Assembly (NCBI GenBank): GCA_028343155.1 | Contig: JAOLXX010000001.1 | Span: forward strand, 124,001-188,000 | DNA: 64,000 nucleotides | Source: Polaribacter sp. | GTDB taxonomy: Bacteria > Bacteroidota > Bacteroidia > Flavobacteriales > Flavobacteriaceae | Direction: 5' to 3' | Shown: positions 1-64,000 of the stretch, piece after piece | Layout: every line of letters begins with the position of its first letter | Position numbering within the stretch: the first letter of the stretch is position 1 | Notes under the pieces: model-generated | What the model saw: only the letters and a program-made list of their open reading frames with translations | What the model was told of the DNA's origin: nothing | Database searches by the model: none | Position numbers and translations under genes: made by a program

Positions 1-1571
1 CGAGTAGAAGATTTAATCAGATCAATAGCAGGATAAATTCTTCTGTTAGAAATATTTCTATCCAATTGCAATTCCATGTTCCCAGTTCCTTTAAATTCTT
101 CAAAGATTACCTCATCCATTTTAGAACCCGTCTCTGTTAGCGCAGTTGCAATAATTGTCAATGAGCCTCCATTTTCAATATTTCTTGCAGCACCAAAGAA
201 ACGTTTTGGTTTGTGTAATGCGTTGGCATCAATACCACCAGAAAGTATTTTTCCAGATGCAGGAGCAACGGTATTATAGGCTCTTGCCAAACGAGTAATT
301 GAATCTAATAGAATTACCACATCATGACCACATTCAACCAAACGTTTTGCTTTTTCTAAAACAATATTTGCAACTCGTACGTGTTTGTCTGCTGGCTCAT
401 CAAAAGTAGAAGCAACCACCTCACCACGCACATTACGCTTCATGTCTGTTACCTCTTCTGGACGTTCATCTATCAATAAAACAATTTGATATACCTCAGG
501 ATGGTTTGCAGCGATCGCATTTGCCACATCCTTTAATAACATTGTTTTACCTGTTTTAGGCTGTGCTACAATCATACCACGCTGCCCTTTTCCTAAAGGA
601 GAAAATAAATCGATAATTCTCGTCGATAAAGAACTTCCTTTTTCTGCTAAATTGAATTTTTCTTGGGGAAATAACGGCGTTAAATGCTCAAAAGAAACTC
701 GATCTCTAACAATATTTGGGTTCAATCCATTAATTTTTGAAACTCTAATTAAAGGAAAATACTTTTCACCTTCTTTTGGTGGTCTCACATTTCCTTTGAC
801 AGTATCTCCAGTTTTCAGACCAAATAATTTAATTTGAGATTGAGAAACATAAATATCATCAGGGGACGATAAATAATTATAGTCAGAAGAACGTAAGAAA
901 CCATAACCATCGATCATCATTTCTAAAACGCCTTCGCTTTCTATAATGCCGTCAAACTCGAAATCTGGGTCTTTATATTTATTATTAGATTTATTACCAT
1001 TACTTTTACCAGAAGGACTCTTGTCTCTGTTTTGGTTATTGTTTTTGTGCGTCGCATTGTTTTTATTCGGATGCGGTTTGTTTTGTTTATTTACAGGTTT
1101 GTGTTCCCTCTTTTCTACCTTTGGTTTAGAAAGAACACTCTCGTTCTTTTCTATACTTTGAACCTCTTTATTTACAAGCGGTGTTTTTGGTGTTCTTGGA
1201 GTAGGTTTTGTGCGTTCAATAACAGCAGTATCTGCTGTCTTTTCTTTCTTTTGAACGTTTTTTAAAACGGGAACGTTCGTTACAATTTTATTTTTTTCAA
1301 CAATGGGTCTGTTTTCAATAGCCATCGGTTTTGCTATTGCTGGAGCTTTTTTAACAACACGTTTTCTTCGAGGCTTTTCTGTTTTCTCAATTTCCGTTTT
1401 TTTAGGAGTTGATGTCTCTCCTACTTTTGAAGGACTTGCAGCCTGCGTATCTAGAATTTGATAAACTAAATCTAATTTTTTTAATTGACTTGTTTTCTCA
1501 AGACCAATTGTTTTGGCAATACCTTGTAATTCTGAAAGGCTTTTTGCTTTTAGTTCTGATATTTCGAACAT
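1..1571 (-). CDS. rho: Transcription termination factor Rho (C-terminus cut by window edge)
   Basis: Hexameric RNA helicase/ATPase that terminates transcription. Translating the minus strand from the ATG at 1571 gives about 523 residues with no stop before the window edge. It opens [16 protein letters not shown], the Rho N-terminal helical domain. A long Lys/Pro/Asn-rich stretch (about residues 45-205) is a known expansion in Bacteroidetes Rho. An RNA-binding cold-shock-like domain follows ([13 protein letters not shown]), then the RecA-like ATPase core with Walker [12 protein letters not shown] and Walker B-like [17 protein letters not shown]. The last part of the ATPase domain is outside the window. 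It is divergent from the DUF4293 gene across 191 bp; a TAnnTTTG-like box can be read on the minus strand at 1690-1683. Confidence 0.97.
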
Positions 1572-1736
1572 TATAAAATTGTTAAGTTAAATATGAATCT
1601 TTATAAGATATGCGGTTTTTTTTTGAATTGTGCTATTAGAGTATAGTTCTACAAAATAGCTTTTGGTGTGGTAATTCAATAACAAATATATACAATTTTT
1701 TTTAGTTGAGGGTTTTCTTTTTAAAAAAGAATATCC

Positions 1737-1744
1737 TACTTTTG
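1737..1744 (+). promoter_or_regulatory. Promoter -7 box for the DUF4293 gene
   Basis: TACTTTTG matches the Bacteroidetes -7 consensus TAnnTTTG and lies 18 bp before the ATG at 1763. A T-rich stretch sits where the -33 box would be, without a clear TTTG. Confidence 0.5.
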
Positions 1745-1762
1745 TGATACTATAAATTACAA

Positions 1763-2194
1763 ATGATTCAAAGAATACAAACAATATATTTATTATTGGC
1801 TTCTATTATTTCTGGAGTACTCATTTTTGTCTTTAATTTGTGGAAGTCTATTGAAAAAAATATTTTTGCTTTTGACTTATTATCTAGTGAATCCTATTTA
1901 TTAAAGGGAATTCCTATTTCATTTATAGTATCGGCGCTGTTAGCTTTTGTAGCAATTTTTATATTTAAAAATAGAAAGTTACAATTTGTGATCGGCCGAT
2001 TGACAATTTTGATAAACCTTATTTTATTAGGAGTATTGATTTATGTATCGCTAACGTTACCTGGAGAGGCTGCTGTTTCTGAGAAAGGTATTGGGATGTT
2101 CATACCTATTTTGGCTATTTTGCTTCTTGTTTTGGCAAATAAAGCGATTAAAAAGGATGAAGATCTTGTAAAATCTGCAGATAGATTGCGATAA
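1763..2194 (+). CDS. DUF4293 family small integral membrane protein
   Basis: A 143-residue protein with four predicted transmembrane segments (about residues 10-27, 50-68, 76-95 and 105-125) and a charged C-terminal tail ending KSADRLR. The opening MIQRIQTIYLLLA and the four-helix layout match the DUF4293 family, which is confined to Bacteroidetes and commonly sits beside rho. Its function is unknown. The ATG at 1763 follows a TAnnTTTG box at 1737-1744, and a hairpin terminator follows the stop codon, so it is probably a single-gene unit. Membrane location is inferred from hydrophobicity. Confidence 0.85.
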   Translation: MIQRIQTIYLLLASIISGVLIFVFNLWKSIEKNIFAFDLLSSESYLLKGIPISFIVSALLAFVAIFIFKNRKLQFVIGRLTILINLILLGVLIYVSLTLPGEAAVSEKGIGMFIPILAILLLVLANKAIKKDEDLVKSADRLR

Positions 2195-2229
2195 AACTAA
2201 CATCTTAGTATATTTAGTGCGAAAAAAAA

Positions 2230-2254
2230 CCGAGAATTTATTTCTCGGTTTTTT
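2230..2254 (+). terminator. Rho-independent terminator after the DUF4293 gene
   Basis: Stem CCGAGAA (2230-2236) pairs with TTCTCGG (2242-2248) around a 5-nt loop and is followed by six T. An A-run before the stem could allow weak use in the opposite direction. Confidence 0.85.
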
Positions 2255-2314
2255 GTTTTCTGTAATTTTTGAATTGAACCCAAAGCAATTGTATAATGTT
2301 ATAGAAAAAACAGA

Positions 2315-2812
2315 CTAATCTCTTGTAGCGAGTTCAATAATTTCCATATTTTTCACTTCACCATTATCAAGTTCAAAACGCAGCATGGTTCTGACTTTAT
2401 GAAACCCATAGTTTCCTGCAGCACCAGGATTTAAGTGCAGCAAATTAAGCTGCTTGTCATATTGCACTTTTAAGATATGAGAATGTCCAGCAATGAAAAT
2501 TTTTGGGGGGTTTAATTTTATTTCATCACGAATCCTTTGATTGTACCTATTTGGATATCCGCCAATGTGGGTCATCCAAACAGACACTTTTTCAATTTCA
2601 AATTTTAAGTCTAACGGAAATTCCAATCGTGCATCCACACCATCAATATTACCAAAAACAGCACGCAATGGTTTTAGCTTTTTTAGGCTATCAATTACTG
2701 CCAAATCACCAATATCTCCTGCATGCCATACTTCATCTGCTTGCTTTACAAACTTTAAAATTTGAGCGTCAATAAAACTGTGTGTATCAGACAATAATAG
2801 AATTTTCTTCAT
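2315..2812 (-). CDS. YfcE/MJ0936-type metallophosphoesterase
   Basis: A 165-residue calcineurin-like phosphodiesterase. The metal-binding motifs appear in order: LLSDTHS near the N-terminus, GDIGD around residue 33, GNID around residue 53, and near the C-terminus AGHSH and HLNPGA. Family members hydrolyse phosphodiesters such as bis-pNPP and some act on cyclic nucleotides; the substrate here cannot be told. The reading frame stays open upstream to 3100, but that part overlaps truA and has no family similarity. The ATG at 2812 (MKKILLLSDTHS) puts the first metal motif at its usual place and is the start chosen. Divergent from truA. Confidence 0.92.
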   Translation of the reverse strand: MKKILLLSDTHSFIDAQILKFVKQADEVWHAGDIGDLAVIDSLKKLKPLRAVFGNIDGVDARLEFPLDLKFEIEKVSVWMTHIGGYPNRYNQRIRDEIKLNPPKIFIAGHSHILKVQYDKQLNLLHLNPGAAGNYGFHKVRTMLRFELDNGEVKNMEIIELATRD

Positions 2813-2882
2813 GTAAAAAAATAAGAATAAAAGTTTAGGGCTTCTATTAGGTTCAAAAGTAATCATAACAAAATAAATTCCG

Positions 2883-2890
2883 TAATTTTG
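2883..2890 (+). promoter_or_regulatory. Promoter -7 box for truA
   Basis: TAATTTTG fits TAnnTTTG. Transcription from it would begin near 2897, so the TTG codon at 2888 cannot be the truA start; the in-frame TTG at 2915 can. Confidence 0.5.
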
Positions 2891-2914
2891 AGAGCTACAA
2901 AAAAACATATTTTC

Positions 2915-3640
2915 TTGAGGTACTTTATAGAACTTTCTTATAACGGAAAAAATTATCATGGTTGGCAGATTCAACCGGATGTAATTTCTGTGCAAGAAAA
3001 ACTGAACAAAGCTGTGAGCACCATCTACCAAGAAAAAATAGAAGTTGTAGGAGCAGGAAGAACAGATACCGGTGTGCATGCATCTCAAATGTTTGCTCAT
3101 TTTGATACAGAAAGAACCTTAGAAGGGGATGTTCCTTATAAATTGAATTCCCTTTTACCTCATGATATTGTTGTTTATAAAGTATTTCCTGTTACGGATG
3201 AAAAACACGCTCGATTTACTGCAATTAGCAGAAGTTATGAATATAAAATATGGTTAGGTAGCAACCCTTTTTTATTGGATTTTTCATGGCAAATACCTAA
3301 TCATCCTATAAATGTTGACCACATGAACGAAGCGGCAAAACTATTATTAAACTACACAGATTTTCAAACTTTTTCTAAAGTAAAGACAGATGTGTATACC
3401 TATAATTGTGATATTACAGAAGCTGTTTGGAAACAAAATGGTCAGGAACTCATTTTTTATATTTCAGCAAATCGTTTTTTAAGAAATATGGTGAGAGCAA
3501 TCGTGGGCACGCTTATAGATGTTGGTATGGGTAAAATTTCGATTGTGAAATTTAGCGAAATTATAGAGAGTAAAAATAGAAGTAATGCAGGTTTATCAGT
3601 TCCTGCAAAAGGGTTATTTTTAACAAACATAAAATATTAG
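2915..3640 (+). CDS. truA: tRNA pseudouridine(38-40) synthase TruA
   Basis: Converts uridines 38-40 of the tRNA anticodon arm to pseudouridine. The protein begins with the family's RYFIELSYNGKNYHGWQ strand and carries the catalytic-Asp motif GAGRTDTGVHA. RFLRNMVRAIVGTLIDVG near the C-terminus is also typical. I chose the TTG at 2915 (241 residues) because family proteins start right at this strand and because a promoter box at 2883-2890 overlaps the more upstream TTG at 2888; the longer reading would give 250 residues. The stop codon is 3 bp before the ABC transporter start, so the two are probably one operon. Confidence 0.95.
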   Translation: MRYFIELSYNGKNYHGWQIQPDVISVQEKLNKAVSTIYQEKIEVVGAGRTDTGVHASQMFAHFDTERTLEGDVPYKLNSLLPHDIVVYKVFPVTDEKHARFTAISRSYEYKIWLGSNPFLLDFSWQIPNHPINVDHMNEAAKLLLNYTDFQTFSKVKTDVYTYNCDITEAVWKQNGQELIFYISANRFLRNMVRAIVGTLIDVGMGKISIVKFSEIIESKNRSNAGLSVPAKGLFLTNIKY

Positions 3641-3643
3641 GTT

Positions 3644-5410
3644 TTGGGAAGCAAAACAGGAAAAGCTTTTGATTTACAAATTTTTTTAAGACTCATGTCT
3701 TTTGCAAAACGCTATAAATTTAATTTTTTTATAGCAACAATTTCCACGATTTTATTGGCTTTAGTTTCATTGATAAATCCCTATTTAGTGAAAGAAACTG
3801 TAGATAAATACATTTCAGAAAAAGACTCTGAAGGACTGGTTAACAACGTGATGCTAATGTTTGGAATAGTCTTTCTTGAAGTATTATTGCGTTTTGCATT
3901 TATTTATTTTGCAAATTGGGTTGGGCAACATATTATTAGAGATATAAGAGCAAAAATTTTCCGACATATTTTGCAATTTAAAATGTCTTATTTTGATAAA
4001 AATTCTGTTGGGAAATTAGTAACTAGAGTCGTTTCTGATATTGAAACAATTGCTGCTTTTTTTAGTAGTGGCGTTTTTACAATTGTAAGTGATATTTTGC
4101 AAATGTTTGCAGTTGCAGCGCTAATGTTTTATTTCAATTGGAAACTAGCTTTGATTGCCTTAGTAGTATTGCCAATTTTAATTTATGCCACAAGAATTTT
4201 TCAAAAAGCAATAAAAGCAACATTTCAAGAAGTAAGAAATCAGGTCGCAAATCTGAATGGATTTGTACAAGAAAGAGTTACCGGAATGAAAATTGTGCAA
4301 CTCTTTAACAGAGAAAAAATAGCATATAAAAATTTTAATGAGATTAATAATAAACACAAAGAAGCCTATGTAAAAACCATTTGGTATTTTTCAATTTTCT
4401 TTCCAATAGCAGAAATTTTATCCTCGATAGGTATCGGTTTAATTGTTTGGTTTGGAAGCAAACAAATTATTGGTGGTTCCGTTCCTGGTCCCGGAACAGT
4501 AATAGCTTTTGTGCAAATGGCACAAATGTTATATAGACCCTTACGTCAAATTGCAGATAAGTTTAACCAATTACAAATGGGAATTGTTTCTGGGGAACGT
4601 GTTTTTAAGATCATTGATACCCAAAGTAGTATTGTTAAAAACGGAACGATTAAAGCTGAAAAACTAAAAGGTCATATCAATTTTAAAGAGGTTCGATTTA
4701 GTTATATCGAAGGTGAAGAAGTTCTAAAAGGAATTTCTTTGAACGTAAAAAGCGGACAAACCGTTGCAATTGTTGGTGCTACAGGAGCAGGAAAATCAAC
4801 CATTATCAACTTAATAAATCGTTTTTATGAAATAGATCAAGGGAAGATTTGTGTTGATGAGATTTCTATAAACGAGTATACTTTAGAAAGTTTAAGAAAT
4901 CAGATTGCTGTGGTTTTACAAGATGTCTTTTTATTTTCAGATTCAATATTTAACAATATTACTTTAAAAGATGAAAAGATTTCTTTGGAGGATGTCATCA
5001 AAGCAGCAAAACAAATAGGAATTCACGATTTCATCATGACACTTCCTGGAGGTTATCAATACAACGTAAAAGAACGCGGAGTAATGCTATCTTCTGGTCA
5101 AAGGCAATTAATTGCTTTCTTGCGAGCATATGTTAGCAAGCCAAGTATTTTAATCTTAGATGAAGCGACTTCTTCCGTAGACTCCCATGCAGAACAAATG
5201 ATTCAATATGCGACAGAAACAATTACTAAGGGAAGAACATCGATTGTTATTGCACATCGATTAGCAACCATTAAACAAGCAAACAAAATTATTGTGATGG
5301 ACAATGGTCTTATCGTTGAAGAAGGTACACATCATGAGCTGTTAGGCAAAGCAGAAGGGTACTATAAGAATTTGTATGACAAACAGTTTAGCTTAGAAAC
5401 TTTTTCGTAA
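3644..5410 (+). CDS. ABC exporter, fused permease and ATPase (MdlB/MsbA type)
   Basis: A 588-residue half-transporter expected to work as a dimer. The N-terminal half (to about residue 320) has six hydrophobic segments of a type I exporter. The ATPase half has Walker A GATGAGKSTI, signature LSSGQRQL, Walker B ILILDEATSS and switch His in IAHRLATI. Such proteins export lipids, drugs or peptides; the cargo cannot be told. Translation starts at TTG (MGSKTGKAFDLQ), 3 bp after truA, which implies co-transcription. No accessory membrane-fusion gene is next to it. Confidence 0.93.
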   Translation: MGSKTGKAFDLQIFLRLMSFAKRYKFNFFIATISTILLALVSLINPYLVKETVDKYISEKDSEGLVNNVMLMFGIVFLEVLLRFAFIYFANWVGQHIIRDIRAKIFRHILQFKMSYFDKNSVGKLVTRVVSDIETIAAFFSSGVFTIVSDILQMFAVAALMFYFNWKLALIALVVLPILIYATRIFQKAIKATFQEVRNQVANLNGFVQERVTGMKIVQLFNREKIAYKNFNEINNKHKEAYVKTIWYFSIFFPIAEILSSIGIGLIVWFGSKQIIGGSVPGPGTVIAFVQMAQMLYRPLRQIADKFNQLQMGIVSGERVFKIIDTQSSIVKNGTIKAEKLKGHINFKEVRFSYIEGEEVLKGISLNVKSGQTVAIVGATGAGKSTIINLINRFYEIDQGKICVDEISINEYTLESLRNQIAVVLQDVFLFSDSIFNNITLKDEKISLEDVIKAAKQIGIHDFIMTLPGGYQYNVKERGVMLSSGQRQLIAFLRAYVSKPSILILDEATSSVDSHAEQMIQYATETITKGRTSIVIAHRLATIKQANKIIVMDNGLIVEEGTHHELLGKAEGYYKNLYDKQFSLETFS

Positions 5411-5488
5411 TCTGAGTTCGGTTATCAATAATTCAGTAATGGGTTCTCAAGGATTTTTCAAAAGAATTTTAGTTATTGAAAGTATGAC

Positions 5489-5518
5489 ACCCTATAGGGT
5501 CAAAAAGTCTTTTTGACC
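5489..5518. promoter_or_regulatory. Two overlapping palindromes between the ABC exporter and the cysteine-cluster gene
   Basis: ACCCTATAGGGT (5489-5500) is a perfect 12-bp palindrome. It overlaps an inverted repeat GGTCAAAAAG / CTTTTTGACC (5498-5507 and 5509-5518) with a single central base. There is no T-run after it, so it is either a weak terminator for the exporter gene or a protein-binding site for the gene starting at 5609. Confidence 0.4.
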
Positions 5519-5608
5519 AATAAGTCATTTTTATGCTCAGGGAAGGGTTTTAGTAAAAAAAATTGGAATAGTGATATAGATTATAGGTAAATTGAAATAT
5601 TTAAAATA

Positions 5609-6475
5609 ATGCAAACAACAAAACTTACTTCTCAAAGTATATTGCCTCTTACTTGTTCTCGATCGGGAACCTGTTGTTTTGGAAAAGTAGTATTGTTGAA
5701 CCCATGGGAATTACGAAATTTAAGTAAAGAGAAAAAAATTACTTCGAGAGCTTTTCGTGATCTTTACTGTGAATTTGGTGGTATTCGTTTACGTTTTAAC
5801 GGAAAATCAGATAAAAAAGGGCAACAAGCATGCAGTCAATATGTTGATAATATTGGTTGTAGTGTTCACTTGGGTCGGCCTCTAGCCTGCCGTTTGTATC
5901 CTTTAGGTCGTCAGATACAATTTGAGGCTGCACACTATATGTACGAAGGGGATAAATTTCCCTGTTTGACAGACTGTGCTGAAGTATTAGAGTTGCCCAA
6001 ACTTCGTGTTGGTGACTATCTTAAAGGACAGAAAGCAGCTCCTTTTGAAAAAGCGCAAGATGCATATTTAAGGATTATGCAAAACCTTGCTGACATTTCT
6101 TTTGAATTACTTTTAGACTCTGGCTTGGCTGCCTCTGGAGAAAAAAAGACACTTACCGTATGGAGGGTCATAGGAAATGAACTTCCAGAAATAGTCGCAG
6201 AAAGAATAGGTGCAGAATGGATGGATTGCTTAATGATTCCCGAAATTGATGATGCTATTGAGAGCTCCATTACTTTTGCGAAAAAACACAATGATTTATT
6301 AATGTTGAAAGCACAAGAAAAATTTGGAAACTTAAAAACAAACCAGGAACTTCATGAAGCCTCTATTTTATTATATAGTGTCGCATTGCATTTGGCGAGA
6401 GGCATAGGAGCAGATACAAAAGGGATTTCGGAACATTGGATTGCTACAGCAAAGAGCCATGGAGCTCTAGAATAG
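5609..6475 (+). CDS. YkgJ-type cysteine-cluster protein
   Basis: A 288-residue cytoplasmic protein. The N-terminal third carries the CxxxxCC signature (CSRSGTCC at about residues 16-23) and further cysteines in QACSQY, GCSVH and GRPLACRLYP, as in the YkgJ/UPF0153 family, thought to chelate zinc or an iron-sulfur cluster. The C-terminal half is helical with no recognised domain and is longer than in the minimal family. No biochemical role is established. The ATG at 5609 has no evident ribosome-binding site, usual in this group. Convergent with the rhodanese gene. Confidence 0.8.
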   Translation: MQTTKLTSQSILPLTCSRSGTCCFGKVVLLNPWELRNLSKEKKITSRAFRDLYCEFGGIRLRFNGKSDKKGQQACSQYVDNIGCSVHLGRPLACRLYPLGRQIQFEAAHYMYEGDKFPCLTDCAEVLELPKLRVGDYLKGQKAAPFEKAQDAYLRIMQNLADISFELLLDSGLAASGEKKTLTVWRVIGNELPEIVAERIGAEWMDCLMIPEIDDAIESSITFAKKHNDLLMLKAQEKFGNLKTNQELHEASILLYSVALHLARGIGADTKGISEHWIATAKSHGALE

Positions 6476-6547
6476 TCTTTTAATAATTTATAAGACAAAG
6501 AGCACAAACCTCCACATTTTCAATTTGTATCTGAGTTTTTATAAATG

Positions 6548-6913
6548 CTAGTTTTCTTGTTTCCATTGTTTATAACCCCCCAAGATAGTATAGGCTTCAT
6601 ATCCTTTTTCTAGTATTTTTTTGACTGCTTTTTCGCTTCTTCTTCCACTTTGACAGTAGATATAAATCGCTTTATTTTTGTCTAATTTTGAAACAAGTGT
6701 CTCTACAAAATGAACATCAAAATAATTCATAAAAAGGGCTGTTTCTATAAAACCTCCTTCGATCTCTTTTGGTGTTCTTACGTCTATTAACTGAATTTTT
6801 TCTTTGGAAAGTAATATGCTTAGTTCGCTTGTTGAAATTGATTTTACTTGTTGCATTTTACCACAATTGATAAAAAGAAAACTCGAAAACAAAATGCATG
6901 CTAATGGGTTCAT
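6548..6913 (-). CDS. Rhodanese-domain lipoprotein
   Basis: A 121-residue single-domain rhodanese. The N-terminus is a short hydrophobic segment ending in a possible lipobox (LFINC), so the protein is probably exported and lipid-anchored. The domain shows LIDVRTPKEIEGG and the active-site loop CQSGRRS with its catalytic cysteine. Rhodaneses move sulfane sulfur as a cysteine persulfide. It starts 4 bp after the end of the persulfide dioxygenase fusion, in the same direction, so the two are an operon and probably share sulfane-sulfur chemistry. Confidence 0.88.
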   Translation of the reverse strand: MNPLACILFSSFLFINCGKMQQVKSISTSELSILLSKEKIQLIDVRTPKEIEGGFIETALFMNYFDVHFVETLVSKLDKNKAIYIYCQSGRRSEKAVKKILEKGYEAYTILGGYKQWKQEN

Positions 6914-6917
6914 AATT

Positions 6918-8342
6918 TTATTTTAGAGTAGATGGACAGACCGCTTCCGTTCTTTCACTAGTAGTCTTTTTGATGGCAGCATACCCTCCTGCAACGTCTA
7001 TTACGTTGTGAAAGCCTCTTGCTTTTAATATTGAAGCAGCAATTACAGAGCGATAACCACCTCCACAATGGATATAAAAATCTTCATCCTTTGGAAATTC
7101 ACTGAGATGGTTATTTAAGAAATCTAATGGGGTGTTTGCTGCAATTTTAAGATGCTCACTTGCATATTCACCTGGCTTTCTAACATCAAAAACCAAACAA
7201 GAACCAAGTTTGTTATCAGCTTCTTTAATTTTGGTTTCTAAAGCATTTGCAGAAACAGAAATTAATGAGTCTATTTCTTTGCCCGATTCTTTCCAAGTAT
7301 CAAAACTTCCGGCTAAATAACCTAAAACATTATCAAAACCAACTCTAGACAAACGAGTAATTGTGTCTGCTTCTTTTCCTGCTGAAGTTACTAATAAAAT
7401 TGGCTGACTAATATCTTTAATCAATGCGCCAACCCAGGGAGCAAAACCACCATCAATACCAATAAAAATTGATTGAGGAATAAAACCTTTTACAAATTCG
7501 GTTTGATGACGAACATCTAAAACAATTGCTTCTGTTTCGTTGGCTACCAACTCAAAATCTTTAACAGACAATGGTTTTGCACTGTTTTGTAACACCTCGT
7601 CGATACTTTTATATCCTTCTTTATTGAGTTTTACATTTAGAGGAAAATAGGCGGGAGGAGGCAACAAGCCATTGGTAACTTCATTTATAAATTCGGCTTT
7701 TGTCATATTCGCTCTCAAGGCATAATTGGTTTCTTTTTGATGACCAATGGTTCCCACAGTTTCTCTACTTAAATTCTTACCACAAGCAGAACCCGCTCCA
7801 TGTGCAGGATATACAAGAACATCATCCGCTAAAGGCATTACTTTATTTCGCAAGCTTTCATATAAAAAACCAGCCAAATCTTTTTCTGTGAGCGTTCCTT
7901 TTTGAGCTAAATCTGGACGACCAACATCTCCTAAAAATAAGGTGTCTCCACTAAAAAGGGCATGATCTTTTCCGTATTTATCTTTTAATAGAAAACAAGT
8001 GCTTTCCATTGTATGCCCCGGAGTATGTAATACTGTAATGGTAATTTCTCCGACTTTAAAAACTTGATGATCTTCTGCGATAATTGTTTCAAAATTTGTT
8101 TTAGCGGTGGGTCCAAACACAATTTTTGCACCTGTTTTTTCAGCTAGAGTAACGTGTCCACTCACAAAATCTGCATGAAAATGAGTTTCAAAAATGTATT
8201 TTATTTTTGCATTATTTTTAGCGGCGCTATCAATATAATCTTGCACTTCCCTCAACGGATCGATAATAGCAACTTCACCATTACTTTCTATATAATAAGC
8301 TCCTTGTGCTAAACAACCTGTATAAATTTGTTCTATTACCAT
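6918..8342 (-). CDS. Persulfide dioxygenase-rhodanese fusion (MBL fold plus two rhodanese domains)
   Basis: 474 residues. The N-terminal metallo-beta-lactamase domain has the metal motif THFHADFVSGH (His54, His56, Asp58, His63) and the ETHE1-like segments HTPGHTMEST and SGDTLFLGDVGRPDL, typical of enzymes that oxidise glutathione or protein persulfide to sulfite. Two rhodanese domains follow. The first (about residues 255-355) has VTSAGKE where the active-site loop should be and lacks the cysteine, so it is probably structural. The second (about 365-465) keeps IHCGGGYRS with the cysteine. Operon with the rhodanese lipoprotein; a sulfate permease lies 57 bp upstream on the same strand. Role in sulfide or persulfide detoxification is inferred from the family. 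Confidence 0.9.
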   Translation of the reverse strand: MVIEQIYTGCLAQGAYYIESNGEVAIIDPLREVQDYIDSAAKNNAKIKYIFETHFHADFVSGHVTLAEKTGAKIVFGPTAKTNFETIIAEDHQVFKVGEITITVLHTPGHTMESTCFLLKDKYGKDHALFSGDTLFLGDVGRPDLAQKGTLTEKDLAGFLYESLRNKVMPLADDVLVYPAHGAGSACGKNLSRETVGTIGHQKETNYALRANMTKAEFINEVTNGLLPPPAYFPLNVKLNKEGYKSIDEVLQNSAKPLSVKDFELVANETEAIVLDVRHQTEFVKGFIPQSIFIGIDGGFAPWVGALIKDISQPILLVTSAGKEADTITRLSRVGFDNVLGYLAGSFDTWKESGKEIDSLISVSANALETKIKEADNKLGSCLVFDVRKPGEYASEHLKIAANTPLDFLNNHLSEFPKDEDFYIHCGGGYRSVIAASILKARGFHNVIDVAGGYAAIKKTTSERTEAVCPSTLK

Positions 8343-8399
8343 TGCTATTAATTGAATTTCTAGAAGGTGTTAATAACCTTTAAAGTTTGTTAATTTTAA

Positions 8400-10127
8400 T
8401 TATTTGTATACTTGATGAATATATTTCGCATATTTTTCTTGCTGTTCTCGATCTCCTGTTTTATAAAAATTTACGGCGTCATTTACACGCATAAAAAAAT
8501 GATCAACAGCTATTATAGATAAAATTCCACTTCTAAAAAAATCGTCTCTTACGGGACCTTTTACACCTGCAAATAAAAAAATGATGCCTTTCTTTTTATA
8601 AAACTTAATTCGTTCTTTTAACATTTCTATCCCAGTACTGTCTACTCTGTTGATACTTTCCGCGTCCAAAACTATCAATTTTAAACCCTTCCCTTTTTCA
8701 TGCACCATTTCATCTAATCTGTCCCTAAAAAAACTTGAATTGGCATAAAATATTTGAGCATCAAACCTAAAAACTAGAATGTCATTTTCAATAACAACTT
8801 CGTCAAACCGATTTTTATTCTTGTAAAAGTTTGAGTTGGGTACTTTCCCTAACTCAGCAACATAAGGTCTTGATGTTCTGAAAATTAAAACGATTAAAGA
8901 GAACCCTACACCAACGATAATACCAAATTCAATTCCTAATAATAAGGTTCCAATAAATGTGGCAATCATCAACCAGAAATCTAAATGATTCGCTTTCCAT
9001 AGAAAAACAGCTTCTTTAATATTTATTAACCCAGTAACTGCAACAATAATAATTGCAGCTAACACTGTTTTTGGTAAATGATAAAACAAAGGAGTTAAAA
9101 ATAATAGGGTAAAAACGACCATTACAACAGAAATTAAAGCTGCCATTCCAGTCTTTGCCCCACTTTCTTTATTGATTGCAGAGCGTGAAAAACTAGAAGC
9201 GGTAGGATAGGCTTTGAATAAAGAGCCCACCATATTACCTAACCCCAAAGCGATTAATTCTTGATTGGGTCTTATGGTATATTCGTCTTGTTTTGCTTCT
9301 AATGATTTTCCAATAGAAATCGTTTCTAAATAACCAACCATGACCAGTGTAAATGCAATGGGCAATAGTTCCCTGATCTGGTCTAAATCAAATTCTGGAA
9401 ACCCAAAGATGGGCATACCAGCAGGAATGTCTCTAACAATGGAAACATTATCAAGGGATTTTCCAAAATATTTCATTGTTATGATACCTAAGACAACAAC
9501 AATTAATGCATTTGGAATTTTTTTATTGAGCTTTCTAAAGCCACTAATTACAATAATAGAAATCAATCCTATCAGCGTTGTGTGGTAGTTATAATCAACT
9601 AGATTGTGCCAGATATCTTCTATCAGATAGTGTATTTTATCTGTTTGAATTAAATTAACCCCAAATAAATTTTCAAATTGATTGAAGCCAATAATTATTG
9701 CAACAGCAGAGGTAAAGCCAGTAATTACTGGTTTGGAAAGGAAGTTTACAATGAACCCCAACCTAAAGACACCCATAATAAGTTGAATAACCCCTACCAT
9801 TAAAGTCAATAAAATTGCTATTGAAATATAACTTTCTGAACCCGCTAAAGCCATTGTAGAAACACCTGTTGCTACAATGAGTGAGTCCGTAGCAACAGGG
9901 CCTATTGCAACTTGTCTTGAAGTTCCAAAAATAGCGTAGAGTACTTGTGGAAATAATGCACAATACAAACCATAAATCGGAGGCAACCCAGCAATAAGTG
10001 CATAGGCAACTCCTTGGGGTATTAAAACAATACCAACGGTAATCCCTGCCACTAAATCTCCTTTAAAAAGAGCGGTGTTATAGTTTGGTAACCATTCTAA
10101 AATTGGTATAAATTTTTTAATATTCAT
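8400..10127 (-). CDS. SulP family anion/sulfate permease
   Basis: 575 residues. It begins close to the SulP signature (GIVLIPQGVAYALIAGLPPIYGL spread over the first membrane segments), shows 10-12 hydrophobic segments to about residue 430, and ends in a cytoplasmic STAS domain with LIVLDAESINRVDSTGIEML. Family members carry sulfate, bicarbonate or other anions; the neighbouring persulfide dioxygenase operon favours a sulfur compound, but this is inference. The ATG at 10127 (MNIKKFIPILEW) is preferred over a TTG six codons upstream because SulP proteins normally start about here. Confidence 0.92.
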   Translation of the reverse strand: MNIKKFIPILEWLPNYNTALFKGDLVAGITVGIVLIPQGVAYALIAGLPPIYGLYCALFPQVLYAIFGTSRQVAIGPVATDSLIVATGVSTMALAGSESYISIAILLTLMVGVIQLIMGVFRLGFIVNFLSKPVITGFTSAVAIIIGFNQFENLFGVNLIQTDKIHYLIEDIWHNLVDYNYHTTLIGLISIIVISGFRKLNKKIPNALIVVVLGIITMKYFGKSLDNVSIVRDIPAGMPIFGFPEFDLDQIRELLPIAFTLVMVGYLETISIGKSLEAKQDEYTIRPNQELIALGLGNMVGSLFKAYPTASSFSRSAINKESGAKTGMAALISVVMVVFTLLFLTPLFYHLPKTVLAAIIIVAVTGLINIKEAVFLWKANHLDFWLMIATFIGTLLLGIEFGIIVGVGFSLIVLIFRTSRPYVAELGKVPNSNFYKNKNRFDEVVIENDILVFRFDAQIFYANSSFFRDRLDEMVHEKGKGLKLIVLDAESINRVDSTGIEMLKERIKFYKKKGIIFLFAGVKGPVRDDFFRSGILSIIAVDHFFMRVNDAVNFYKTGDREQQEKYAKYIHQVYK

Positions 10128-10154
10128 TTTTTTAGTTATTGGCAAACTACTCCT

Positions 10155-11177
10155 TTAAAATAATTCTCCCTGATTTTTGCCTTTTATTCTCCCCAAATGT
10201 TTGTATGCTAAATCTGTAACTTCTCTTCCTCTTGGAGTTCTCATTATAAAACCTTGCTGTATTAAAAAAGGTTCATATACCTCTTCAATCGTTTCTGTAT
10301 TTTCTGAAACCGCAGTTGCTATGGTCGTTAAACCAACAGGTCCTCCTTTAAATTTATCAATAATTGTGACAAGAATTTTATTATCCATTTCATCCAAACC
10401 ATGTGCATCCACATTTAATGCTTTTAGTGCATATTTTGCAATTTCTATCGAGATGTTTCCATCGCCTTTTATTTGTGCAAAATCTCGAACTCTTCTCAAT
10501 AAAGCATTTGCAATTCTTGGTGTTCCTCTACTTCTACCTGCAATCTCAATGGCAGATTCCATCGAAATAGCAACGCCCAAAATAGTGGCACTTCTTTGAA
10601 TTATGGTCGTTAATAATTCTGTTTTATAATAATGTAATCGGCTACTAATTCCAAAACGCGCTCTCATTGGGGCGGTTAGTAACCCTGAACGTGTGGTCGC
10701 TCCAATTAAAGTAAAGGGTTCTAAATTGATTTGAACTGTTCTGGCATTTGGACCAGATTCAATCATAATATCAATTTTAAAATCTTCCATTGCAGAGTAT
10801 AAATACTCTTCTACAATTGGGCTTAATCGATGAATTTCGTCAATAAATAAAACATCCCGTTCATCTAGATTTGTTAACAATCCGGCTAAATCTCCTGGTT
10901 TGTCTAATACAGGCCCAGAGGTAACTTTTATTCCAACTTCTAATTCATTGGCTAAAATATGAGCTAATGTTGTTTTACCTAAACCCGGAGGGCCATGAAA
11001 AAGGGTATGATCTAAAGATTCCCCCCTTTGATTTGCTGCTTCAACAAAGATTTTTAAATTATCAATAGCTTGGTCTTGTCCTGTAAAATCATCAAAAGAA
11101 AGAGGACGTAATTTTTTTTCTACATCTAAATCATCATTTGATAGGTTGTCATTTTCAGGATTTAAGTTTTCGTTCAT
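10155..11177 (-). CDS. ruvB: Holliday junction branch-migration helicase RuvB
   Basis: ATP-driven motor of the RuvAB complex. About 340 residues in the usual order: [12 protein letters not shown], Walker [13 protein letters not shown], Walker [10 protein letters not shown], sensor [18 protein letters not shown] with the arginine finger, and a winged-helix C-terminus ending [16 protein letters not shown] chose the ATG at 11177 ([10 protein letters not shown]) over the GTG two codons upstream, as family relatives start this way. A box reading TATCTTTG on the minus strand (11190-11183) sits so close that the mRNA would have almost no leader. SulP lies 27 bp downstream on the same strand. Confidence 0.96.
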
Positions 11178-11382
11178 AGCCACAAAGATAAATGAATTTA
11201 AATTACAGTTTTGTATGTTTTGTTACACAACAAAGTATTGTAAATAAATTTGAAATAGCGACCTCTATAAATACTTATAATAGTGCTGAATACGCTCTTA
11301 AAATTAGTAAGCATCTGGGTTAGATGACAAAAATATTTTTTGGAATTAAAAATACAGGTTACTATAAAACATTTATTTAAGT

Positions 11383-13227
11383 CTATTTTACTTCAAAAAA
11401 ATTGTTTTCTAGATAAATATCTGCCATAAGACCGTTTTTATCAATAATAACAGATTTTACAGGTTTAGAAACTTCAAAAGAATAGGTTGGAGATGCCCAA
11501 CCCCAATCTTTTAAAATTTTAGCGGTTGTTGGCTTGTTTGCTCTCATCATTTCTAAAGGTATATTAAATCTTCCTTTACTTCCATCAGTATAAATTACAG
11601 AAACATCTATCGGCATGGGCATTTTTCCAATTCTTTCCAAAGTAATTTTTTGTTCGTTAACAGCTTTTACACCATAATTTATGGTATGTGTCGTTTGTGT
11701 CCATTCGTTTAAATACCAACCTAAATGAACCCCAGAAATTTTTTCCATAACGCGTTTAATATCATTTGGAGTTGGATGTTTAAAACTGAAATCATGAAAG
11801 TATTTTTTGATCCCTTTTGCAACATTTTCGGACCCAATTACGTATTCTAATTGTGACAAAAATATATTTCCTTTTGAATAACTTGCTACCCCATACCCCC
11901 AATTTGTATCGTATCTGTCTGCATGTGTCGACAAGGTTTCTTCATAGCCTTTTGTTACAATTGTTCGATACCCTTTGTAAGAATCTATATGTGGATTTTT
12001 TTTGTTTTCTTTTAAAATTTCGTTTTCAGCTTTGTTGGAAATATAGGTTGTAAAACCTTCGTCCATCCAAGGATGTAAACTTTCGTTAGAGGCCAATAAA
12101 AATTGAAACCAAGTATGTGCCATTTCATGGGCTGTTACACCAAAAAGACTTCCAAACTTACGTTTACCAGTAATTAGAGTTGCCATTGCATATTCCATTC
12201 CTCCGTCTCCACCTTGAATTACAGAGTATTGCTTATAGGGATATTGACCAATTTTTTGACTAAAATAAGTCATTAATTCTGCAACTTTAGGTTGAAGATA
12301 TTTCCAGTTTTTCAAATAATTTTCTTCCAGATTATTCTTGTACAAGAAATGTAAATCGATTCCGTTTTCCATTTTTAGTACATCATGAATGTATGCTGGA
12401 TCTGCAGCCCAAACAAAATCGTGTACATTTTCTGCTTTAAAATACCATGTAAATTTATCACCTTTTGGCAAGTGTAAATCTTTAGAAGGATCTTCATAAC
12501 CATGTCCAGTTTCTTGAGGGTTTTGTAAATTACCAGACCCACCAAGAGTATACTTTTTATCGATATGAATTGTAACATCAAAATCTCCCCAAACACCATG
12601 AAATTCTCTTGCGATGTATGGAGGAGTATGCCAACCTTGAAAGTCATATGCTGCCAATTTTGGATACCATTGTGCCATAGACAATGCAACTCCTTCTTCG
12701 TTATTTCTTCCAGAACGACGAATTTGTAAAGGTATTTGCGCGTCAAAATTCATTTTTAAAGTAACCTTTTCACCAGATTTTATAGGTTGCTTCAATTTGA
12801 CTTCTAAAGTGGTACCTACAGTTTCATGGGCAACTATAACGCCATTCTGTTTTAGAGAATTTACTTTTATATACCCAATTTCATTTGGTTGTAATTTGCT
12901 TATTCTATCTCCCACTCTTCTGTCTGGATCTTTAATATTTAAAGACCGAACATCCATTTGAGAACCGGGTTGAAATGCATTAAAATATAAATGATAAAAG
13001 ACCTTATCTAAGTCGTCTGGTGAATTATTAGTGTATACTAAAGTTTGTGTTCCTTTGTATTTATAATTGCTTACATCCACATCTATGTCCATCGTATAAG
13101 CGACATGTTGCTGCCAATAGGAATTGTTCGCAGATGAGCTATTGTTCGTTTGATACACCTCTTTTTTGGTAATCGTACAAGACACAAATAGGGTTATTAA
13201 AAAAGTAAATAAAAGTATTTTTTTCAT
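11383..13227 (-). CDS. M1 family zinc metallopeptidase, exported lipoprotein
   Basis: A 614-residue peptidase related to aminopeptidase N and leukotriene A4 hydrolase. The N-terminus is a lipoprotein signal (ITLFVSC). The zinc site is HEMAHTWFQ, with the third ligand Glu 18 residues on in WMDEGFTTY. The substrate-binding motif, usually GAMEN, reads GGMEYA here, a common variant. The N-terminal beta-domain and a short C-terminal domain are present, but not the long C-terminal helical domain of the largest members. It lies 12 bp downstream of the S8 peptidase and on the same strand, so a two-gene exported protease operon is likely. Confidence 0.9.
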   Translation of the reverse strand: MKKILLFTFLITLFVSCTITKKEVYQTNNSSSANNSYWQQHVAYTMDIDVDVSNYKYKGTQTLVYTNNSPDDLDKVFYHLYFNAFQPGSQMDVRSLNIKDPDRRVGDRISKLQPNEIGYIKVNSLKQNGVIVAHETVGTTLEVKLKQPIKSGEKVTLKMNFDAQIPLQIRRSGRNNEEGVALSMAQWYPKLAAYDFQGWHTPPYIAREFHGVWGDFDVTIHIDKKYTLGGSGNLQNPQETGHGYEDPSKDLHLPKGDKFTWYFKAENVHDFVWAADPAYIHDVLKMENGIDLHFLYKNNLEENYLKNWKYLQPKVAELMTYFSQKIGQYPYKQYSVIQGGDGGMEYAMATLITGKRKFGSLFGVTAHEMAHTWFQFLLASNESLHPWMDEGFTTYISNKAENEILKENKKNPHIDSYKGYRTIVTKGYEETLSTHADRYDTNWGYGVASYSKGNIFLSQLEYVIGSENVAKGIKKYFHDFSFKHPTPNDIKRVMEKISGVHLGWYLNEWTQTTHTINYGVKAVNEQKITLERIGKMPMPIDVSVIYTDGSKGRFNIPLEMMRANKPTTAKILKDWGWASPTYSFEVSKPVKSVIIDKNGLMADIYLENNFFEVK

Positions 13228-13239
13228 GCGATGGTCAAT

Positions 13240-14880
13240 TTAGTTTTTCCCATTAACAATTGTATCAGCCATTTTTAAAGCAGTATAAGCATTTACAATT
13301 CTACCAGAAACAGACAACGCTGCAAATGGCACCTTTTCTCCATAAGGTTGTTCTCTTGATTTTGACCCTGGTTTTATAACATTGAAATCTATTTTGACTC
13401 CCGAATTCATTAAAATATGTTTCACCTGAGCCGCACTTAGTTTTGGGTAATACGAACGCACTAAAGCTGCAACGCCTGCTGTAGAGGGAGCTGCCATTGA
13501 GGTTCCGCTAAATTCTTTATACTCATTTTCTGGAGTTGTTGCATAAATTTGAACTCCAGGTGCAAAAACATCTACATTCTTTTTGCCATAATTTGAAAAA
13601 GAAGCGGGTAGGTTTTCATCATAATTCAAACTTATAGCACCTACAGTTAATACGTTGTCGGAAATTTCAGTGACGAAGTCTTTAGTATCATTCGGGTAGG
13701 TTTTTTTAACATCGATGTTTTTACCAGAATTTCCAGCAGCATTCACAATTAATACATCCTTTGATGCCGCATATTGAATAGCTTCATATACCCATTCCTT
13801 TTTAGGAGAATAGCCTTTTCCAAAACTTGTGTTAATCACTTTTGCGCCATTATCCACCGCATAACGAATTCCTAAAGCGACATCTTTGTCATATTCATCT
13901 CCATCTGGAACTGCTCTAACAGCCATTATTTTTACATTAGTTGCAACTCCATTCATTCCCAACCCATTATTTCTACTTGCTGCAATAATTCCAGAAACAT
14001 GGGTTCCATGTGCTTCGTCTATTATAGAATGCCCTGTTTTATTATCTCCATAAAACTTTTGATCCATTGTGTTTGGGTCGTCTCCCAAGGGGCTCCTATA
14101 ATCCACTTTTAATGCATCCCCATTTAACAAATTCGTTGCGTCTGAAACTAATTTAGTGAGCTCCTTTTTTGCAGTTTCTAGGGAAGGCAAACCAAAACTA
14201 TACATTTGTTTAGCAACTTCAATACCTTCCAGTAAATCCGGGGCTACTGTAACAATACCTAAAACGTCCTCTTTTGTATATACTGATTTCTGTAAATTTT
14301 CAGAAATAATAGTATCTGCATTGGTAACTCTTTCCAAAATTTGCTCAAATCGTTCTTTCGAATTTTTTGCGTCTGCTACTTTTTTATCATAAAAAGCTTT
14401 GGCTTCTTTGACTTCTTCTTTTCCTGTAATGGAAGGGTTTTTTATAATTCTTTCGTACTCTAAATTTTCTTTATAAATACTTCCTAAAAAATTCCACCCG
14501 TTGATATCATCTATATATCCGTTTTTATCATCATCAATACCATTACTCGCAATTTCCTTTTTATTAACCCAAGCAACATTTTTTAAATCTTCGTGTTCTA
14601 AATCTGTTCCAGAATCAACGACTCCAACAATCACCTCAACGCCTATTTTTGAAGCAACAAATTGGTACGCTTTTTCAATACTCATTCCTGGAATTGAATC
14701 TGTTTCTAAATCTGCATGACTCCAACGCTTTGCTTCATCAGGAGATAATACTGCTTTTTTTGCAGGAATATTTACAATCGTTTCTGAACCTAGAGGAACT
14801 GGAATTTTAGAGATTGATTTACAACTTGTAAAAATAATACTTGCAAGGATTGCAAAAAATAGGGATTTAAATATCTTCAT
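13240..14880 (-). CDS. S8 subtilisin-like serine peptidase, lipoprotein
   Basis: 546 residues. The signal peptide ends in a lipobox (IIFTSC). The catalytic triad is Asp in GVVDSGTDLEHEDL, His in AHGTHVSGIIAA, and Ser in SGTSMAAPSTAG, with the oxyanion Asn in NAAGNSG. About 130 residues are inserted between the Asp and His motifs, mostly helical and charged (about residues 140-270), which is seen in flavobacterial S8 proteins. Expected to act in the periplasm or at the cell surface on proteins or peptides. Followed 12 bp later by the M1 peptidase. Confidence 0.9.
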   Translation of the reverse strand: MKIFKSLFFAILASIIFTSCKSISKIPVPLGSETIVNIPAKKAVLSPDEAKRWSHADLETDSIPGMSIEKAYQFVASKIGVEVIVGVVDSGTDLEHEDLKNVAWVNKKEIASNGIDDDKNGYIDDINGWNFLGSIYKENLEYERIIKNPSITGKEEVKEAKAFYDKKVADAKNSKERFEQILERVTNADTIISENLQKSVYTKEDVLGIVTVAPDLLEGIEVAKQMYSFGLPSLETAKKELTKLVSDATNLLNGDALKVDYRSPLGDDPNTMDQKFYGDNKTGHSIIDEAHGTHVSGIIAASRNNGLGMNGVATNVKIMAVRAVPDGDEYDKDVALGIRYAVDNGAKVINTSFGKGYSPKKEWVYEAIQYAASKDVLIVNAAGNSGKNIDVKKTYPNDTKDFVTEISDNVLTVGAISLNYDENLPASFSNYGKKNVDVFAPGVQIYATTPENEYKEFSGTSMAAPSTAGVAALVRSYYPKLSAAQVKHILMNSGVKIDFNVIKPGSKSREQPYGEKVPFAALSVSGRIVNAYTALKMADTIVNGKN

Positions 14881-14892
14881 AACTGAGTTTTT

Positions 14893-15738
14893 TTAATTAA
14901 ATATATCTGTAAATTTATGTGTATTTTTTAATCGAACTCCTTTTTCTGTTTGCTGAACTGTGCATAGTTCATTGTGGGCATCATGTTCTAAAAAAAGAAA
15001 ATATTCTTTGTCTGCAGCTTGGTTTAAAAAAGTTGCTTTTTCTTTAATTGTCAGTAAAGGTCTAGTGTCATAACCCATAATATATGGCAACGGTATATGA
15101 CCTACCGTTGGCAACAAATCTGCCATAAAAACTATTGTTTTTCCTTGATAAGAGAGCATTGGTAGCATTTGTTTTTCTGTATGACCGTCCATAAAAAGGA
15201 TATCAAAACCAATTTGATCTTTGTAATTACTATGAATAAAATTGAGTTGGCCACTTTCTTTAATAGGGTTAATATTCTCCTCTAAAAAAGAAGCTTTTTC
15301 TCTGGGATTTGGTACTGTTGCCCATTGCCAGTGTTTGTCATTAGACCAAAATTTCGCATTTTTAAAAGCAGGTTGTAAAAAAGTACGATCCGCATTCCAT
15401 GCGATGGCGCCTCCACAGTGATCAAAATGCAAATGTGTTAAAAAAACATCTGTAATGTCGTCTCTATGAAAACCATGTTTTGCCAAAGAAGTGTCTAAAG
15501 AGAAGTCTCCAAAAAGGGAATAATAGCTAAAAAATTTATTCGATTGTTTTGCTCCTAAACCCGTGTCTACAAGAATCAAACGATTTCCATCTTCAATAAG
15601 CATACTCCGCATACTCATGTCTATCAGATTTTTATCATCTGATGGATTCGTTTTTTGCCAAATAGTTTTAGGGACGACGCCAAACATTGCACCTCCATCT
15701 AATTTAAAATTGCCAGTTTCTATAGGATAGATTTTCAT
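14893..15738 (-). CDS. Metallo-beta-lactamase-fold hydrolase (lactonase-like)
   Basis: 281 residues. The metal-binding motif THLHFDHCGG is complete, followed by a later His in MDGHTEKQM, an Asp in FMADLLPT and a final LEHDAH. The pattern resembles the group that includes N-acyl-homoserine lactonases and methyl parathion hydrolase, but no substrate can be assigned. There is no signal peptide, so it is probably cytoplasmic. It is 12 bp upstream of the S8 peptidase on the same strand and may head that operon. It is also the last ordinary chromosomal gene before the integrase region. Confidence 0.85.
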   Translation of the reverse strand: MKIYPIETGNFKLDGGAMFGVVPKTIWQKTNPSDDKNLIDMSMRSMLIEDGNRLILVDTGLGAKQSNKFFSYYSLFGDFSLDTSLAKHGFHRDDITDVFLTHLHFDHCGGAIAWNADRTFLQPAFKNAKFWSNDKHWQWATVPNPREKASFLEENINPIKESGQLNFIHSNYKDQIGFDILFMDGHTEKQMLPMLSYQGKTIVFMADLLPTVGHIPLPYIMGYDTRPLLTIKEKATFLNQAADKEYFLFLEHDAHNELCTVQQTEKGVRLKNTHKFTDIFN

Positions 15739-15945
15739 CTCAAAAAATTAAAATCATTAAAAGTAATTTAGAACCTAATCAAATTAATTTGATCTTTACA
15801 AAGATGAAGAAAAAAAGGGTTTTTTTTGTTAAGGAAAATCTAAAGATTAAGAAGTCTCATTTTAATTTTAAAATGCTAGAAGAACTTTCGCTATAATTTA
15901 AATAAGGATTATGATCTCTGAGTCGTTGTAATCCTACTAAAATAA

Positions 15946-15975
15946 AAAAACCTTAATCGGAAGATTAAGGTTTTT
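15946..15975. terminator. Orphan hairpin terminator at the island junction
   Basis: AAAAACCTTAATC (15946-15958) pairs perfectly with GATTAAGGTTTTT (15963-15975) around loop GGAA. It works on either strand, but no gene ends into it, as the neighbouring genes are divergent. Confidence 0.75.
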
Positions 15976-15978
15976 CAG

Positions 15979-15993
15979 AGGTGTCTAGCGGAT
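15979..15993 (-). other. Possible tRNA 3'-end remnant (attachment-site candidate)
   Basis: Read on the minus strand, this is ATCCGCTAGACACCT, which resembles the last T-loop bases, T-stem 3' strand and acceptor 3' strand of a tRNA. It is followed, in that direction, by the terminator hairpin, as expected after a tRNA. No tRNA body is attached to it. It could be the leftover half of an integrase target; the evidence is only resemblance. Confidence 0.25.
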
Positions 15994-16106
15994 ACCAAAG
16001 TCTTTTTTTATTAGTTTTTACTTATTCTTAAAAATACGATAAAACCTATTAAATATAGAGATAAAGACATAATAAAAACATATAAGTAATAACTGAAACA
16101 TAAAAT

Positions 16107-16130
16107 GTGGGTAATATTGTGGGTAATATT
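16107..16130. repeat. Tandem 12-bp repeat in front of the integrase
   Basis: GTGGGTAATATT occurs twice head to tail (16107-16118 and 16119-16130), just upstream of the integrase promoter. Perfect tandem copies here suggest binding sites for the integrase arm domain or an excisionase, or an autoregulatory site. Confidence 0.6.
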
Positions 16131-16145
16131 ATTAATAAAAAACAC

Positions 16146-16153
16146 TAAATTTG
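16146..16153 (+). promoter_or_regulatory. Promoter -7 box for the integrase gene
   Basis: TAAATTTG fits TAnnTTTG and lies 20 bp before the TTG start at 16174. No clear -33 TTTG is at the usual distance; the tandem repeats occupy that region. Confidence 0.5.
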
Positions 16154-16173
16154 CAGTATAAATAAACTACATA

Positions 16174-17439
16174 TTGGCTAACATAAATTTTAAATTAAAC
16201 AACGGAAAAGCTACTGAAAACGGAAAAGAATATTCTATTTACATTAGATATAGGTTTGGAAGAAAAGTAGATATTAGAAAAGCAATAGGCTTTAAATCAA
16301 AACAAGAAGATTGGAATAGTGAAAAACAAGAAGTAAAAAACAGAATCCATATAAAAAATCGTGCTAAAATCAATAATCTTATCAAAACTTTAATTAGAAG
16401 AATTGAAGATTTTGAAGACAACTTGATTCAAAATGGTAACCAACCCGACCAGAAATACGTTGAAAGAAACTTTAAAAATTTCTTTGGAAGTAATGATGAT
16501 AAATCAATTCCAAAAAACTTACTTGACTTTATTGATGTTCTACAAAAACGTCCAGATATAAAAAAATCTAAAGCAAGTGGAACGTTAAAGAACTATTTAA
16601 TTACTGAAAACATACTAAAACGATTCAACAACGAAGTTTATAAAATCGATTTCGATAATATTGACATAGACTTTTATAACGACTTTATAGATTGGTGCGA
16701 AAAACAGAATTTAACTAGGAACTATATTGGTAAGCTCATACAAACTTTTAAATTCTTCTTAAATACAGCTACCATAGAAAAAATCAATACAAATTTAGAA
16801 TTTAAGAATCCACGTTTTAAAGTTATTAGAGAAGAGGTTGATAATATATATCTAACTCTAAAAGAACTAAACAAAATTTACAAATTAAACTTATCCAAAC
16901 ACCCCAAATTAGACCAAGCAAGAGACCTTTTTTTAATTGGCGCATACACAGGTTTACGTGTTTCAGATTTTAACTATCTAAATGAAGAAAACATTTACGA
17001 ACATAATGGAGAAACATTTTTAAAGATAAACACTAAAAAAACAACTAAAAAAATAGTAATACCCCTGCGTCCTGAAGCAAAAGAGATTCTGAAAAAACAT
17101 GGTAACAAACCCCCAAAACGAATGCCAGACCAACAAATCAATTATAAAATAAAAGAAGTATGTGAAAATGCTGGGATAGATGAGCTAGCTAGCATAACAA
17201 GAACTATTGGTGGACAAAAAATAACAAAAAAAGGCTTTAAATTTGATTTAGTAAAAACCCACACTGCTCGCAGATCATTTTGTACCAATGCATATTTAAG
17301 CGGAATGCCTACAATTGACATAATGCAAATTAGTGGTCACACTAGCGAAAAGACATTTTTAAATTACATTAAAGCAGATGCTCTTCAGAAAGCAGTTAAA
17401 ATTAGTTCACATCCTTTTTTTCAAGGAGAAAATTATTAA
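16174..17439 (+). CDS. Tyrosine recombinase (phage/ICE-type integrase)
   Basis: 421 residues in the three-part layout of Bacteroidetes integrases: an N-terminal arm-binding domain (about residues 1-85), a SAM-like core-binding domain (about 105-215) and the catalytic domain. Active-site residues are complete: Arg262 in TGLRVSD, Lys in the NTKKTTKK hairpin, His363 and Arg366 in HTARRSF, His389 in SGHTS and the nucleophile Tyr398 in LNYIK. It therefore looks functional. Translation must begin at the TTG at 16174, since a stop codon lies five codons upstream with no ATG between. Lysine- and AAA-rich codon use is stronger than in the flanking chromosome. It probably mobilises a genomic island. 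Confidence 0.92.
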   Translation: MANINFKLNNGKATENGKEYSIYIRYRFGRKVDIRKAIGFKSKQEDWNSEKQEVKNRIHIKNRAKINNLIKTLIRRIEDFEDNLIQNGNQPDQKYVERNFKNFFGSNDDKSIPKNLLDFIDVLQKRPDIKKSKASGTLKNYLITENILKRFNNEVYKIDFDNIDIDFYNDFIDWCEKQNLTRNYIGKLIQTFKFFLNTATIEKINTNLEFKNPRFKVIREEVDNIYLTLKELNKIYKLNLSKHPKLDQARDLFLIGAYTGLRVSDFNYLNEENIYEHNGETFLKINTKKTTKKIVIPLRPEAKEILKKHGNKPPKRMPDQQINYKIKEVCENAGIDELASITRTIGGQKITKKGFKFDLVKTHTARRSFCTNAYLSGMPTIDIMQISGHTSEKTFLNYIKADALQKAVKISSHPFFQGENY

Positions 17440-17451
17440 AAAATAAATTTC

Positions 17452-18096
17452 ATGAATGCACATATTGATCTTTACAAAAATGTAGAATTTATAGTTGAAA
17501 TGAAATCTAAGCAATTCGAAAATAATTCAATTACTGAATTGACAGAATTTAAATTACAATTGAAAAATGTTTACAGAAGGATTAAGACTGATCGAAAAAG
17601 ATTTAACAAAACAAAATCTTTCTACAGAGATTCAGGTTATAGGATGAATGATATTAAAGAAAAAATTGGTGAGATAAAAAACATAATCAAGCATAAAAAA
17701 AAGCAAGAGAAAAAAATTGAGGATTTATCAAAAAAACCAAAACATGAATACTTTATTATTGCAGAATTACTAGCTACAAATAAAATTGAAATACGCGAAA
17801 AAAAAATATTTCAATATAAAGATATTAAATATAAATCTGGAGCGGAACTTGGCAGGGTTATTAACATTGATTTTGGAACAAAAAATAAAGCTTTCGAGCA
17901 ATACTTAAATGATTTTAAATCACAAGCAGGAGGAAAATACTTTCTGGAAATCTTAGATAAAGAAAATAATTTAGATGAAAAGAATGTTAAAATTCTTAAA
18001 AAAGTGTTCGAATATTTTTCAGACAATAAAATCGAACCAGTGAATAAGAAATTTTTAGATTCCTTTAAAATTTTAAAAGAAAAAAATCTAATTTAA
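17452..18096 (+). CDS. Unknown 214-residue Lys-rich protein next to the integrase
   Basis: I do not recognise this protein. Residues 15-95 are highly charged and helical, with a possible coiled coil (EKIGEIKNIIKHKKKQEKK). The C-terminal half is more globular and contains SGAELGRVINIDFGTKNKAF, which looks like a small helical domain. No signal peptide or membrane segment is present. It starts 12 bp after the integrase, in the same direction, so it is probably co-transcribed and part of the mobile element. Small RteC-like or excision-related proteins occupy this place in other Bacteroidetes elements, but I cannot show that relation. Confidence 0.7.
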   Translation: MNAHIDLYKNVEFIVEMKSKQFENNSITELTEFKLQLKNVYRRIKTDRKRFNKTKSFYRDSGYRMNDIKEKIGEIKNIIKHKKKQEKKIEDLSKKPKHEYFIIAELLATNKIEIREKKIFQYKDIKYKSGAELGRVINIDFGTKNKAFEQYLNDFKSQAGGKYFLEILDKENNLDEKNVKILKKVFEYFSDNKIEPVNKKFLDSFKILKEKNLI

Positions 18097-18186
18097 ATCT
18101 AGGTCACATCTAGATTAATACATTGTTTTTCAAATATTTAATTACAATAAAGTAGATATTTGCACCATAATTATAAATCAATAAAT

Positions 18187-18480
18187 ATGGTAATAAACAC
18201 TTTTATTCAAATGACGCCAAAAGAATTGGCAAACCTCATTAGTAGCGAAATAAAAACGGAACTCCTAAAGTTCGCTGCAAATCCAAAGGTCAAGTATCTT
18301 AACTTGACCAACAAACCTCACTTAACTCGAAAAGAGACTGCAAAGTTTTTCGATGTTAGCCTTAATTGCATCAATGACTGGAGCAAAAAAGGAATCTTAA
18401 AACCCAAAAAAGTTGGTCAACGTACTTACTTTAAGAAGACTGATATCTTGATAACTTTATTTGGCAAAGAAGATATATAA
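18187..18480 (+). CDS. Small helix-turn-helix protein (excisionase/MerR-like)
   Basis: 97 residues from the ATG at 18187. The C-terminal half is a winged-helix DNA-binding domain of the excisionase/MerR-like group: TRKETAKFFDVSLNCINDW followed by KKGILKPKKVGQRTYFKK. Proteins of this form control excision or transcription in Bacteroidetes integrative elements. A TTG nine codons upstream (18160) would extend it, but a near-consensus box GATATTTG at 18155-18162 overlaps that codon, so the ATG is preferred. The position behind the integrase supports a role as recombination directionality factor or regulator. Confidence 0.8.
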   Translation: MVINTFIQMTPKELANLISSEIKTELLKFAANPKVKYLNLTNKPHLTRKETAKFFDVSLNCINDWSKKGILKPKKVGQRTYFKKTDILITLFGKEDI

Positions 18481-18540
18481 AAAAATCACGATTAATAATA
18501 TCGTCTTCTTATTACTAATTAACCTTAGTCAATTTTATAT

Positions 18541-18694
18541 GTATAAAATGACAATAAAAAAAACAATTCAAAAACCAGATAACTATAACCACAGCAAAAG
18601 TAAACTGACTTTGTCAATTACTAAATGTTATAATTGTATAAAGCAGAAGATAGTATGCAAAAGATACAATTTAGATTATGAAGGCCAGAAATAA
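18541..18694 (+). CDS. Possible small Lys-rich ORF of the mobile element
   Basis: A 50-residue frame from ATG 18541 (MYKMTIKKTIQKPDNYN), with two cysteines in KCYNCIKQKIVC that might form a metal knuckle. A longer reading from a TTG at 18461 overlaps the HTH gene by 20 bp and is less likely. No family is recognised, and chance cannot be excluded in such AT-rich DNA. Confidence 0.25.
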
Positions 18695-18893
18695 TTCTAA
18701 TAATCAACGTAAGAAATGCCTAAAACAATTTAAATTAAATAATAAGTTATGACAAATTCTATTTCACGAGCTAAAAAAGCTCAAAAATCAAATTACAAGG
18801 AAACTCCAGGTTATCAATAAAAAAGGAGAAGTAAAAAAGAGCGTTTTAAACCAATTAAATGCTAAAGAAAATGGTGCAATAGGTTTTATTTTT

Positions 18894-20546
18894 ATGAATC
18901 ATAAAAATGTGCCTAATTGGGCAGAAAATGAATTTGGTCCGAATTTTAAAATGAGGGAAGACACTTATACAGCTTATGATATTGATAATCCTGGAGCAAG
19001 ATTTCTACAACAAAGTCTAATTAAAAATGTAGTGCCAAAAATGGCAGGAAAACAATATTCTAAATTGGGATATATGTTGGTAAATGAACCTCACTTTTTT
19101 ACACAAGATGAAGGCAAGAAAAAAACTTGGGCTTCTGGACCTGTTTCAAATTATACAATTGATAAATTTAAGCTTTGGTTAAAAAACAAACACAAATCCA
19201 TCAACCAATTAAATAAATTATGGAAATCAGAGTTTAAAAATTTTGATGCTATAACTATAGATATTCCAATTCATATCAACCAAAAAGGAACTCCAAAATG
19301 GTATGATTGGAATTTGTTTAATATGAATCGTGTTACAGAATGGTATTCTTTTTTGAAAACAGAAATCACAAAATATGATCCTGAAGCGAATGTTCATTTA
19401 AAAATAATGCCCAATTTATGGACAGAAAATAAAAGAAGTCACGGAATTGATTTAGAAGCTTTAACAGATTTAGGCGGAATTATTGGTAACGATTCTGGAG
19501 CAGCTCATACATATATTTGGGGAAAACCTCACGATTGGGAAAAGCATTATATTTTTGAATGGAGAGAATTATGTATGGGTTATGATTTTATGAAATCTGT
19601 AAGTCCAAATAAAATCAATTTTAATTCAGAATTGCATTATTTATCAACTGTAAGATCAAGAAAATTAGATTTAGACCCAAAATATGCAAGAGCTTCCTTT
19701 TGGTTGGCTCATTCTTATGGTATGACTGCAAGTCAGATTTGGTATTGGCCAAGAGAAGCAAATGGTGCTATTTCTAAAAAGGCTCTAAATGATAAAGGAT
19801 ATGCAGGTTCTAACAATCAGCAACCAAGAGTTACCAATGAAGTTGCAACAACTTTAATAGATTTGAATACTTTTTCAGAAGAAATTATGGCAATGCAAAG
19901 ACAGCGAAAATCTTTGCGCATTTTTTATTCAAAAACTGCTGCTATTAATAAAAAACAGCATATGGATGACGTTTTTGAATTGTATGAATCTCTCAATTTT
20001 GAAGGAACTCCAATAGGATTTGTTACAGAAAACATCATCAAAAAACAAGACCATAAAAACTGGGATGTTGTACTAATTCATAAAACAGAATTTATTACAA
20101 ATACAGAATTAAAAGCCTTACAAAGCTATCTAAATACTGGAGGAACTATTATTGTTGATGAAGTAAGTTTAACAAAGGATGAATATGGCAATCCACATCA
20201 AAAATTATTAAAAGGACAAGGGAATTTAATTGTTGTAAATAATTTAGATGCTTATAAAAGTGAAGCACTGTCTATTTTAGAAAGTAAAAATTTACTATCA
20301 GAAATTAACATCACAGAAACCAATAAAATAGGCGTAAAAGGATGCATTTGGAAAGTGGTAAAAAACAGTAGTGGAAATTATACTTTATCTGTAGTTAATG
20401 TTGGTAAATCTAATGCTACTTTAAATATAACTTTAAAAGGAGCTAATACAATTGTTTGTAAAGATTTAATAAACGGAGTTGCAGTAAGTACAACACCAAC
20501 TTTAAAACCTAATGAAGTTTATTTTGTTGAGGTTTCAAAAAAATAA
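18894..20546 (+). pseudogene. GH42-like glycoside hydrolase, 5'-truncated
   Basis: A 550-residue frame related to the GH42-like (clan GH-A) beta-galactosidases of carrageenan systems, which include the GH167 group. The acid/base motif VNEPHFF (Glu at about residue 65) and the nucleophile region NSELHYL (Glu at about 243) are present, followed by a flavodoxin-like middle domain (WDVVLIHKTEF) and a C-terminal beta-domain. However, the frame has no signal peptide, and the first barrel strands that should precede the acid/base Glu by well over 100 residues are missing. In-frame codons upstream to 18753 add some plausible family sequence (VINKKGEVKKSVLNQLN) but no start, and then similarity ends abruptly next to the integrase module. 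It is probably inactive; a cytoplasmic product from ATG 18894 is possible. Confidence 0.65.
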
Positions 20547-20569
20547 AAGTTAGAACTTTTTTAATGAAG

Positions 20570-20603
20570 AGACTTGTGCGATTTGTGTACAAGTCTTTTT
20601 TTT
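20570..20603 (+). terminator. Terminator after the GH42-like remnant
   Basis: AGACTTGT (20570-20577) pairs with ACAAGTCT (20589-20596), followed by a run of T. The intact terminator shows that the 3' end of the truncated gene is original. Confidence 0.8.
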
Positions 20604-20638
20604 ATCAATTTAGATGATAATTATTAAAGAATATTAAT

Positions 20639-20700
20639 ACTTTAAACTACATTTTTTATACACAGACCTACATTTTTTCTATTTATATAAGCAATATTTG
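20639..20700 (+). promoter_or_regulatory. PUL operator/promoter A (esterase-cytochrome-sulfatase unit)
   Basis: Half-sites ACTTTAAACTACA (20639-20651) and ACACAGACCTACA (20660-20672) are 21 bp apart. A -7-like box AATATTTG (20693-20700) follows at the standard distance, 25 bp before the ATG at 20726. One of eight copies of the shared pattern. Confidence 0.75.
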
Positions 20701-20725
20701 TTTGGATTAAAATCGATAAATCTGT

Positions 20726-21817
20726 ATGAAAATATTAATAAACCACTTTCTTTTTTTTAGTTGCATTTTATTTTCAATTCTAATTTTTGGGCAAGAACGC
20801 AGTTCAGAGAATTTTAAAATGCTAAAATCTATCTATGAGAAGCATCCAAAGATAGATGTAAATAAAGATGGCGTTTTAACAGAAACTGAATATAGAAAAT
20901 ATCAAAAGAAACGTTTTTATAGAAAAGCAGCTTATCAATTATATGGCTATTATGATTATATAGAAAACGTGCCTTATGTAGAAAATGCAAGTAAAAGTTA
21001 TTTGTTAGATATTATTATTCCCGAAAACAAAATAAAAGAAAAATTACCTGTAGTTATTTTTATTCACGGAGGTGGTTGGAAAGGTGGTAACAAAGCAATG
21101 GGATTAAGAATTTTAGACAAAGTGCTAAATACAGGGAAATATATAGGCATTAGTATTAATTACAGATTGTCTGGCGAAGCAAAATGGCCATCACAAATTT
21201 ACGATTGCAATGCTGCAATTCGCTGGGTAAAAGCAAATGCAGAGAAATACGGAATTGATAAAAATAAAATTGCAGTTTGGGGAACTTCTGCTGGAGGTCA
21301 TATTGCTGCAATGTTGGCAATGACAACAAATAAAAAAGAATTTGAAGGAAATATTGGTAATCATTTAAATGAATCTGCAGCTGTTACTTGTGCAATAGAT
21401 GGTTTTGGTCCTACAGATTTTTTAATGAAGGAAAGCGTTTCTATCATTCCTAAATTAATTGCAAACAAGATTGAAAACATCAAAAAAGTATCTTACAACG
21501 TTTATAATTTGCTGGAAGGCATAGAGCAACAAGCCAGAAATGCATCACCAATTTACTTTGTTCATAAAAAAGCAAAACCATTATTTGTTTATCATGGACT
21601 TCAAGATCCTTTGGTAAGTATAAAGCATTCAGAAAGAATTGTAGAAAAGTTAAAAAAAATAGGAGCGAATGACACCTATTTAACCAAAGTAGAAGGTTTA
21701 AAACACGAACCTAAAATTTCCATTAGTTTACAAGAACGCATTTTACAATTTTTAGATAAATATCTGTATGATAAAAAGGGAGATTTAATAGAAATGGCAA
21801 CTGTATCTAATAATTAG
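20726..21817 (+). CDS. Exported alpha/beta-hydrolase (carboxylesterase type) with EF-hand
   Basis: 363 residues with a signal peptide (to about FGQ, residue 22). Residues 42-58 form a single calcium-type EF-hand loop (DVNKDGVLTETEY). The hydrolase domain has the oxyanion motif HGGGWKGG, nucleophile elbow GTSAGGH, acid region HGLQDPLVS and a final His in LKHEP. This resembles BD-FAE-like esterases and xylan/pectin deacetylases. In a carrageenan locus it could remove acetyl, methyl or other esters, but no substrate is shown. First gene of a three-gene unit (12 bp to the next gene) under operator A. Confidence 0.88.
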   Translation: MKILINHFLFFSCILFSILIFGQERSSENFKMLKSIYEKHPKIDVNKDGVLTETEYRKYQKKRFYRKAAYQLYGYYDYIENVPYVENASKSYLLDIIIPENKIKEKLPVVIFIHGGGWKGGNKAMGLRILDKVLNTGKYIGISINYRLSGEAKWPSQIYDCNAAIRWVKANAEKYGIDKNKIAVWGTSAGGHIAAMLAMTTNKKEFEGNIGNHLNESAAVTCAIDGFGPTDFLMKESVSIIPKLIANKIENIKKVSYNVYNLLEGIEQQARNASPIYFVHKKAKPLFVYHGLQDPLVSIKHSERIVEKLKKIGANDTYLTKVEGLKHEPKISISLQERILQFLDKYLYDKKGDLIEMATVSNN

Positions 21818-21828
21818 TTATTAAAGAA

Positions 21829-24800
21829 ATGATTATGTTTAAAAAAGATCGTATTTATAAAACTATTACTAAAATTCTTGCAATTTTTGTAGTGATACTA
21901 TGTTCTGCTTTTATATTATTTCCACAGGATAAAAAAATAACAAATACTTCACAAAAAGAAGGAGTTCACGCACCATTTAATAAGCAATACAAACCAGAAG
22001 AATTAGGTAAGGTTTTATCTTGGATAGATTGTGGTAAAGGTTTAAGCGCAGTTTCTTATCACAGAGGATTAATGTTAGCGCCAATGAGTTACGATTTTGG
22101 TGGCGGACTTGGAGATGGTGCTTTTGTGGCCTATAATATAGACGATCCTACAAAACCATACAGCGTTTTTGACTCAAGAGAGTATCCAGAGATTTATCAC
22201 ACAGAAGGTAAAAAAGATTATTTAGGAGATATTGCAGAAAATCACGGAATGTATTTTCATAAAGATTTGGTTTTGTTTTCAGAAAGAGGCTATAACAGAA
22301 CAGGTTTTATGATTTTAGATTTGGCGCCTTTGTATGATAATGACCCAAAAACATTGCCGAAAATAGTAAGTAGATATCATTTTCCAGATGTTGAAAAAAC
22401 AACAGTTTACGATGGTTTTTCATTTGCGCCAACTTGGGCTGGAGGAAGATATCTATATGCGCCAACAGGTTCTAACGGATTGTATATTGTAGATACTCAA
22501 AATTTGGATGAACCAAAATTATTAGCACATTTACGTAAAGACCAATTGTATAACCAAACATTGCGTTCTGCAAATGTAATTGGCGATTTATTAATTTTAT
22601 CTCCAGCAGCAATTGCAAGTGATGATGTAGATATTGTGTTGATTGATGTTAGCAATCCATCTTTCCCTAATTTGTTAAATCATCATACCATAAAAACAGG
22701 TTATCAAGGCACAATCTATGGTTCTCGATTTTATAATGGTGCTTTTTCAGGAAATAGAGGTGCAGACAAAACATCAGAAATTATTGCCTATGATTTTTCT
22801 GACCCAATGAATGTAAAAAACATCAACCTAACCAAAACAGAAAAACTTTTTAAACCAGAATATTTGTTTTTGCAAGATGATAATTTATTTATTGGACATT
22901 ATCCAGGTTTAAGCAAATGGAAAACTGAAAATGATAAACTTACTTTTGATGTAGCTATTGAACCAGAACATCCAAAAGCGAATGATTATGCATTTGTTTC
23001 TCCATTGGGTAATTTATCAATTGTTACTTCTGACCATATTGTTGAGAGTAGAATAAATATTGGAGTGCATCAAATAGAGCCAGATTTAAAAGGACCAGAA
23101 TTAAAATATGTATTGCCTAAAAAGAATGCGAAAAATGTATCTAAACTTACAAAAATCGGAATTTCTTTATCAGATTTTACAAGTAACGAAACCTTAACTG
23201 ATGATGCCATTTATATCCAAGAAAGAGGAACAAATTCTAAAGTTCCTGCAGATTTAGGTCACGGATTAGGTATTGTACACGCAATTCCTAAAAAACCTTT
23301 AAAAGACAATACTACGTATGATGTTTACATTACCAAAAACCTGAAAGATATGGTTGGTAATTCTTTTGAAGGTGAAAGTTTAATTACTTCATTTTCAACA
23401 GGAACAACGTTGGCAGATTATAGTTGTGAAATTAATACAGATTTACCCAAAGTAGTTGGTAAAAAGGTAACGATAAAAGCAATTATAAACAATAAAAAGT
23501 TGGCAGATAAATTACAGTATGCTTGGAATTTTGGAGATGGAACAGCAAATACTGAATTTTCTAAAAAATCATTCATAACTAAAAAATTTAACAAACCTGG
23601 TAATTATAATATCACTTTAATGACCAAACAAAAAGGAAGCGATAAAATTATAAAAAGTACTTCTGTACAAGTGGTACACGCTTCTTTGCCAAAGAGCAAA
23701 CCTGTTTCGAGTTCAAGTTTGTTTTTTGATGAAAATACAGACAAGTTATATGTTGTAAATCCAGATAACAATACGTTTACGGCTATCAATTCAAAATCTG
23801 GAAAGGTTATTTATGAACAAGAAACTCCAAAAAATCCGGTTGCTATTATTGGTATTGAAAATAAAATTTGGATAACTTCTAAAAAAGACGATAAAATAAC
23901 TATTTATAATGCTGAAGATGGAAGTTTTGTAAAAACCATCAACTTAAATTATGGGAGTTCGCCTCACGGAATTACTTATAATCAATTTAATAATAAATGT
24001 TATGTGGCATTAACTGCATTAGGTCAATTGCAAGAAATAAATACCAAAAACTATACTTTAGAGCGAAATATTCAATTAGATGGTTCTTTAAGAAACGTAT
24101 CTTTTGTGCCAGAAAAAAATATTGTTGTAGCTCCTCAATTTATTGCATCTAACCAAAAAGGAGCAAAAGTTGAATGGGTAGATTTAAAAAGCTGGAAAGT
24201 AAGTTTTAGTGAAACATTAAAACCATCTTTAGAAAATGATGGTTTGGCAAATGGTAGAGGTTTTCCAAATTATTTGGGTCCAATTGCTGTAAATCCGGAA
24301 CAAACTAAAATTTGGATTCCAGGTAAAAAAGACAATCTTTTAAGAGGTTTAAGGCGAGATGGAAATCCGTTAGTTTTTGACCACACAGTTAGAAGTTTAG
24401 CTGTTTCTATCGATTTAAATAAAGAAAAAGAAATAGAAGAAGATAGAATTGATTTAGATAATAACGATTTTGCTTGTGCTGCTACATACAACCCTTTTGG
24501 TAATATTTTATATGTTGCAACTATGGGAAGCCAAATAATTATGGCTGTAGATGCTTATAATCCAGGAAATCAATCTATTTTTAATTCTTATGGAGAAGGC
24601 ACAAATGCGTTAACAATGGATACTGATGGTTCAAAATTATACGTTCATAATCAACTTTCACGAGTTGTAAGTGTTTTTGATAGCAAACCAGATGGAGAGC
24701 TTAAATTCAATACAAAATGGAAAACAGTTGCCAAAGAAATTTTATCAGAAGATGTTTTAGAAGGTAAAAAACTGTTTCATAACACAACCAGAAGCAGTAT

Positions 24801-26043
24801 GTCTCAAGAAGGATATATGAGTTGTGCAAGTTGTCATATAGATGGAAGTTCAGACAAACGAGTTTGGGATATTTCTAATTTAGGCGAAGGTTTTAGAAAT
24901 ACAATAGATTTAAGAGGAAAAGCAGGAATGAAACACGGAATGTTGCATTGGTCTGGTAATTTTGATGAAGTTCAAGATTTCGACAATCAAATTCAAGCAT
25001 TAAATGAAGGAACAGGTTTTGTTTTTGATAAAATTACACGCAATCATCCACAGCTGTTTTCTAGCAAATATGGCTTGCATCGAGAACTTGATAATTTAGC
25101 AAAATATGTTGCTTCTTTAAATGAATATCCTAAAAGTCCGTATAAAAATAAAGACGGTAGTTTTACTGCAAATGCAAAAAAAGGGCGCAAACATTTCATT
25201 GATTTAAAATGTTATACCTGTCATTCTGGATCCACATTTACAGATAGTAAGTTAAGAAAATTGCACAATGTTGGCACTATAAAAGAAACAAGTGGAAATA
25301 GATTAAAGGGAGATTTATTAGGATTAGATACACCAACTTTAATCAGTATTTGGGATACTGCACCTTATTTACACGATGGTTCTGCAAAAACGTTAAAAGA
25401 TGTTTTTTCTGTAGGGAATTTGCCAGAAGCAGCAGTGCATCAGAGCGCAAATACGCTTGGTAAAAAAGAATTTAATGAACTAATGGAGTATATAATGCAG
25501 TTAGATTCTGAAGATGGTGTAACTACAAAAGATATTGGAAGTAAAAACACAAATCCAGTTTTTGAAAAAGAGGTTTATACATTTAATTATACGTATCGTT
25601 ATGATAAACGAGTGCATCCAATAGGGAAAATTAAAGCGTTTGATGCTGATAAAAACCAAACTATTTCTTACAAATTAGCACCTTCTGGTGGCGCAGGTTT
25701 TTTCTCTGTAGATGCAGAAAATGGCAAAATTAATTTCGATTATAAAGACATTTATTTTAGACATAGATTTAATGCACCTTACCAAACTAAAAAAACATAT
25801 TGGTTTAATGTAATGGCTTTAAATAATGATAATTTTCCAAATCAGATAGAAACAAGAGTAGTTGTAAATGTAACGTATCCTAAAATTGAAATTCCTTGGA
25901 AAGAATTAAATGAGTTGAAAAAAATAAATATACTTTTAGACAAAGGGAAAAAAATATCACAGCATCAAACAGAAAGATTAAAAATATTAAATAGAAAGGT
26001 TGTAAAAGTTCTTAAAGGCGAGGTAGAGCAATCAATTCATTAA
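21829..26043 (+). CDS. Giant propeller/PKD/di-heme cytochrome c protein
   Basis: 1404 residues with one N-terminal hydrophobic anchor or signal (IFVVILCSAFILF). From N to C: an LVIVD-like beta-propeller (about 50-415), a bacterial Ig-like domain (about 420-520), a PKD domain (about 530-615, WNFGDGTANTEF), a second YVTN/YncE-type propeller (about 620-965), then a cytochrome c peroxidase/MauG-like region with two heme sites, CASCH (about residue 1001) and CYTCH (about 1129), and finally a cadherin-like domain (about 1245-1350). The hemes imply redox chemistry in the periplasm or at the surface. Nothing in known carrageenan breakdown calls for this; it may oxidise a sugar or a protein cofactor. 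Second gene under operator A. Confidence 0.85.
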   Translation: MIMFKKDRIYKTITKILAIFVVILCSAFILFPQDKKITNTSQKEGVHAPFNKQYKPEELGKVLSWIDCGKGLSAVSYHRGLMLAPMSYDFGGGLGDGAFVAYNIDDPTKPYSVFDSREYPEIYHTEGKKDYLGDIAENHGMYFHKDLVLFSERGYNRTGFMILDLAPLYDNDPKTLPKIVSRYHFPDVEKTTVYDGFSFAPTWAGGRYLYAPTGSNGLYIVDTQNLDEPKLLAHLRKDQLYNQTLRSANVIGDLLILSPAAIASDDVDIVLIDVSNPSFPNLLNHHTIKTGYQGTIYGSRFYNGAFSGNRGADKTSEIIAYDFSDPMNVKNINLTKTEKLFKPEYLFLQDDNLFIGHYPGLSKWKTENDKLTFDVAIEPEHPKANDYAFVSPLGNLSIVTSDHIVESRINIGVHQIEPDLKGPELKYVLPKKNAKNVSKLTKIGISLSDFTSNETLTDDAIYIQERGTNSKVPADLGHGLGIVHAIPKKPLKDNTTYDVYITKNLKDMVGNSFEGESLITSFSTGTTLADYSCEINTDLPKVVGKKVTIKAIINNKKLADKLQYAWNFGDGTANTEFSKKSFITKKFNKPGNYNITLMTKQKGSDKIIKSTSVQVVHASLPKSKPVSSSSLFFDENTDKLYVVNPDNNTFTAINSKSGKVIYEQETPKNPVAIIGIENKIWITSKKDDKITIYNAEDGSFVKTINLNYGSSPHGITYNQFNNKCYVALTALGQLQEINTKNYTLERNIQLDGSLRNVSFVPEKNIVVAPQFIASNQKGAKVEWVDLKSWKVSFSETLKPSLENDGLANGRGFPNYLGPIAVNPEQTKIWIPGKKDNLLRGLRRDGNPLVFDHTVRSLAVSIDLNKEKEIEEDRIDLDNNDFACAATYNPFGNILYVATMGSQIIMAVDAYNPGNQSIFNSYGEGTNALTMDTDGSKLYVHNQLSRVVSVFDSKPDGELKFNTKWKTVAKEILSEDVLEGKKLFHNTTRSSMSQEGYMSCASCHIDGSSDKRVWDISNLGEGFRNTIDLRGKAGMKHGMLHWSGNFDEVQDFDNQIQALNEGTGFVFDKITRNHPQLFSSKYGLHRELDNLAKYVASLNEYPKSPYKNKDGSFTANAKKGRKHFIDLKCYTCHSGSTFTDSKLRKLHNVGTIKETSGNRLKGDLLGLDTPTLISIWDTAPYLHDGSAKTLKDVFSVGNLPEAAVHQSANTLGKKEFNELMEYIMQLDSEDGVTTKDIGSKNTNPVFEKEVYTFNYTYRYDKRVHPIGKIKAFDADKNQTISYKLAPSGGAGFFSVDAENGKINFDYKDIYFRHRFNAPYQTKKTYWFNVMALNNDNFPNQIETRVVVNVTYPKIEIPWKELNELKKINILLDKGKKISQHQTERLKILNRKVVKVLKGEVEQSIH

Positions 26044-26075
26044 ATAACATATCAAAATAATCAAGCATAAAAAAT

Positions 26076-27644
26076 ATGAACCAATTTATGAATTATAAAA
26101 ACATAACAAAACTATTTCTTGTAGCTACAATCACACTTTTTAGCTGTAAAGGAAGTAAAAACCAAACCCATAAAAAGGAGAATAAAGTAGCTTCAAAACC
26201 AAATATTGTTATTATTTATGGAGATGATGTTGGTTATGGAGATGTTGGTGCTTATGGTTCTACAATGATTCCAACACCAAATATTGATAAATTAGCAGCA
26301 GAAGGATTACGTTTTACAGACGGACATTGCTCTGCTGCAACTTGTACACCATCTAGATATTCTATGCTTACAGGAATCTATGCATTTAGAAATGGAGTAA
26401 ATATTTTACCTCCAAATGCACCTTTAACTATTCCTACAGATATTTTAACACTTCCAAAAATGTTAAAACAAGCAGGTTATACAACAGGAGTTATTGGAAA
26501 ATGGCATTTAGGAATTGGCGAAAAAGGAGTTGATGTAGATTGGAATGGAGATGTAAAACCAGGCCCAATTGAAATTGGTTTCGAAAGTTCATTTTTATTG
26601 CCATCTACCAATGATAGAGTGCCTTGTGTGTATTTAGATGACCATAAAATCTTGAATTTAGACCCAAATGACCCTTTGTATGTAAGTAGAAAAGTAAAAG
26701 ATGTTCAAGGAAAAAATAATACGCAATATCCAGATGCTAAAATCAATCCAGAAGCAATGACTTTTTATAAAAGTACTCACGGACATAACAATTCTGTAGT
26801 AAACGGAATTGGAAGAATTGGATATATGTCTGGAGGGAAATCTGCACTTTGGAATGACGAAACAATAACGGATGTTTTTATAGAAAAAACCAAAAAATTT
26901 ATTTCAAAAAATAAAGAAAAACCATTTTTCTTGTATTATGCTGCGCAAGATATTCACGTACCAAGAACTCCCCATCCACGTTTTAAAGGAGCCACAAAAT
27001 TAGGTTACAGAGGTGATGCAATGGTTCAATTTGATTGGGCTACTGGAGAAATTATGAAAGCTTTAGAAGAAAACGGTTTAACTGAAAACACGATTGTTAT
27101 TTTCTCAAGTGATAATGGTCCTGTGTATGATGATGGTTATGATGATGGAACAACAATTAATCAATCTTATGGAGAATCTGATAGAGGACACGATGCTTCA
27201 GGGATTTATACAGGTGGAAAATATCAAATTTATGAAGGAGGAACACGTGTTCCTTTTATAGTGCGTTGGCCAGCTAAAATTAAGCCAGCTGTTTCAGATG
27301 CTTTGGTGAATCAAATAGATTTAATGGCATCTTTTTCTGATTTATTAGATTTTGAAATCCCTAAAACAGCAGCTTCAGATAGTCAGAATAACTTAAAAGC
27401 ATTATTAGGAAATGATACAAAAGGATTGCCATATATGTTAGAAGAAACCAGACGTCAAAAAGCAATTAGAATTGGTCATTGGAAATACATTATTGGTAAA
27501 AATAGAAAAGATAAAAATTCTACAGGAAAACCTCAATTGTACAATTTAGAGTCAGATCCAGGAGAAAAAAATGACCTTATTAACAAGTTTCCAGAAAAAG
27601 CGGAAACGTTAGCTAAAAAGTTGAAGGAGATTATGGAATCTTAA
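26076..27644 (+). CDS. S1 family sulfatase, lipoprotein (CTPSR type)
   Basis: A 522-residue formylglycine-dependent sulfatase. The lipobox is TLFSC. Cys90 in ATCTPSRYS is the residue expected to be converted to formylglycine. Metal and sulfate ligands are visible: YGDDVGYGD near the N-terminus, GKWHLGIG, and FSSDNGPV. It would release sulfate from a galactan oligosaccharide in the periplasm or at the surface. It is strikingly similar in layout to the sulfatase at 61426 at the other end of the locus, both with HGHNNS-VNG and GRIGYM-type segments, so they are probably paralogs of one S1 subfamily. Last gene of unit A; a terminator follows. Confidence 0.93.
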   Translation: MNQFMNYKNITKLFLVATITLFSCKGSKNQTHKKENKVASKPNIVIIYGDDVGYGDVGAYGSTMIPTPNIDKLAAEGLRFTDGHCSAATCTPSRYSMLTGIYAFRNGVNILPPNAPLTIPTDILTLPKMLKQAGYTTGVIGKWHLGIGEKGVDVDWNGDVKPGPIEIGFESSFLLPSTNDRVPCVYLDDHKILNLDPNDPLYVSRKVKDVQGKNNTQYPDAKINPEAMTFYKSTHGHNNSVVNGIGRIGYMSGGKSALWNDETITDVFIEKTKKFISKNKEKPFFLYYAAQDIHVPRTPHPRFKGATKLGYRGDAMVQFDWATGEIMKALEENGLTENTIVIFSSDNGPVYDDGYDDGTTINQSYGESDRGHDASGIYTGGKYQIYEGGTRVPFIVRWPAKIKPAVSDALVNQIDLMASFSDLLDFEIPKTAASDSQNNLKALLGNDTKGLPYMLEETRRQKAIRIGHWKYIIGKNRKDKNSTGKPQLYNLESDPGEKNDLINKFPEKAETLAKKLKEIMES

Positions 27645-27679
27645 AACTGAAAAAGTTTTTAAAAGCAAATACTAAAAAA

Positions 27680-27735
27680 AATAAGCACTAAATGTCTTTT
27701 CTATAAATAGCTAGATATGTAGTGCTTATTTTTAT
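27680..27735 (+). terminator. Terminator of unit A
   Basis: AATAAGCACTA (27680-27690) pairs with TAGTGCTTATT (27720-27730) around a longer AT-rich loop, followed by T residues. It separates unit A from operator B. Confidence 0.7.
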
Positions 27736-27750
27736 ACCACAGATTTATAA

Positions 27751-27812
27751 ACCAACAAATACATAGTTTGTACCTATAGAAACAAAACTTGGTTTTTTAG
27801 ATCTTATTTTTA
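27751..27812 (+). promoter_or_regulatory. PUL operator/promoter B (sulfatase and GH150-like unit)
   Basis: Half-sites ACCAACAAATACA (27751-27763) and ACCTATAGAAACA (27772-27784), 21 bp apart. Box TATTTTTA (27805-27812) is at the standard distance, 28 bp before the ATG at 27841. Confidence 0.7.
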
Positions 27813-27840
27813 TGTAACTAAATTTATATATCAAAAAATA

Positions 27841-29382
27841 ATGAATACAAAATTGTGTTTTACCAAATTAATACTTCTATTCGTTTTTACTTGTTTTATG
27901 AGCTCTTGTAGTAGTAATTCACAGGTAAAATCAGAACAGAAAAAACCAAATATTCTTTGGATAATTGCTGAAGATTTATCACCATTTATGGGAGTTTATG
28001 GAGATTCTATAAACAAAGGTCACACACCAATTATAGATAAATTAGCTGCAGATGGTGTACTTTTTAAAAGAGCTTATGCTACAGCACCAGTTTGTTCTGC
28101 AAGTAGATCTGCGTTAATTTCTGGAATAATGCAAACCACAACAGGTACACATAATCATAGATCCAATAGATTCACAGATGATGAAATTGTGCCAGAAAAA
28201 TTAAGAATCCATTTTCCTAAAGGTGTAAAAACCATTCCAGAATTGATGAAAAAAGCAGGTTATTTTACATTTAATAGTGGTAAAGACGATTATAACTTTC
28301 ATTATGATAGAAGAGCTTTGTATGACACAGGTACAAAAGAAGATTATGTTGCAGGTATGAATGGTTGGCAAGGTAATTTTGCAATCGATTATATGACTGT
28401 AGATAATTATGTATGGAATGCCAGAGAAGATAAAAATCAACCTTGGTTTGGTCAAGTACAAATTATGGGCGGTAAAAAAGATTCAAAATATGTAAGAGAA
28501 GGAGAAAAATTAGCTGTTAATGATGTTCCTTTACCTCCATATTTCCCAAATATAAAATCGCAAAGAAAAGCTTGGACAGATCACTACAATGCCAATAGAG
28601 GTTCTGATGTTACTGTAGAAAAAATTCTAAAAAAATTAGAAAAAGATGGCGAATTAGAAAATACCATTATCTTTTTCTTTTCTGATCACGGAAGCAATAC
28701 TTCTTTAAGACACAAACAATTTTGTTACGAAGGTGGTATGTTAGTTCCATTAATTATAAAAGGAAACCACAAAAAGTTAAAAGCTGGTGAAGTTAAAAAT
28801 AACTTGGTTTCTTTATTAGATGTTTCTGCAACAACATTAGCAATGGGTGGTGTAGCATTGCCAGATTATTTAGATGGTCAAGATTTATTTAGTTCAAAAT
28901 ACAAAGAACCAAAATATGTTTTTGGAGCAAGAGACAGATGCGATTATACAATTGATAGGATTAGAACTGCGGTTTCTAAAAAGTACAGATATATTCGTAA
29001 TTATTTTCCAGAAAGACCAATGTTACAAGCTGGTTACAGAGATAATAAACCAATTGTAAAAGATTTTAAGAGGCTGCATAAAGAAGGGAAGTTAACTCCT
29101 TATCAAGACAAGCATTGGTTTGGAATTCGCCCAGAAGAAGAATTATATGATTTAAAAGCAGATCCTCATCAAATGAACAATCTAGCAGAAAATCCTGAAT
29201 TTGCTTCAATCTTAACAGCTCATAGAAATGCTTTAGAAAATTGGATTAAAACAACTGGTGATAAAGGTCAAAATCCTGAAGATGCTACACAATTAAAAGC
29301 AACTTATGATATGTGGAAAGACAGACCACGATTTAAAAATGCAAAAGTAAACCCTGAATATGATCAGTTTAAAAAAGACTAA
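27841..29382 (+). CDS. S1 family sulfatase, lipoprotein (CSASR type)
   Basis: A 513-residue sulfatase. The lipobox is MSSC. Cys85 in PVCSASRSA is the formylglycine site; the middle residue is Ala rather than Pro, which is allowed in the CxAxR form. Other active-site parts are IIAEDLSPF (Glu-Asp instead of Asp-Asp), NSGKDDYNFH, and FSDHGSN (Asp-His instead of Asp-Asn). This combination is typical of the S1_8-like group. The substrate position cannot be told from sequence. First gene of unit B, 49 bp before the GH150-like gene. Confidence 0.92.
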   Translation: MNTKLCFTKLILLFVFTCFMSSCSSNSQVKSEQKKPNILWIIAEDLSPFMGVYGDSINKGHTPIIDKLAADGVLFKRAYATAPVCSASRSALISGIMQTTTGTHNHRSNRFTDDEIVPEKLRIHFPKGVKTIPELMKKAGYFTFNSGKDDYNFHYDRRALYDTGTKEDYVAGMNGWQGNFAIDYMTVDNYVWNAREDKNQPWFGQVQIMGGKKDSKYVREGEKLAVNDVPLPPYFPNIKSQRKAWTDHYNANRGSDVTVEKILKKLEKDGELENTIIFFFSDHGSNTSLRHKQFCYEGGMLVPLIIKGNHKKLKAGEVKNNLVSLLDVSATTLAMGGVALPDYLDGQDLFSSKYKEPKYVFGARDRCDYTIDRIRTAVSKKYRYIRNYFPERPMLQAGYRDNKPIVKDFKRLHKEGKLTPYQDKHWFGIRPEEELYDLKADPHQMNNLAENPEFASILTAHRNALENWIKTTGDKGQNPEDATQLKATYDMWKDRPRFKNAKVNPEYDQFKKD

Positions 29383-29431
29383 TTATTAAACCTAATTATT
29401 TATAAATAATCTAAAGATTAAATAATATAAA

Positions 29432-32077
29432 ATGATAAAAAAAATATTCTTCACTGTCTTACTTTTAGTTAGCTTCATCGCAAATAGTCAAAACTTTTCT
29501 ACAGAAGGCAATGGAATTAGAAATGCAGTTAGCGCAAATGTTAATGGAAAAACAGTTCTTTATTTATCAGAATTATCAGGAAACATAGCAGCATATTCCA
29601 TTGAAGGTGAAAAAATATGGGAACATAAAACAACATCTCCAGCAGTATTATTTGAAATAAATGCAGTAGATATAAACAATGATAAAAATGATGATGTAAT
29701 TGCTGCAAGTGCAGATGGCAATATTTATTGTTTAGACAGTTCAGGTAAATTACTTTGGAAATTTAATCCAGGACATAAAGTTCGTTTTTCTGAAATTGCT
29801 ATTGTTAAAAATGATGGTAAGATTCAAATTTTTGCTGGTGGAAATGACTACAAATTGTATGAAATTAATGCAAAAGGAAAATTGATTTCGACAACAAAAA
29901 TTGCAGGTGTTGTCAGAAAAATTGAAGGAGGAAATTTCATTTACCCTAACAAACAATCACTTTTCTTAATGACTTATAATCACGATAAATTTCGTTGGGA
30001 ATTTATGGGGTTTCTAGACGCTGAAACTAAAGAAATAATTAAAAGTGTAAAGTTTAGTGATAAAAGACTAAAAGCTTTAAGAAAAGCAATGGTTACAGAT
30101 ATCAATATTGCAGATATCAACAATGATAAAAAAGATGATATTCTATTATTTGCAGATATTGCTTTCACTCCTTTTATGACTGCTTTGGATTCAGATTTTA
30201 ATGTATTAGCAGAATTTAAAGCGACAAAAAAGGAAGTGCAACGTTATGGACATTCACAAGGAACATTTTTAACAAACAGAAAAGAAATTATGTTTCAACA
30301 TGGTGGTATTTTGTTTGTTTTGGATGCTAAAGGAAAGTTGATTGCTAAAACAGGTGAAAGATATGGAGATCAAGTATACAGTGATTTTACTTATGATTCA
30401 AAATCAAATCAGTTAATTGCAGCAGGTGAAGTTGATGGAGGAAATGGTGTTTATTTTTATGATTTAAATAAAAATAAATGGTGGAATACCACTCAGAAAA
30501 AACAAGGTAGAATGTTAGAAGTTGAGCAGAACTTAAATACATTATACGAACAAACTTTAAAATTTAAAGCGCCTAAATATCAAAAAAAATCAGTTAAAGA
30601 TTGGGTAATGATTACATCCAAAAAAGTTGATACTAAAGTTAATAAACTGAAAGGACAAGATATTAAATTCGTAATTCAAAAATCTCCAAAAGAAAGCACA
30701 AATCGTTCTCATTTAGTAAAGATTATAGGTAAAGAAGCATTAAAAAAAGATAAACGAGGTAAATATCAAGATTCTAGAGAAGACATTGTACAAATGGCTA
30801 GAAATTATGAAGAAGAAGGACAGCCATTTACCTTCTGGGCTGGTCATGGTAATGATCCTTTTTACATTCAAATAGAAACTTTAGAGCAAATATTAGAAGT
30901 TGCTCCAAATACTTGTTATGGTTTTGTGTATGCAGAAATGGATAAAGTAGAAGATCCTAGAGTTCAGTATTATATAAAAGAATATTTGCCACGTTTAGCA
31001 AAAGCCATCAGAAAGAATAATAGAGCAAAATTGTATTTTAGATATAAGAATATGTTTTGGGCAGCAACCTCACATTTACCTTTATGGAAAGAAATGTTTT
31101 TCTCCGGAAAATACAACGATTTTTTAGTACCTGCATCAGAAGACACAAGCAATCGTATTCAAGATTTGAATTTAGCAGGAAGAGTTGGAATGCATTCTGG
31201 AGGATATGTAAATGATTTTGCAATGCGTTTAATTGATGATAATCCAACAAGTTGGAGACCATTATCTCCTGGAGGACAAAATTCAATATCACCCTATTTA
31301 AGACAGGGTGTTATTATGGCAGCTTATGGTGCACGTTATGGAATTGTTGCCAATAACAAATTTACAAAAGGTAATGGACTTAATGTATTATTTGCATTGA
31401 TGAAATCTGGAGTTTTACCAATTGTAAACCCAAAAGATATTCAATCTATAGGTTCTTGGCATTTAATAAAAGATGTTGAAGAAAAATTAATTCATACTGT
31501 AGATACGCATCATAATTTAAAACAGTACAAAAAGGATGATGACAATGCTGTTTTTTCAGTTGCACAAATGCATTGGGCAGGTACAAATATTCCTGATTAT
31601 GATTTTTCAAATGCAGCTTTAGGAATTAAATATAGATGGCTAAATTACATGCCTGAAATGCCCTATGGAATGGTGCCAGTAGCTCCAATTGAATCTAAAT
31701 CTATGGTAAAAAAACAGAACAAGCCTTATTTTGTGTCTAATGGAAAGATTGGTATTATAGATGATAAAAAAATAGCAGCAAGTCAGTTTGGTGAAACTAT
31801 TAAAAAAGCGGTTCATAAAGGAGAACAAGTTTTACCAATTGTTGTGAAAGGAGCTTCTTGGAGTGTTATTAAATTAGATGAAAATCATTCAAGAATTATT
31901 TTGGTAGATCAAGGTTATTTAGATCCTCAAAACAGAGAAGCTATTATCATTTTTCAAAAACGACAACCAATATCAGTAAAAGATATTTTGAGTAAAGAAG
32001 ATTTAAAAATCAATGAAAAATCAATAAAAACCATTGTTCCTGCTGGTTCATTACGTTTTATAGATGTAACTTATTAA
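29432..32077 (+). CDS. Propeller-linked glycosidase resembling GH150 lambda-carrageenase
   Basis: 881 residues with a signal peptide (FIANSQ). The N-terminal part (about residues 25-360) is a PQQ/VCBS-like beta-propeller with blades such as DINNDKNDDVIAASADGNIY. A basic linker follows (about 365-450). The C-terminal part (about 455-870) alternates strands and helices like a TIM barrel and carries acidic strand ends in FVYAEMD (about 499-502) and VPASEDTSNR (about 565-574), candidates for catalysis. The size and propeller-plus-catalytic-module plan match what is known of GH150 lambda-carrageenase; I infer that relation from architecture and context. It would be the endo-acting enzyme of the locus. 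Flanked by sulfatases. Confidence 0.65.
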   Translation: MIKKIFFTVLLLVSFIANSQNFSTEGNGIRNAVSANVNGKTVLYLSELSGNIAAYSIEGEKIWEHKTTSPAVLFEINAVDINNDKNDDVIAASADGNIYCLDSSGKLLWKFNPGHKVRFSEIAIVKNDGKIQIFAGGNDYKLYEINAKGKLISTTKIAGVVRKIEGGNFIYPNKQSLFLMTYNHDKFRWEFMGFLDAETKEIIKSVKFSDKRLKALRKAMVTDINIADINNDKKDDILLFADIAFTPFMTALDSDFNVLAEFKATKKEVQRYGHSQGTFLTNRKEIMFQHGGILFVLDAKGKLIAKTGERYGDQVYSDFTYDSKSNQLIAAGEVDGGNGVYFYDLNKNKWWNTTQKKQGRMLEVEQNLNTLYEQTLKFKAPKYQKKSVKDWVMITSKKVDTKVNKLKGQDIKFVIQKSPKESTNRSHLVKIIGKEALKKDKRGKYQDSREDIVQMARNYEEEGQPFTFWAGHGNDPFYIQIETLEQILEVAPNTCYGFVYAEMDKVEDPRVQYYIKEYLPRLAKAIRKNNRAKLYFRYKNMFWAATSHLPLWKEMFFSGKYNDFLVPASEDTSNRIQDLNLAGRVGMHSGGYVNDFAMRLIDDNPTSWRPLSPGGQNSISPYLRQGVIMAAYGARYGIVANNKFTKGNGLNVLFALMKSGVLPIVNPKDIQSIGSWHLIKDVEEKLIHTVDTHHNLKQYKKDDDNAVFSVAQMHWAGTNIPDYDFSNAALGIKYRWLNYMPEMPYGMVPVAPIESKSMVKKQNKPYFVSNGKIGIIDDKKIAASQFGETIKKAVHKGEQVLPIVVKGASWSVIKLDENHSRIILVDQGYLDPQNREAIIIFQKRQPISVKDILSKEDLKINEKSIKTIVPAGSLRFIDVTY

Positions 32078-32086
32078 TTAAGAATT

Positions 32087-33583
32087 ATGAAATTATTTAG
32101 ATTTAAGATTTTTATCATTTTAGGAATCATCATTAGTATTCAAATGGATGCTCAAGAAAACAAACCTAATATTGTTGTAATAATGGCAGATGATATTGGT
32201 TTGGGAGATATTGGTTATTATCACAGATTAAGAACTGGTAAAGAGCCTTTGGCACCAACACCAAATTTAGATAAAATTGCGAAAGAATCTATGCGATTTA
32301 CAGATGCACATTCTCCAGCTCCTTTGTGTGCGCCAACTCGTTTTTCGATGATAACAGGTAATTATTCTTACAGAAATCAACGTTCTTATGGTGTTTGGTC
32401 TCCAGATGCAGATGCTTTAATTGATTCTAATAATTTTACTTCTGTTGGAAGAATAGCAAAAAAAGGAGGTTATACAACAGCTTTTTTTGGCAAATGGGGT
32501 TTAGGAGGTTCTTGGGTTAAAAAAAGAGGAACAAAAACAGATTATACGCAAGAAAATGCAGGTGCTTTAACTTACGGATTCGATTATGCATTAGAATTGC
32601 CAGAAGGAATTCAAAATAAACCTTATGCCTTTTATGAAAACCAAAAATGGATGAAATTAAAACCAAATTCGGTTTTAAAAGATTTAGATGCAGTTCAGAC
32701 GCAATATGCGTATGCAAAAAAGCATAAAAAAAGAGGTGGAATTGGAGATTCTAATTGGAATCCTGCAGATGTTGGATTTATTTTAGCAGACAAAGCTGTA
32801 CAATATATAGAAAAGCAAAAGCAAGAAAAACCATTTTATATGTATTACTGCAGTCAAGCAGTTCATATTCCTCATGCACCACCAAAAACATTTAATGGCG
32901 AAAAAATTGAAGGCAGTACACCAGGTTTTCACGGAGATATGATTAAAGAATTAGACCTACAAGTGGGAATGATTGTAGCTGCTTTAAAGAAAACAGGAGC
33001 TTATGAAAATACCTTATTTATTTTCACTTCTGATAATGGTGGACTTACTTTTGATAAGAAAATGACCAAAGCTGGCCACGTAACAAGTAATGGTTTAAAT
33101 GGTTCTAAAGGTTCTATTTTTGAAGGCGGACATAGAGTGCCATTTTTTGCAATTTGGCCTAGAAAAATTAAGCCAAATACAGAATCTAATGAGCCGATAA
33201 TAGCTCACGATATTGTTGCAACAGTTGCAGCATTATCAAATCAAGAATTGGATAAAACCAAAGTCTTTGATTCTGCGAATTTATTACCATATTTTTTAGG
33301 TAAATCAGATGGAAAAGCGCATCAATATTTAATGCATCAATCTGCAGGTGGACCAACATTTGCCATTAGAGATGGTCATTTTAAATTGATTATGAAAGGA
33401 GGAAGCAAAAAAACGGGAAGCATAGCGAATATAAATCCAACCCATTTATATAACTTATCAGATAATTTAAATGAAGAGGAATCTAAAAATTTATTAGATA
33501 ATTTAAAATATAAAGACAGAGTAGAAACAATGTTTGCTAAATTTAAAGAATTGAGAGTAACAAAAGCAACTACTGTTAATTAA
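32087..33583 (+). CDS. S1 family sulfatase with altered GKWH motif (CAPTR type)
   Basis: 498 residues, signal peptide ending MDAQ. Cys81 in PLCAPTRFS is the formylglycine site, and VIMADDIGLGD and TSDNGGL supply metal ligands. The usual GKWHxG motif reads GKWGLGG, so the sulfate-contacting His is a Gly; another residue may replace it. It begins 9 bp after the GH150-like gene, so it is translated from the same mRNA and may act on its products. Last gene of unit B, ending at a terminator shared with the convergent EF-hand gene. Confidence 0.9.
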   Translation: MKLFRFKIFIILGIIISIQMDAQENKPNIVVIMADDIGLGDIGYYHRLRTGKEPLAPTPNLDKIAKESMRFTDAHSPAPLCAPTRFSMITGNYSYRNQRSYGVWSPDADALIDSNNFTSVGRIAKKGGYTTAFFGKWGLGGSWVKKRGTKTDYTQENAGALTYGFDYALELPEGIQNKPYAFYENQKWMKLKPNSVLKDLDAVQTQYAYAKKHKKRGGIGDSNWNPADVGFILADKAVQYIEKQKQEKPFYMYYCSQAVHIPHAPPKTFNGEKIEGSTPGFHGDMIKELDLQVGMIVAALKKTGAYENTLFIFTSDNGGLTFDKKMTKAGHVTSNGLNGSKGSIFEGGHRVPFFAIWPRKIKPNTESNEPIIAHDIVATVAALSNQELDKTKVFDSANLLPYFLGKSDGKAHQYLMHQSAGGPTFAIRDGHFKLIMKGGSKKTGSIANINPTHLYNLSDNLNEEESKNLLDNLKYKDRVETMFAKFKELRVTKATTVN

Positions 33584-33610
33584 CAATATTCTTTAAGAGT
33601 TTGTTTTAAC

Positions 33611-33648
33611 AAAAAAAGCTCTAAAGTTTTAAACTTTGGAGCTTTTTT
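33611..33648. terminator. Bidirectional terminator between unit B and the EF-hand gene
   Basis: AAAAAAGCTCTAAAGT pairs with ACTTTGGAGCTTTTTT (one G-U pair) around a short AT loop. The A-run and T-run at the two sides fit use by both converging genes. Confidence 0.8.
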
Positions 33649-33666
33649 AAATTCAATTCAAATAAG

Positions 33667-33972
33667 TTAGTTATTCTTTTTCTTCTTCCATTTTTTTGGA
33701 GGAGCAATAAATTCTACAAAAGTTAACTTTCCGTCTTTATTAACATCTTTATTTTTAAAGATTTTTGCTCCATCAAAAGGGTCACCTTTTTTGTTTTTTT
33801 TGCCTTCATAAAAAGCAACAATTTCCTCTTTGCTTACAGAGCCATTACTATCTCCATCTATTTTACTAAATTGTTTCTTTTGTCTTTTTTCTTTCTTGGC
33901 ATTATCTTGTGCATTTGTTTGCATAAAAACACCTAAAGCAATCACTAAAATACTTAATTTAATAATTTTCAT
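33667..33972 (-). CDS. Small exported EF-hand protein
   Basis: 101 residues with a signal peptide ending QTNAQ. Two calcium-binding EF-hand loops are clear: DGDSNGSVSKEE (about residues 39-50) and DVNKDGKLTFVE (about 76-87). The rest is very lysine-rich, with a C-terminal KKWKKKK tail that could bind sulfated polysaccharide or cell surface. It is the only minus-strand gene inside the locus. A copy of the shared operator, in minus orientation, lies in front of it, so it appears to be co-induced with the sulfatases. Its task is unknown; calcium-dependent binding or a chaperone-like role is conceivable. Confidence 0.88.
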   Translation of the reverse strand: MKIIKLSILVIALGVFMQTNAQDNAKKEKRQKKQFSKIDGDSNGSVSKEEIVAFYEGKKNKKGDPFDGAKIFKNKDVNKDGKLTFVEFIAPPKKWKKKKNN

Positions 33973-34000
33973 CTTTTTTTTTATTTAATAATTAACAACT

Positions 34001-34062
34001 CAAAAATCTACTTTTAAATATATAAAAATGTATACGTGAGTTTATATTTTGTGCTTTCAGAT
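34001..34062 (-). promoter_or_regulatory. PUL operator/promoter E (EF-hand gene, minus strand)
   Basis: On the minus strand, ATCTGAAAGCACA (34062-34050) and ACTCACGTATACA (34041-34029) are 21 bp apart. Box GATTTTTG (34008-34001) is at the standard distance, 28 bp before the ATG at 33972. Same geometry as the plus-strand copies. Confidence 0.65.
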
Positions 34063-34092
34063 AAAGAAATACTCTTTATGTTTAAATCAATT

Positions 34093-34154
34093 ACCCATAG
34101 AAACATTTATTAAACTTATGCAGACAATTAAAGGTAGTTTCTAAATTATTTTTG
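34093..34154 (+). promoter_or_regulatory. PUL operator/promoter C (GH2-GH127-sulfatase-GH82-like unit)
   Basis: Half-sites ACCCATAGAAACA (34093-34105) and ACTTATGCAGACA (34114-34126), 21 bp apart. Box TATTTTTG (34147-34154) matches TAnnTTTG exactly at the standard distance. The leader to the ATG at 34250 is about 90 nt, the longest of the set. Confidence 0.75.
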
Positions 34155-34234
34155 ATTTAAGAATAAGATAAAAACAGCGTAAAACAAGATAAGTATCTTT
34201 AATATCTTTCAAATAAATCTAATGATATTTATAA

Positions 34235-37495
<3,261 letters not shown>

Positions 37496-37499
37496 AACG

Positions 37500-39500
37500 A
37501 TGAAAAAATTAGGAATTATACTTTTTGCAGTCTTTTGTTTTGGAAATTTATTTGCCCAAGAAAAAGGGGTTGTTAATAATGCAGATAGCAAATTTGTAAA
37601 GTTTAAAAGCATAGATATTGGCGATTGCGTTTGGACAGATGGTTTTTGGGCAGATAAGTTTGAGATTGCAGAAAAATCGATGGTGCCTTCTATGGGTAAA
37701 TTGTTAGCAAGTGATACAGGACACGCACTAAATAATTTCAAAATTGCTGCAGGTCTTAAAAAAGGAAAACACCAAGGAATGTTTTGGCACGATGGCGATT
37801 TCTACAAATGGATGGAAGCAGCATTATACATTTATGCAGTTAATAAAGACAAAAGTATTTTAAAAGAAATTGATGAATATATTGCTATTATTGGAAAAGC
37901 ACAATTAGAAAATGGGTATTTACAAACGCAAGTTACCATTCCTAATAAAAAACCATTTTCAGAAAGAAAACATCACGAAATGTACAATGCAGGTCATTTA
38001 TACATAAGTGCTATAATTCATCATAGAATTACCGGCAAACGTAACTTTTTAGACATTGCCATTAAACACGCAAACAATTTATATAGTGTTTTTAAACCCC
38101 AACCAAAAGAGTTAGCGCGTTTTGGCTTTAATCAGGTGCAAATTATGGGCTTGGTAGAATTGTATAGAACTACAAAAGATAAAAAATATTTAGAGCTCGC
38201 AGAAATTTTTGTGAATATGCGTGGTAAAGCTAAAGTAAAACCAGATGCAACTGTAAGATTTAGAAATATTGGCGATATGACCCAAGAAAGAACCGCTTTA
38301 AGAGATGAAGACGAAGCAGTTGGTCACGCAGTTTTAGCACTTTATTATTATGCTGGTGCTTCAGATATTTATGCAGAAACAGGAGAACAAGCACTAATTG
38401 ATGCTTTAGATAAAATTTGGGGAAATATAGTAGACAAGAAAATGTTTATTACAGGAGCTTGTGGGCAAAAACACGATGGTGGTTCTTCTCAAAGAGATTT
38501 TGTACACGAAGCGTTTACAGTAGATTATGAAATGCACAATGCACATTCTTATAACGAAACCTGTGCAAATTTGTGTAATGCAATGTTTAATTATAGAATG
38601 TTGGGTATAAAAGGCGAAGCAAAATATGCAGACGTAATTGAAACAGTAATGTACAATAGTGCTTTGTCTGGAATTGATATTGGAGGTACAAATTTTTTCT
38701 ATACAAATCCGTTAAGAAGAGGTTTCGATCATAAAATGGGAGCAACAGATTATGCTACAAGAGTGCCTTATATTTCTTGTTTTTGTTGCCCACCAAACTT
38801 GGTAAGAACCATTGCAAAACTTTCTGCTTGGGCTTATAGTTTAACAAAAAACGGAATTGCCGTCAATTTATATGGAGGAAACAAATTGGAAACAAACTTG
38901 TTAGATTCATCCAAAATTAAATTAGTTCAAAAAACAGATTATCCTTGGGATGGAGCAGTTTCTATCGAAGTTAAATCATCTAAAAAAGAAGCTTTTGATA
39001 TTATGCTACGCATCCCAGAATGGGCAAATGGAAGTACAGTTTCTGTAAACGGAAAAGAAGAAAAAGCAACAGCAGGAACTTATTTTACAATGAATAGAAA
39101 ATGGAAAAAAGGAGACATAATTACCTTAAATATGCCAATGAAACCAGCATTAGTGGTTGGTCATAGAAATATTGAAGAAGTTAGAAATCAAGCAGCTATT
39201 AAAAGAGGACCAGTTGTATATTGTATAGAAACTCCAGATTTACCTAAAAACACTAATATTTTAGATGTGTATATTCCTTCTAATATTAAGTTGACTCCAC
39301 AAAAAGAAGTGAATTTTTTAGGAGGTTTATCAACCTTAAAAGGAACAGTAATGTTAACAAAAGATACTGGAGAAAAAATGTACAATACTTTAAAGAAACC
39401 AAATTGGAAATCTTATGAAGCTACCTTTATACCATATTATGCTTGGAGTAATAGAGGTGTTAGTGAAATGACGGTTTTTATGCCAGTTCTTTGGAAGTAA
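37500..39500 (+). CDS. GH127 family glycoside hydrolase
   Basis: 666 residues from ATG 37500, signal peptide ending NLFAQ, starting 4 bp after the GH2 stop. An alternative ATG at 37482 would overlap GH2 and spoil the signal peptide. The alpha/alpha-barrel residues of GH127 are all visible: Glu337 in VHEAF, Glu353 and Cys355 in NETCAN, and Cys429-Cys430 in CFCCPPN, matching the acid, zinc ligands and nucleophile of the arabinofuranosidase HypBA1. GH127 includes beta-L-arabinofuranosidases and, in carrageenan loci, 3,6-anhydro-D-galactosidases. The context favours the second; the conserved cysteines leave the first open. Confidence 0.85.
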   Translation: MKKLGIILFAVFCFGNLFAQEKGVVNNADSKFVKFKSIDIGDCVWTDGFWADKFEIAEKSMVPSMGKLLASDTGHALNNFKIAAGLKKGKHQGMFWHDGDFYKWMEAALYIYAVNKDKSILKEIDEYIAIIGKAQLENGYLQTQVTIPNKKPFSERKHHEMYNAGHLYISAIIHHRITGKRNFLDIAIKHANNLYSVFKPQPKELARFGFNQVQIMGLVELYRTTKDKKYLELAEIFVNMRGKAKVKPDATVRFRNIGDMTQERTALRDEDEAVGHAVLALYYYAGASDIYAETGEQALIDALDKIWGNIVDKKMFITGACGQKHDGGSSQRDFVHEAFTVDYEMHNAHSYNETCANLCNAMFNYRMLGIKGEAKYADVIETVMYNSALSGIDIGGTNFFYTNPLRRGFDHKMGATDYATRVPYISCFCCPPNLVRTIAKLSAWAYSLTKNGIAVNLYGGNKLETNLLDSSKIKLVQKTDYPWDGAVSIEVKSSKKEAFDIMLRIPEWANGSTVSVNGKEEKATAGTYFTMNRKWKKGDIITLNMPMKPALVVGHRNIEEVRNQAAIKRGPVVYCIETPDLPKNTNILDVYIPSNIKLTPQKEVNFLGGLSTLKGTVMLTKDTGEKMYNTLKKPNWKSYEATFIPYYAWSNRGVSEMTVFMPVLWK

Positions 39501-39544
39501 AAAAATAGACAAAAAGAGAAATTATAGTTAAAATAAATATATAA

Positions 39545-40945
39545 ATGAAAAAAAATATACTTTCTATCTTATTTATAGGATTCACTTTACTAGGTTTTTC
39601 ACAAGAAAAGCCAAATGTATTATTCATTATGGTAGATGATATGAACGATTGGGTGGGTGCTTTTGGCGGAAACCAACAAGCAATTACGCCAAATATAGAT
39701 GCGTTAGCAGAAAAAAGTGTCATTTTTAAAAATGCCTATTGTTCTGCTCCATTATGCAATCCATCAAGAACAAGTATTTTAACAGGTTATAGACCATCTA
39801 CAACAGGTGTGTATGGAAACAATGAAGTTTTTAGAGAAATGAAAGGTTTTGAAAACACAGTTACTTTACCACAATATTTTGAAGCAAATGGATATAATAC
39901 TGCAGCTGCAGGAAAAATATTTCATAACGCAAGAGGTAAAGACAAAGAGCCAAAGGAAGGTAGTGACCCTGGTTCTTTTCAAACAGAAAGAGTAGGGAAA
40001 GCTGGTACAGAATATCCAGGTAAAAAAGACAGACATCAGCATAATTTAGAATTGAAGAAAAGAGGTGTAAAAGGTTCTTTTGTTAGGTCTTTTGATTGGT
40101 TTGGTACAGATACTAAAGATGAAGAAAACAATGATTGGAAATCTGCTAAATATTGTGCAGATTTTATCAACCAAAAACACGACAAACCTTTCTTTGTAGC
40201 CTGTGGAATTTTTAAACCACATTTACCTTGGTATGCTCCTAAAAAATATTTCGATCTATATAATTTAGAGGATATACAATTACCTAAAGTTCTTAAAAAC
40301 GATCTAGAGGATGTTGGTAAGATGGGAAATAATATGGTGAAAAATATAATTCAAGATGCTGTAGAAGACACTAATAAATGGAAAGAAGCTGTAAGAGCTT
40401 ATTTAGCAAATATTTCATTTGCAGATGCTTGTATTGGATATTTGTTAAAATCTTTAGAAAAAAGTGAATATGCAAACAATACCATAATTGTTGTAATGGG
40501 AGATCATGGTTGGCATTTAGGTGAAAAAAGACATTGGTCTAAAAATGTACTTTGGGAGCGTGCTACAAAAACACCTTTATTAATCTTTGATCCAAGAAAT
40601 AAAGAAAAAGGTGTGAGTACAAAAATAGTTTCTTTGTTAGATGTGTATCCAACTTTAGTTGATATGGCTGGTTTGCCAAAAAAAGCAGATTTAGAAGGAA
40701 AAAGTATTGCAAAATTAGTAAGCAATCCTAATTTAGATTGGAATAAAATTGCGCTTACATCAAAAGATAAAAAGATGCATACGTTAAGAAACGAAAACTA
40801 TAGATACATTGTCTATACAAATGGTTTTGAAGAGTTATATGACCACAGAAACGACCAGAATGAATGGAATAATATCGCAGGAAAATCATCATCAAAAGAA
40901 GTTTTAACAATGTTTAGAACCGAGTTAAAAAAAATAATTAAGTAA
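39545..40945 (+). CDS. S1 family sulfatase, iduronate-2-sulfatase-like (CNPSR type)
   Basis: 466 residues, signal peptide ending LLGFSQ. Cys71 in PLCNPSRTS is the formylglycine site. The motifs FIMVDDMNDW, AAGKIFHN and VMGDHGWHLGE are those of the iduronate-2-sulfatase-like S1_7 group, a member of which is part of the Zobellia carrageenan system. It ends 1 bp before the first GH82-like gene, so the two are tightly coupled. No own operator is present in the 44 bp upstream; it is read from operator C. Confidence 0.92.
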   Translation: MKKNILSILFIGFTLLGFSQEKPNVLFIMVDDMNDWVGAFGGNQQAITPNIDALAEKSVIFKNAYCSAPLCNPSRTSILTGYRPSTTGVYGNNEVFREMKGFENTVTLPQYFEANGYNTAAAGKIFHNARGKDKEPKEGSDPGSFQTERVGKAGTEYPGKKDRHQHNLELKKRGVKGSFVRSFDWFGTDTKDEENNDWKSAKYCADFINQKHDKPFFVACGIFKPHLPWYAPKKYFDLYNLEDIQLPKVLKNDLEDVGKMGNNMVKNIIQDAVEDTNKWKEAVRAYLANISFADACIGYLLKSLEKSEYANNTIIVVMGDHGWHLGEKRHWSKNVLWERATKTPLLIFDPRNKEKGVSTKIVSLLDVYPTLVDMAGLPKKADLEGKSIAKLVSNPNLDWNKIALTSKDKKMHTLRNENYRYIVYTNGFEELYDHRNDQNEWNNIAGKSSSKEVLTMFRTELKKIIK

Positions 40946-40946
40946 T

Positions 40947-42563
40947 ATGAAAAAGTTAATTTTTATTTCTAAAGCCATATTTTTTTTAGCAACATTTGTT
41001 TGCAATGCACAAAACCCTATTGATAGAGTTTTACCTGCTGATGACTATTTTTATAATCCAATAATAAACACAGCAAATCAAGCAACTTTTCCAAATGGCA
41101 ATAGTTCTACAAATGCTTTACAAACTATGATAAATAATTTATCAACTTCTGGTGGAGGTGTTTTAACCATAAATGCAGGAACTTATACTTTAGAACAAGT
41201 CCATATGAAAACGGGTGTACATATTCGTATTCATCCAGATGTTATCTTTAAATCTGTGCCAAGAAACGCATTATTTAGAGCAGGTTTTGATAATAATTTT
41301 GAAAATGTAAGCAATTGGAGTTTTACAAGTACAAATGGAGAAAAATTTACTTTTGATTTTTCAGATATACAACCTACAGAAGATATTAGAGCTTTTCAAT
41401 TAGGGAATTGTACCAACTTTAAGTTGGCAGATTTTTTGATTCTTGACAATTACACAAAATTTAATGGAATTTCTTCAGGAGCAGTTGGAGATTCCCCTGC
41501 AAAATTCCCAAGTTTTGGAATTATTGAAAACCTAGATATTAAGAAAGCACATTATGGCTATGGTTTAACCCAAAATCAAGTTGCGCAAGATATGTTGTTT
41601 AGAAATTTATCTGGTGAAGGTGGTGTTACTCTTCGTTTAGAATCAGGTTTTAAAGGTTTGGCAGATTTATATCTTACAGATAAAACACCAATTATAAATA
41701 ATGTTTACGGACGAAATATTTCGTGTACAAAAGGGGCGCACGCAGTAATGTTATCTCCTCATACAATTACACAAGGAATAGTAGATATTAGAGATGTTTC
41801 TGGAGTTGATTGTGAAGCTATTGTTTCTGCAAATTTCGGATTTTTATCGGAGAGTAAAGGACAAGTAGATTCGAATGGAAATCCTTTAAATGGTCACAGT
41901 CCAGGAACTTTTTCAGAAGAATCTGTAATTGCTAATGTTTCTGCAACTTATGGCACAAAAGCACAAGTTAGAGCTGCACGTTTAAGACACATTCCTTGTG
42001 CTTTAAGAGGGCATATAAATATGACAAAAAATTTAGATGAAGAGTCTTATGAAGCACCTTCTTTAGCTCCTGTTTATTATTTGGCGTTAGAAGATTATGT
42101 GTCTTTAGATAGTCCAGAAGGAAGATTTAAAATAGTTTTAGAGAATGTAACTCACACAGGTTTTTCATCAGAAGTAAGAGCAGATGGTTTAATTACAGAT
42201 GGTGGAGAAAATGATTTTGAAGGATGTGATATAGATGATTCTCCAATTTGGATTAAAGCAGAAGATAGAAACACACCAAACCCTTTGCAAACTTCTTATG
42301 TGGCTACTGTTTTAAATTTAGAAGATGTAATTAATGAAAGTAAAATCTTAATTTTTCAAAAAAATAATTCAAATTACTTAACCATAAAAAGTAGTTTTGA
42401 AACAGAAATAAAAATATATAACACTGTTGGTCAAATTATTAAGAAGGATGTAAAAAGAAACGAAGATTTAAAAATTGATATTTCTAATATGTCTAAAGGG
42501 ATGTATATATTACAATATAAAGTAAGTGAAAAAATATTCACTAAAAAAATATTAATAGATTAA
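40947..42563 (+). CDS. GH82-like beta-helix protein with T9SS tail (iota-carrageenase fold)
   Basis: 538 residues, signal peptide ending VCNAQ. The body is a right-handed parallel beta-helix and resembles GH82 iota-carrageenase along most of its length: GGVLTINAGTYTLEQVHMK, FRNLSGEGGVTLRLESG and AVMLSPH. The catalytic acid is kept as Glu232, but the base two residues on, Asp in iota-carrageenase, is Gly234. Residues about 470-538 form a type IX secretion sorting domain (GQIIKKDV, SKGMYILQY), so it is secreted or surface-attached. It may be an endo-enzyme with another base or substrate form, or a binding protein. Last gene directly read from operator C. Confidence 0.75.
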   Translation: MKKLIFISKAIFFLATFVCNAQNPIDRVLPADDYFYNPIINTANQATFPNGNSSTNALQTMINNLSTSGGGVLTINAGTYTLEQVHMKTGVHIRIHPDVIFKSVPRNALFRAGFDNNFENVSNWSFTSTNGEKFTFDFSDIQPTEDIRAFQLGNCTNFKLADFLILDNYTKFNGISSGAVGDSPAKFPSFGIIENLDIKKAHYGYGLTQNQVAQDMLFRNLSGEGGVTLRLESGFKGLADLYLTDKTPIINNVYGRNISCTKGAHAVMLSPHTITQGIVDIRDVSGVDCEAIVSANFGFLSESKGQVDSNGNPLNGHSPGTFSEESVIANVSATYGTKAQVRAARLRHIPCALRGHINMTKNLDEESYEAPSLAPVYYLALEDYVSLDSPEGRFKIVLENVTHTGFSSEVRADGLITDGGENDFEGCDIDDSPIWIKAEDRNTPNPLQTSYVATVLNLEDVINESKILIFQKNNSNYLTIKSSFETEIKIYNTVGQIIKKDVKRNEDLKIDISNMSKGMYILQYKVSEKIFTKKILID

Positions 42564-42566
42564 TGT

Positions 42567-42628
42567 ACCACTAAACACATCAAAAAAACTAAAAGCTACA
42601 TTTCTATTTTATATTATAATCATATTTA
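42567..42628 (+). promoter_or_regulatory. PUL operator/promoter I (second GH82-like gene)
   Basis: Half-sites ACCACTAAACACA (42567-42579) and ACTAAAAGCTACA (42588-42600), 21 bp apart. Box CATATTTA (42621-42628) is at the standard distance, 28 bp before the ATG at 42657. Confidence 0.7.
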
Positions 42629-42656
42629 CAACTATCAATTTATATAGAATATTAAA

Positions 42657-44030
42657 ATGAAAACCAACAATCCTTATTTAGTCAACCTTTTTTTAATTTT
42701 CAGTTTTATATGCTTAGCTTGTTCATCAGATCCAGTTCAAAATCAAGAACCAGAAGAAGAAGTATCAAATTTAGTTTATGAGGGTGAAACCACATCAGAT
42801 AGATTAACAGATAATGAAGATCGATTTTATGAAAATAAGATACCAAATACAGAAGTTATAGCAACTTTAAAAGGAGATTGTAGTTCAGAAGATACTAAAA
42901 GTTTAAATCAACAAATAACAAATTTATCAAATGCTGGAGGTGGAGTTATCAGAATTAAAAAAGGAAATTACTGTTTTTTAAATGTTATTTTAAAATCTAA
43001 TATTCACATTAAAATTGATTCAGATGTAACTATTCAACCAGATTTAAGTGGAAATACTGCTGGTAAAAATTTGAATATGTTTAGAGTTGGCGAAGACTTT
43101 TTAGTAGAAAATGTAGCCATTACAAATTCAGATGAAGATAATACAGATATAAATACTTGGTTTAAGGGTAATATTCCTATTGGAGATTATAATGGAGTAA
43201 GATTTGTTGAGTTTAGCAATGTTAAAAACTTTAAATTTTCAGGAATGAATTTAACTGATAATTTTTCCGTTTTTTCTAACATCGTATTAAACCTGCCATC
43301 AAGTGCAAATGTTGATGAGATACCAATAGGTGGTATTGTTTCTAATGTAAAAATGACCAGTTTGCACGTAGGTTATGGTGTTGTTCAAATGCAAACAGGT
43401 AAAAAGGTTTTATATAAAAACCTTGATGGAGAAGGTGGTGTAACTTTAAGAGTAGAAACTGGTGCAGCTGCAACAAACCAAGTAAACAAGATTACTGTAG
43501 ATGATGTTGTTGGTAGAAATATTAAAGTGTCTTTTGGTGATGCTGCTTTTAATATGTCTCCACACAGAGTAGATCAAGGAAGAGTAGATATTGAAGGTGT
43601 TACAGCAGTTAATTCTACACACGCAGTACAAATTGCTGCAGGTTTTATTGGCTCAAAACCAAATTTAATCAATAGTAAAGGAACTTTTGATAGTCGTTCT
43701 TTTATAGGTGATATTACAGTTACAGGAGGAGATGGAGCCCAAATAAAAGGTAAAGATTTTAAGTATTTCGATTGTGAAGACAGAAAAACGTTAATCTTTA
43801 AGTGTCAAAACCCTGATAACGAAAGCACCTTTGGAAAATCTATAGGAGCCATTAGAGACAATGCAAGTTCTAAAAGCGGTTGTACAGGTTCTGGTAATGG
43901 ATGTTATGATGTAATTATAGGGAAAATTACCAAAACTAATACAGATTTTGAGCAAGAAGAATTTTTCATTTATCCAGGTAATGCTATTAATGGTTGTGGA
44001 CAAATAACAGCTCCTGCTAATTGTATTTAA
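42657..44030 (+). CDS. Second GH82-like beta-helix protein, lipoprotein
   Basis: 457 residues with lipobox CLAC and an acidic linker after it. It shares the beta-helix and the central segment with the preceding protein: GYGVVQMQTG, NLDGEGGVTLRVETG, NMSPHRVDQGRVDI. The presumed acid is Glu267, and the position of the GH82 base Asp is Gly269, the same change as in its neighbour. Unlike the neighbour it has no type IX tail but is lipid-anchored, so the two would work in different places, one released or attached through T9SS and one on the membrane. The sulfatase at 44056 follows after 25 bp. Confidence 0.72.
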   Translation: MKTNNPYLVNLFLIFSFICLACSSDPVQNQEPEEEVSNLVYEGETTSDRLTDNEDRFYENKIPNTEVIATLKGDCSSEDTKSLNQQITNLSNAGGGVIRIKKGNYCFLNVILKSNIHIKIDSDVTIQPDLSGNTAGKNLNMFRVGEDFLVENVAITNSDEDNTDINTWFKGNIPIGDYNGVRFVEFSNVKNFKFSGMNLTDNFSVFSNIVLNLPSSANVDEIPIGGIVSNVKMTSLHVGYGVVQMQTGKKVLYKNLDGEGGVTLRVETGAAATNQVNKITVDDVVGRNIKVSFGDAAFNMSPHRVDQGRVDIEGVTAVNSTHAVQIAAGFIGSKPNLINSKGTFDSRSFIGDITVTGGDGAQIKGKDFKYFDCEDRKTLIFKCQNPDNESTFGKSIGAIRDNASSKSGCTGSGNGCYDVIIGKITKTNTDFEQEEFFIYPGNAINGCGQITAPANCI

Positions 44031-44055
44031 CTTAAATTAGTAGAAAATTTTATAG

Positions 44056-45516
44056 ATGTATTTATTTTTTAAAAAATATACGCTAATAATAGGGGTATTT
44101 TTTTTAATACTGATTTCTTGTACTACCTCAAAAACTAAAAGTGTTTCAGAAGCTAAAAAACCTAACATTGTTTTTCTTTTGGTTGATGATTTAGGTTGGG
44201 GAGATTTTGGTTGTTATGGAGCTACATTTAATGAAACGCCAAATATAGATAAATTGGCGAATCAAGGTGTGTTATTTACCAATGCCTATGCTTGTAGTAC
44301 AGTTTGTTCTCCTTCTAGAGCTGCAATTTTAACAGGAAGATATCCTGCAAGAACACATTTAACAGATTGGATTTCTGGACACGATTTTCCCAACGCAAAA
44401 TTGTCTGTTCCTAATTGGAATATGAGAATCGAACACAAAAGAACCACTTTAGCAGAAGCTTTAAAAGAAGGTGGTTACAGCACTTCTTTCTTTGGGAAAT
44501 GGCATTTAATGCCAGAAAACCAAGATGATTTTCAACAACATTATCCTACAAACCACGGTTTTGATATTAATATTGGTGGCAATCAATGGGGAATGCCAAA
44601 AGGAAAAGGAAAATATTTTTCTCCTTTTCAGATGCCTAATTTAGATGATGGTAATCCAGGAGACTATCTTACAGACAAATTAACAGATGCAGCTTTAACT
44701 TATTTAGATACCCTACAAAAGAAAGACCCATTTTTGCTATACTTTTCTTACTACACAGTACATGGCCCATTAATGTCTCCAAAAGAATTGGAAGAAAAGT
44801 ATCAAAAAAAAGCCAAAGAATTTAAAAATGAAAAAAATGAATACCTCAACCCTAAAAGAGCAGGTATGGTTGAATCTTTGGATATTAGTGTTGGAAGAAT
44901 TATCAATAAATTAGATGAACTTGGAATATCAGACAATACAATTATTATTTTAACAGGAGATAATGGAGGTAATTTTGACGAAACAACTGCTGGACTTAAA
45001 GGATATAAAGGATTTTCGCACGAAGGTGGGGTTAGAGAACCTTTCATTGTAAAATGGCCAGGAATTACTAAAGCAAGCACTAAAAGTGATGAAGTAATCA
45101 TTGGCACAGATATCTACCCAACACTATTAGAAATGGCAAATTTGCCTTTAAAATCAAACGAACATAAAGACGGATTAAGCATAGTATCATTACTTAATGG
45201 TTCTGATAAAGAATTAAAACGAGATGAAATTTATTGGCATTATCCTCATTATCATAGAACAAAACCTTATGGAGCGATTCGCAAAGGCGAATTTAAATTG
45301 ATAGAATTTTTTGAAGATGGAGAATTAGAGTTGTATAACTTAAAAGAAGACCCAAATGAAGTTCATAACATTATAAATACGAATCAAGTTTTAGGTGAAG
45401 AATTGCTTCAAAATTTAAAAAATTGGAGAAAAAGAGTTGGAGCACAAATGATGAATGAGAACCCTAACTACGATCCAATAAAAGCAGAAATAAAAAGAAA
45501 AAACAAAGGAATGTAA
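44056..45516 (+). CDS. S1 family sulfatase, lipoprotein (CSPSR type, 1 of 4)
   Basis: 486 residues, lipobox LISC. Cys84 in TVCSPSRAA is the formylglycine site; FLLVDDLGWGD, GKWHLMPE and LTGDNGGN supply the usual metal and sulfate contacts. A complete canonical active site. It is co-transcribed with the second GH82-like gene under operator I. The C-terminus (YDPIKAEIKRKNKGM) is basic. The linkage it cleaves is unknown. Confidence 0.93.
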   Translation: MYLFFKKYTLIIGVFFLILISCTTSKTKSVSEAKKPNIVFLLVDDLGWGDFGCYGATFNETPNIDKLANQGVLFTNAYACSTVCSPSRAAILTGRYPARTHLTDWISGHDFPNAKLSVPNWNMRIEHKRTTLAEALKEGGYSTSFFGKWHLMPENQDDFQQHYPTNHGFDINIGGNQWGMPKGKGKYFSPFQMPNLDDGNPGDYLTDKLTDAALTYLDTLQKKDPFLLYFSYYTVHGPLMSPKELEEKYQKKAKEFKNEKNEYLNPKRAGMVESLDISVGRIINKLDELGISDNTIIILTGDNGGNFDETTAGLKGYKGFSHEGGVREPFIVKWPGITKASTKSDEVIIGTDIYPTLLEMANLPLKSNEHKDGLSIVSLLNGSDKELKRDEIYWHYPHYHRTKPYGAIRKGEFKLIEFFEDGELELYNLKEDPNEVHNIINTNQVLGEELLQNLKNWRKRVGAQMMNENPNYDPIKAEIKRKNKGM

Positions 45517-45531
45517 TTTTTTTGAAGTTGA

Positions 45532-45593
45532 ACCACCAAGTACATTTTCTAAACTTAAAAGCACAAATAAGTATCAATATTATCAGATATTTA
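45532..45593 (+). promoter_or_regulatory. PUL operator/promoter G (sulfatase at 45615)
   Basis: Half-sites ACCACCAAGTACA (45532-45544) and ACTTAAAAGCACA (45553-45565), 21 bp apart. Box GATATTTA (45586-45593) is at the standard distance, 21 bp before the ATG at 45615. Confidence 0.75.
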
Positions 45594-45614
45594 CAAATAT
45601 TATAAATAAACCTA

Positions 45615-46988
45615 ATGAAAACAGTTTTTAAAATAGTAGTAATTTGTTTTGCAATTACTTTTACGGCTTGTAAAAGTAGCACATCAAAAACTAAAACAGA
45701 AGTAGCAGATAAGGTTAAAAAACCAAACATAGTCCTATTATTTGTAGATGATTGGGGTTGGGCAGATGTTGGTTATAGAAACCCTATTTTCGTTACGCCA
45801 AACATTAATCAACTAAAAAAAGAAAGTTTAGATTTTACAAGAGCCTATATTCCTACACCAACTTGTAGCCCAAGTAGAGCGTCAATTTTAACAGGTAAAG
45901 AAGCTGTTAGAATGCAAATGGTACGTCATATTTCTGGAGATCCAGCAGTAGAAAAATACAGTTTATGGCCAAAAGACCCTGTGCAAATGCCATCAATTAA
46001 TTATTTACCATTAGAAGAAGTTACCTATGCAGAACGTCTAAAAGAATATGGGTATTACAATATGTTTTTAGGAAAATGGCATTTAGGGCATCAAAAAAGA
46101 TATCCAAACAAACAAGGTTTTGATGCAATGTATGGCACAACAAATGCAGGGCATCCAAAAAGTTATTATTATCCGTTTTTTAAAGCAAAAGATGATCCAA
46201 ATGGGTATTTAAAATCGGGCATTAAAAAAGGAGATTATTTAACAGACGATTTAACTAACAATGCCACAAATTTTATCAAAAATTACGATAAAGACCAACC
46301 ATTTATGATGTCTTTCTGGTATTACACAGTGCATGGGCCATCTATTGGTAGAAAAGATTTGTTGAAGAAATATCAAGACAAAGGATTAAAAGGAAAATAT
46401 GCTCATCACGCAGCAATGGTAGAAGCTTTAGATGAATCTGTTGGTGCTATAAGAAAAAGTATTAAAGACAAAGGTATTGAAGATAATACTGTAATTATTT
46501 TAATTTCTGACCAAGGAGGAGCGTATACAAATGCTCCTTTAAGTGGAGGTAAAAAAGGTGGAAATACTTTGGGTGAAGGTGGTGCAAGAGTACTTTTACA
46601 TATCAATTATCCTGGAGTTACAAAAGCAGGTACAGAAACAGCAATTCCTATACAATCTATAGATTTATATCCAACTTTAGTTGAAATCGCGTCAGGAAAA
46701 AAATGTGAAGACAATTGGATTCAAGGTAAAAGTTTACTACCAATTTTAAAAGGTAAAACTATAGAACATAGGCAGTTATATTTTTTTAGAAGCTATGAAG
46801 ACCAATATGCTGCAGTTATGGATGGAGATTTTAAATTGATAAAATATCATTCTGGAAAATATCAATTATTTAATGTTGCAAAAGACATTAACGAGCAAAA
46901 CGATTTAATAGGAACTGGTTTAGAGATTGAAAAGAAGTTAATTGTGGACATTGCTAAATGGGAAAAAGAAGCAGTGCCTGCTTATTAA
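45615..46988 (+). CDS. S1 family sulfatase, lipoprotein (CSPSR type, 2 of 4)
   Basis: 457 residues, lipobox TFTAC. Cys84 in PTCSPSRAS is the formylglycine site, with LFVDDWGWAD and GKWHLGHQ. The usual DN metal pair in the SDNGG motif is DQ here (ISDQGGAY), a conservative change that may tune metal binding. It is a single-gene unit with its own operator G in front and operator F behind, so its dose is set independently of its neighbours. Confidence 0.92.
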   Translation: MKTVFKIVVICFAITFTACKSSTSKTKTEVADKVKKPNIVLLFVDDWGWADVGYRNPIFVTPNINQLKKESLDFTRAYIPTPTCSPSRASILTGKEAVRMQMVRHISGDPAVEKYSLWPKDPVQMPSINYLPLEEVTYAERLKEYGYYNMFLGKWHLGHQKRYPNKQGFDAMYGTTNAGHPKSYYYPFFKAKDDPNGYLKSGIKKGDYLTDDLTNNATNFIKNYDKDQPFMMSFWYYTVHGPSIGRKDLLKKYQDKGLKGKYAHHAAMVEALDESVGAIRKSIKDKGIEDNTVIILISDQGGAYTNAPLSGGKKGGNTLGEGGARVLLHINYPGVTKAGTETAIPIQSIDLYPTLVEIASGKKCEDNWIQGKSLLPILKGKTIEHRQLYFFRSYEDQYAAVMDGDFKLIKYHSGKYQLFNVAKDINEQNDLIGTGLEIEKKLIVDIAKWEKEAVPAY

Positions 46989-47076
46989 TTTTTTTCATAA
47001 TTTCATTTCTGTATAAAATTCCAAAAAATAAATGTTTCAGATTCTATTGTATAAGCATTTAATTAAGAGCATTTTT

Positions 47077-47138
47077 ATTAAGAAATACATATCCTAAACC
47101 ATTAGATACAATATTGTAAGTATCTTTTACTTTTTTTG
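47077..47138 (+). promoter_or_regulatory. PUL operator/promoter F (sulfatase at 47163)
   Basis: Half-sites ATTAAGAAATACA (47077-47089, one deviation at position 2) and ACCATTAGATACA (47098-47110), 21 bp apart. Box TTTTTTTG (47131-47138) is at the standard distance, 24 bp before the ATG at 47163. Confidence 0.65.
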
Positions 47139-47162
47139 TTAATGAACAACTAAAGTTAACTT

Positions 47163-48551
47163 ATGAAATCTGTTATTTATAGTCTTTGCCTTGTGTTTCT
47201 TTTTGCTTCTTGCAAAAACGAAATAAAAAAAGAAACAACTGCAACAAATCAAAAAAAACCAAATATCATTTTTTTATTGGCTGATGATATGGGGTATGGA
47301 GAATTAGGCGCTTTTGGTCAAAAAGAAATACAAACTCCTTTTTTAGATTCTTTAATTGGTCAAGGCAAAAAGTTTACAAATTTTTATGCAGGTACAGCAG
47401 TTTGCTCACCTTCAAGAGCTGTTTTATTAACAGGAATGCATACAGGTCACGTAAGTATTAGAGGAAATAAAGGTGTTCTTGGTAAGAAATTTACCAGAAT
47501 TCCATTGCGTAAAACAGAAGTTACCATTCCAGAAATGCTAAAAAAAGCAGGATATCAATCTGCAATGATTGGTAAATGGCATTTAGGCGTTCCAGAAGAT
47601 GTTTCTACTTGGGCAAAAGGCAGAGGTTTTGATTATGCTGTGCAAGAACAATGGGGAAAAGATGTAAATGGTAAAGAGATTGATGAAAGAATGCATTGGG
47701 TAAATAACAACCAAGATTCAATTTTTTATGATTTTAAAAAGTATAAGATTTTAGATGAATTTAGAACCAATTTTGCATTAGAATATTTAAAAGAAGAGAA
47801 AAAACCAAACGTTCCTTATTTTTTATATATGTCTTATAGAATTCCGCACGCACACGAATATCATATAACGCATAACGATTTATACAGAGAAAAAGGCTGG
47901 CCAGAAGCAGAAAGAAATCACGCAGCAAGAATTACGTTGTTTGATAATCAAGTAAGAAGATTATTCAACTTATTAAAAAAACAAGGCGAATTAGAAAATA
48001 CATTAATTATTTTTTCGAGTGATAATGGCCCTCAAAAAGAAAATCACGATCCTTTATTTTTTACAAGTTCAGCAGGTTTAAAAGGACATAAAAGAGATTT
48101 GTATGAAGGTGGAGTTAGAGAACCAATGTTTGCGTATTGGAAAGGTAAAATTATGCCAGGAACTGTTTCTAATCATCAATCAACTTTTTATGATGTAATG
48201 CCAACAATTGCAGAAGTTGCAGGAGTAGAAGCACCAAAACAAACAGACGGAATTTCATTTTTACCAGAATTGTTAGATAAAAAACAACCAAAACACAAAC
48301 ATTTATATTGGGAAATTCAAATAGGTAAAAAAGTAGAAGGTTTTAAACAAGCAACAAGAAAAGGAAACTGGAAAGCAGTTAGAATAGGCAATACTTACAA
48401 AACAGAATTGTATGATTTGTCTAAAGATGAATTTGAACAAAATGATGTTTCAGAAAAATATCCAGAAATAGTTAAAGAAATGAATAAAATTCTTCAAAAA
48501 GAAAGTGTAAAAAATGAATTTTATCCTTTCTCTGGTGGAATTTTCAAGTAA
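47163..48551 (+). CDS. S1 family sulfatase, lipoprotein (CSPSR type, 3 of 4)
   Basis: 462 residues, lipobox LFASC. Cys81 in AVCSPSRAV is the formylglycine site, with FLLADDMGYGE, GKWHLGVP and FSSDNGPQ. A canonical active site. The C-terminal part contains YEGGVREP, usual for S1 enzymes. It heads a unit under operator F that probably continues through the sulfatase at 48660 and the GH2 at 50258, since neither has an operator of its own and the next strong terminator is at 52641. Confidence 0.93.
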   Translation: MKSVIYSLCLVFLFASCKNEIKKETTATNQKKPNIIFLLADDMGYGELGAFGQKEIQTPFLDSLIGQGKKFTNFYAGTAVCSPSRAVLLTGMHTGHVSIRGNKGVLGKKFTRIPLRKTEVTIPEMLKKAGYQSAMIGKWHLGVPEDVSTWAKGRGFDYAVQEQWGKDVNGKEIDERMHWVNNNQDSIFYDFKKYKILDEFRTNFALEYLKEEKKPNVPYFLYMSYRIPHAHEYHITHNDLYREKGWPEAERNHAARITLFDNQVRRLFNLLKKQGELENTLIIFSSDNGPQKENHDPLFFTSSAGLKGHKRDLYEGGVREPMFAYWKGKIMPGTVSNHQSTFYDVMPTIAEVAGVEAPKQTDGISFLPELLDKKQPKHKHLYWEIQIGKKVEGFKQATRKGNWKAVRIGNTYKTELYDLSKDEFEQNDVSEKYPEIVKEMNKILQKESVKNEFYPFSGGIFK

Positions 48552-48587
48552 GTGAAATCCAATGTTTAAAAATTGATGATTGAACTT

Positions 48588-48606
48588 ATCCCGCTTTTTG
48601 CGAGAT
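48588..48606. repeat. Intergenic inverted repeat
   Basis: ATCCCGC (48588-48594) and GCGAGAT (48600-48606) pair imperfectly around TTTTT. No T-run follows. It may be an mRNA processing or attenuation hairpin between two sulfatase genes. Confidence 0.35.
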
Positions 48607-48659
48607 CTTATAGAGTTTTAATTAATTGAAGAAATGTATCAAAAAAAATAAAAGTAAAA

Positions 48660-50186
48660 ATGATGAAAATAAAAGTTTCAAATAGTATTTATATAGTTCT
48701 TTTAACTTGTTTCAGTTTACTTTCTTGTGAACAAAAAAAGAAAGAAATTTCTGAAGTAAAAAAAGTTGTAAAGCCAAATATCATTTGGTTAATGGCTGAA
48801 GATATGAGTACAGATCTGGAAGTCTATGGAATGCCAAATGTAAAAACACCTCATTTAAATAAAATGGCAGCAGAAGGTATTCGTTTTGATAACGCTTTTG
48901 TAACCAACCCAATTTGTTCTCCAAGTAGATCTGCAATGATGATAGGTACACATCAGGTTAAAACCAATTCTCATCAACATAGAAGTAATAGAAAAGTACC
49001 TTTAGATGCCCAGTTTAAACCATTCACAAAGTTATTAAAAGATGCAGGTTATACTACTGTTTTAGGAAACCACTCTGTGATGAAAAAAGGACGTAAAATA
49101 GATGTAAATTTCAAACACAAACCTATTGGAAATTGGGATGGAAAAACAGAATTTGGCTTGTTTGATAAGTATGATACATTTACAAAAGAAGACCAACCAT
49201 TTTTTGCGCAAATTCAGTTAGCAGTAACACATAGAGGAGATTGGTGGGATGAAATTAGAGAGAAATCTAAACATCCTGTAGATCCTAAAACGCTTACTTT
49301 GCCTCCTTATTTGGCAGATCATCCAGCAATTCGATTAGATTGGGCTAAATATTTAGACCAAATTGAATATATGGATGATGAAGTTGGGATGATTTTTAAA
49401 GAATTGGAAGACAAAGGAATGGCAGACAATACAATTGTTATTTTTATTGGCGATAATGGACGTTGTAATATTCGTGGAAAAGGATATTTACAAGATACAG
49501 GTTTACGAATTCCGTTTATCATCTATTATCCAAAACAATTTAAAGGTGGTCAAGTTAGAAAAGATGTAGTTTCTGCAACAGATATAACTGCTTCAATTGT
49601 AGATTTTGCAGGCATTGAGGTTCCAAGTTATATGACTGGAAAAGCAATTTTCAACAAAAATTTCGATAGAAAATTTGTGTATGGAGCACGTGATTTATGG
49701 GATGAAATAGATGAAAAATCAAGAGCAATTACTTCAGCAGAATGGGCTTATATTAGAAATGATATGCCAGAAGTTCCTTATGATGCACAGCAAGCGTATT
49801 TAGAATTTTACAGACCTGCAGTGCATATTATGCGTAAAATGTACAGTGAAGGAAAGTTAAATGAAAATCAAAAACCATTTTTTGAACCTACAAAACCAAA
49901 AGAGGAATTGTATAACTTAAAAGAAGATCCACATCAATTAAATAATTTAGCTACAAATTCTAATTACAAAAATATTTTAGCTGAATTACGAGAAGAAATT
50001 AAAATTTTTGATAAAGAAATTACACCTGTAAGTAGTATTTATCATCCAAATCCTGTCCCTGGGCAACCATTTATAAAATGGTTTCAAGAAAATCATCCTA
50101 ATGCATATAAAGAAATGAAAGCAGGAAAAGAAGTGGGTTATAAAAAATATAGTAGCGCTTACAAAAAACAATTAAAAAAGAAGTAA
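48660..50186 (+). CDS. S1 family sulfatase, lipoprotein (CSPSR type, 4 of 4), S1_8-like
   Basis: 508 residues, lipobox SLLSC. Cys86 in PICSPSRSA is the formylglycine site. WLMAEDMSTD has the Glu-Asp form and IGDNGRCN supplies the later metal ligands, as in S1_8-like enzymes. The usual GK motif reads GNHSVMKKG, so the sulfate-contacting lysine is shifted or replaced. The C-terminus is long and basic (KKYSSAYKKQLKKK). The gap to the preceding gene (108 bp) holds only a hairpin and no operator. Confidence 0.91.
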   Translation: MMKIKVSNSIYIVLLTCFSLLSCEQKKKEISEVKKVVKPNIIWLMAEDMSTDLEVYGMPNVKTPHLNKMAAEGIRFDNAFVTNPICSPSRSAMMIGTHQVKTNSHQHRSNRKVPLDAQFKPFTKLLKDAGYTTVLGNHSVMKKGRKIDVNFKHKPIGNWDGKTEFGLFDKYDTFTKEDQPFFAQIQLAVTHRGDWWDEIREKSKHPVDPKTLTLPPYLADHPAIRLDWAKYLDQIEYMDDEVGMIFKELEDKGMADNTIVIFIGDNGRCNIRGKGYLQDTGLRIPFIIYYPKQFKGGQVRKDVVSATDITASIVDFAGIEVPSYMTGKAIFNKNFDRKFVYGARDLWDEIDEKSRAITSAEWAYIRNDMPEVPYDAQQAYLEFYRPAVHIMRKMYSEGKLNENQKPFFEPTKPKEELYNLKEDPHQLNNLATNSNYKNILAELREEIKIFDKEITPVSSIYHPNPVPGQPFIKWFQENHPNAYKEMKAGKEVGYKKYSSAYKKQLKKK

Positions 50187-50205
50187 TTAGTATTCGTTTT
50201 CAGTT

Positions 50206-50227
50206 GCAAAACTCTTTTGAGCTTTGC
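50206..50227. repeat. Hairpin between sulfatase and GH2
   Basis: GCAAAACTC (50206-50214) pairs with GAGCTTTGC (50219-50227), one mismatch, around TTTT. Without a T-run it is more likely an attenuator or RNA-stability element than a full terminator. Confidence 0.35.
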
Positions 50228-50257
50228 GTTTAAATCAAAAAAAACAAAACCAAACCA

Positions 50258-52609
50258 ATGAAAAACAGTTTTAAAAATTTATTAAAGTATTCATTTTTAC
50301 TTATGATTACTTTTAGTTTAACTTCTTGTGAAAAAACAAAATACGACGCAAAAGTAAATTTCAATCAAGATTGGAAGTTTACAAAATTAGCTGAAACAGA
50401 AACTTCAGACGATGCTTACAGTAAACCAAATTTTGATGACACAAGTTGGGAATCTGTGAGTTTACCACATACTACAAACATAGAGCCACAAACAGTAAAC
50501 AATCAATGGCAAGGAATTGCTTGGTACAGAAAAAATTTTGATGTTCCTGTAAATCCATCAAAAAAGAAAGTTTTTTTAGATATAGAGGCAGCAATGAATT
50601 TTTCTAAAATTTGGATAAATGGAATGTTAGTTTCAGAGCATCATGGAGGTTATTTACCAGTAAAAGTAGATATTACTAAATATGTAAATAAAGGTAATAA
50701 TGTTGTTGCTATAAGATTAGACAATACAGATAATGATGTTACTGGGCCAAAACCTTTAAAGCGATTAGACTTTAATATGTATGGTGGTTTGTATAGAAAT
50801 GCTTGGTTGCATATTTCTGAAAAAGTTTATATTTCTGATGCAGTTTTAGCTAAAAAAGTTGCTGGTGGTGGGATTTTTATAACCTACCCAAAAGTATCTG
50901 AAAAAGAATCTGTGGTTGCTGTAAAAACGCATATCATCAACGAAGAAAATGAACCAAGAGAAGTTAAAGTAGTACAAAGTGTTTTTTATGATGGAAAGTT
51001 GGTACAAGAACAAGCTTCCACAAAAACAATAGCAGCAGAAAAAGATATTGAATTAAAAGCTTCCTTTACTTTAAATGATGCAAAATTGTGGTCGCCAAAA
51101 GACCCAAATTTATATCAATTAGAAACACAAGTGTTTGTTGGTGAGAAAGAAATAGATACTGAAACTACAAATTTCGGAATTCGAGTTTTTACTTTTGATG
51201 AGAAGCATCAATTGGATATTAATGGTGAAAAAACATTTTTACGAGGTGTAAATCGTCATCAAGACTATCCTTTTATTGGCTATGCTTTGTCTGATAATGC
51301 ACAATATAGAGATGCAAAAAAGATAAAAGATGGTGGTTTCGATTATATTAGATTGTCTCACTACCCACAATCGCCAGCATTTTTAGATGCTTGTGATGCG
51401 TTAGGAATTGTGGTCGTTGATGCAATTATGGGATGGCAATTTTATAATGATACAGATGCGTTTAGAGATTACTGTTATAGGTCTGCAACAGAGTTAATTA
51501 GAAGAGATAGAAACAGACCTTCTGTTTTGGCTTGGGAAGTTTCTTTGAACGAAACCAAAGCAATGACCATTCCTTTTATGGAAGAATTAAACAGAATTAC
51601 ACACGCAGAATATCCAGGAGAAAACGTGTATTCTTGTGGTTGGAAAGATGATGTGTATGATATTTATTTCCAAGCTAGACAACACAGAATTTTACATCCT
51701 CACGAATTAAAAGACAAGCCATATTCAGTTTCAGAATATGGAGATTGGGAGTACCATTCTAAAAATGCAGGCTTAAATCAAGATAAATTACCTAATGATT
51801 TACGAGCAGAATTAAGTAGCAGACAAGCAAGAGGTTTTGGCGAAAAAAGATTGTTAAATATGGCTTATAATTTACAAGAATCTCATAATGAGAATATGCA
51901 CACAGCTGCTTATTCAGATAGTTATTGGGTAATGTATGATTATAATAGAGGGTATCATCCAAATATAGAACATTCTGGAGTTATGGATATTTTTAGGCTG
52001 CCAAAATTTGGTTATTATTTTTATCAAAGTCAAAAAGATGTTAGTGTTGCAAATGTTATAGAAATAGCAACCTATTGGGATGAAAACTCGCCAACAGATG
52101 TTATGGTTTTTTCAAATGCAGAGGAAGTAAAATTATTTTTGAATGATAAATTAATTGCTACTCAAAAGCCAGATTCAGGAAAAAACACAGATAAGTTAAG
52201 TCATCCTCCATTTACATTTAAAATCCCATCTTTTGAAGCAGGAACTTTAAAAGCAGTTGGTTTTATAAACGGAAAACAAGTTTCTGAAGCTGTTGTTAAA
52301 ACACCAAAAACAGCAACTAAATTAAAAATTTGGATAGACGAAAGTGGCAGAAAACCAGAGGCAGGAGTTAACGATGTTGTGTTTTGTTACATAGCAGCAG
52401 TTGATGAAAACGGAACTGTAAATCCAACTTTTTCTGAAGAAATTGCTTTAGAAATTAATAAAGATATTTCAATTATAAACCCAGATGTTATTAAAGCTGA
52501 AGCAGGAATTGCAACTGCTGTAATTAGAATTGGAAAAACCTCAAATAAAGTTGACGTTAAAGCAACTTCTAAAAAATTAAAAGGTTCATTAAACTATAAA
52601 ATAGATTAA
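50258..52609 (+). CDS. GH2 family glycosidase, lipoprotein
   Basis: 783 residues, lipobox SLTSC. Domains: jelly-roll sugar-binding (about 30-195), Ig-like (about 200-310), TIM barrel (about 315-600), and C-terminal Ig-like domains of the DUF4982 kind (about 605-783). Acid/base Glu432 is in SLNETK and nucleophile Glu493 in SVSEYGDW. It is shorter than the LacZ-like enzyme and lacks the large small-domain, closer to the exo-beta-galactosidases found in marine galactan loci. It ends before a clear terminator. Confidence 0.9.
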   Translation: MKNSFKNLLKYSFLLMITFSLTSCEKTKYDAKVNFNQDWKFTKLAETETSDDAYSKPNFDDTSWESVSLPHTTNIEPQTVNNQWQGIAWYRKNFDVPVNPSKKKVFLDIEAAMNFSKIWINGMLVSEHHGGYLPVKVDITKYVNKGNNVVAIRLDNTDNDVTGPKPLKRLDFNMYGGLYRNAWLHISEKVYISDAVLAKKVAGGGIFITYPKVSEKESVVAVKTHIINEENEPREVKVVQSVFYDGKLVQEQASTKTIAAEKDIELKASFTLNDAKLWSPKDPNLYQLETQVFVGEKEIDTETTNFGIRVFTFDEKHQLDINGEKTFLRGVNRHQDYPFIGYALSDNAQYRDAKKIKDGGFDYIRLSHYPQSPAFLDACDALGIVVVDAIMGWQFYNDTDAFRDYCYRSATELIRRDRNRPSVLAWEVSLNETKAMTIPFMEELNRITHAEYPGENVYSCGWKDDVYDIYFQARQHRILHPHELKDKPYSVSEYGDWEYHSKNAGLNQDKLPNDLRAELSSRQARGFGEKRLLNMAYNLQESHNENMHTAAYSDSYWVMYDYNRGYHPNIEHSGVMDIFRLPKFGYYFYQSQKDVSVANVIEIATYWDENSPTDVMVFSNAEEVKLFLNDKLIATQKPDSGKNTDKLSHPPFTFKIPSFEAGTLKAVGFINGKQVSEAVVKTPKTATKLKIWIDESGRKPEAGVNDVVFCYIAAVDENGTVNPTFSEEIALEINKDISIINPDVIKAEAGIATAVIRIGKTSNKVDVKATSKKLKGSLNYKID

Positions 52610-52640
52610 TTAGTGCTTGATTTATTGAGTTTTACCTAAA

Positions 52641-52680
52641 CAAAACAACAGTTTTTAAATTATAGAAACTGTTGTTTTTT
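52641..52680 (+). terminator. Terminator after the second GH2
   Basis: AAACAACAGTTT pairs with AAACTGTTGTTT around a short AT loop, followed by T residues. It closes the unit that starts at operator F or earlier. Confidence 0.8.
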
Positions 52681-52682
52681 TA

Positions 52683-52744
52683 ACTTAAAGATACAAGTAA
52701 ATTACTCTCAAATACTTTTTTAATCAAAATTTAACGCAAATTTA
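52683..52744 (+). promoter_or_regulatory. PUL operator/promoter D (GH110-SusC-SusD unit)
   Basis: Half-sites ACTTAAAGATACA (52683-52695) and ACTCTCAAATACT (52704-52716, last base deviates), 21 bp apart. Box CAAATTTA (52737-52744) is at the standard distance, 43 bp before the ATG at 52788. Confidence 0.65.
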
Positions 52745-52787
52745 CAATAGATTTAGTAAGCTTTTATGTCTAACATCTATCATAAAT

Positions 52788-54683
52788 ATGAATTTTAAGA
52801 ACAATTCTTTTTTAATACTTTTTTTTATTTTTTCAATAAGTTTTTTTGCTTGTAATGATAAAATAGAAAAAGAAGTTGCTTCAGAAATTATTTTTAATAC
52901 CGCAATTAGTGATGATGCTACAGCTGCTGTTGTTTCTAAAATATTAAAAAATAAAAACCTTACTTCTATAAAATTCGAAAAAGGAACCTATCATTTTTAT
53001 CCAGATAAAGGTTTTGAGAAATTTGCATATTTATCTAATCACGGAGATTTAATGGTAAATACCCCATTTCCTTTAGACGGTTTTAAAAATTTAACGATAG
53101 ATGGACAAGAATCTACTTTTATTTTTCACGGAGTTATGATCCCTTTTTTAATCGAAAACGGAACAAATATTACTGTAAAAAACATAACAATAGATTGGGC
53201 AAGATCTTTTCATAGTGAGGGTTTAATTGTTGCAAATAATAAAAAAGAACATTCGTTTGATATGCAGATATCAGATGAATATCCTTATGAAATTAGAAAT
53301 GAACAAATCTTTTTTATTAAAGAATATTATGAGCATAGTTTAGGGCAATCTATTTTATACGATCCCAAAAGAAAAGCAATTGCTTTTAATACAGAAGCTG
53401 CAACACAAATTACGTCAAAAAGTAGAATTTCTAAAAATAATAGAAATAATATTGATAAAATAAACTATAAATACAAGTATGATAAACGTGCTCCAGAATA
53501 TAAAAATATTGGAGCAGAATATAGAACAAAAATTGTACAATTAAAACCTGGTTTGGTGCGTGTTTTTAATCATAAAAAAGCATTACCTCCAGTTGGGCAA
53601 ATTTTAACAATGAAAGGCGCTCAAGGATTTAATAGAGTTTCTCCTGCATTTAGCGTAAAAAGTACTAATGGTTTTAACGGTACTAATGTACATATTCATC
53701 ACGCAGGTGGAATGGGAATTATTGCAGAAAACTCTTCAGATTTAATTTTAGATAATTTTAATATTACACCTTCTAAAGGCAGAATGGTTTCTACAACTGC
53801 AGACGCAACTCATTTTGTAGGTTGTAGAGGGAAAGTCGTTTTAAAAAACAGCACATTCAACAATCAATTAGACGATGCTTTAAATGTGCACGGAACCTAT
53901 CAAAGCATTATAGATATTTTATCTAAAAACTCCATTGGTGTTAGAATGGAACATCATCAACAATTAGGTTTTAAAATAGGGAAAGAAAACGACACATTAG
54001 GTTTTGTTAGATTAAGTAACTCGTTTTTTGCGTATGATAAAGCAACCATAAAGAATATAGAATATAGAAATAATAGGTATCAAATTATCACTTTAAATGA
54101 AGACTTACCAAAAGATTTAAAAGAAGGAGATTTAATAGAAAACCTAGATGCATACCCAGATTTATTGGTTCAGAATTGTAAAATAGCAAATAACAGAGCA
54201 AGAGGTTTATTAATTTCTAATCCGAAGAAAACAGTTATAGAAAATAATTTTTTCAGCACAGAAATGGAAGCGATTTTAATTCCTGTAGAAAGTGGGCATT
54301 GGTTTGAATCTGGCAATGCTTCAAATGTAATTATAAGAAATAACGTATTTCAAGACAACCAACATAGTGGTTTTAATAGAGGTGTAATTCGTTTTGCAAC
54401 AGATGATGATAATGAAAACATAGCCTTTAGAAATATAGAAATTTCGAACAATACTTTTAATCAATTTGATAATCTAATTTTACAAGTTACAAATACAGAT
54501 GGATTAATTTTTAAAAACAATACGATTACAAATTCAGGAACATTTCCTCAATTACATCCTAAAAATCCGGCAATAAGTATTCAATCGTCAAAAAATATAG
54601 AATTTAAGAAGAATACCTATAAAGGTAAAGCATCAAAAATTTTAAAAGTAGACAAGCAACTAATTAATTTAACCTTTCAATAA
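52788..54683 (+). CDS. GH110 alpha-1,3-galactosidase-like lipoprotein
   Basis: 631 residues, lipobox FFAC. The body is a right-handed beta-helix of the GH110 family, recognised by HGVMIPFLIENGTNI, TVKNITIDWARSFHSEG and the catalytic segment TADATHFVGCRG...NQLDDALNVHG. The three acidic residues are Asp339, Asp362 and Asp363; their 23-residue spacing equals that of the characterised marine GH110 (Asp321, Asp344, Asp345 as I recall). GH110 enzymes remove terminal alpha-1,3-galactose by inversion. Carrageenan has alpha-1,3 linkages, and non-anhydro galactose is typical of lambda-carrageenan. First gene of unit D; susC follows after 71 bp. Confidence 0.88.
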   Translation: MNFKNNSFLILFFIFSISFFACNDKIEKEVASEIIFNTAISDDATAAVVSKILKNKNLTSIKFEKGTYHFYPDKGFEKFAYLSNHGDLMVNTPFPLDGFKNLTIDGQESTFIFHGVMIPFLIENGTNITVKNITIDWARSFHSEGLIVANNKKEHSFDMQISDEYPYEIRNEQIFFIKEYYEHSLGQSILYDPKRKAIAFNTEAATQITSKSRISKNNRNNIDKINYKYKYDKRAPEYKNIGAEYRTKIVQLKPGLVRVFNHKKALPPVGQILTMKGAQGFNRVSPAFSVKSTNGFNGTNVHIHHAGGMGIIAENSSDLILDNFNITPSKGRMVSTTADATHFVGCRGKVVLKNSTFNNQLDDALNVHGTYQSIIDILSKNSIGVRMEHHQQLGFKIGKENDTLGFVRLSNSFFAYDKATIKNIEYRNNRYQIITLNEDLPKDLKEGDLIENLDAYPDLLVQNCKIANNRARGLLISNPKKTVIENNFFSTEMEAILIPVESGHWFESGNASNVIIRNNVFQDNQHSGFNRGVIRFATDDDNENIAFRNIEISNNTFNQFDNLILQVTNTDGLIFKNNTITNSGTFPQLHPKNPAISIQSSKNIEFKKNTYKGKASKILKVDKQLINLTFQ

Positions 54684-54754
54684 CTATGATTAATAAGATT
54701 ACACAATAATTAATAACAAAAACAATTTGAATAAAAACGATTAAAAATCAACCC

Positions 54755-57700
54755 ATGAAATTAAAATTTTTATTAAAACACAAGATTTTAAAATACAGTC
54801 TATTAAGCTTGTTTGCTTTAATGTTCTGTACTTTTAATGTCAATGCACAAGAAATTACAGTAAAAGGAACAGTTACAGATAGTGCAGATGGTACTCTATT
54901 ACCAGGAGTTTCTGTAATCGTAAAAGGTACATCAACAGGAACAGAAACAGATTTTGATGGAAAATACTCCATTAAAGCTAAAATTGGTGAAACATTATTC
55001 TTTTCATATTTAGGTATGAAAAATAAGGAAGTGAAAATTACAAAGACCACTTTAAATGTTTCTCTAGATTCTGATATAGAATCATTAGACGAAATTGTTG
55101 TTGTTGGTTATGGAACTGTTAAGAAAAAAGAGATTACAGGTGCAGTTAATAGAGTTGTTACTCAAGATCTCGAACAATTTATAACATCAGATGTTGCGTC
55201 ACGTTTGCAAGGGCAAATTGCAGGAGTTAGTGTATCTGCAAGTTCTGGAGAACCAGGGGAAGCCTCCAATATTCAAATTAGAGGAATTACTTCTTTAAGC
55301 GGAACAAATACACCGTTATTTGTTGTGAATGGAATACCACAAATTGGAGACCCAGGTTTGGCACCAAATGAGATTGAAAGTATAGATATTTTAAAAGATG
55401 CTGCATCAACAGCTGTGTATGGTTCTAGAGGAGCAGCAGGTGTAATTTTAATTACAACAAAACAAGGAAAAAAAGGTACTATGAGTATCGATTTAAATTA
55501 TAATTCTGGTCTTCAATTTTTAGGGAATGGTACGCCTTTAATGAATACAGAAGATCAATTGTTTTATGAAATTAATACGGCTAACTATTTTGGAGGCTTT
55601 GATCCAGTTACTGTTACTAATCCAGAGTGGTTAGGTAATGATAATGCTTTTGATGACTATGTTTTGGTTGATGCTGCAGAAGTTAAAACATATAGTTTAA
55701 ATTTAATGGGAGGAACAGATAAGTTCTCTTATAGTGCATCTGGAAGTTTGTTTGATCAAGATGGGTCATTAATTAATTCAAATTTTAAAAGATTTAATGG
55801 TAGGGTTTCTGTTCGGTATAATACTGATAATTGGAAAATTAATGGAAGTATTGCAACAACTAACCAAGATAGAAGACGTTCTAGTGGTGGTCTAATAGTA
55901 AGTGCAAACAGGTATAGACCTTATTTTCCTCAAGTAGACCCAGATTCCAATGTTGCAATTGTTAACAGTTCTGGAGGAACAAGAACACCAACAGTTGCAT
56001 TAGGTCAAGCACTTAAAAGAAAAGATGATAGTAATAGAGACAAGACAGATATTAATTTAGGTGTAAGACGTAAATTAATAGACAACTTAGATTTTATTAC
56101 CAATGTTGGTTCTTCTATTATAAATGATAACAGAAATGTTTTTCGACCAAGATTTGATTTATATAATGTAGATAATGGAGAAATAGAAACTGATCCTACT
56201 TTAAGTGGAGTAATTACAACTTCTTCAAGAACAACAAAGTTTAGTTGGGATGCAGGTTTAGATTTTAAGAAAAAAATTGGAAAACATAGTATTTCAGCAC
56301 AAGGAGTTGTTACGTTAGAAGAAGATGAAAATACAACTTTTTTTGCTTCTATAGAAGGTATTACTAACAATTCAATTACTGTTTTAAATGGAGGTACTTT
56401 AAATGAAAATGTAGGAAGTGGTTTTAATTATAACACTAAAAGAATTGGTACTTTAGGAAGAGTACAATATAATTATGATGGTAAATATATTTTATCAGCA
56501 TTAGTGCGTTATGATGGTTCTTCAAGATTCGGTAAGGAATACAGGTGGGGAACTTTCCCATCATTAGCTGCAGCATGGAATGTGTCTAGTGAGCCTTTTT
56601 GGAAACCTCTAAAAGGAACAATTAATAAATTCAAAATAAGATTAAGTCATGGTCAAGTAGGTAACGATAGTTTTAGTGACTATGAGTTTGCAAGTACTAT
56701 ATCTCCTTTTGCAGATTATGTCTTTGATGAAAATGATGGTTCAGTTGTTTTTGGTTCTTCTATTAGATCTTATGCTAATAGAGATGTTAAATGGGAAACA
56801 TCAATCTCAAATAATATTGGAGTTGATATTTCAATGTTTAAAAATAAAATTACTTTCACTGCAGATTACTATATAACCCAAAAAGAAGATATGTTATTCC
56901 CAGTAACTCTTCCTGGTTCTTCAGGAGCTTATTATGATCCAAACCTAACGCTTAATGTTGGTAATATGACTAATAAAGGATTAGAATTAGCGGCTAATTA
57001 TAGAGCCTCAATAGGAAAAAGTAAGTTTAGAATAGGTGGAACATTTACAACGAATGATAATGAAATTACAAAAGTTGTAGGCGATGGTATTATTTATAAT
57101 AGTAATTCTGCAATTATTAGTGGAGATGGAGATACCTATGCAACAACAGTTATTGCAAAAGGTTATGAAGCAGGAGCATTTTTCTTACATGAAACAAACG
57201 GTACTATTAAAACTATAGAAGAAAGAGATGCTTACAGACAATTCCCTTCCAGATCTAATGCAGAATTAGGAGATTTGAAATATGTAGATACTAATGGTGA
57301 TGGAAATATTACGAGTGAAGATAGAACATATCATGGAAGTGGTTTAGCAGATTTTGAATACGGTGTAAATTTCAGATGGGATATAGGTGGATTTGATTTT
57401 TCTATGAATTGGTTTGGTACAGTTGGAGCTGAGATTTTAAATGGTAATAAAGCAGCTGCTTATGGCTGGCAGCGTCATCAAGATTTGGTAAATCAATGGA
57501 CCCCAGATAATCCTACTTCAAATATTCCTTCATTTAGGGGGCGTGGTAGAGAGCATCCTAATTATGCGGGAATTACAGATTATTGGTTAGAAAATGGTGA
57601 TTACTTAAGATTAAAACAAGTAACTTTAGGATTTTCACTGCCTGAAGATGTTTGCGAGAGAATAAAAGTAGATAAATTAAGGATTTACTTAAGTGCTCAA

Positions 57701-57835
57701 AACCCAATCACTATTACAGATTATGAAGGTTATGATCCAGAAGTAGGAAGTAGTAATGTAGCACGTAGAGGTATTGATCAATCAAGATATCCTATTTCAT
57801 CAACATATAGTTTAGGAATAAAAGTTTCTTTTTAA
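54755..57835 (+). CDS. susC: SusC-like TonB-dependent outer-membrane transporter
   Basis: 1026 residues, signal peptide ending NVNAQ. A carboxypeptidase-regulatory-like domain comes first (about 33-110), then the TonB-box region DEIVVVGYGT, a plug domain (about 120-235) and a 22-strand barrel to the end. It imports oligosaccharides together with SusD in a lidded complex. No operator or terminator lies in the 71 bp upstream, so it depends on the GH110 promoter. The symbol is used in the family sense only. Confidence 0.95.
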   Translation: MKLKFLLKHKILKYSLLSLFALMFCTFNVNAQEITVKGTVTDSADGTLLPGVSVIVKGTSTGTETDFDGKYSIKAKIGETLFFSYLGMKNKEVKITKTTLNVSLDSDIESLDEIVVVGYGTVKKKEITGAVNRVVTQDLEQFITSDVASRLQGQIAGVSVSASSGEPGEASNIQIRGITSLSGTNTPLFVVNGIPQIGDPGLAPNEIESIDILKDAASTAVYGSRGAAGVILITTKQGKKGTMSIDLNYNSGLQFLGNGTPLMNTEDQLFYEINTANYFGGFDPVTVTNPEWLGNDNAFDDYVLVDAAEVKTYSLNLMGGTDKFSYSASGSLFDQDGSLINSNFKRFNGRVSVRYNTDNWKINGSIATTNQDRRRSSGGLIVSANRYRPYFPQVDPDSNVAIVNSSGGTRTPTVALGQALKRKDDSNRDKTDINLGVRRKLIDNLDFITNVGSSIINDNRNVFRPRFDLYNVDNGEIETDPTLSGVITTSSRTTKFSWDAGLDFKKKIGKHSISAQGVVTLEEDENTTFFASIEGITNNSITVLNGGTLNENVGSGFNYNTKRIGTLGRVQYNYDGKYILSALVRYDGSSRFGKEYRWGTFPSLAAAWNVSSEPFWKPLKGTINKFKIRLSHGQVGNDSFSDYEFASTISPFADYVFDENDGSVVFGSSIRSYANRDVKWETSISNNIGVDISMFKNKITFTADYYITQKEDMLFPVTLPGSSGAYYDPNLTLNVGNMTNKGLELAANYRASIGKSKFRIGGTFTTNDNEITKVVGDGIIYNSNSAIISGDGDTYATTVIAKGYEAGAFFLHETNGTIKTIEERDAYRQFPSRSNAELGDLKYVDTNGDGNITSEDRTYHGSGLADFEYGVNFRWDIGGFDFSMNWFGTVGAEILNGNKAAAYGWQRHQDLVNQWTPDNPTSNIPSFRGRGREHPNYAGITDYWLENGDYLRLKQVTLGFSLPEDVCERIKVDKLRIYLSAQNPITITDYEGYDPEVGSSNVARRGIDQSRYPISSTYSLGIKVSF

Positions 57836-57851
57836 TAAAAATCAAAAAAAA

Positions 57852-59624
57852 ATGAAAACACATATAATAAAAATAGTAAGCTTTGTCTTTTGCATTGCAA
57901 TGATGCAATCATGCGAAAAATATTTAGAAGAAGTAAACCCAAATGAAATTTCTGCGGATACTTATTTTAAAAACTTAGATGAGTCTGAAACTGTATTAAC
58001 TTCTGTTTACGGAGGGATGTTAAATACATGGATAGTTAGTGCAAGAGAAGAATCTTGGCGATCAGATATGGCATTTCCTGGTATTAGGTCAGGTAACATT
58101 AGGGCTACTGCATTAAATATTTATGAGCATGTTATTAATGAAGATAATCAGTTTATAAATTTACGATGGAATGCTTTATATCAAGTAATATGGAGAGCAA
58201 ATCAGGTTATTGAAGGCTTAAATAGTATGACTGAAGATTTGAAAACAGAAACCCGTTGGACAGAGCAAATGGGGCAGGCTCGTTTTTTTAGGGGTTTAGC
58301 GCACTTTTATTTACATTCTCTTTATAATAATGGAGAAATAGTTATTAGAGATGAGGTACCTGGTAACCAAGAAGATTTTTCTAAACCTTTAAGTACATCA
58401 CAAGAAGTGATGGATTTCTTTAGAGCAGATTTAGAATACGCTTACCAGAATTTGCCAGCAACGTTTCCAGAGAAAACAAGAGCAACTGCAGGTACAGCAG
58501 CTACTATTCTAGGTACAAGTTATTTGTATTCTGCATCAGCAGGTAATGCAGCAGATTATCAAGCAGCTAAAACCTATTTTGAAGATGTAATTAATGGCCC
58601 TTATGGATATGCTTTAATACAAGATACAAGCCTTATGTTTACACAAGCTGGAGATTTTAATTCTGAATCTATTTTAGAGATTAATTATACGGTAAACCAG
58701 CAATCGGAAGAGAATCAATGGGATGAAGAAAGTTTTGTTATGAGAAACGGTAGATATTCTACACCAAGGGAAGCAGGTGGTTCTAGTGTAAGTGAACAAT
58801 TTACTGCTGCTGCATGGTTAATTCATGCCTATGCAAATGAACCATTAAATATGTTAGATTCAAGAAACACAGTAATAGATAGAGAAACTGGGTTGTCTAG
58901 AGCAAGAAATGTATCGCTTAGGTCTTCAGCAATGATTGCTGTGGTTAATGATCAAGATACAGAGTATTACCAACAGCCATCTGCTCCTAATCTTGTAAAC
59001 TTTGGTAGCACACAACGAAAATACGGGTTCTTTAAAAAATATAGCAATCATGATATTGTGGCTAGTGAAAATGATACAGGAGATACAAACTGGAAGTCTG
59101 GGAAAAATGTAATCATGAATCGTTTAGCTGATGTGTATTTAATGTATGCAGAATGTGTATTAAAAGGAGATAGTAATATAAGTGGAGCAATCGACCTTAT
59201 AAATCCAATTAGACAACGTTGGGGACTACAATTATTAGACCCTAATGCAAGTTTAGTAGACGGAACTGCTTATACTGAAGATTCTCTAATGGATCATTTA
59301 ATGTATGTAGAACGCCCATTAGAATTGTCTGCAGAAGGTGTTTCAACTAGGATTATAGATTTAAGACGTTGGAATGTTGCAACAAGTAGATTTAATGATT
59401 TATCTACACAATCATTTTACGTAACAGATTATGATTATTATAATGATGCTACTTCTAATACTTTATCAAGAAATAATTCTTTAGTGCAAAAAGGAATCAG
59501 CCCTGATCCAAGTGGTGACCCTCAATTAGTGCAAGAATACACAGGGGCAGCACAGTTTTACACTGATGGGTATTTTCCAATACCAACAAGTGAAACCCTA
59601 AATAATAACTCAGTTTCTAATTAA
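57852..59624 (+). CDS. susD: SusD/RagB-like surface glycan-binding lipoprotein
   Basis: 590 residues, lipobox MMQSC. The RagB/SusD fold is seen from the N-terminal EKYLEEVNPNEISADTYFKN through tetratricopeptide-like helices (QARFFRGLAHFYL) to the C-terminal YVERPLELSAEG. It starts 17 bp after susC, the standard partner arrangement, and forms the lid that hands oligosaccharide to the transporter. The ligand is probably a carrageenan oligosaccharide by context. Confidence 0.95.
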   Translation: MKTHIIKIVSFVFCIAMMQSCEKYLEEVNPNEISADTYFKNLDESETVLTSVYGGMLNTWIVSAREESWRSDMAFPGIRSGNIRATALNIYEHVINEDNQFINLRWNALYQVIWRANQVIEGLNSMTEDLKTETRWTEQMGQARFFRGLAHFYLHSLYNNGEIVIRDEVPGNQEDFSKPLSTSQEVMDFFRADLEYAYQNLPATFPEKTRATAGTAATILGTSYLYSASAGNAADYQAAKTYFEDVINGPYGYALIQDTSLMFTQAGDFNSESILEINYTVNQQSEENQWDEESFVMRNGRYSTPREAGGSSVSEQFTAAAWLIHAYANEPLNMLDSRNTVIDRETGLSRARNVSLRSSAMIAVVNDQDTEYYQQPSAPNLVNFGSTQRKYGFFKKYSNHDIVASENDTGDTNWKSGKNVIMNRLADVYLMYAECVLKGDSNISGAIDLINPIRQRWGLQLLDPNASLVDGTAYTEDSLMDHLMYVERPLELSAEGVSTRIIDLRRWNVATSRFNDLSTQSFYVTDYDYYNDATSNTLSRNNSLVQKGISPDPSGDPQLVQEYTGAAQFYTDGYFPIPTSETLNNNSVSN

Positions 59625-59640
59625 TTTAAAAAGAAGAAAG

Positions 59641-61329
59641 ATGAAAAAAATATTTATTATTTCCTTATTAATACTATCATTTGTCACTAGTTGTGATGAT
59701 AGTGAATATCAAGCACCTTATGGAGATTTCTCGAGTTTATCATGGATTACAACCGAAGGTTTTGAAGACTCTAATTACGTATCAGCTTTAAACAATTATA
59801 TAGGCTTTAGCGATGTATCTAATAATGCTTTAACACATAGTTGGAGTATACCTAGTGGAACTAATCTACTTAATAACAATTTTAATGCAGAACAAGATAC
59901 AATCTACACAGATTTTATAGGAGCTGCTGGGCCTTTGGATTCTGGTGAAAAACTAATTAATGTTATTTTTAGAGCGCCAGGAATAAAAGAAATAGAACTA
60001 AAAAATACTTTTAAGGATTCTGTTGCAGAATCGGTTCTTACTAATGGTGTTTGGGTTGTAAATAAGGTTTTTACAGTGAATGTTTTCGACGATGTTAAAC
60101 CTATGTTTAAAGTTATGAAAGGTACAGAAGAAATACTTACTGTAAGTGAAACAGATATGCCAAGTGAAGCAGATGTAGCTTCATGGCCAACTGTAACCGT
60201 AGAAGCTGGAGAACAATTAACATATATAGACTTAACAACAACAGGAGATCCAGATACAAGAACTTGGAATTTTAATGGTGGGGCAATGGATTCAAGTGGT
60301 GCAGAAACCGTAAATTTATCTTATAATGGATTAGGTAGTTTTATAGCAGGTAGTATCACTTCAAGAAGAAATGATGCTGCTAAACCTGATGGAGAAACAA
60401 TGAAGTTAATTCCTCTTAAAATTGAAGTAGTACCATCTTCACAACCTTTTGTTATTAACGGAATGATAACAGAAGATGCTTCTGAGGTTATTTCTTTTAA
60501 TGTAACTGGAGAAATAGCAACACTTACAGGAGAAGAAAGTAATTTTACTGTACATGTTGTTAATACAGCAGCTGGATTCGACCAAAATATTGCAGTACAA
60601 TCTGCAAAAGTTAATAGTTCAGATGCTACACAAATAGATTTAGTATTGTCTGCACCGATTTATAATTCAGATAATATTACAGTTGAATATGTTGCAGGAA
60701 ACATTGAGTCTGTTGACTTTAGAGTATTAGATGGTTTTTCAGCTACAAACGTATTAATGCGAAGAAGCGATAATATAATTACTGGAGCTGGAGCAGGAAT
60801 TGGATTAGACTATACAGGATATGAGGTAGAGGCAGTAACAGGTAATTTTCTTAAGAAAGGGTTTGCTGAAGGATATTGGGTTGGTAACACTAATGTAGCA
60901 TTTTTGAATTTTTCAAGAACTGCAGATCAATCAAACAGTGGTTCTTTCTCAATGAAATATGAAAGTCCATCAGGCGTTACAACAGCAAAATTACAAGGTT
61001 CTTGGTTTACTAATGCAACAAAAACTACATATGCTATAGCTACTTTACCAGCAGGAGATTATGATGTATCTTATATGGTATATTTAGAACCAGGAAATAC
61101 AATGCAAGCTTTTCAAACAGAAGTACAGGGAGGTGTAATTACTTCTTGGGATATTTCTACATTACCAAGAGGACAATGGGTTGAAGTAAGCAGTACAATC
61201 ACTTTAGCTGCAGCATTAACTAATAAAAAGTTTGATTTATCAATAAATGCATCAAACAATGTTGGGGTTACTGGAGAACAAATAATGTATTTTGATGATT
61301 TAAGTTGGAGACCATTAGAAGCTAGATAA
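59641..61329 (+). CDS. Surface lipoprotein downstream of SusD (probable glycan-binding protein)
   Basis: 562 residues, lipobox FVTSC with an acidic stretch after the Cys (DDSEY), a known signal for surface display in Bacteroidetes. The middle has two or three Ig/PKD-like domains (about 30-270). The C-terminal 145 residues look like a jelly-roll carbohydrate-binding module, with FLNFSRTADQSNSGSFSMKY and YFDDLSWRPLE. No catalytic motif is seen. It follows SusD by 16 bp and occupies the SusE/F or SGBP place. Binding of sulfated galactan is inference. Confidence 0.75.
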   Translation: MKKIFIISLLILSFVTSCDDSEYQAPYGDFSSLSWITTEGFEDSNYVSALNNYIGFSDVSNNALTHSWSIPSGTNLLNNNFNAEQDTIYTDFIGAAGPLDSGEKLINVIFRAPGIKEIELKNTFKDSVAESVLTNGVWVVNKVFTVNVFDDVKPMFKVMKGTEEILTVSETDMPSEADVASWPTVTVEAGEQLTYIDLTTTGDPDTRTWNFNGGAMDSSGAETVNLSYNGLGSFIAGSITSRRNDAAKPDGETMKLIPLKIEVVPSSQPFVINGMITEDASEVISFNVTGEIATLTGEESNFTVHVVNTAAGFDQNIAVQSAKVNSSDATQIDLVLSAPIYNSDNITVEYVAGNIESVDFRVLDGFSATNVLMRRSDNIITGAGAGIGLDYTGYEVEAVTGNFLKKGFAEGYWVGNTNVAFLNFSRTADQSNSGSFSMKYESPSGVTTAKLQGSWFTNATKTTYAIATLPAGDYDVSYMVYLEPGNTMQAFQTEVQGGVITSWDISTLPRGQWVEVSSTITLAAALTNKKFDLSINASNNVGVTGEQIMYFDDLSWRPLEAR

Positions 61330-61343
61330 TAGTATAGATTATG

Positions 61344-61397
61344 ATTGATATAAAAAGACTGTTTTTTATTGACAGTCTTCTTATATCAATTTTTTCT
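61344..61397 (+). terminator. Terminator after the SusCD-lipoprotein unit
   Basis: TTGATATA and AAGACTGT (61345-61362) pair with ACAGTCTT and TATATCAA (61372-61389), followed by T residues. It isolates the last sulfatase from the susCD transcript. Confidence 0.8.
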
Positions 61398-61425
61398 TAG
61401 AATAAGTCAATTATAAAAAGGCATT

Positions 61426-62985
61426 ATGATAAAAAAGTATTTACACTTTATAATATTTACAGCAGGTATCCTTTTACTGGGTTGTAAAACTGATAAAAAA
61501 GAAGAAGTAGTATTAAAAACTCCAAACAAACCTAACATTGTAGTCATCTACTTAGACGATTTAGGTTATGGAGATTTAAGTGCTTATGGAGCAACGGAAT
61601 TACAAACACCAAATATAGATGCTTTAGCTTCTGGAGGAATTAAATTTACAAACGGTTATGCATCTTCTGCAACTTGTACTCCAAGTAGATATGCATTGTT
61701 AACAGGTATGTATCCTTGGCGTAATAAAGATGCAAAAATTTTACCAGGTACAGCACCATTATTGATAAGTACAACACAACAAACGTTGCCAAAAATGCTT
61801 AAAAAGCAAGGCTATCAAACAGCAATTGTTGGTAAATGGCATTTAGGTTTGGGAACAGGTGTTGTAAATTGGAATGAAAAAGTTACTCCAGGGCCTAATG
61901 AAGTTGGTTTTGATAAATCTTATATTTTAGCAGCAACTCAAGATAGAGTGCCAACTGTTTATATTAAAGATGGTAATGTAGTTGGTTTAGATAAAAATGA
62001 TCCTATTCAAGTAGATTATAAAAGTAATTTTGAAGGTGAACCAACAGCAATTTCAAATCCAGAAATGGTAAATATGAAATGGCATCATGGACATAACAAT
62101 AGTATTGTAAATGGTATTCCAAGAATTGGGTATATGAAAGGTGGAGAAGCTGCAAAATGGATAGATACAGAAATGGCAGATCACTTTTTAGTGAAAGCCC
62201 AGAATTATGTAAAATCACATAAAGACAACCCTTTCTTTTTATATTACGCTATGCAGCAACCACATGTGCCTAGAACTCCACATCCAAGATTTGTAGGTAA
62301 ATCTGGAATGGGACCTAGAGGCGATGTGATTTTAGAAGCAGATTGGATGATTGGTGAGTTTATGAAAACCTTAAAAGAAGAAGGCATTTTAGAAAATACG
62401 TTAATTGTTTTTTCTAGTGATAATGGCCCAGTTTTAAATGATGGTTATTATGATGATGCAGTAGAAAAAAATGGTAACCACGATTCAAAAGGAGGTTTAA
62501 GAGGTGGTAAATACAGTATTTTTGAAGCAGGTACAAGAGTTCCTTTTATTACGTATTGGAAAGGTACAATTCAACCAGCAGTTTCAGACGCTATTGTTTG
62601 TCAAATGGATTTATTAGCATCTATTGCAGATTTATTAGATACAAAAGATTCCTCAACAGATAGTAAAAACGTTTTAAACGCTTTTTTAGGAAAATCTGAT
62701 AAAGGTAGAGACAACCTAGTAATAGAAGCTACAGGAAAAACCGCTTTAAGAAGTGGAGATTGGTTATATATACCTGCATATAAAGGAAAAAACTTTAGAG
62801 AAAAAGTAGGTGTAGAAGTGGGTAACTTTCCTTATGAACAGTTATACAATGTAAAAGAAGATATTGGTCAGCATAAAAATTTGGCTGAATCTAGTCCTGA
62901 AAAACTTTCAGAAATGAAAGCCATTTTCTTAAAATTAAGAGGAGTAGATTTTACGAAAGGCGTAAAAGAAGTTCAGTTTAGATAA
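61426..62985 (+). CDS. S1 family sulfatase, lipoprotein (CTPSR type, paralog of 26076)
   Basis: 519 residues, lipobox LLLGC. Cys84 in ATCTPSRYA is the formylglycine site, with YLDDLGYGD, GKWHLGLG and FSSDNGPV. A canonical active site, nearly the same length and motif layout as the sulfatase at 26076. It lies behind a terminator and has no copy of the shared operator in its 28-bp leader or the hairpin region, so it may be expressed by read-through or from a weak promoter of its own. Confidence 0.93.
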   Translation: MIKKYLHFIIFTAGILLLGCKTDKKEEVVLKTPNKPNIVVIYLDDLGYGDLSAYGATELQTPNIDALASGGIKFTNGYASSATCTPSRYALLTGMYPWRNKDAKILPGTAPLLISTTQQTLPKMLKKQGYQTAIVGKWHLGLGTGVVNWNEKVTPGPNEVGFDKSYILAATQDRVPTVYIKDGNVVGLDKNDPIQVDYKSNFEGEPTAISNPEMVNMKWHHGHNNSIVNGIPRIGYMKGGEAAKWIDTEMADHFLVKAQNYVKSHKDNPFFLYYAMQQPHVPRTPHPRFVGKSGMGPRGDVILEADWMIGEFMKTLKEEGILENTLIVFSSDNGPVLNDGYYDDAVEKNGNHDSKGGLRGGKYSIFEAGTRVPFITYWKGTIQPAVSDAIVCQMDLLASIADLLDTKDSSTDSKNVLNAFLGKSDKGRDNLVIEATGKTALRSGDWLYIPAYKGKNFREKVGVEVGNFPYEQLYNVKEDIGQHKNLAESSPEKLSEMKAIFLKLRGVDFTKGVKEVQFR

Positions 62986-63011
62986 ACTCTTTTTTCACTG
63001 AATAGTATATT

Positions 63012-63045
63012 AAAAATGTCGCATATTATATATGCGACATTTTTT
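63012..63045. terminator. Bidirectional terminator between the last sulfatase and the beta-barrel gene
   Basis: AAAAATGTCGCATA (63012-63025) pairs with TATGCGACATTTTT (63031-63044). It serves two convergent genes. Confidence 0.85.
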
Positions 63046-63048
63046 ATG

Positions 63049-64000
63049 TTACTTTTTTTTCTTTTTTCTCTTGCCACTATTTAACTTATAAGTATAACTT
63101 AAAACCACGTATCTTCCTAAACTTTGCAAGTTGGTTTCTTCGAAATAATTTTGAGTACTTCTTCTAAAAACATCAACATTTTTATCTAACAAATCGATTA
63201 GCACTAATTTAATTATATTGTTGTTTTTAGAGATAGAATAAGACATTGCTGCATTCCAAATAGGGATTTCTTGTCTTATCGAAAAACTATTATCTGTATA
63301 CACAATATAATCGAACTGTGTGTTTATATTAAGTTTTTTGGTGACATCAAAGTCAATCATTCCAAAATATTTTTGCGTTGTAAACTTTCGATTTAAATCT
63401 TTTTCTATTGAAAAACTAGTGTTATTTATGCTATAAGTGGCGCCTGCTTTTAAATCTACTTTACGTTTTCTATTATTCTGAACCATTAGGTTTACTAAAT
63501 AATCTTTAGAAACCACATTGTTCAATTCAAAATTTACTATTGAATTCGCTGCATTATAAGAAAATTTATTTTTTAAGCTAAATCGTACACCTAAATTATT
63601 TACTTTTTTACCAATATTTCCTAAAGCATTAAAACGTGTTTTTGTTCCGCTATTTTGGTAACTTCTTATTCTTATAAAATCGTCATCAATAAATACATTT
63701 CTAATAATGGCATCAGTAGAATTTAGATATTGTAATCTTCCGTTAAAACTGACTGATGATTTAAAGTCGTGTACAACTGCTGTTAATAAAAATGAGTTTG
63801 TTTTTTCTGTTTTTAAATCTGGGTTTCCAGTAATTATTGAAAAAGGATTTATATCATTAAAAAAAGGATTTGTTTGATTTGCTCTGGGAGCTCTTATAAA
63901 TTTTCTATAAGTAAAACGAAACTTCTTGCCTTTTTTGGGTTTGTATTGCATAAAGAAATAAGGGTTTACATATTGTTCTTCTCTGTTAAATTGTAGTTTA
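63049..64000 (-). CDS. Outer-membrane beta-barrel family protein (5' part beyond window)
   Basis: The minus-strand frame is open from the window edge to the stop at 63049, giving about 316 C-terminal residues. It has alternating beta-strands of a TonB-dependent-receptor-like barrel and the segment FIRAPRANQTNPFFNDIN then GNPDLKTEKTNSF, typical of the PF14905 outer-membrane beta-barrel group. It ends in a very lysine-rich tail. The internal ATG at 63951 is not the start, since in-frame family-like sequence continues upstream (LQFNREEQYVNPYFF). It points toward the locus, and its transport substrate is unknown. Confidence 0.82.
   Translation of the reverse strand, partial: KLQFNREEQYVNPYFFMQYKPKKGKKFRFTYRKFIRAPRANQTNPFFNDINPFSIITGNPDLKTEKTNSFLLTAVVHDFKSSVSFNGRLQYLNSTDAIIRNVFIDDDFIRIRSYQNSGTKTRFNALGNIGKKVNNLGVRFSLKNKFSYNAANSIVNFELNNVVSKDYLVNLMVQNNRKRKVDLKAGATYSINNTSFSIEKDLNRKFTTQKYFGMIDFDVTKKLNINTQFDYIVYTDNSFSIRQEIPIWNAAMSYSISKNNNIIKLVLIDLLDKNVDVFRRSTQNYFEETNLQSLGRYVVLSYTYKLNSGKRKKKKK

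Follow-up and report, generated by a model that had tools for sequence, protein, structure and literature searches.

Operators predicted for hybrid two-component systems (HTCS) in Bacteroides (Ravcheev et al. 2013, PMC3878776) consist of two conserved sites in direct repeat, on average 21 bp from each other. According to the available sections of that article, the protein binds as a dimer on one face of the DNA, two turns apart, and the regulons cover operons of polysaccharide loci; SusR-like operators of Bacteroides are tandem direct repeats whose sites are separated by 67 or 77 bp. In Zobellia galactanivorans, carrageenan catabolism is under the positive control of CgrA (ZGAL_3159), a small stand-alone AraC protein, and the induced genes include GH127, sulfatases and SusC/SusD (PMC5698469). 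As far as the accessible part of that paper goes, Zobellia DagA3 is a 3,6-anhydro-D-galactosidase of the GH127 family and no operator is given, the terms 'two-component' and 'HTCS' being absent from the main text; the main text of a 2026 paper on ruminant carrageenan contains none of six regulator terms. Among the matches listed in the open-licence literature, of which partial texts were available, there was no operator for a carrageenan regulator, CgrA being described as a regulator.

Operators of the carrageenan-type locus

The window, a stretch of 64,000 nucleotides on contig C1 of a Polaribacter genome, holds a carrageenan-type cluster whose marker enzyme is a lambda-carrageenase family protein (Table 1). 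The preliminary description had reported eight operators in it, and all eight were read at exactly the positions given there, to the base; its conservation counts were likewise exact, with A1, A11 and C12 present in 16, A13 in 15, and C2 and A7 in 14 of the 16 half-sites. In each of the eight window operators the two half-sites are direct repeats on the same strand with a spacing of 21 bp, and the distance from the second half-site to the box is, as had been claimed, the same in 8/8, the box containing an invariant TTT followed by G or A. Beyond the window, 1.95 kb to the right of its edge, a ninth site (G000:C1:189951) stands ahead of a gene for a secreted protein and of another SusC/SusD pair; nine gene groups in the cluster carry one common operator type. 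A tRNA was looked for beside the integrase, and the window contains none; nor does it match a known RNA element at the Rfam gathering score.

Table 1. Operator-promoter elements and principal genes of the locus (window coordinates).
Feature	Coordinates	Strand	Details
Operator-promoter 1	20639..20700	+	half-sites 20639-20651, 20660-20672; -7 box 20693-20700; 25 nt before start codon of 20726 (esterase-like)
Operator-promoter 2	27751..27812	+	half-sites 27751-27763, 27772-27784; box 27805-27812; ahead of sulfatase 27841 and lambda-carrageenase-family gene 29432
Operator-promoter 3	34001..34062	-	half-sites 34062-34050, 34041-34029; box 34008-34001; ahead of EF-hand protein 33667-33972
Operator-promoter 4, divergent to 3	34093..34154	+	half-sites 34093-34105, 34114-34126; box 34147-34154; ahead of GH2 34250 and GH127 37482
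Operator-promoter 5	42567..42628	+	half-sites 42567-42579, 42588-42600; box 42621-42628; ahead of 42657 (weak rhamnogalacturonidase-like match, far under cut-off) and sulfatase 44056
Operator-promoter 6	45532..45593	+	half-sites 45532-45544, 45553-45565; box 45586-45593; ahead of sulfatase 45615
Operator-promoter 7	47077..47138	+	half-sites 47077-47089, 47098-47110; box 47131-47138; ahead of sulfatase 47163
Operator-promoter 8	52683..52744	+	half-sites 52683-52695, 52704-52716; box 52737-52744; ahead of GLAA/B-family gene 52788 and SusC/SusD 54755/57852
lambda-carrageenase family protein	29432..32077	+	PF25290/PF25292/PF25291
EF-hand protein	33667..33972	-	101 aa; own operator
GH2 beta-galactosidase-type enzyme	34250..37495	+	
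GH127-family enzyme	37482..39500	+	
SusC-like TonB receptor and SusD-like lipoprotein	54755-57835 and 57852-59624	+	

Promoters of the Bacteroidetes primary sigma factor follow the consensus TAnnTTTG in the -7 box and TTTG in the -33 element. The -7 boxes of the nine sites fit this consensus, with TTT in 9/9, the next base being G in five and A in four, and a looser leading TA. In the -33 zone, TTTG occurs in 0/9 and a bare TTG in 2/9, an absence of TTTG that is expected for activator-dependent promoters.

The full pattern, comprising two half-sites, the 21-bp spacing and the box, spans 62 bp with 19 specified bases. It matched the window three times at 0 mismatches, four times at 1 and once at 2, compared with none at up to 1 mismatch and 0.03 on average at 2 in 30 first-order Markov sequences (64 kb, both strands). 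A genome-wide search, proposed earlier as a check, supported the specificity of the pattern: in the 1.92 Mb of the genome, which is 81% complete, all 8 matches with up to 1 mismatch lie in the locus, the ninth site included, as do 9/10 with up to 2, and at up to 3 mismatches there are 57 matches vs 39 for the reversed control pattern, mostly noise. The 34-bp pattern without the box, at up to 2 mismatches, gave 164 matches vs 120 for its reversed control, a moderate enrichment indicating that part of the signal resides in the box and in the intergenic location. While this mild enrichment across the genome would suit coincidence or an artefact of AT-rich composition, the confinement of the full-pattern matches to one locus, the leave-one-out scores (21.5-32.8 bits) and negative spacing controls leave that explanation a vanishingly small probability; chance repeats were rejected on the genome scan, the Markov control and the spacing controls.

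A candidate regulator on a second contig

An AraC-type HTH activator, 'AraC family or HTCS', encoded near the locus had been suggested. The reasoning from direct repeats, spaced by two helical turns and taking the place of the -33 element, stands, and of the two classes the evidence favours HTCS. The proximity does not stand, as a search of contig C1 for PF12833 genes found none and the likely HTCS is encoded on C48. The regulator activating all operators is most likely this HTCS of 1,377 aa (G000:C48:80867-84997; L040:15852-19985). Its domain set is complete within one polypeptide (PF07494, PF07495, PF00512, PF02518, PF00072, PF12833), comprising a propeller sensor, presumably periplasmic, a Y_Y_Y domain, a histidine kinase, a receiver and an AraC-type HTH_18, and its phospho-acceptor motifs SHELKTP and SDVQMP are complete. 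The recognition helices LNRTHF[YF]QKVK and FKSR[TS]HF are kept in 10 aligned site-bearing orthologs and differ in the other HTCS of the same genome and in paralogs L119 and L126.

Contig C48 carries six further, weaker members of the operator family, which score 12-21.5 bits under the window matrix; three of them lie in the region that holds the candidate HTCS (L040). Counting against the assignment, the HTCS is on another contig than the window operators, and the genome is incomplete. The last 400 bases at the contig ends of C1 and C48 were compared for overlap and have no 20-mer in common. Relatives encode the HTCS ortholog beside homologous loci.

The operator might instead belong to a small CgrA-type AraC as in Zobellia, here the tandem AraC pair at C48:49072-50938 (L039:9072-9938, 10066-10938), which shares contig C48 with the HTCS and the six weaker sites; deletion of cgrA slows growth of Zobellia on carrageenans, according to the accessible part of PMC5698469. 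The DNA-binding helices of the pair, however, do not resemble those of the HTCS clade linked to the sites, and a small AraC gene (278-288 aa) occurs in only 3/43 HTCS-ortholog loci, with a 130-aa piece in one more (L088-L128, L130 and L131, thus including L122, which is not among the 42 orthologs compared below). The parallel with Zobellia drawn earlier does not carry over directly either, CgrA being a small AraC and the neighbourhoods of five small AraC genes (L039, L077, L091, L105, L108) lacking the motif, with a best window-matrix score of 7.8 bits. Small AraC regulators were rejected as the binder on the 3/43 count and this score; we consider such an assignment highly unlikely, and the regulator is probably not a CgrA-type AraC.

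Association of operator and HTCS across genomes

From 79 HTCS loci, 15 were excluded because they lacked a plus-strand frame >1,000 aa or a match at 1e-3, and the 64 with a DNA-binding-domain match to the candidate HTCS were compared, 42 at >=47% identity and 22 below 45%. Downstream of the 42 orthologs, the nine-site matrix reached a median of 21.3 bits at spacing 21, compared with 1.1-5.6 at spacings 17-20 and 22-25 and with 1.7 at spacing 21 downstream of the 22 distant HTCS genes (p = 1.2e-9). The distant loci score lower at all eight control spacings too (p 8.6e-7 to 0.01), and part of this contrast is therefore composition. In a matrix-free test of 39 regions right after HTCS orthologs, 20 half-site pairs had the 21-bp spacing, against 4 for the remaining spacings between 13 and 44 bp taken together; the minus strand gave 2 pairs in total.

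The 20 sites directly after the HTCS come from 20 genomes, representing 14 named genera and two genomes known to family level. A matrix built from these sites, using no window data, returned as its top 15 in 264 kb the nine C1 and six C48 sites, at 17.0-32.2 bits, the next scoring 13.2; one place in L039 (7762, within a coding frame) reaches 13.2 bits. Motif and HTCS clade are reciprocally associated. L091 and L108 have identical sites, one of which was dropped from the 19-row alignment and both of which are in the 20-site matrix. In genome G084 the HTCS heads a cluster with homologs of both C48 genes and window genes and operators along it, and the five best whole-genome matches all lie in this cluster; in G168 the four best matches are all within 25 kb downstream of the HTCS, one of them 24 bp after it. 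The site table of the analysis presents 29 of 66 matches, four of them inside coding frames. Loci L092, L093, L096 and L102 probably duplicate contigs of G072, G084, G002 and G051, and so do not count as independent of the lambda-carrageenase loci.

Several results weigh on the other side. An exact pair directly after the HTCS is missing in 19/39 ortholog regions, and some orthologs score low anywhere downstream (L112, 66% identity, -1.1 bits; L120, 57%, 4.7 bits). Whole-genome scans placed the best matches away from the HTCS in 3/7 HTCS-bearing relatives (G072, G129, G019), two of which (G129, G019) are not clearly above five genomes without the ortholog, and G002 has strong matches elsewhere as well. 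With an ortholog-only profile in local mode, the sites were mixed with background after the top five, and its whole-genome scan recovered 8/9 C1 sites at E up to 10, amid background. Homologous loci could share an operator for a different regulator. A third protein, of another HTH family or encoded in the unassembled part of the genome, might bind the repeats while the HTCS travels with the loci; association through shared loci is not proof of binding, and both the incomplete genome and the three relatives with best matches elsewhere would fit such a protein. Yet the repeats directly follow the HTCS in 20 genomes, three loci with 48-52% DNA-binding-region identity have spacing-21 scores of 1.7 to 7.9 bits, and the 21-bp direct repeat is the HTCS form in the available sections of PMC3878776, which makes a third protein quite unlikely.

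Proposed circuit and comparison with known systems

If the HTCS is the regulator, each 62-bp element would be an activator-dependent promoter of one carrageenan-type regulon. A sulfated-galactan oligosaccharide would bind the periplasmic propeller, upon which autophosphorylation of the kinase would be followed by phosphotransfer to the receiver fused to it. Once released, the HTH domains of a dimer may bind the direct half-sites ACYNNNARNNACA, which are spaced by 21 bp on one helix face, with the downstream half-site covering the missing -33 element and recruiting RNA polymerase to the -7 box. A single sensor would in this way activate about 15 promoters distributed over two contigs.

Judged from sequence, this would be a large HTCS regulon for carrageenan-type catabolism with a wiring seen in three Bacteroidota orders. 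We give roughly even chances to the broader proposal that a single HTCS sensing galactan controls about 15 promoters spread over two or more loci, and that regulator and 21-bp operator have stayed together as one wiring unit in Flavobacteriales, Marinilabiliales and Saprospirales, with reshuffling of the enzymes around them. If true, genes would enter the regulon by gaining the operator, and the operator sequence would suffice to find unlinked members. The analysis provides an operator defined to the base and names a candidate sensor for a carrageenan-type regulon of marine bacteria; with the motif, candidate regulon members can be picked out from sequence, even with the regulator on another contig or locus, and ligand, binding and induction become testable in culturable relatives.

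Among described systems, and within the accessible portions of the two papers, SusR-like operators share the tandem direct repeats and are ruled out by their spacing, 67 or 77 bp vs 21 bp here. The Zobellia system likewise involves positive control of carrageenan catabolism, through a stand-alone AraC protein there (PMC5698469), whereas an HTCS is implicated here. The Bacteroides HTCS operators (PMC3878776) have in common with the present ones the direct repeats of about 21 bp and an AraC-type HTCS candidate, which lies near its polysaccharide locus in several genomes; since the repeats have this form, the operator is one more case of the published HTCS kind. The operator type is already known, and what we propose is the pairing of this operator with its sensor. 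Compared by form, with the motif not set against published logos, the present case differs in its marine Flavobacteriaceae host, its carrageenan-type locus and its nine operators along one cluster, and it adds to the Bacteroides description a fixed distance from operator to -7 box.

Operator distribution in the polysaccharide locus

The window covers positions 124001-188000 of contig C1. The coordinates of the eight paired half-sites in the preliminary description proved exact, and its half-site conservation counts were reproduced. As proposed there, we scanned the whole source genome (1.92 Mb, 81% complete, 48 contigs; we infer a member of the Flavobacteriaceae) with the full 62-bp pattern of half-site, 8 bp, half-site, 20 bp and box, and found it at ≤1 mismatch to be confined to the locus: all eight matches lie there, comprising seven of the eight window sites and a ninth site at C1:189951. 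Allowing ≤2 mismatches gave 10 matches, nine in the locus, which thereby gains the minus-strand site at 34062. In 30 simulated sequences of 64 kb (both strands, total length about that of the genome) no match at ≤1 mismatch occurred, and a short pattern without the box was far less specific (164 matches vs 120 in the control, ≤2 mismatches). The ninth operator stands before the genes of a secreted protein with T9SS sorting (L037:2169-4718) and of a further SusC/SusD-like pair, which implies that the regulon reaches past the window. Its box ends 156 nt before the start codon; six of the eight window sites have a distance of 21-28 nt, and the other two have 43 and 95 nt.

Of 22 plus-strand genes checked between 18894 and 61426, seven are preceded by an operator, all with an upstream gap of at least 93 bp, and none with a smaller gap has one. 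Three genes with gaps that large lack an operator, at 18894 (413 bp), 48660 (108 bp) and 61426 (96 bp); the latter two gaps, 48551-48660 and 61329-61426, lie inside the locus and are long enough for one. The eighth window operator belongs to a small EF-hand protein gene (33667-33972) divergent from GH2, and the two operators stand back to back (34001-34154), their first half-sites starting 31 bp apart.

The enzymes encoded, a lambda-carrageenase family protein, GH2, GH127, a GLAA/B-family enzyme and many sulfatases, accompanied by a SusC/SusD pair, point to a carrageenan-type sulfated galactan as the probable substrate. The integrase and HTH_17 protein at the left flank suggest a mobile-element boundary; a tRNA search of the 64-kb window found none. 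Odd for a galactan locus is a 1,404-aa protein (21829-26043) with Big_5, PKD, cadherin and di-haem peroxidase (MauG-like) matches, probably transcribed together with the operator 1 unit; a Saprospiraceae MAG has a 58%-identical protein (L110:402) close to its HTCS ortholog. A 300-aa open frame (63049-63951), matching the beta-barrel part alone of a TonB-type receptor, is possibly a gene remnant.

Candidate regulators

The preliminary description assumed a regulator encoded near the locus; the search of C1 yielded no HTH_18 gene. Six HTH_18 genes are present in the genome, two of them hybrid two-component systems (HTCS). On contig C48, one HTCS gene (L040:15852-19985) begins 15 bp away from the contig end, and the gene run after it contains a second lambda-carrageenase copy, 28% identical to that of the window. 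A search for relatives of the window's lambda-carrageenase gene gave a match in 9 of 299 family genomes, including this one. In the related genome G084, a single cluster holds the HTCS together with homologs of C1 and C48 genes, mostly in one orientation.

The recognition helices LNRTHF(Y/F)QKVK and FKSR(T/S)HF are common to the C48 HTCS and ten aligned site-bearing orthologs. Those of the other HTCS, on C11, and of paralogs L119 (7.9 bits) and L126 (1.7 bits) are unlike them.

A stand-alone AraC protein is a rival type of regulator: in Zobellia, excerpts of one study (PMC5698469) describe CgrA as required for normal growth on carrageenan, and the present genome has a tandem pair of such genes on C48. 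The helices of the candidate counterparts (this pair and L077 of G180) differ from those of the HTCS, the stretches scanned around small AraC genes held no operator (best 7.8 bits), and of 43 HTCS-ortholog loci three contain such a gene (278-288 aa) and a fourth has a 130-aa piece. CgrA-like proteins may regulate other genes.

Linkage of operator and HTCS across genomes

Using the HTCS sensor alignment as query, we obtained 79 loci, in 42 of which the DNA-binding region is 47-89% identical to that of the C48 HTCS. Downstream of these 42 orthologs, the best score had a median of 21.3 bits at spacing 21 and of 1.1 to 5.6 bits at eight other spacings; after 22 distant HTCS genes the median was 1.7 bits at spacing 21. 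Because composition makes distant loci score lower at control spacings too (p 8.6e-7 to 0.01), the spacing control is the stronger element of the test. In a matrix-free count of loose half-sites (A[CT]N8ACA) in 39 regions (≤500 bp) after orthologs at least 57% identical, 20 pairs were spaced 21 bp, and the remaining spacings between 13 and 44 together gave four; 19 regions had no pair at 21 bp. The 20 sites come from 20 genomes, which span 14 named genera and include two genomes assigned to a family alone; two pairs of sites from the same genus are identical or nearly so. Among the carriers are Ancylomarina and Labilibaculum (Marinilabiliales) and, from the Saprospirales, a Saprospiraceae MAG.

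A reciprocal matrix built from these 20 sites alone was run over 264 kb of the source genome. Its 15 best matches (17.0-32.2 bits) were the nine C1 sites and six C48 sites, and the sixteenth (13.2 bits, L039:7762) lies within a coding frame. From these scores, a regulon of about 15 operators is predicted. The C48 sites are weaker with the window matrix. A local-mode profile from 19 of the 20 sites, scanned genome-wide, was less clean than the matrix, its top five matches lying in the two loci and later ones interspersed with matches elsewhere.

Features of the two loci and their operators
Feature	Location	Strand	Remark
Polysaccharide locus	window, ~18.9 kb rightwards		from gene content
Tyrosine integrase	window 16174-17439		directly left of locus
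Small HTH_17 protein	window 18160-18480		directly left of locus
Ninth operator	L037:1951-2012 = G000:C1:189951-190012		62-bp pattern; 1.95 kb right of window
C48 site	L040:14283	minus	reciprocal matrix; 32.2 bits, top of all
C48 site	L040:5539	minus	reciprocal matrix
C48 site	L040:15744	minus	reciprocal matrix
C48 site	L046:2797	minus	reciprocal matrix
C48 site	L047:18398	plus	reciprocal matrix
C48 site	L048:17965	plus	reciprocal matrix
Tandem pair, very similar small AraC regulators	L039:9072-10938 (G000:C48)		beside GH16-like and sulfatase-like genes (named by eye)

A profile of the nine C1 sites was scanned through 12 relatives' genomes. All five best matches in G084 fall within its single cluster. 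The four best in G168, whose HTCS frame has one stop codon, lie ≤25 kb downstream of the HTCS, one 24 bp after it, and the best in G180 directly follows its HTCS. G002 has three of its five best close to the HTCS and two at other places, and in G072, G129 and G019 the best lie away from it. For five genomes that yielded no ortholog at the cut-off (G131, G003, G006, G007, G012), E was 0.01 to 0.96; G129 (E 0.006) and G019 (E 0.05) hardly stand out from this background. These mixed results argue that a one-genome profile is weak in more distant genomes. Strong matches outside the examined loci (G002:C12:846453, G002:C12:826226, G072:C43:370717) are either further regulon members or background. 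Profile matches stand ahead of genes in the relatives' clusters; among the 29 of 66 matches tabulated, most precede a start codon by ~10 to 115 nt. Three are at larger distances, two of them because the called frame starts within the site, and four low-scoring ones fall in coding frames.

Comparison with known HTCS systems

A literature search of open-licence papers found no operator of a carrageenan HTCS. In a 2024 study (PMC11253607, excerpts), the receiver inhibits the HTCS DNA-binding domain and DNA binding is phosphorylation-dependent, which supports the putative HTCS switch. For 16 Bacteroides HTCS, excerpts of Ravcheev et al. 2013 (PMC3878776) give predicted direct repeats that lie 21 bp apart on average, and propose that dimers sit on one face with two turns between them. 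The operators described here share that direct-repeat form, and we thus class them with an already known operator type.
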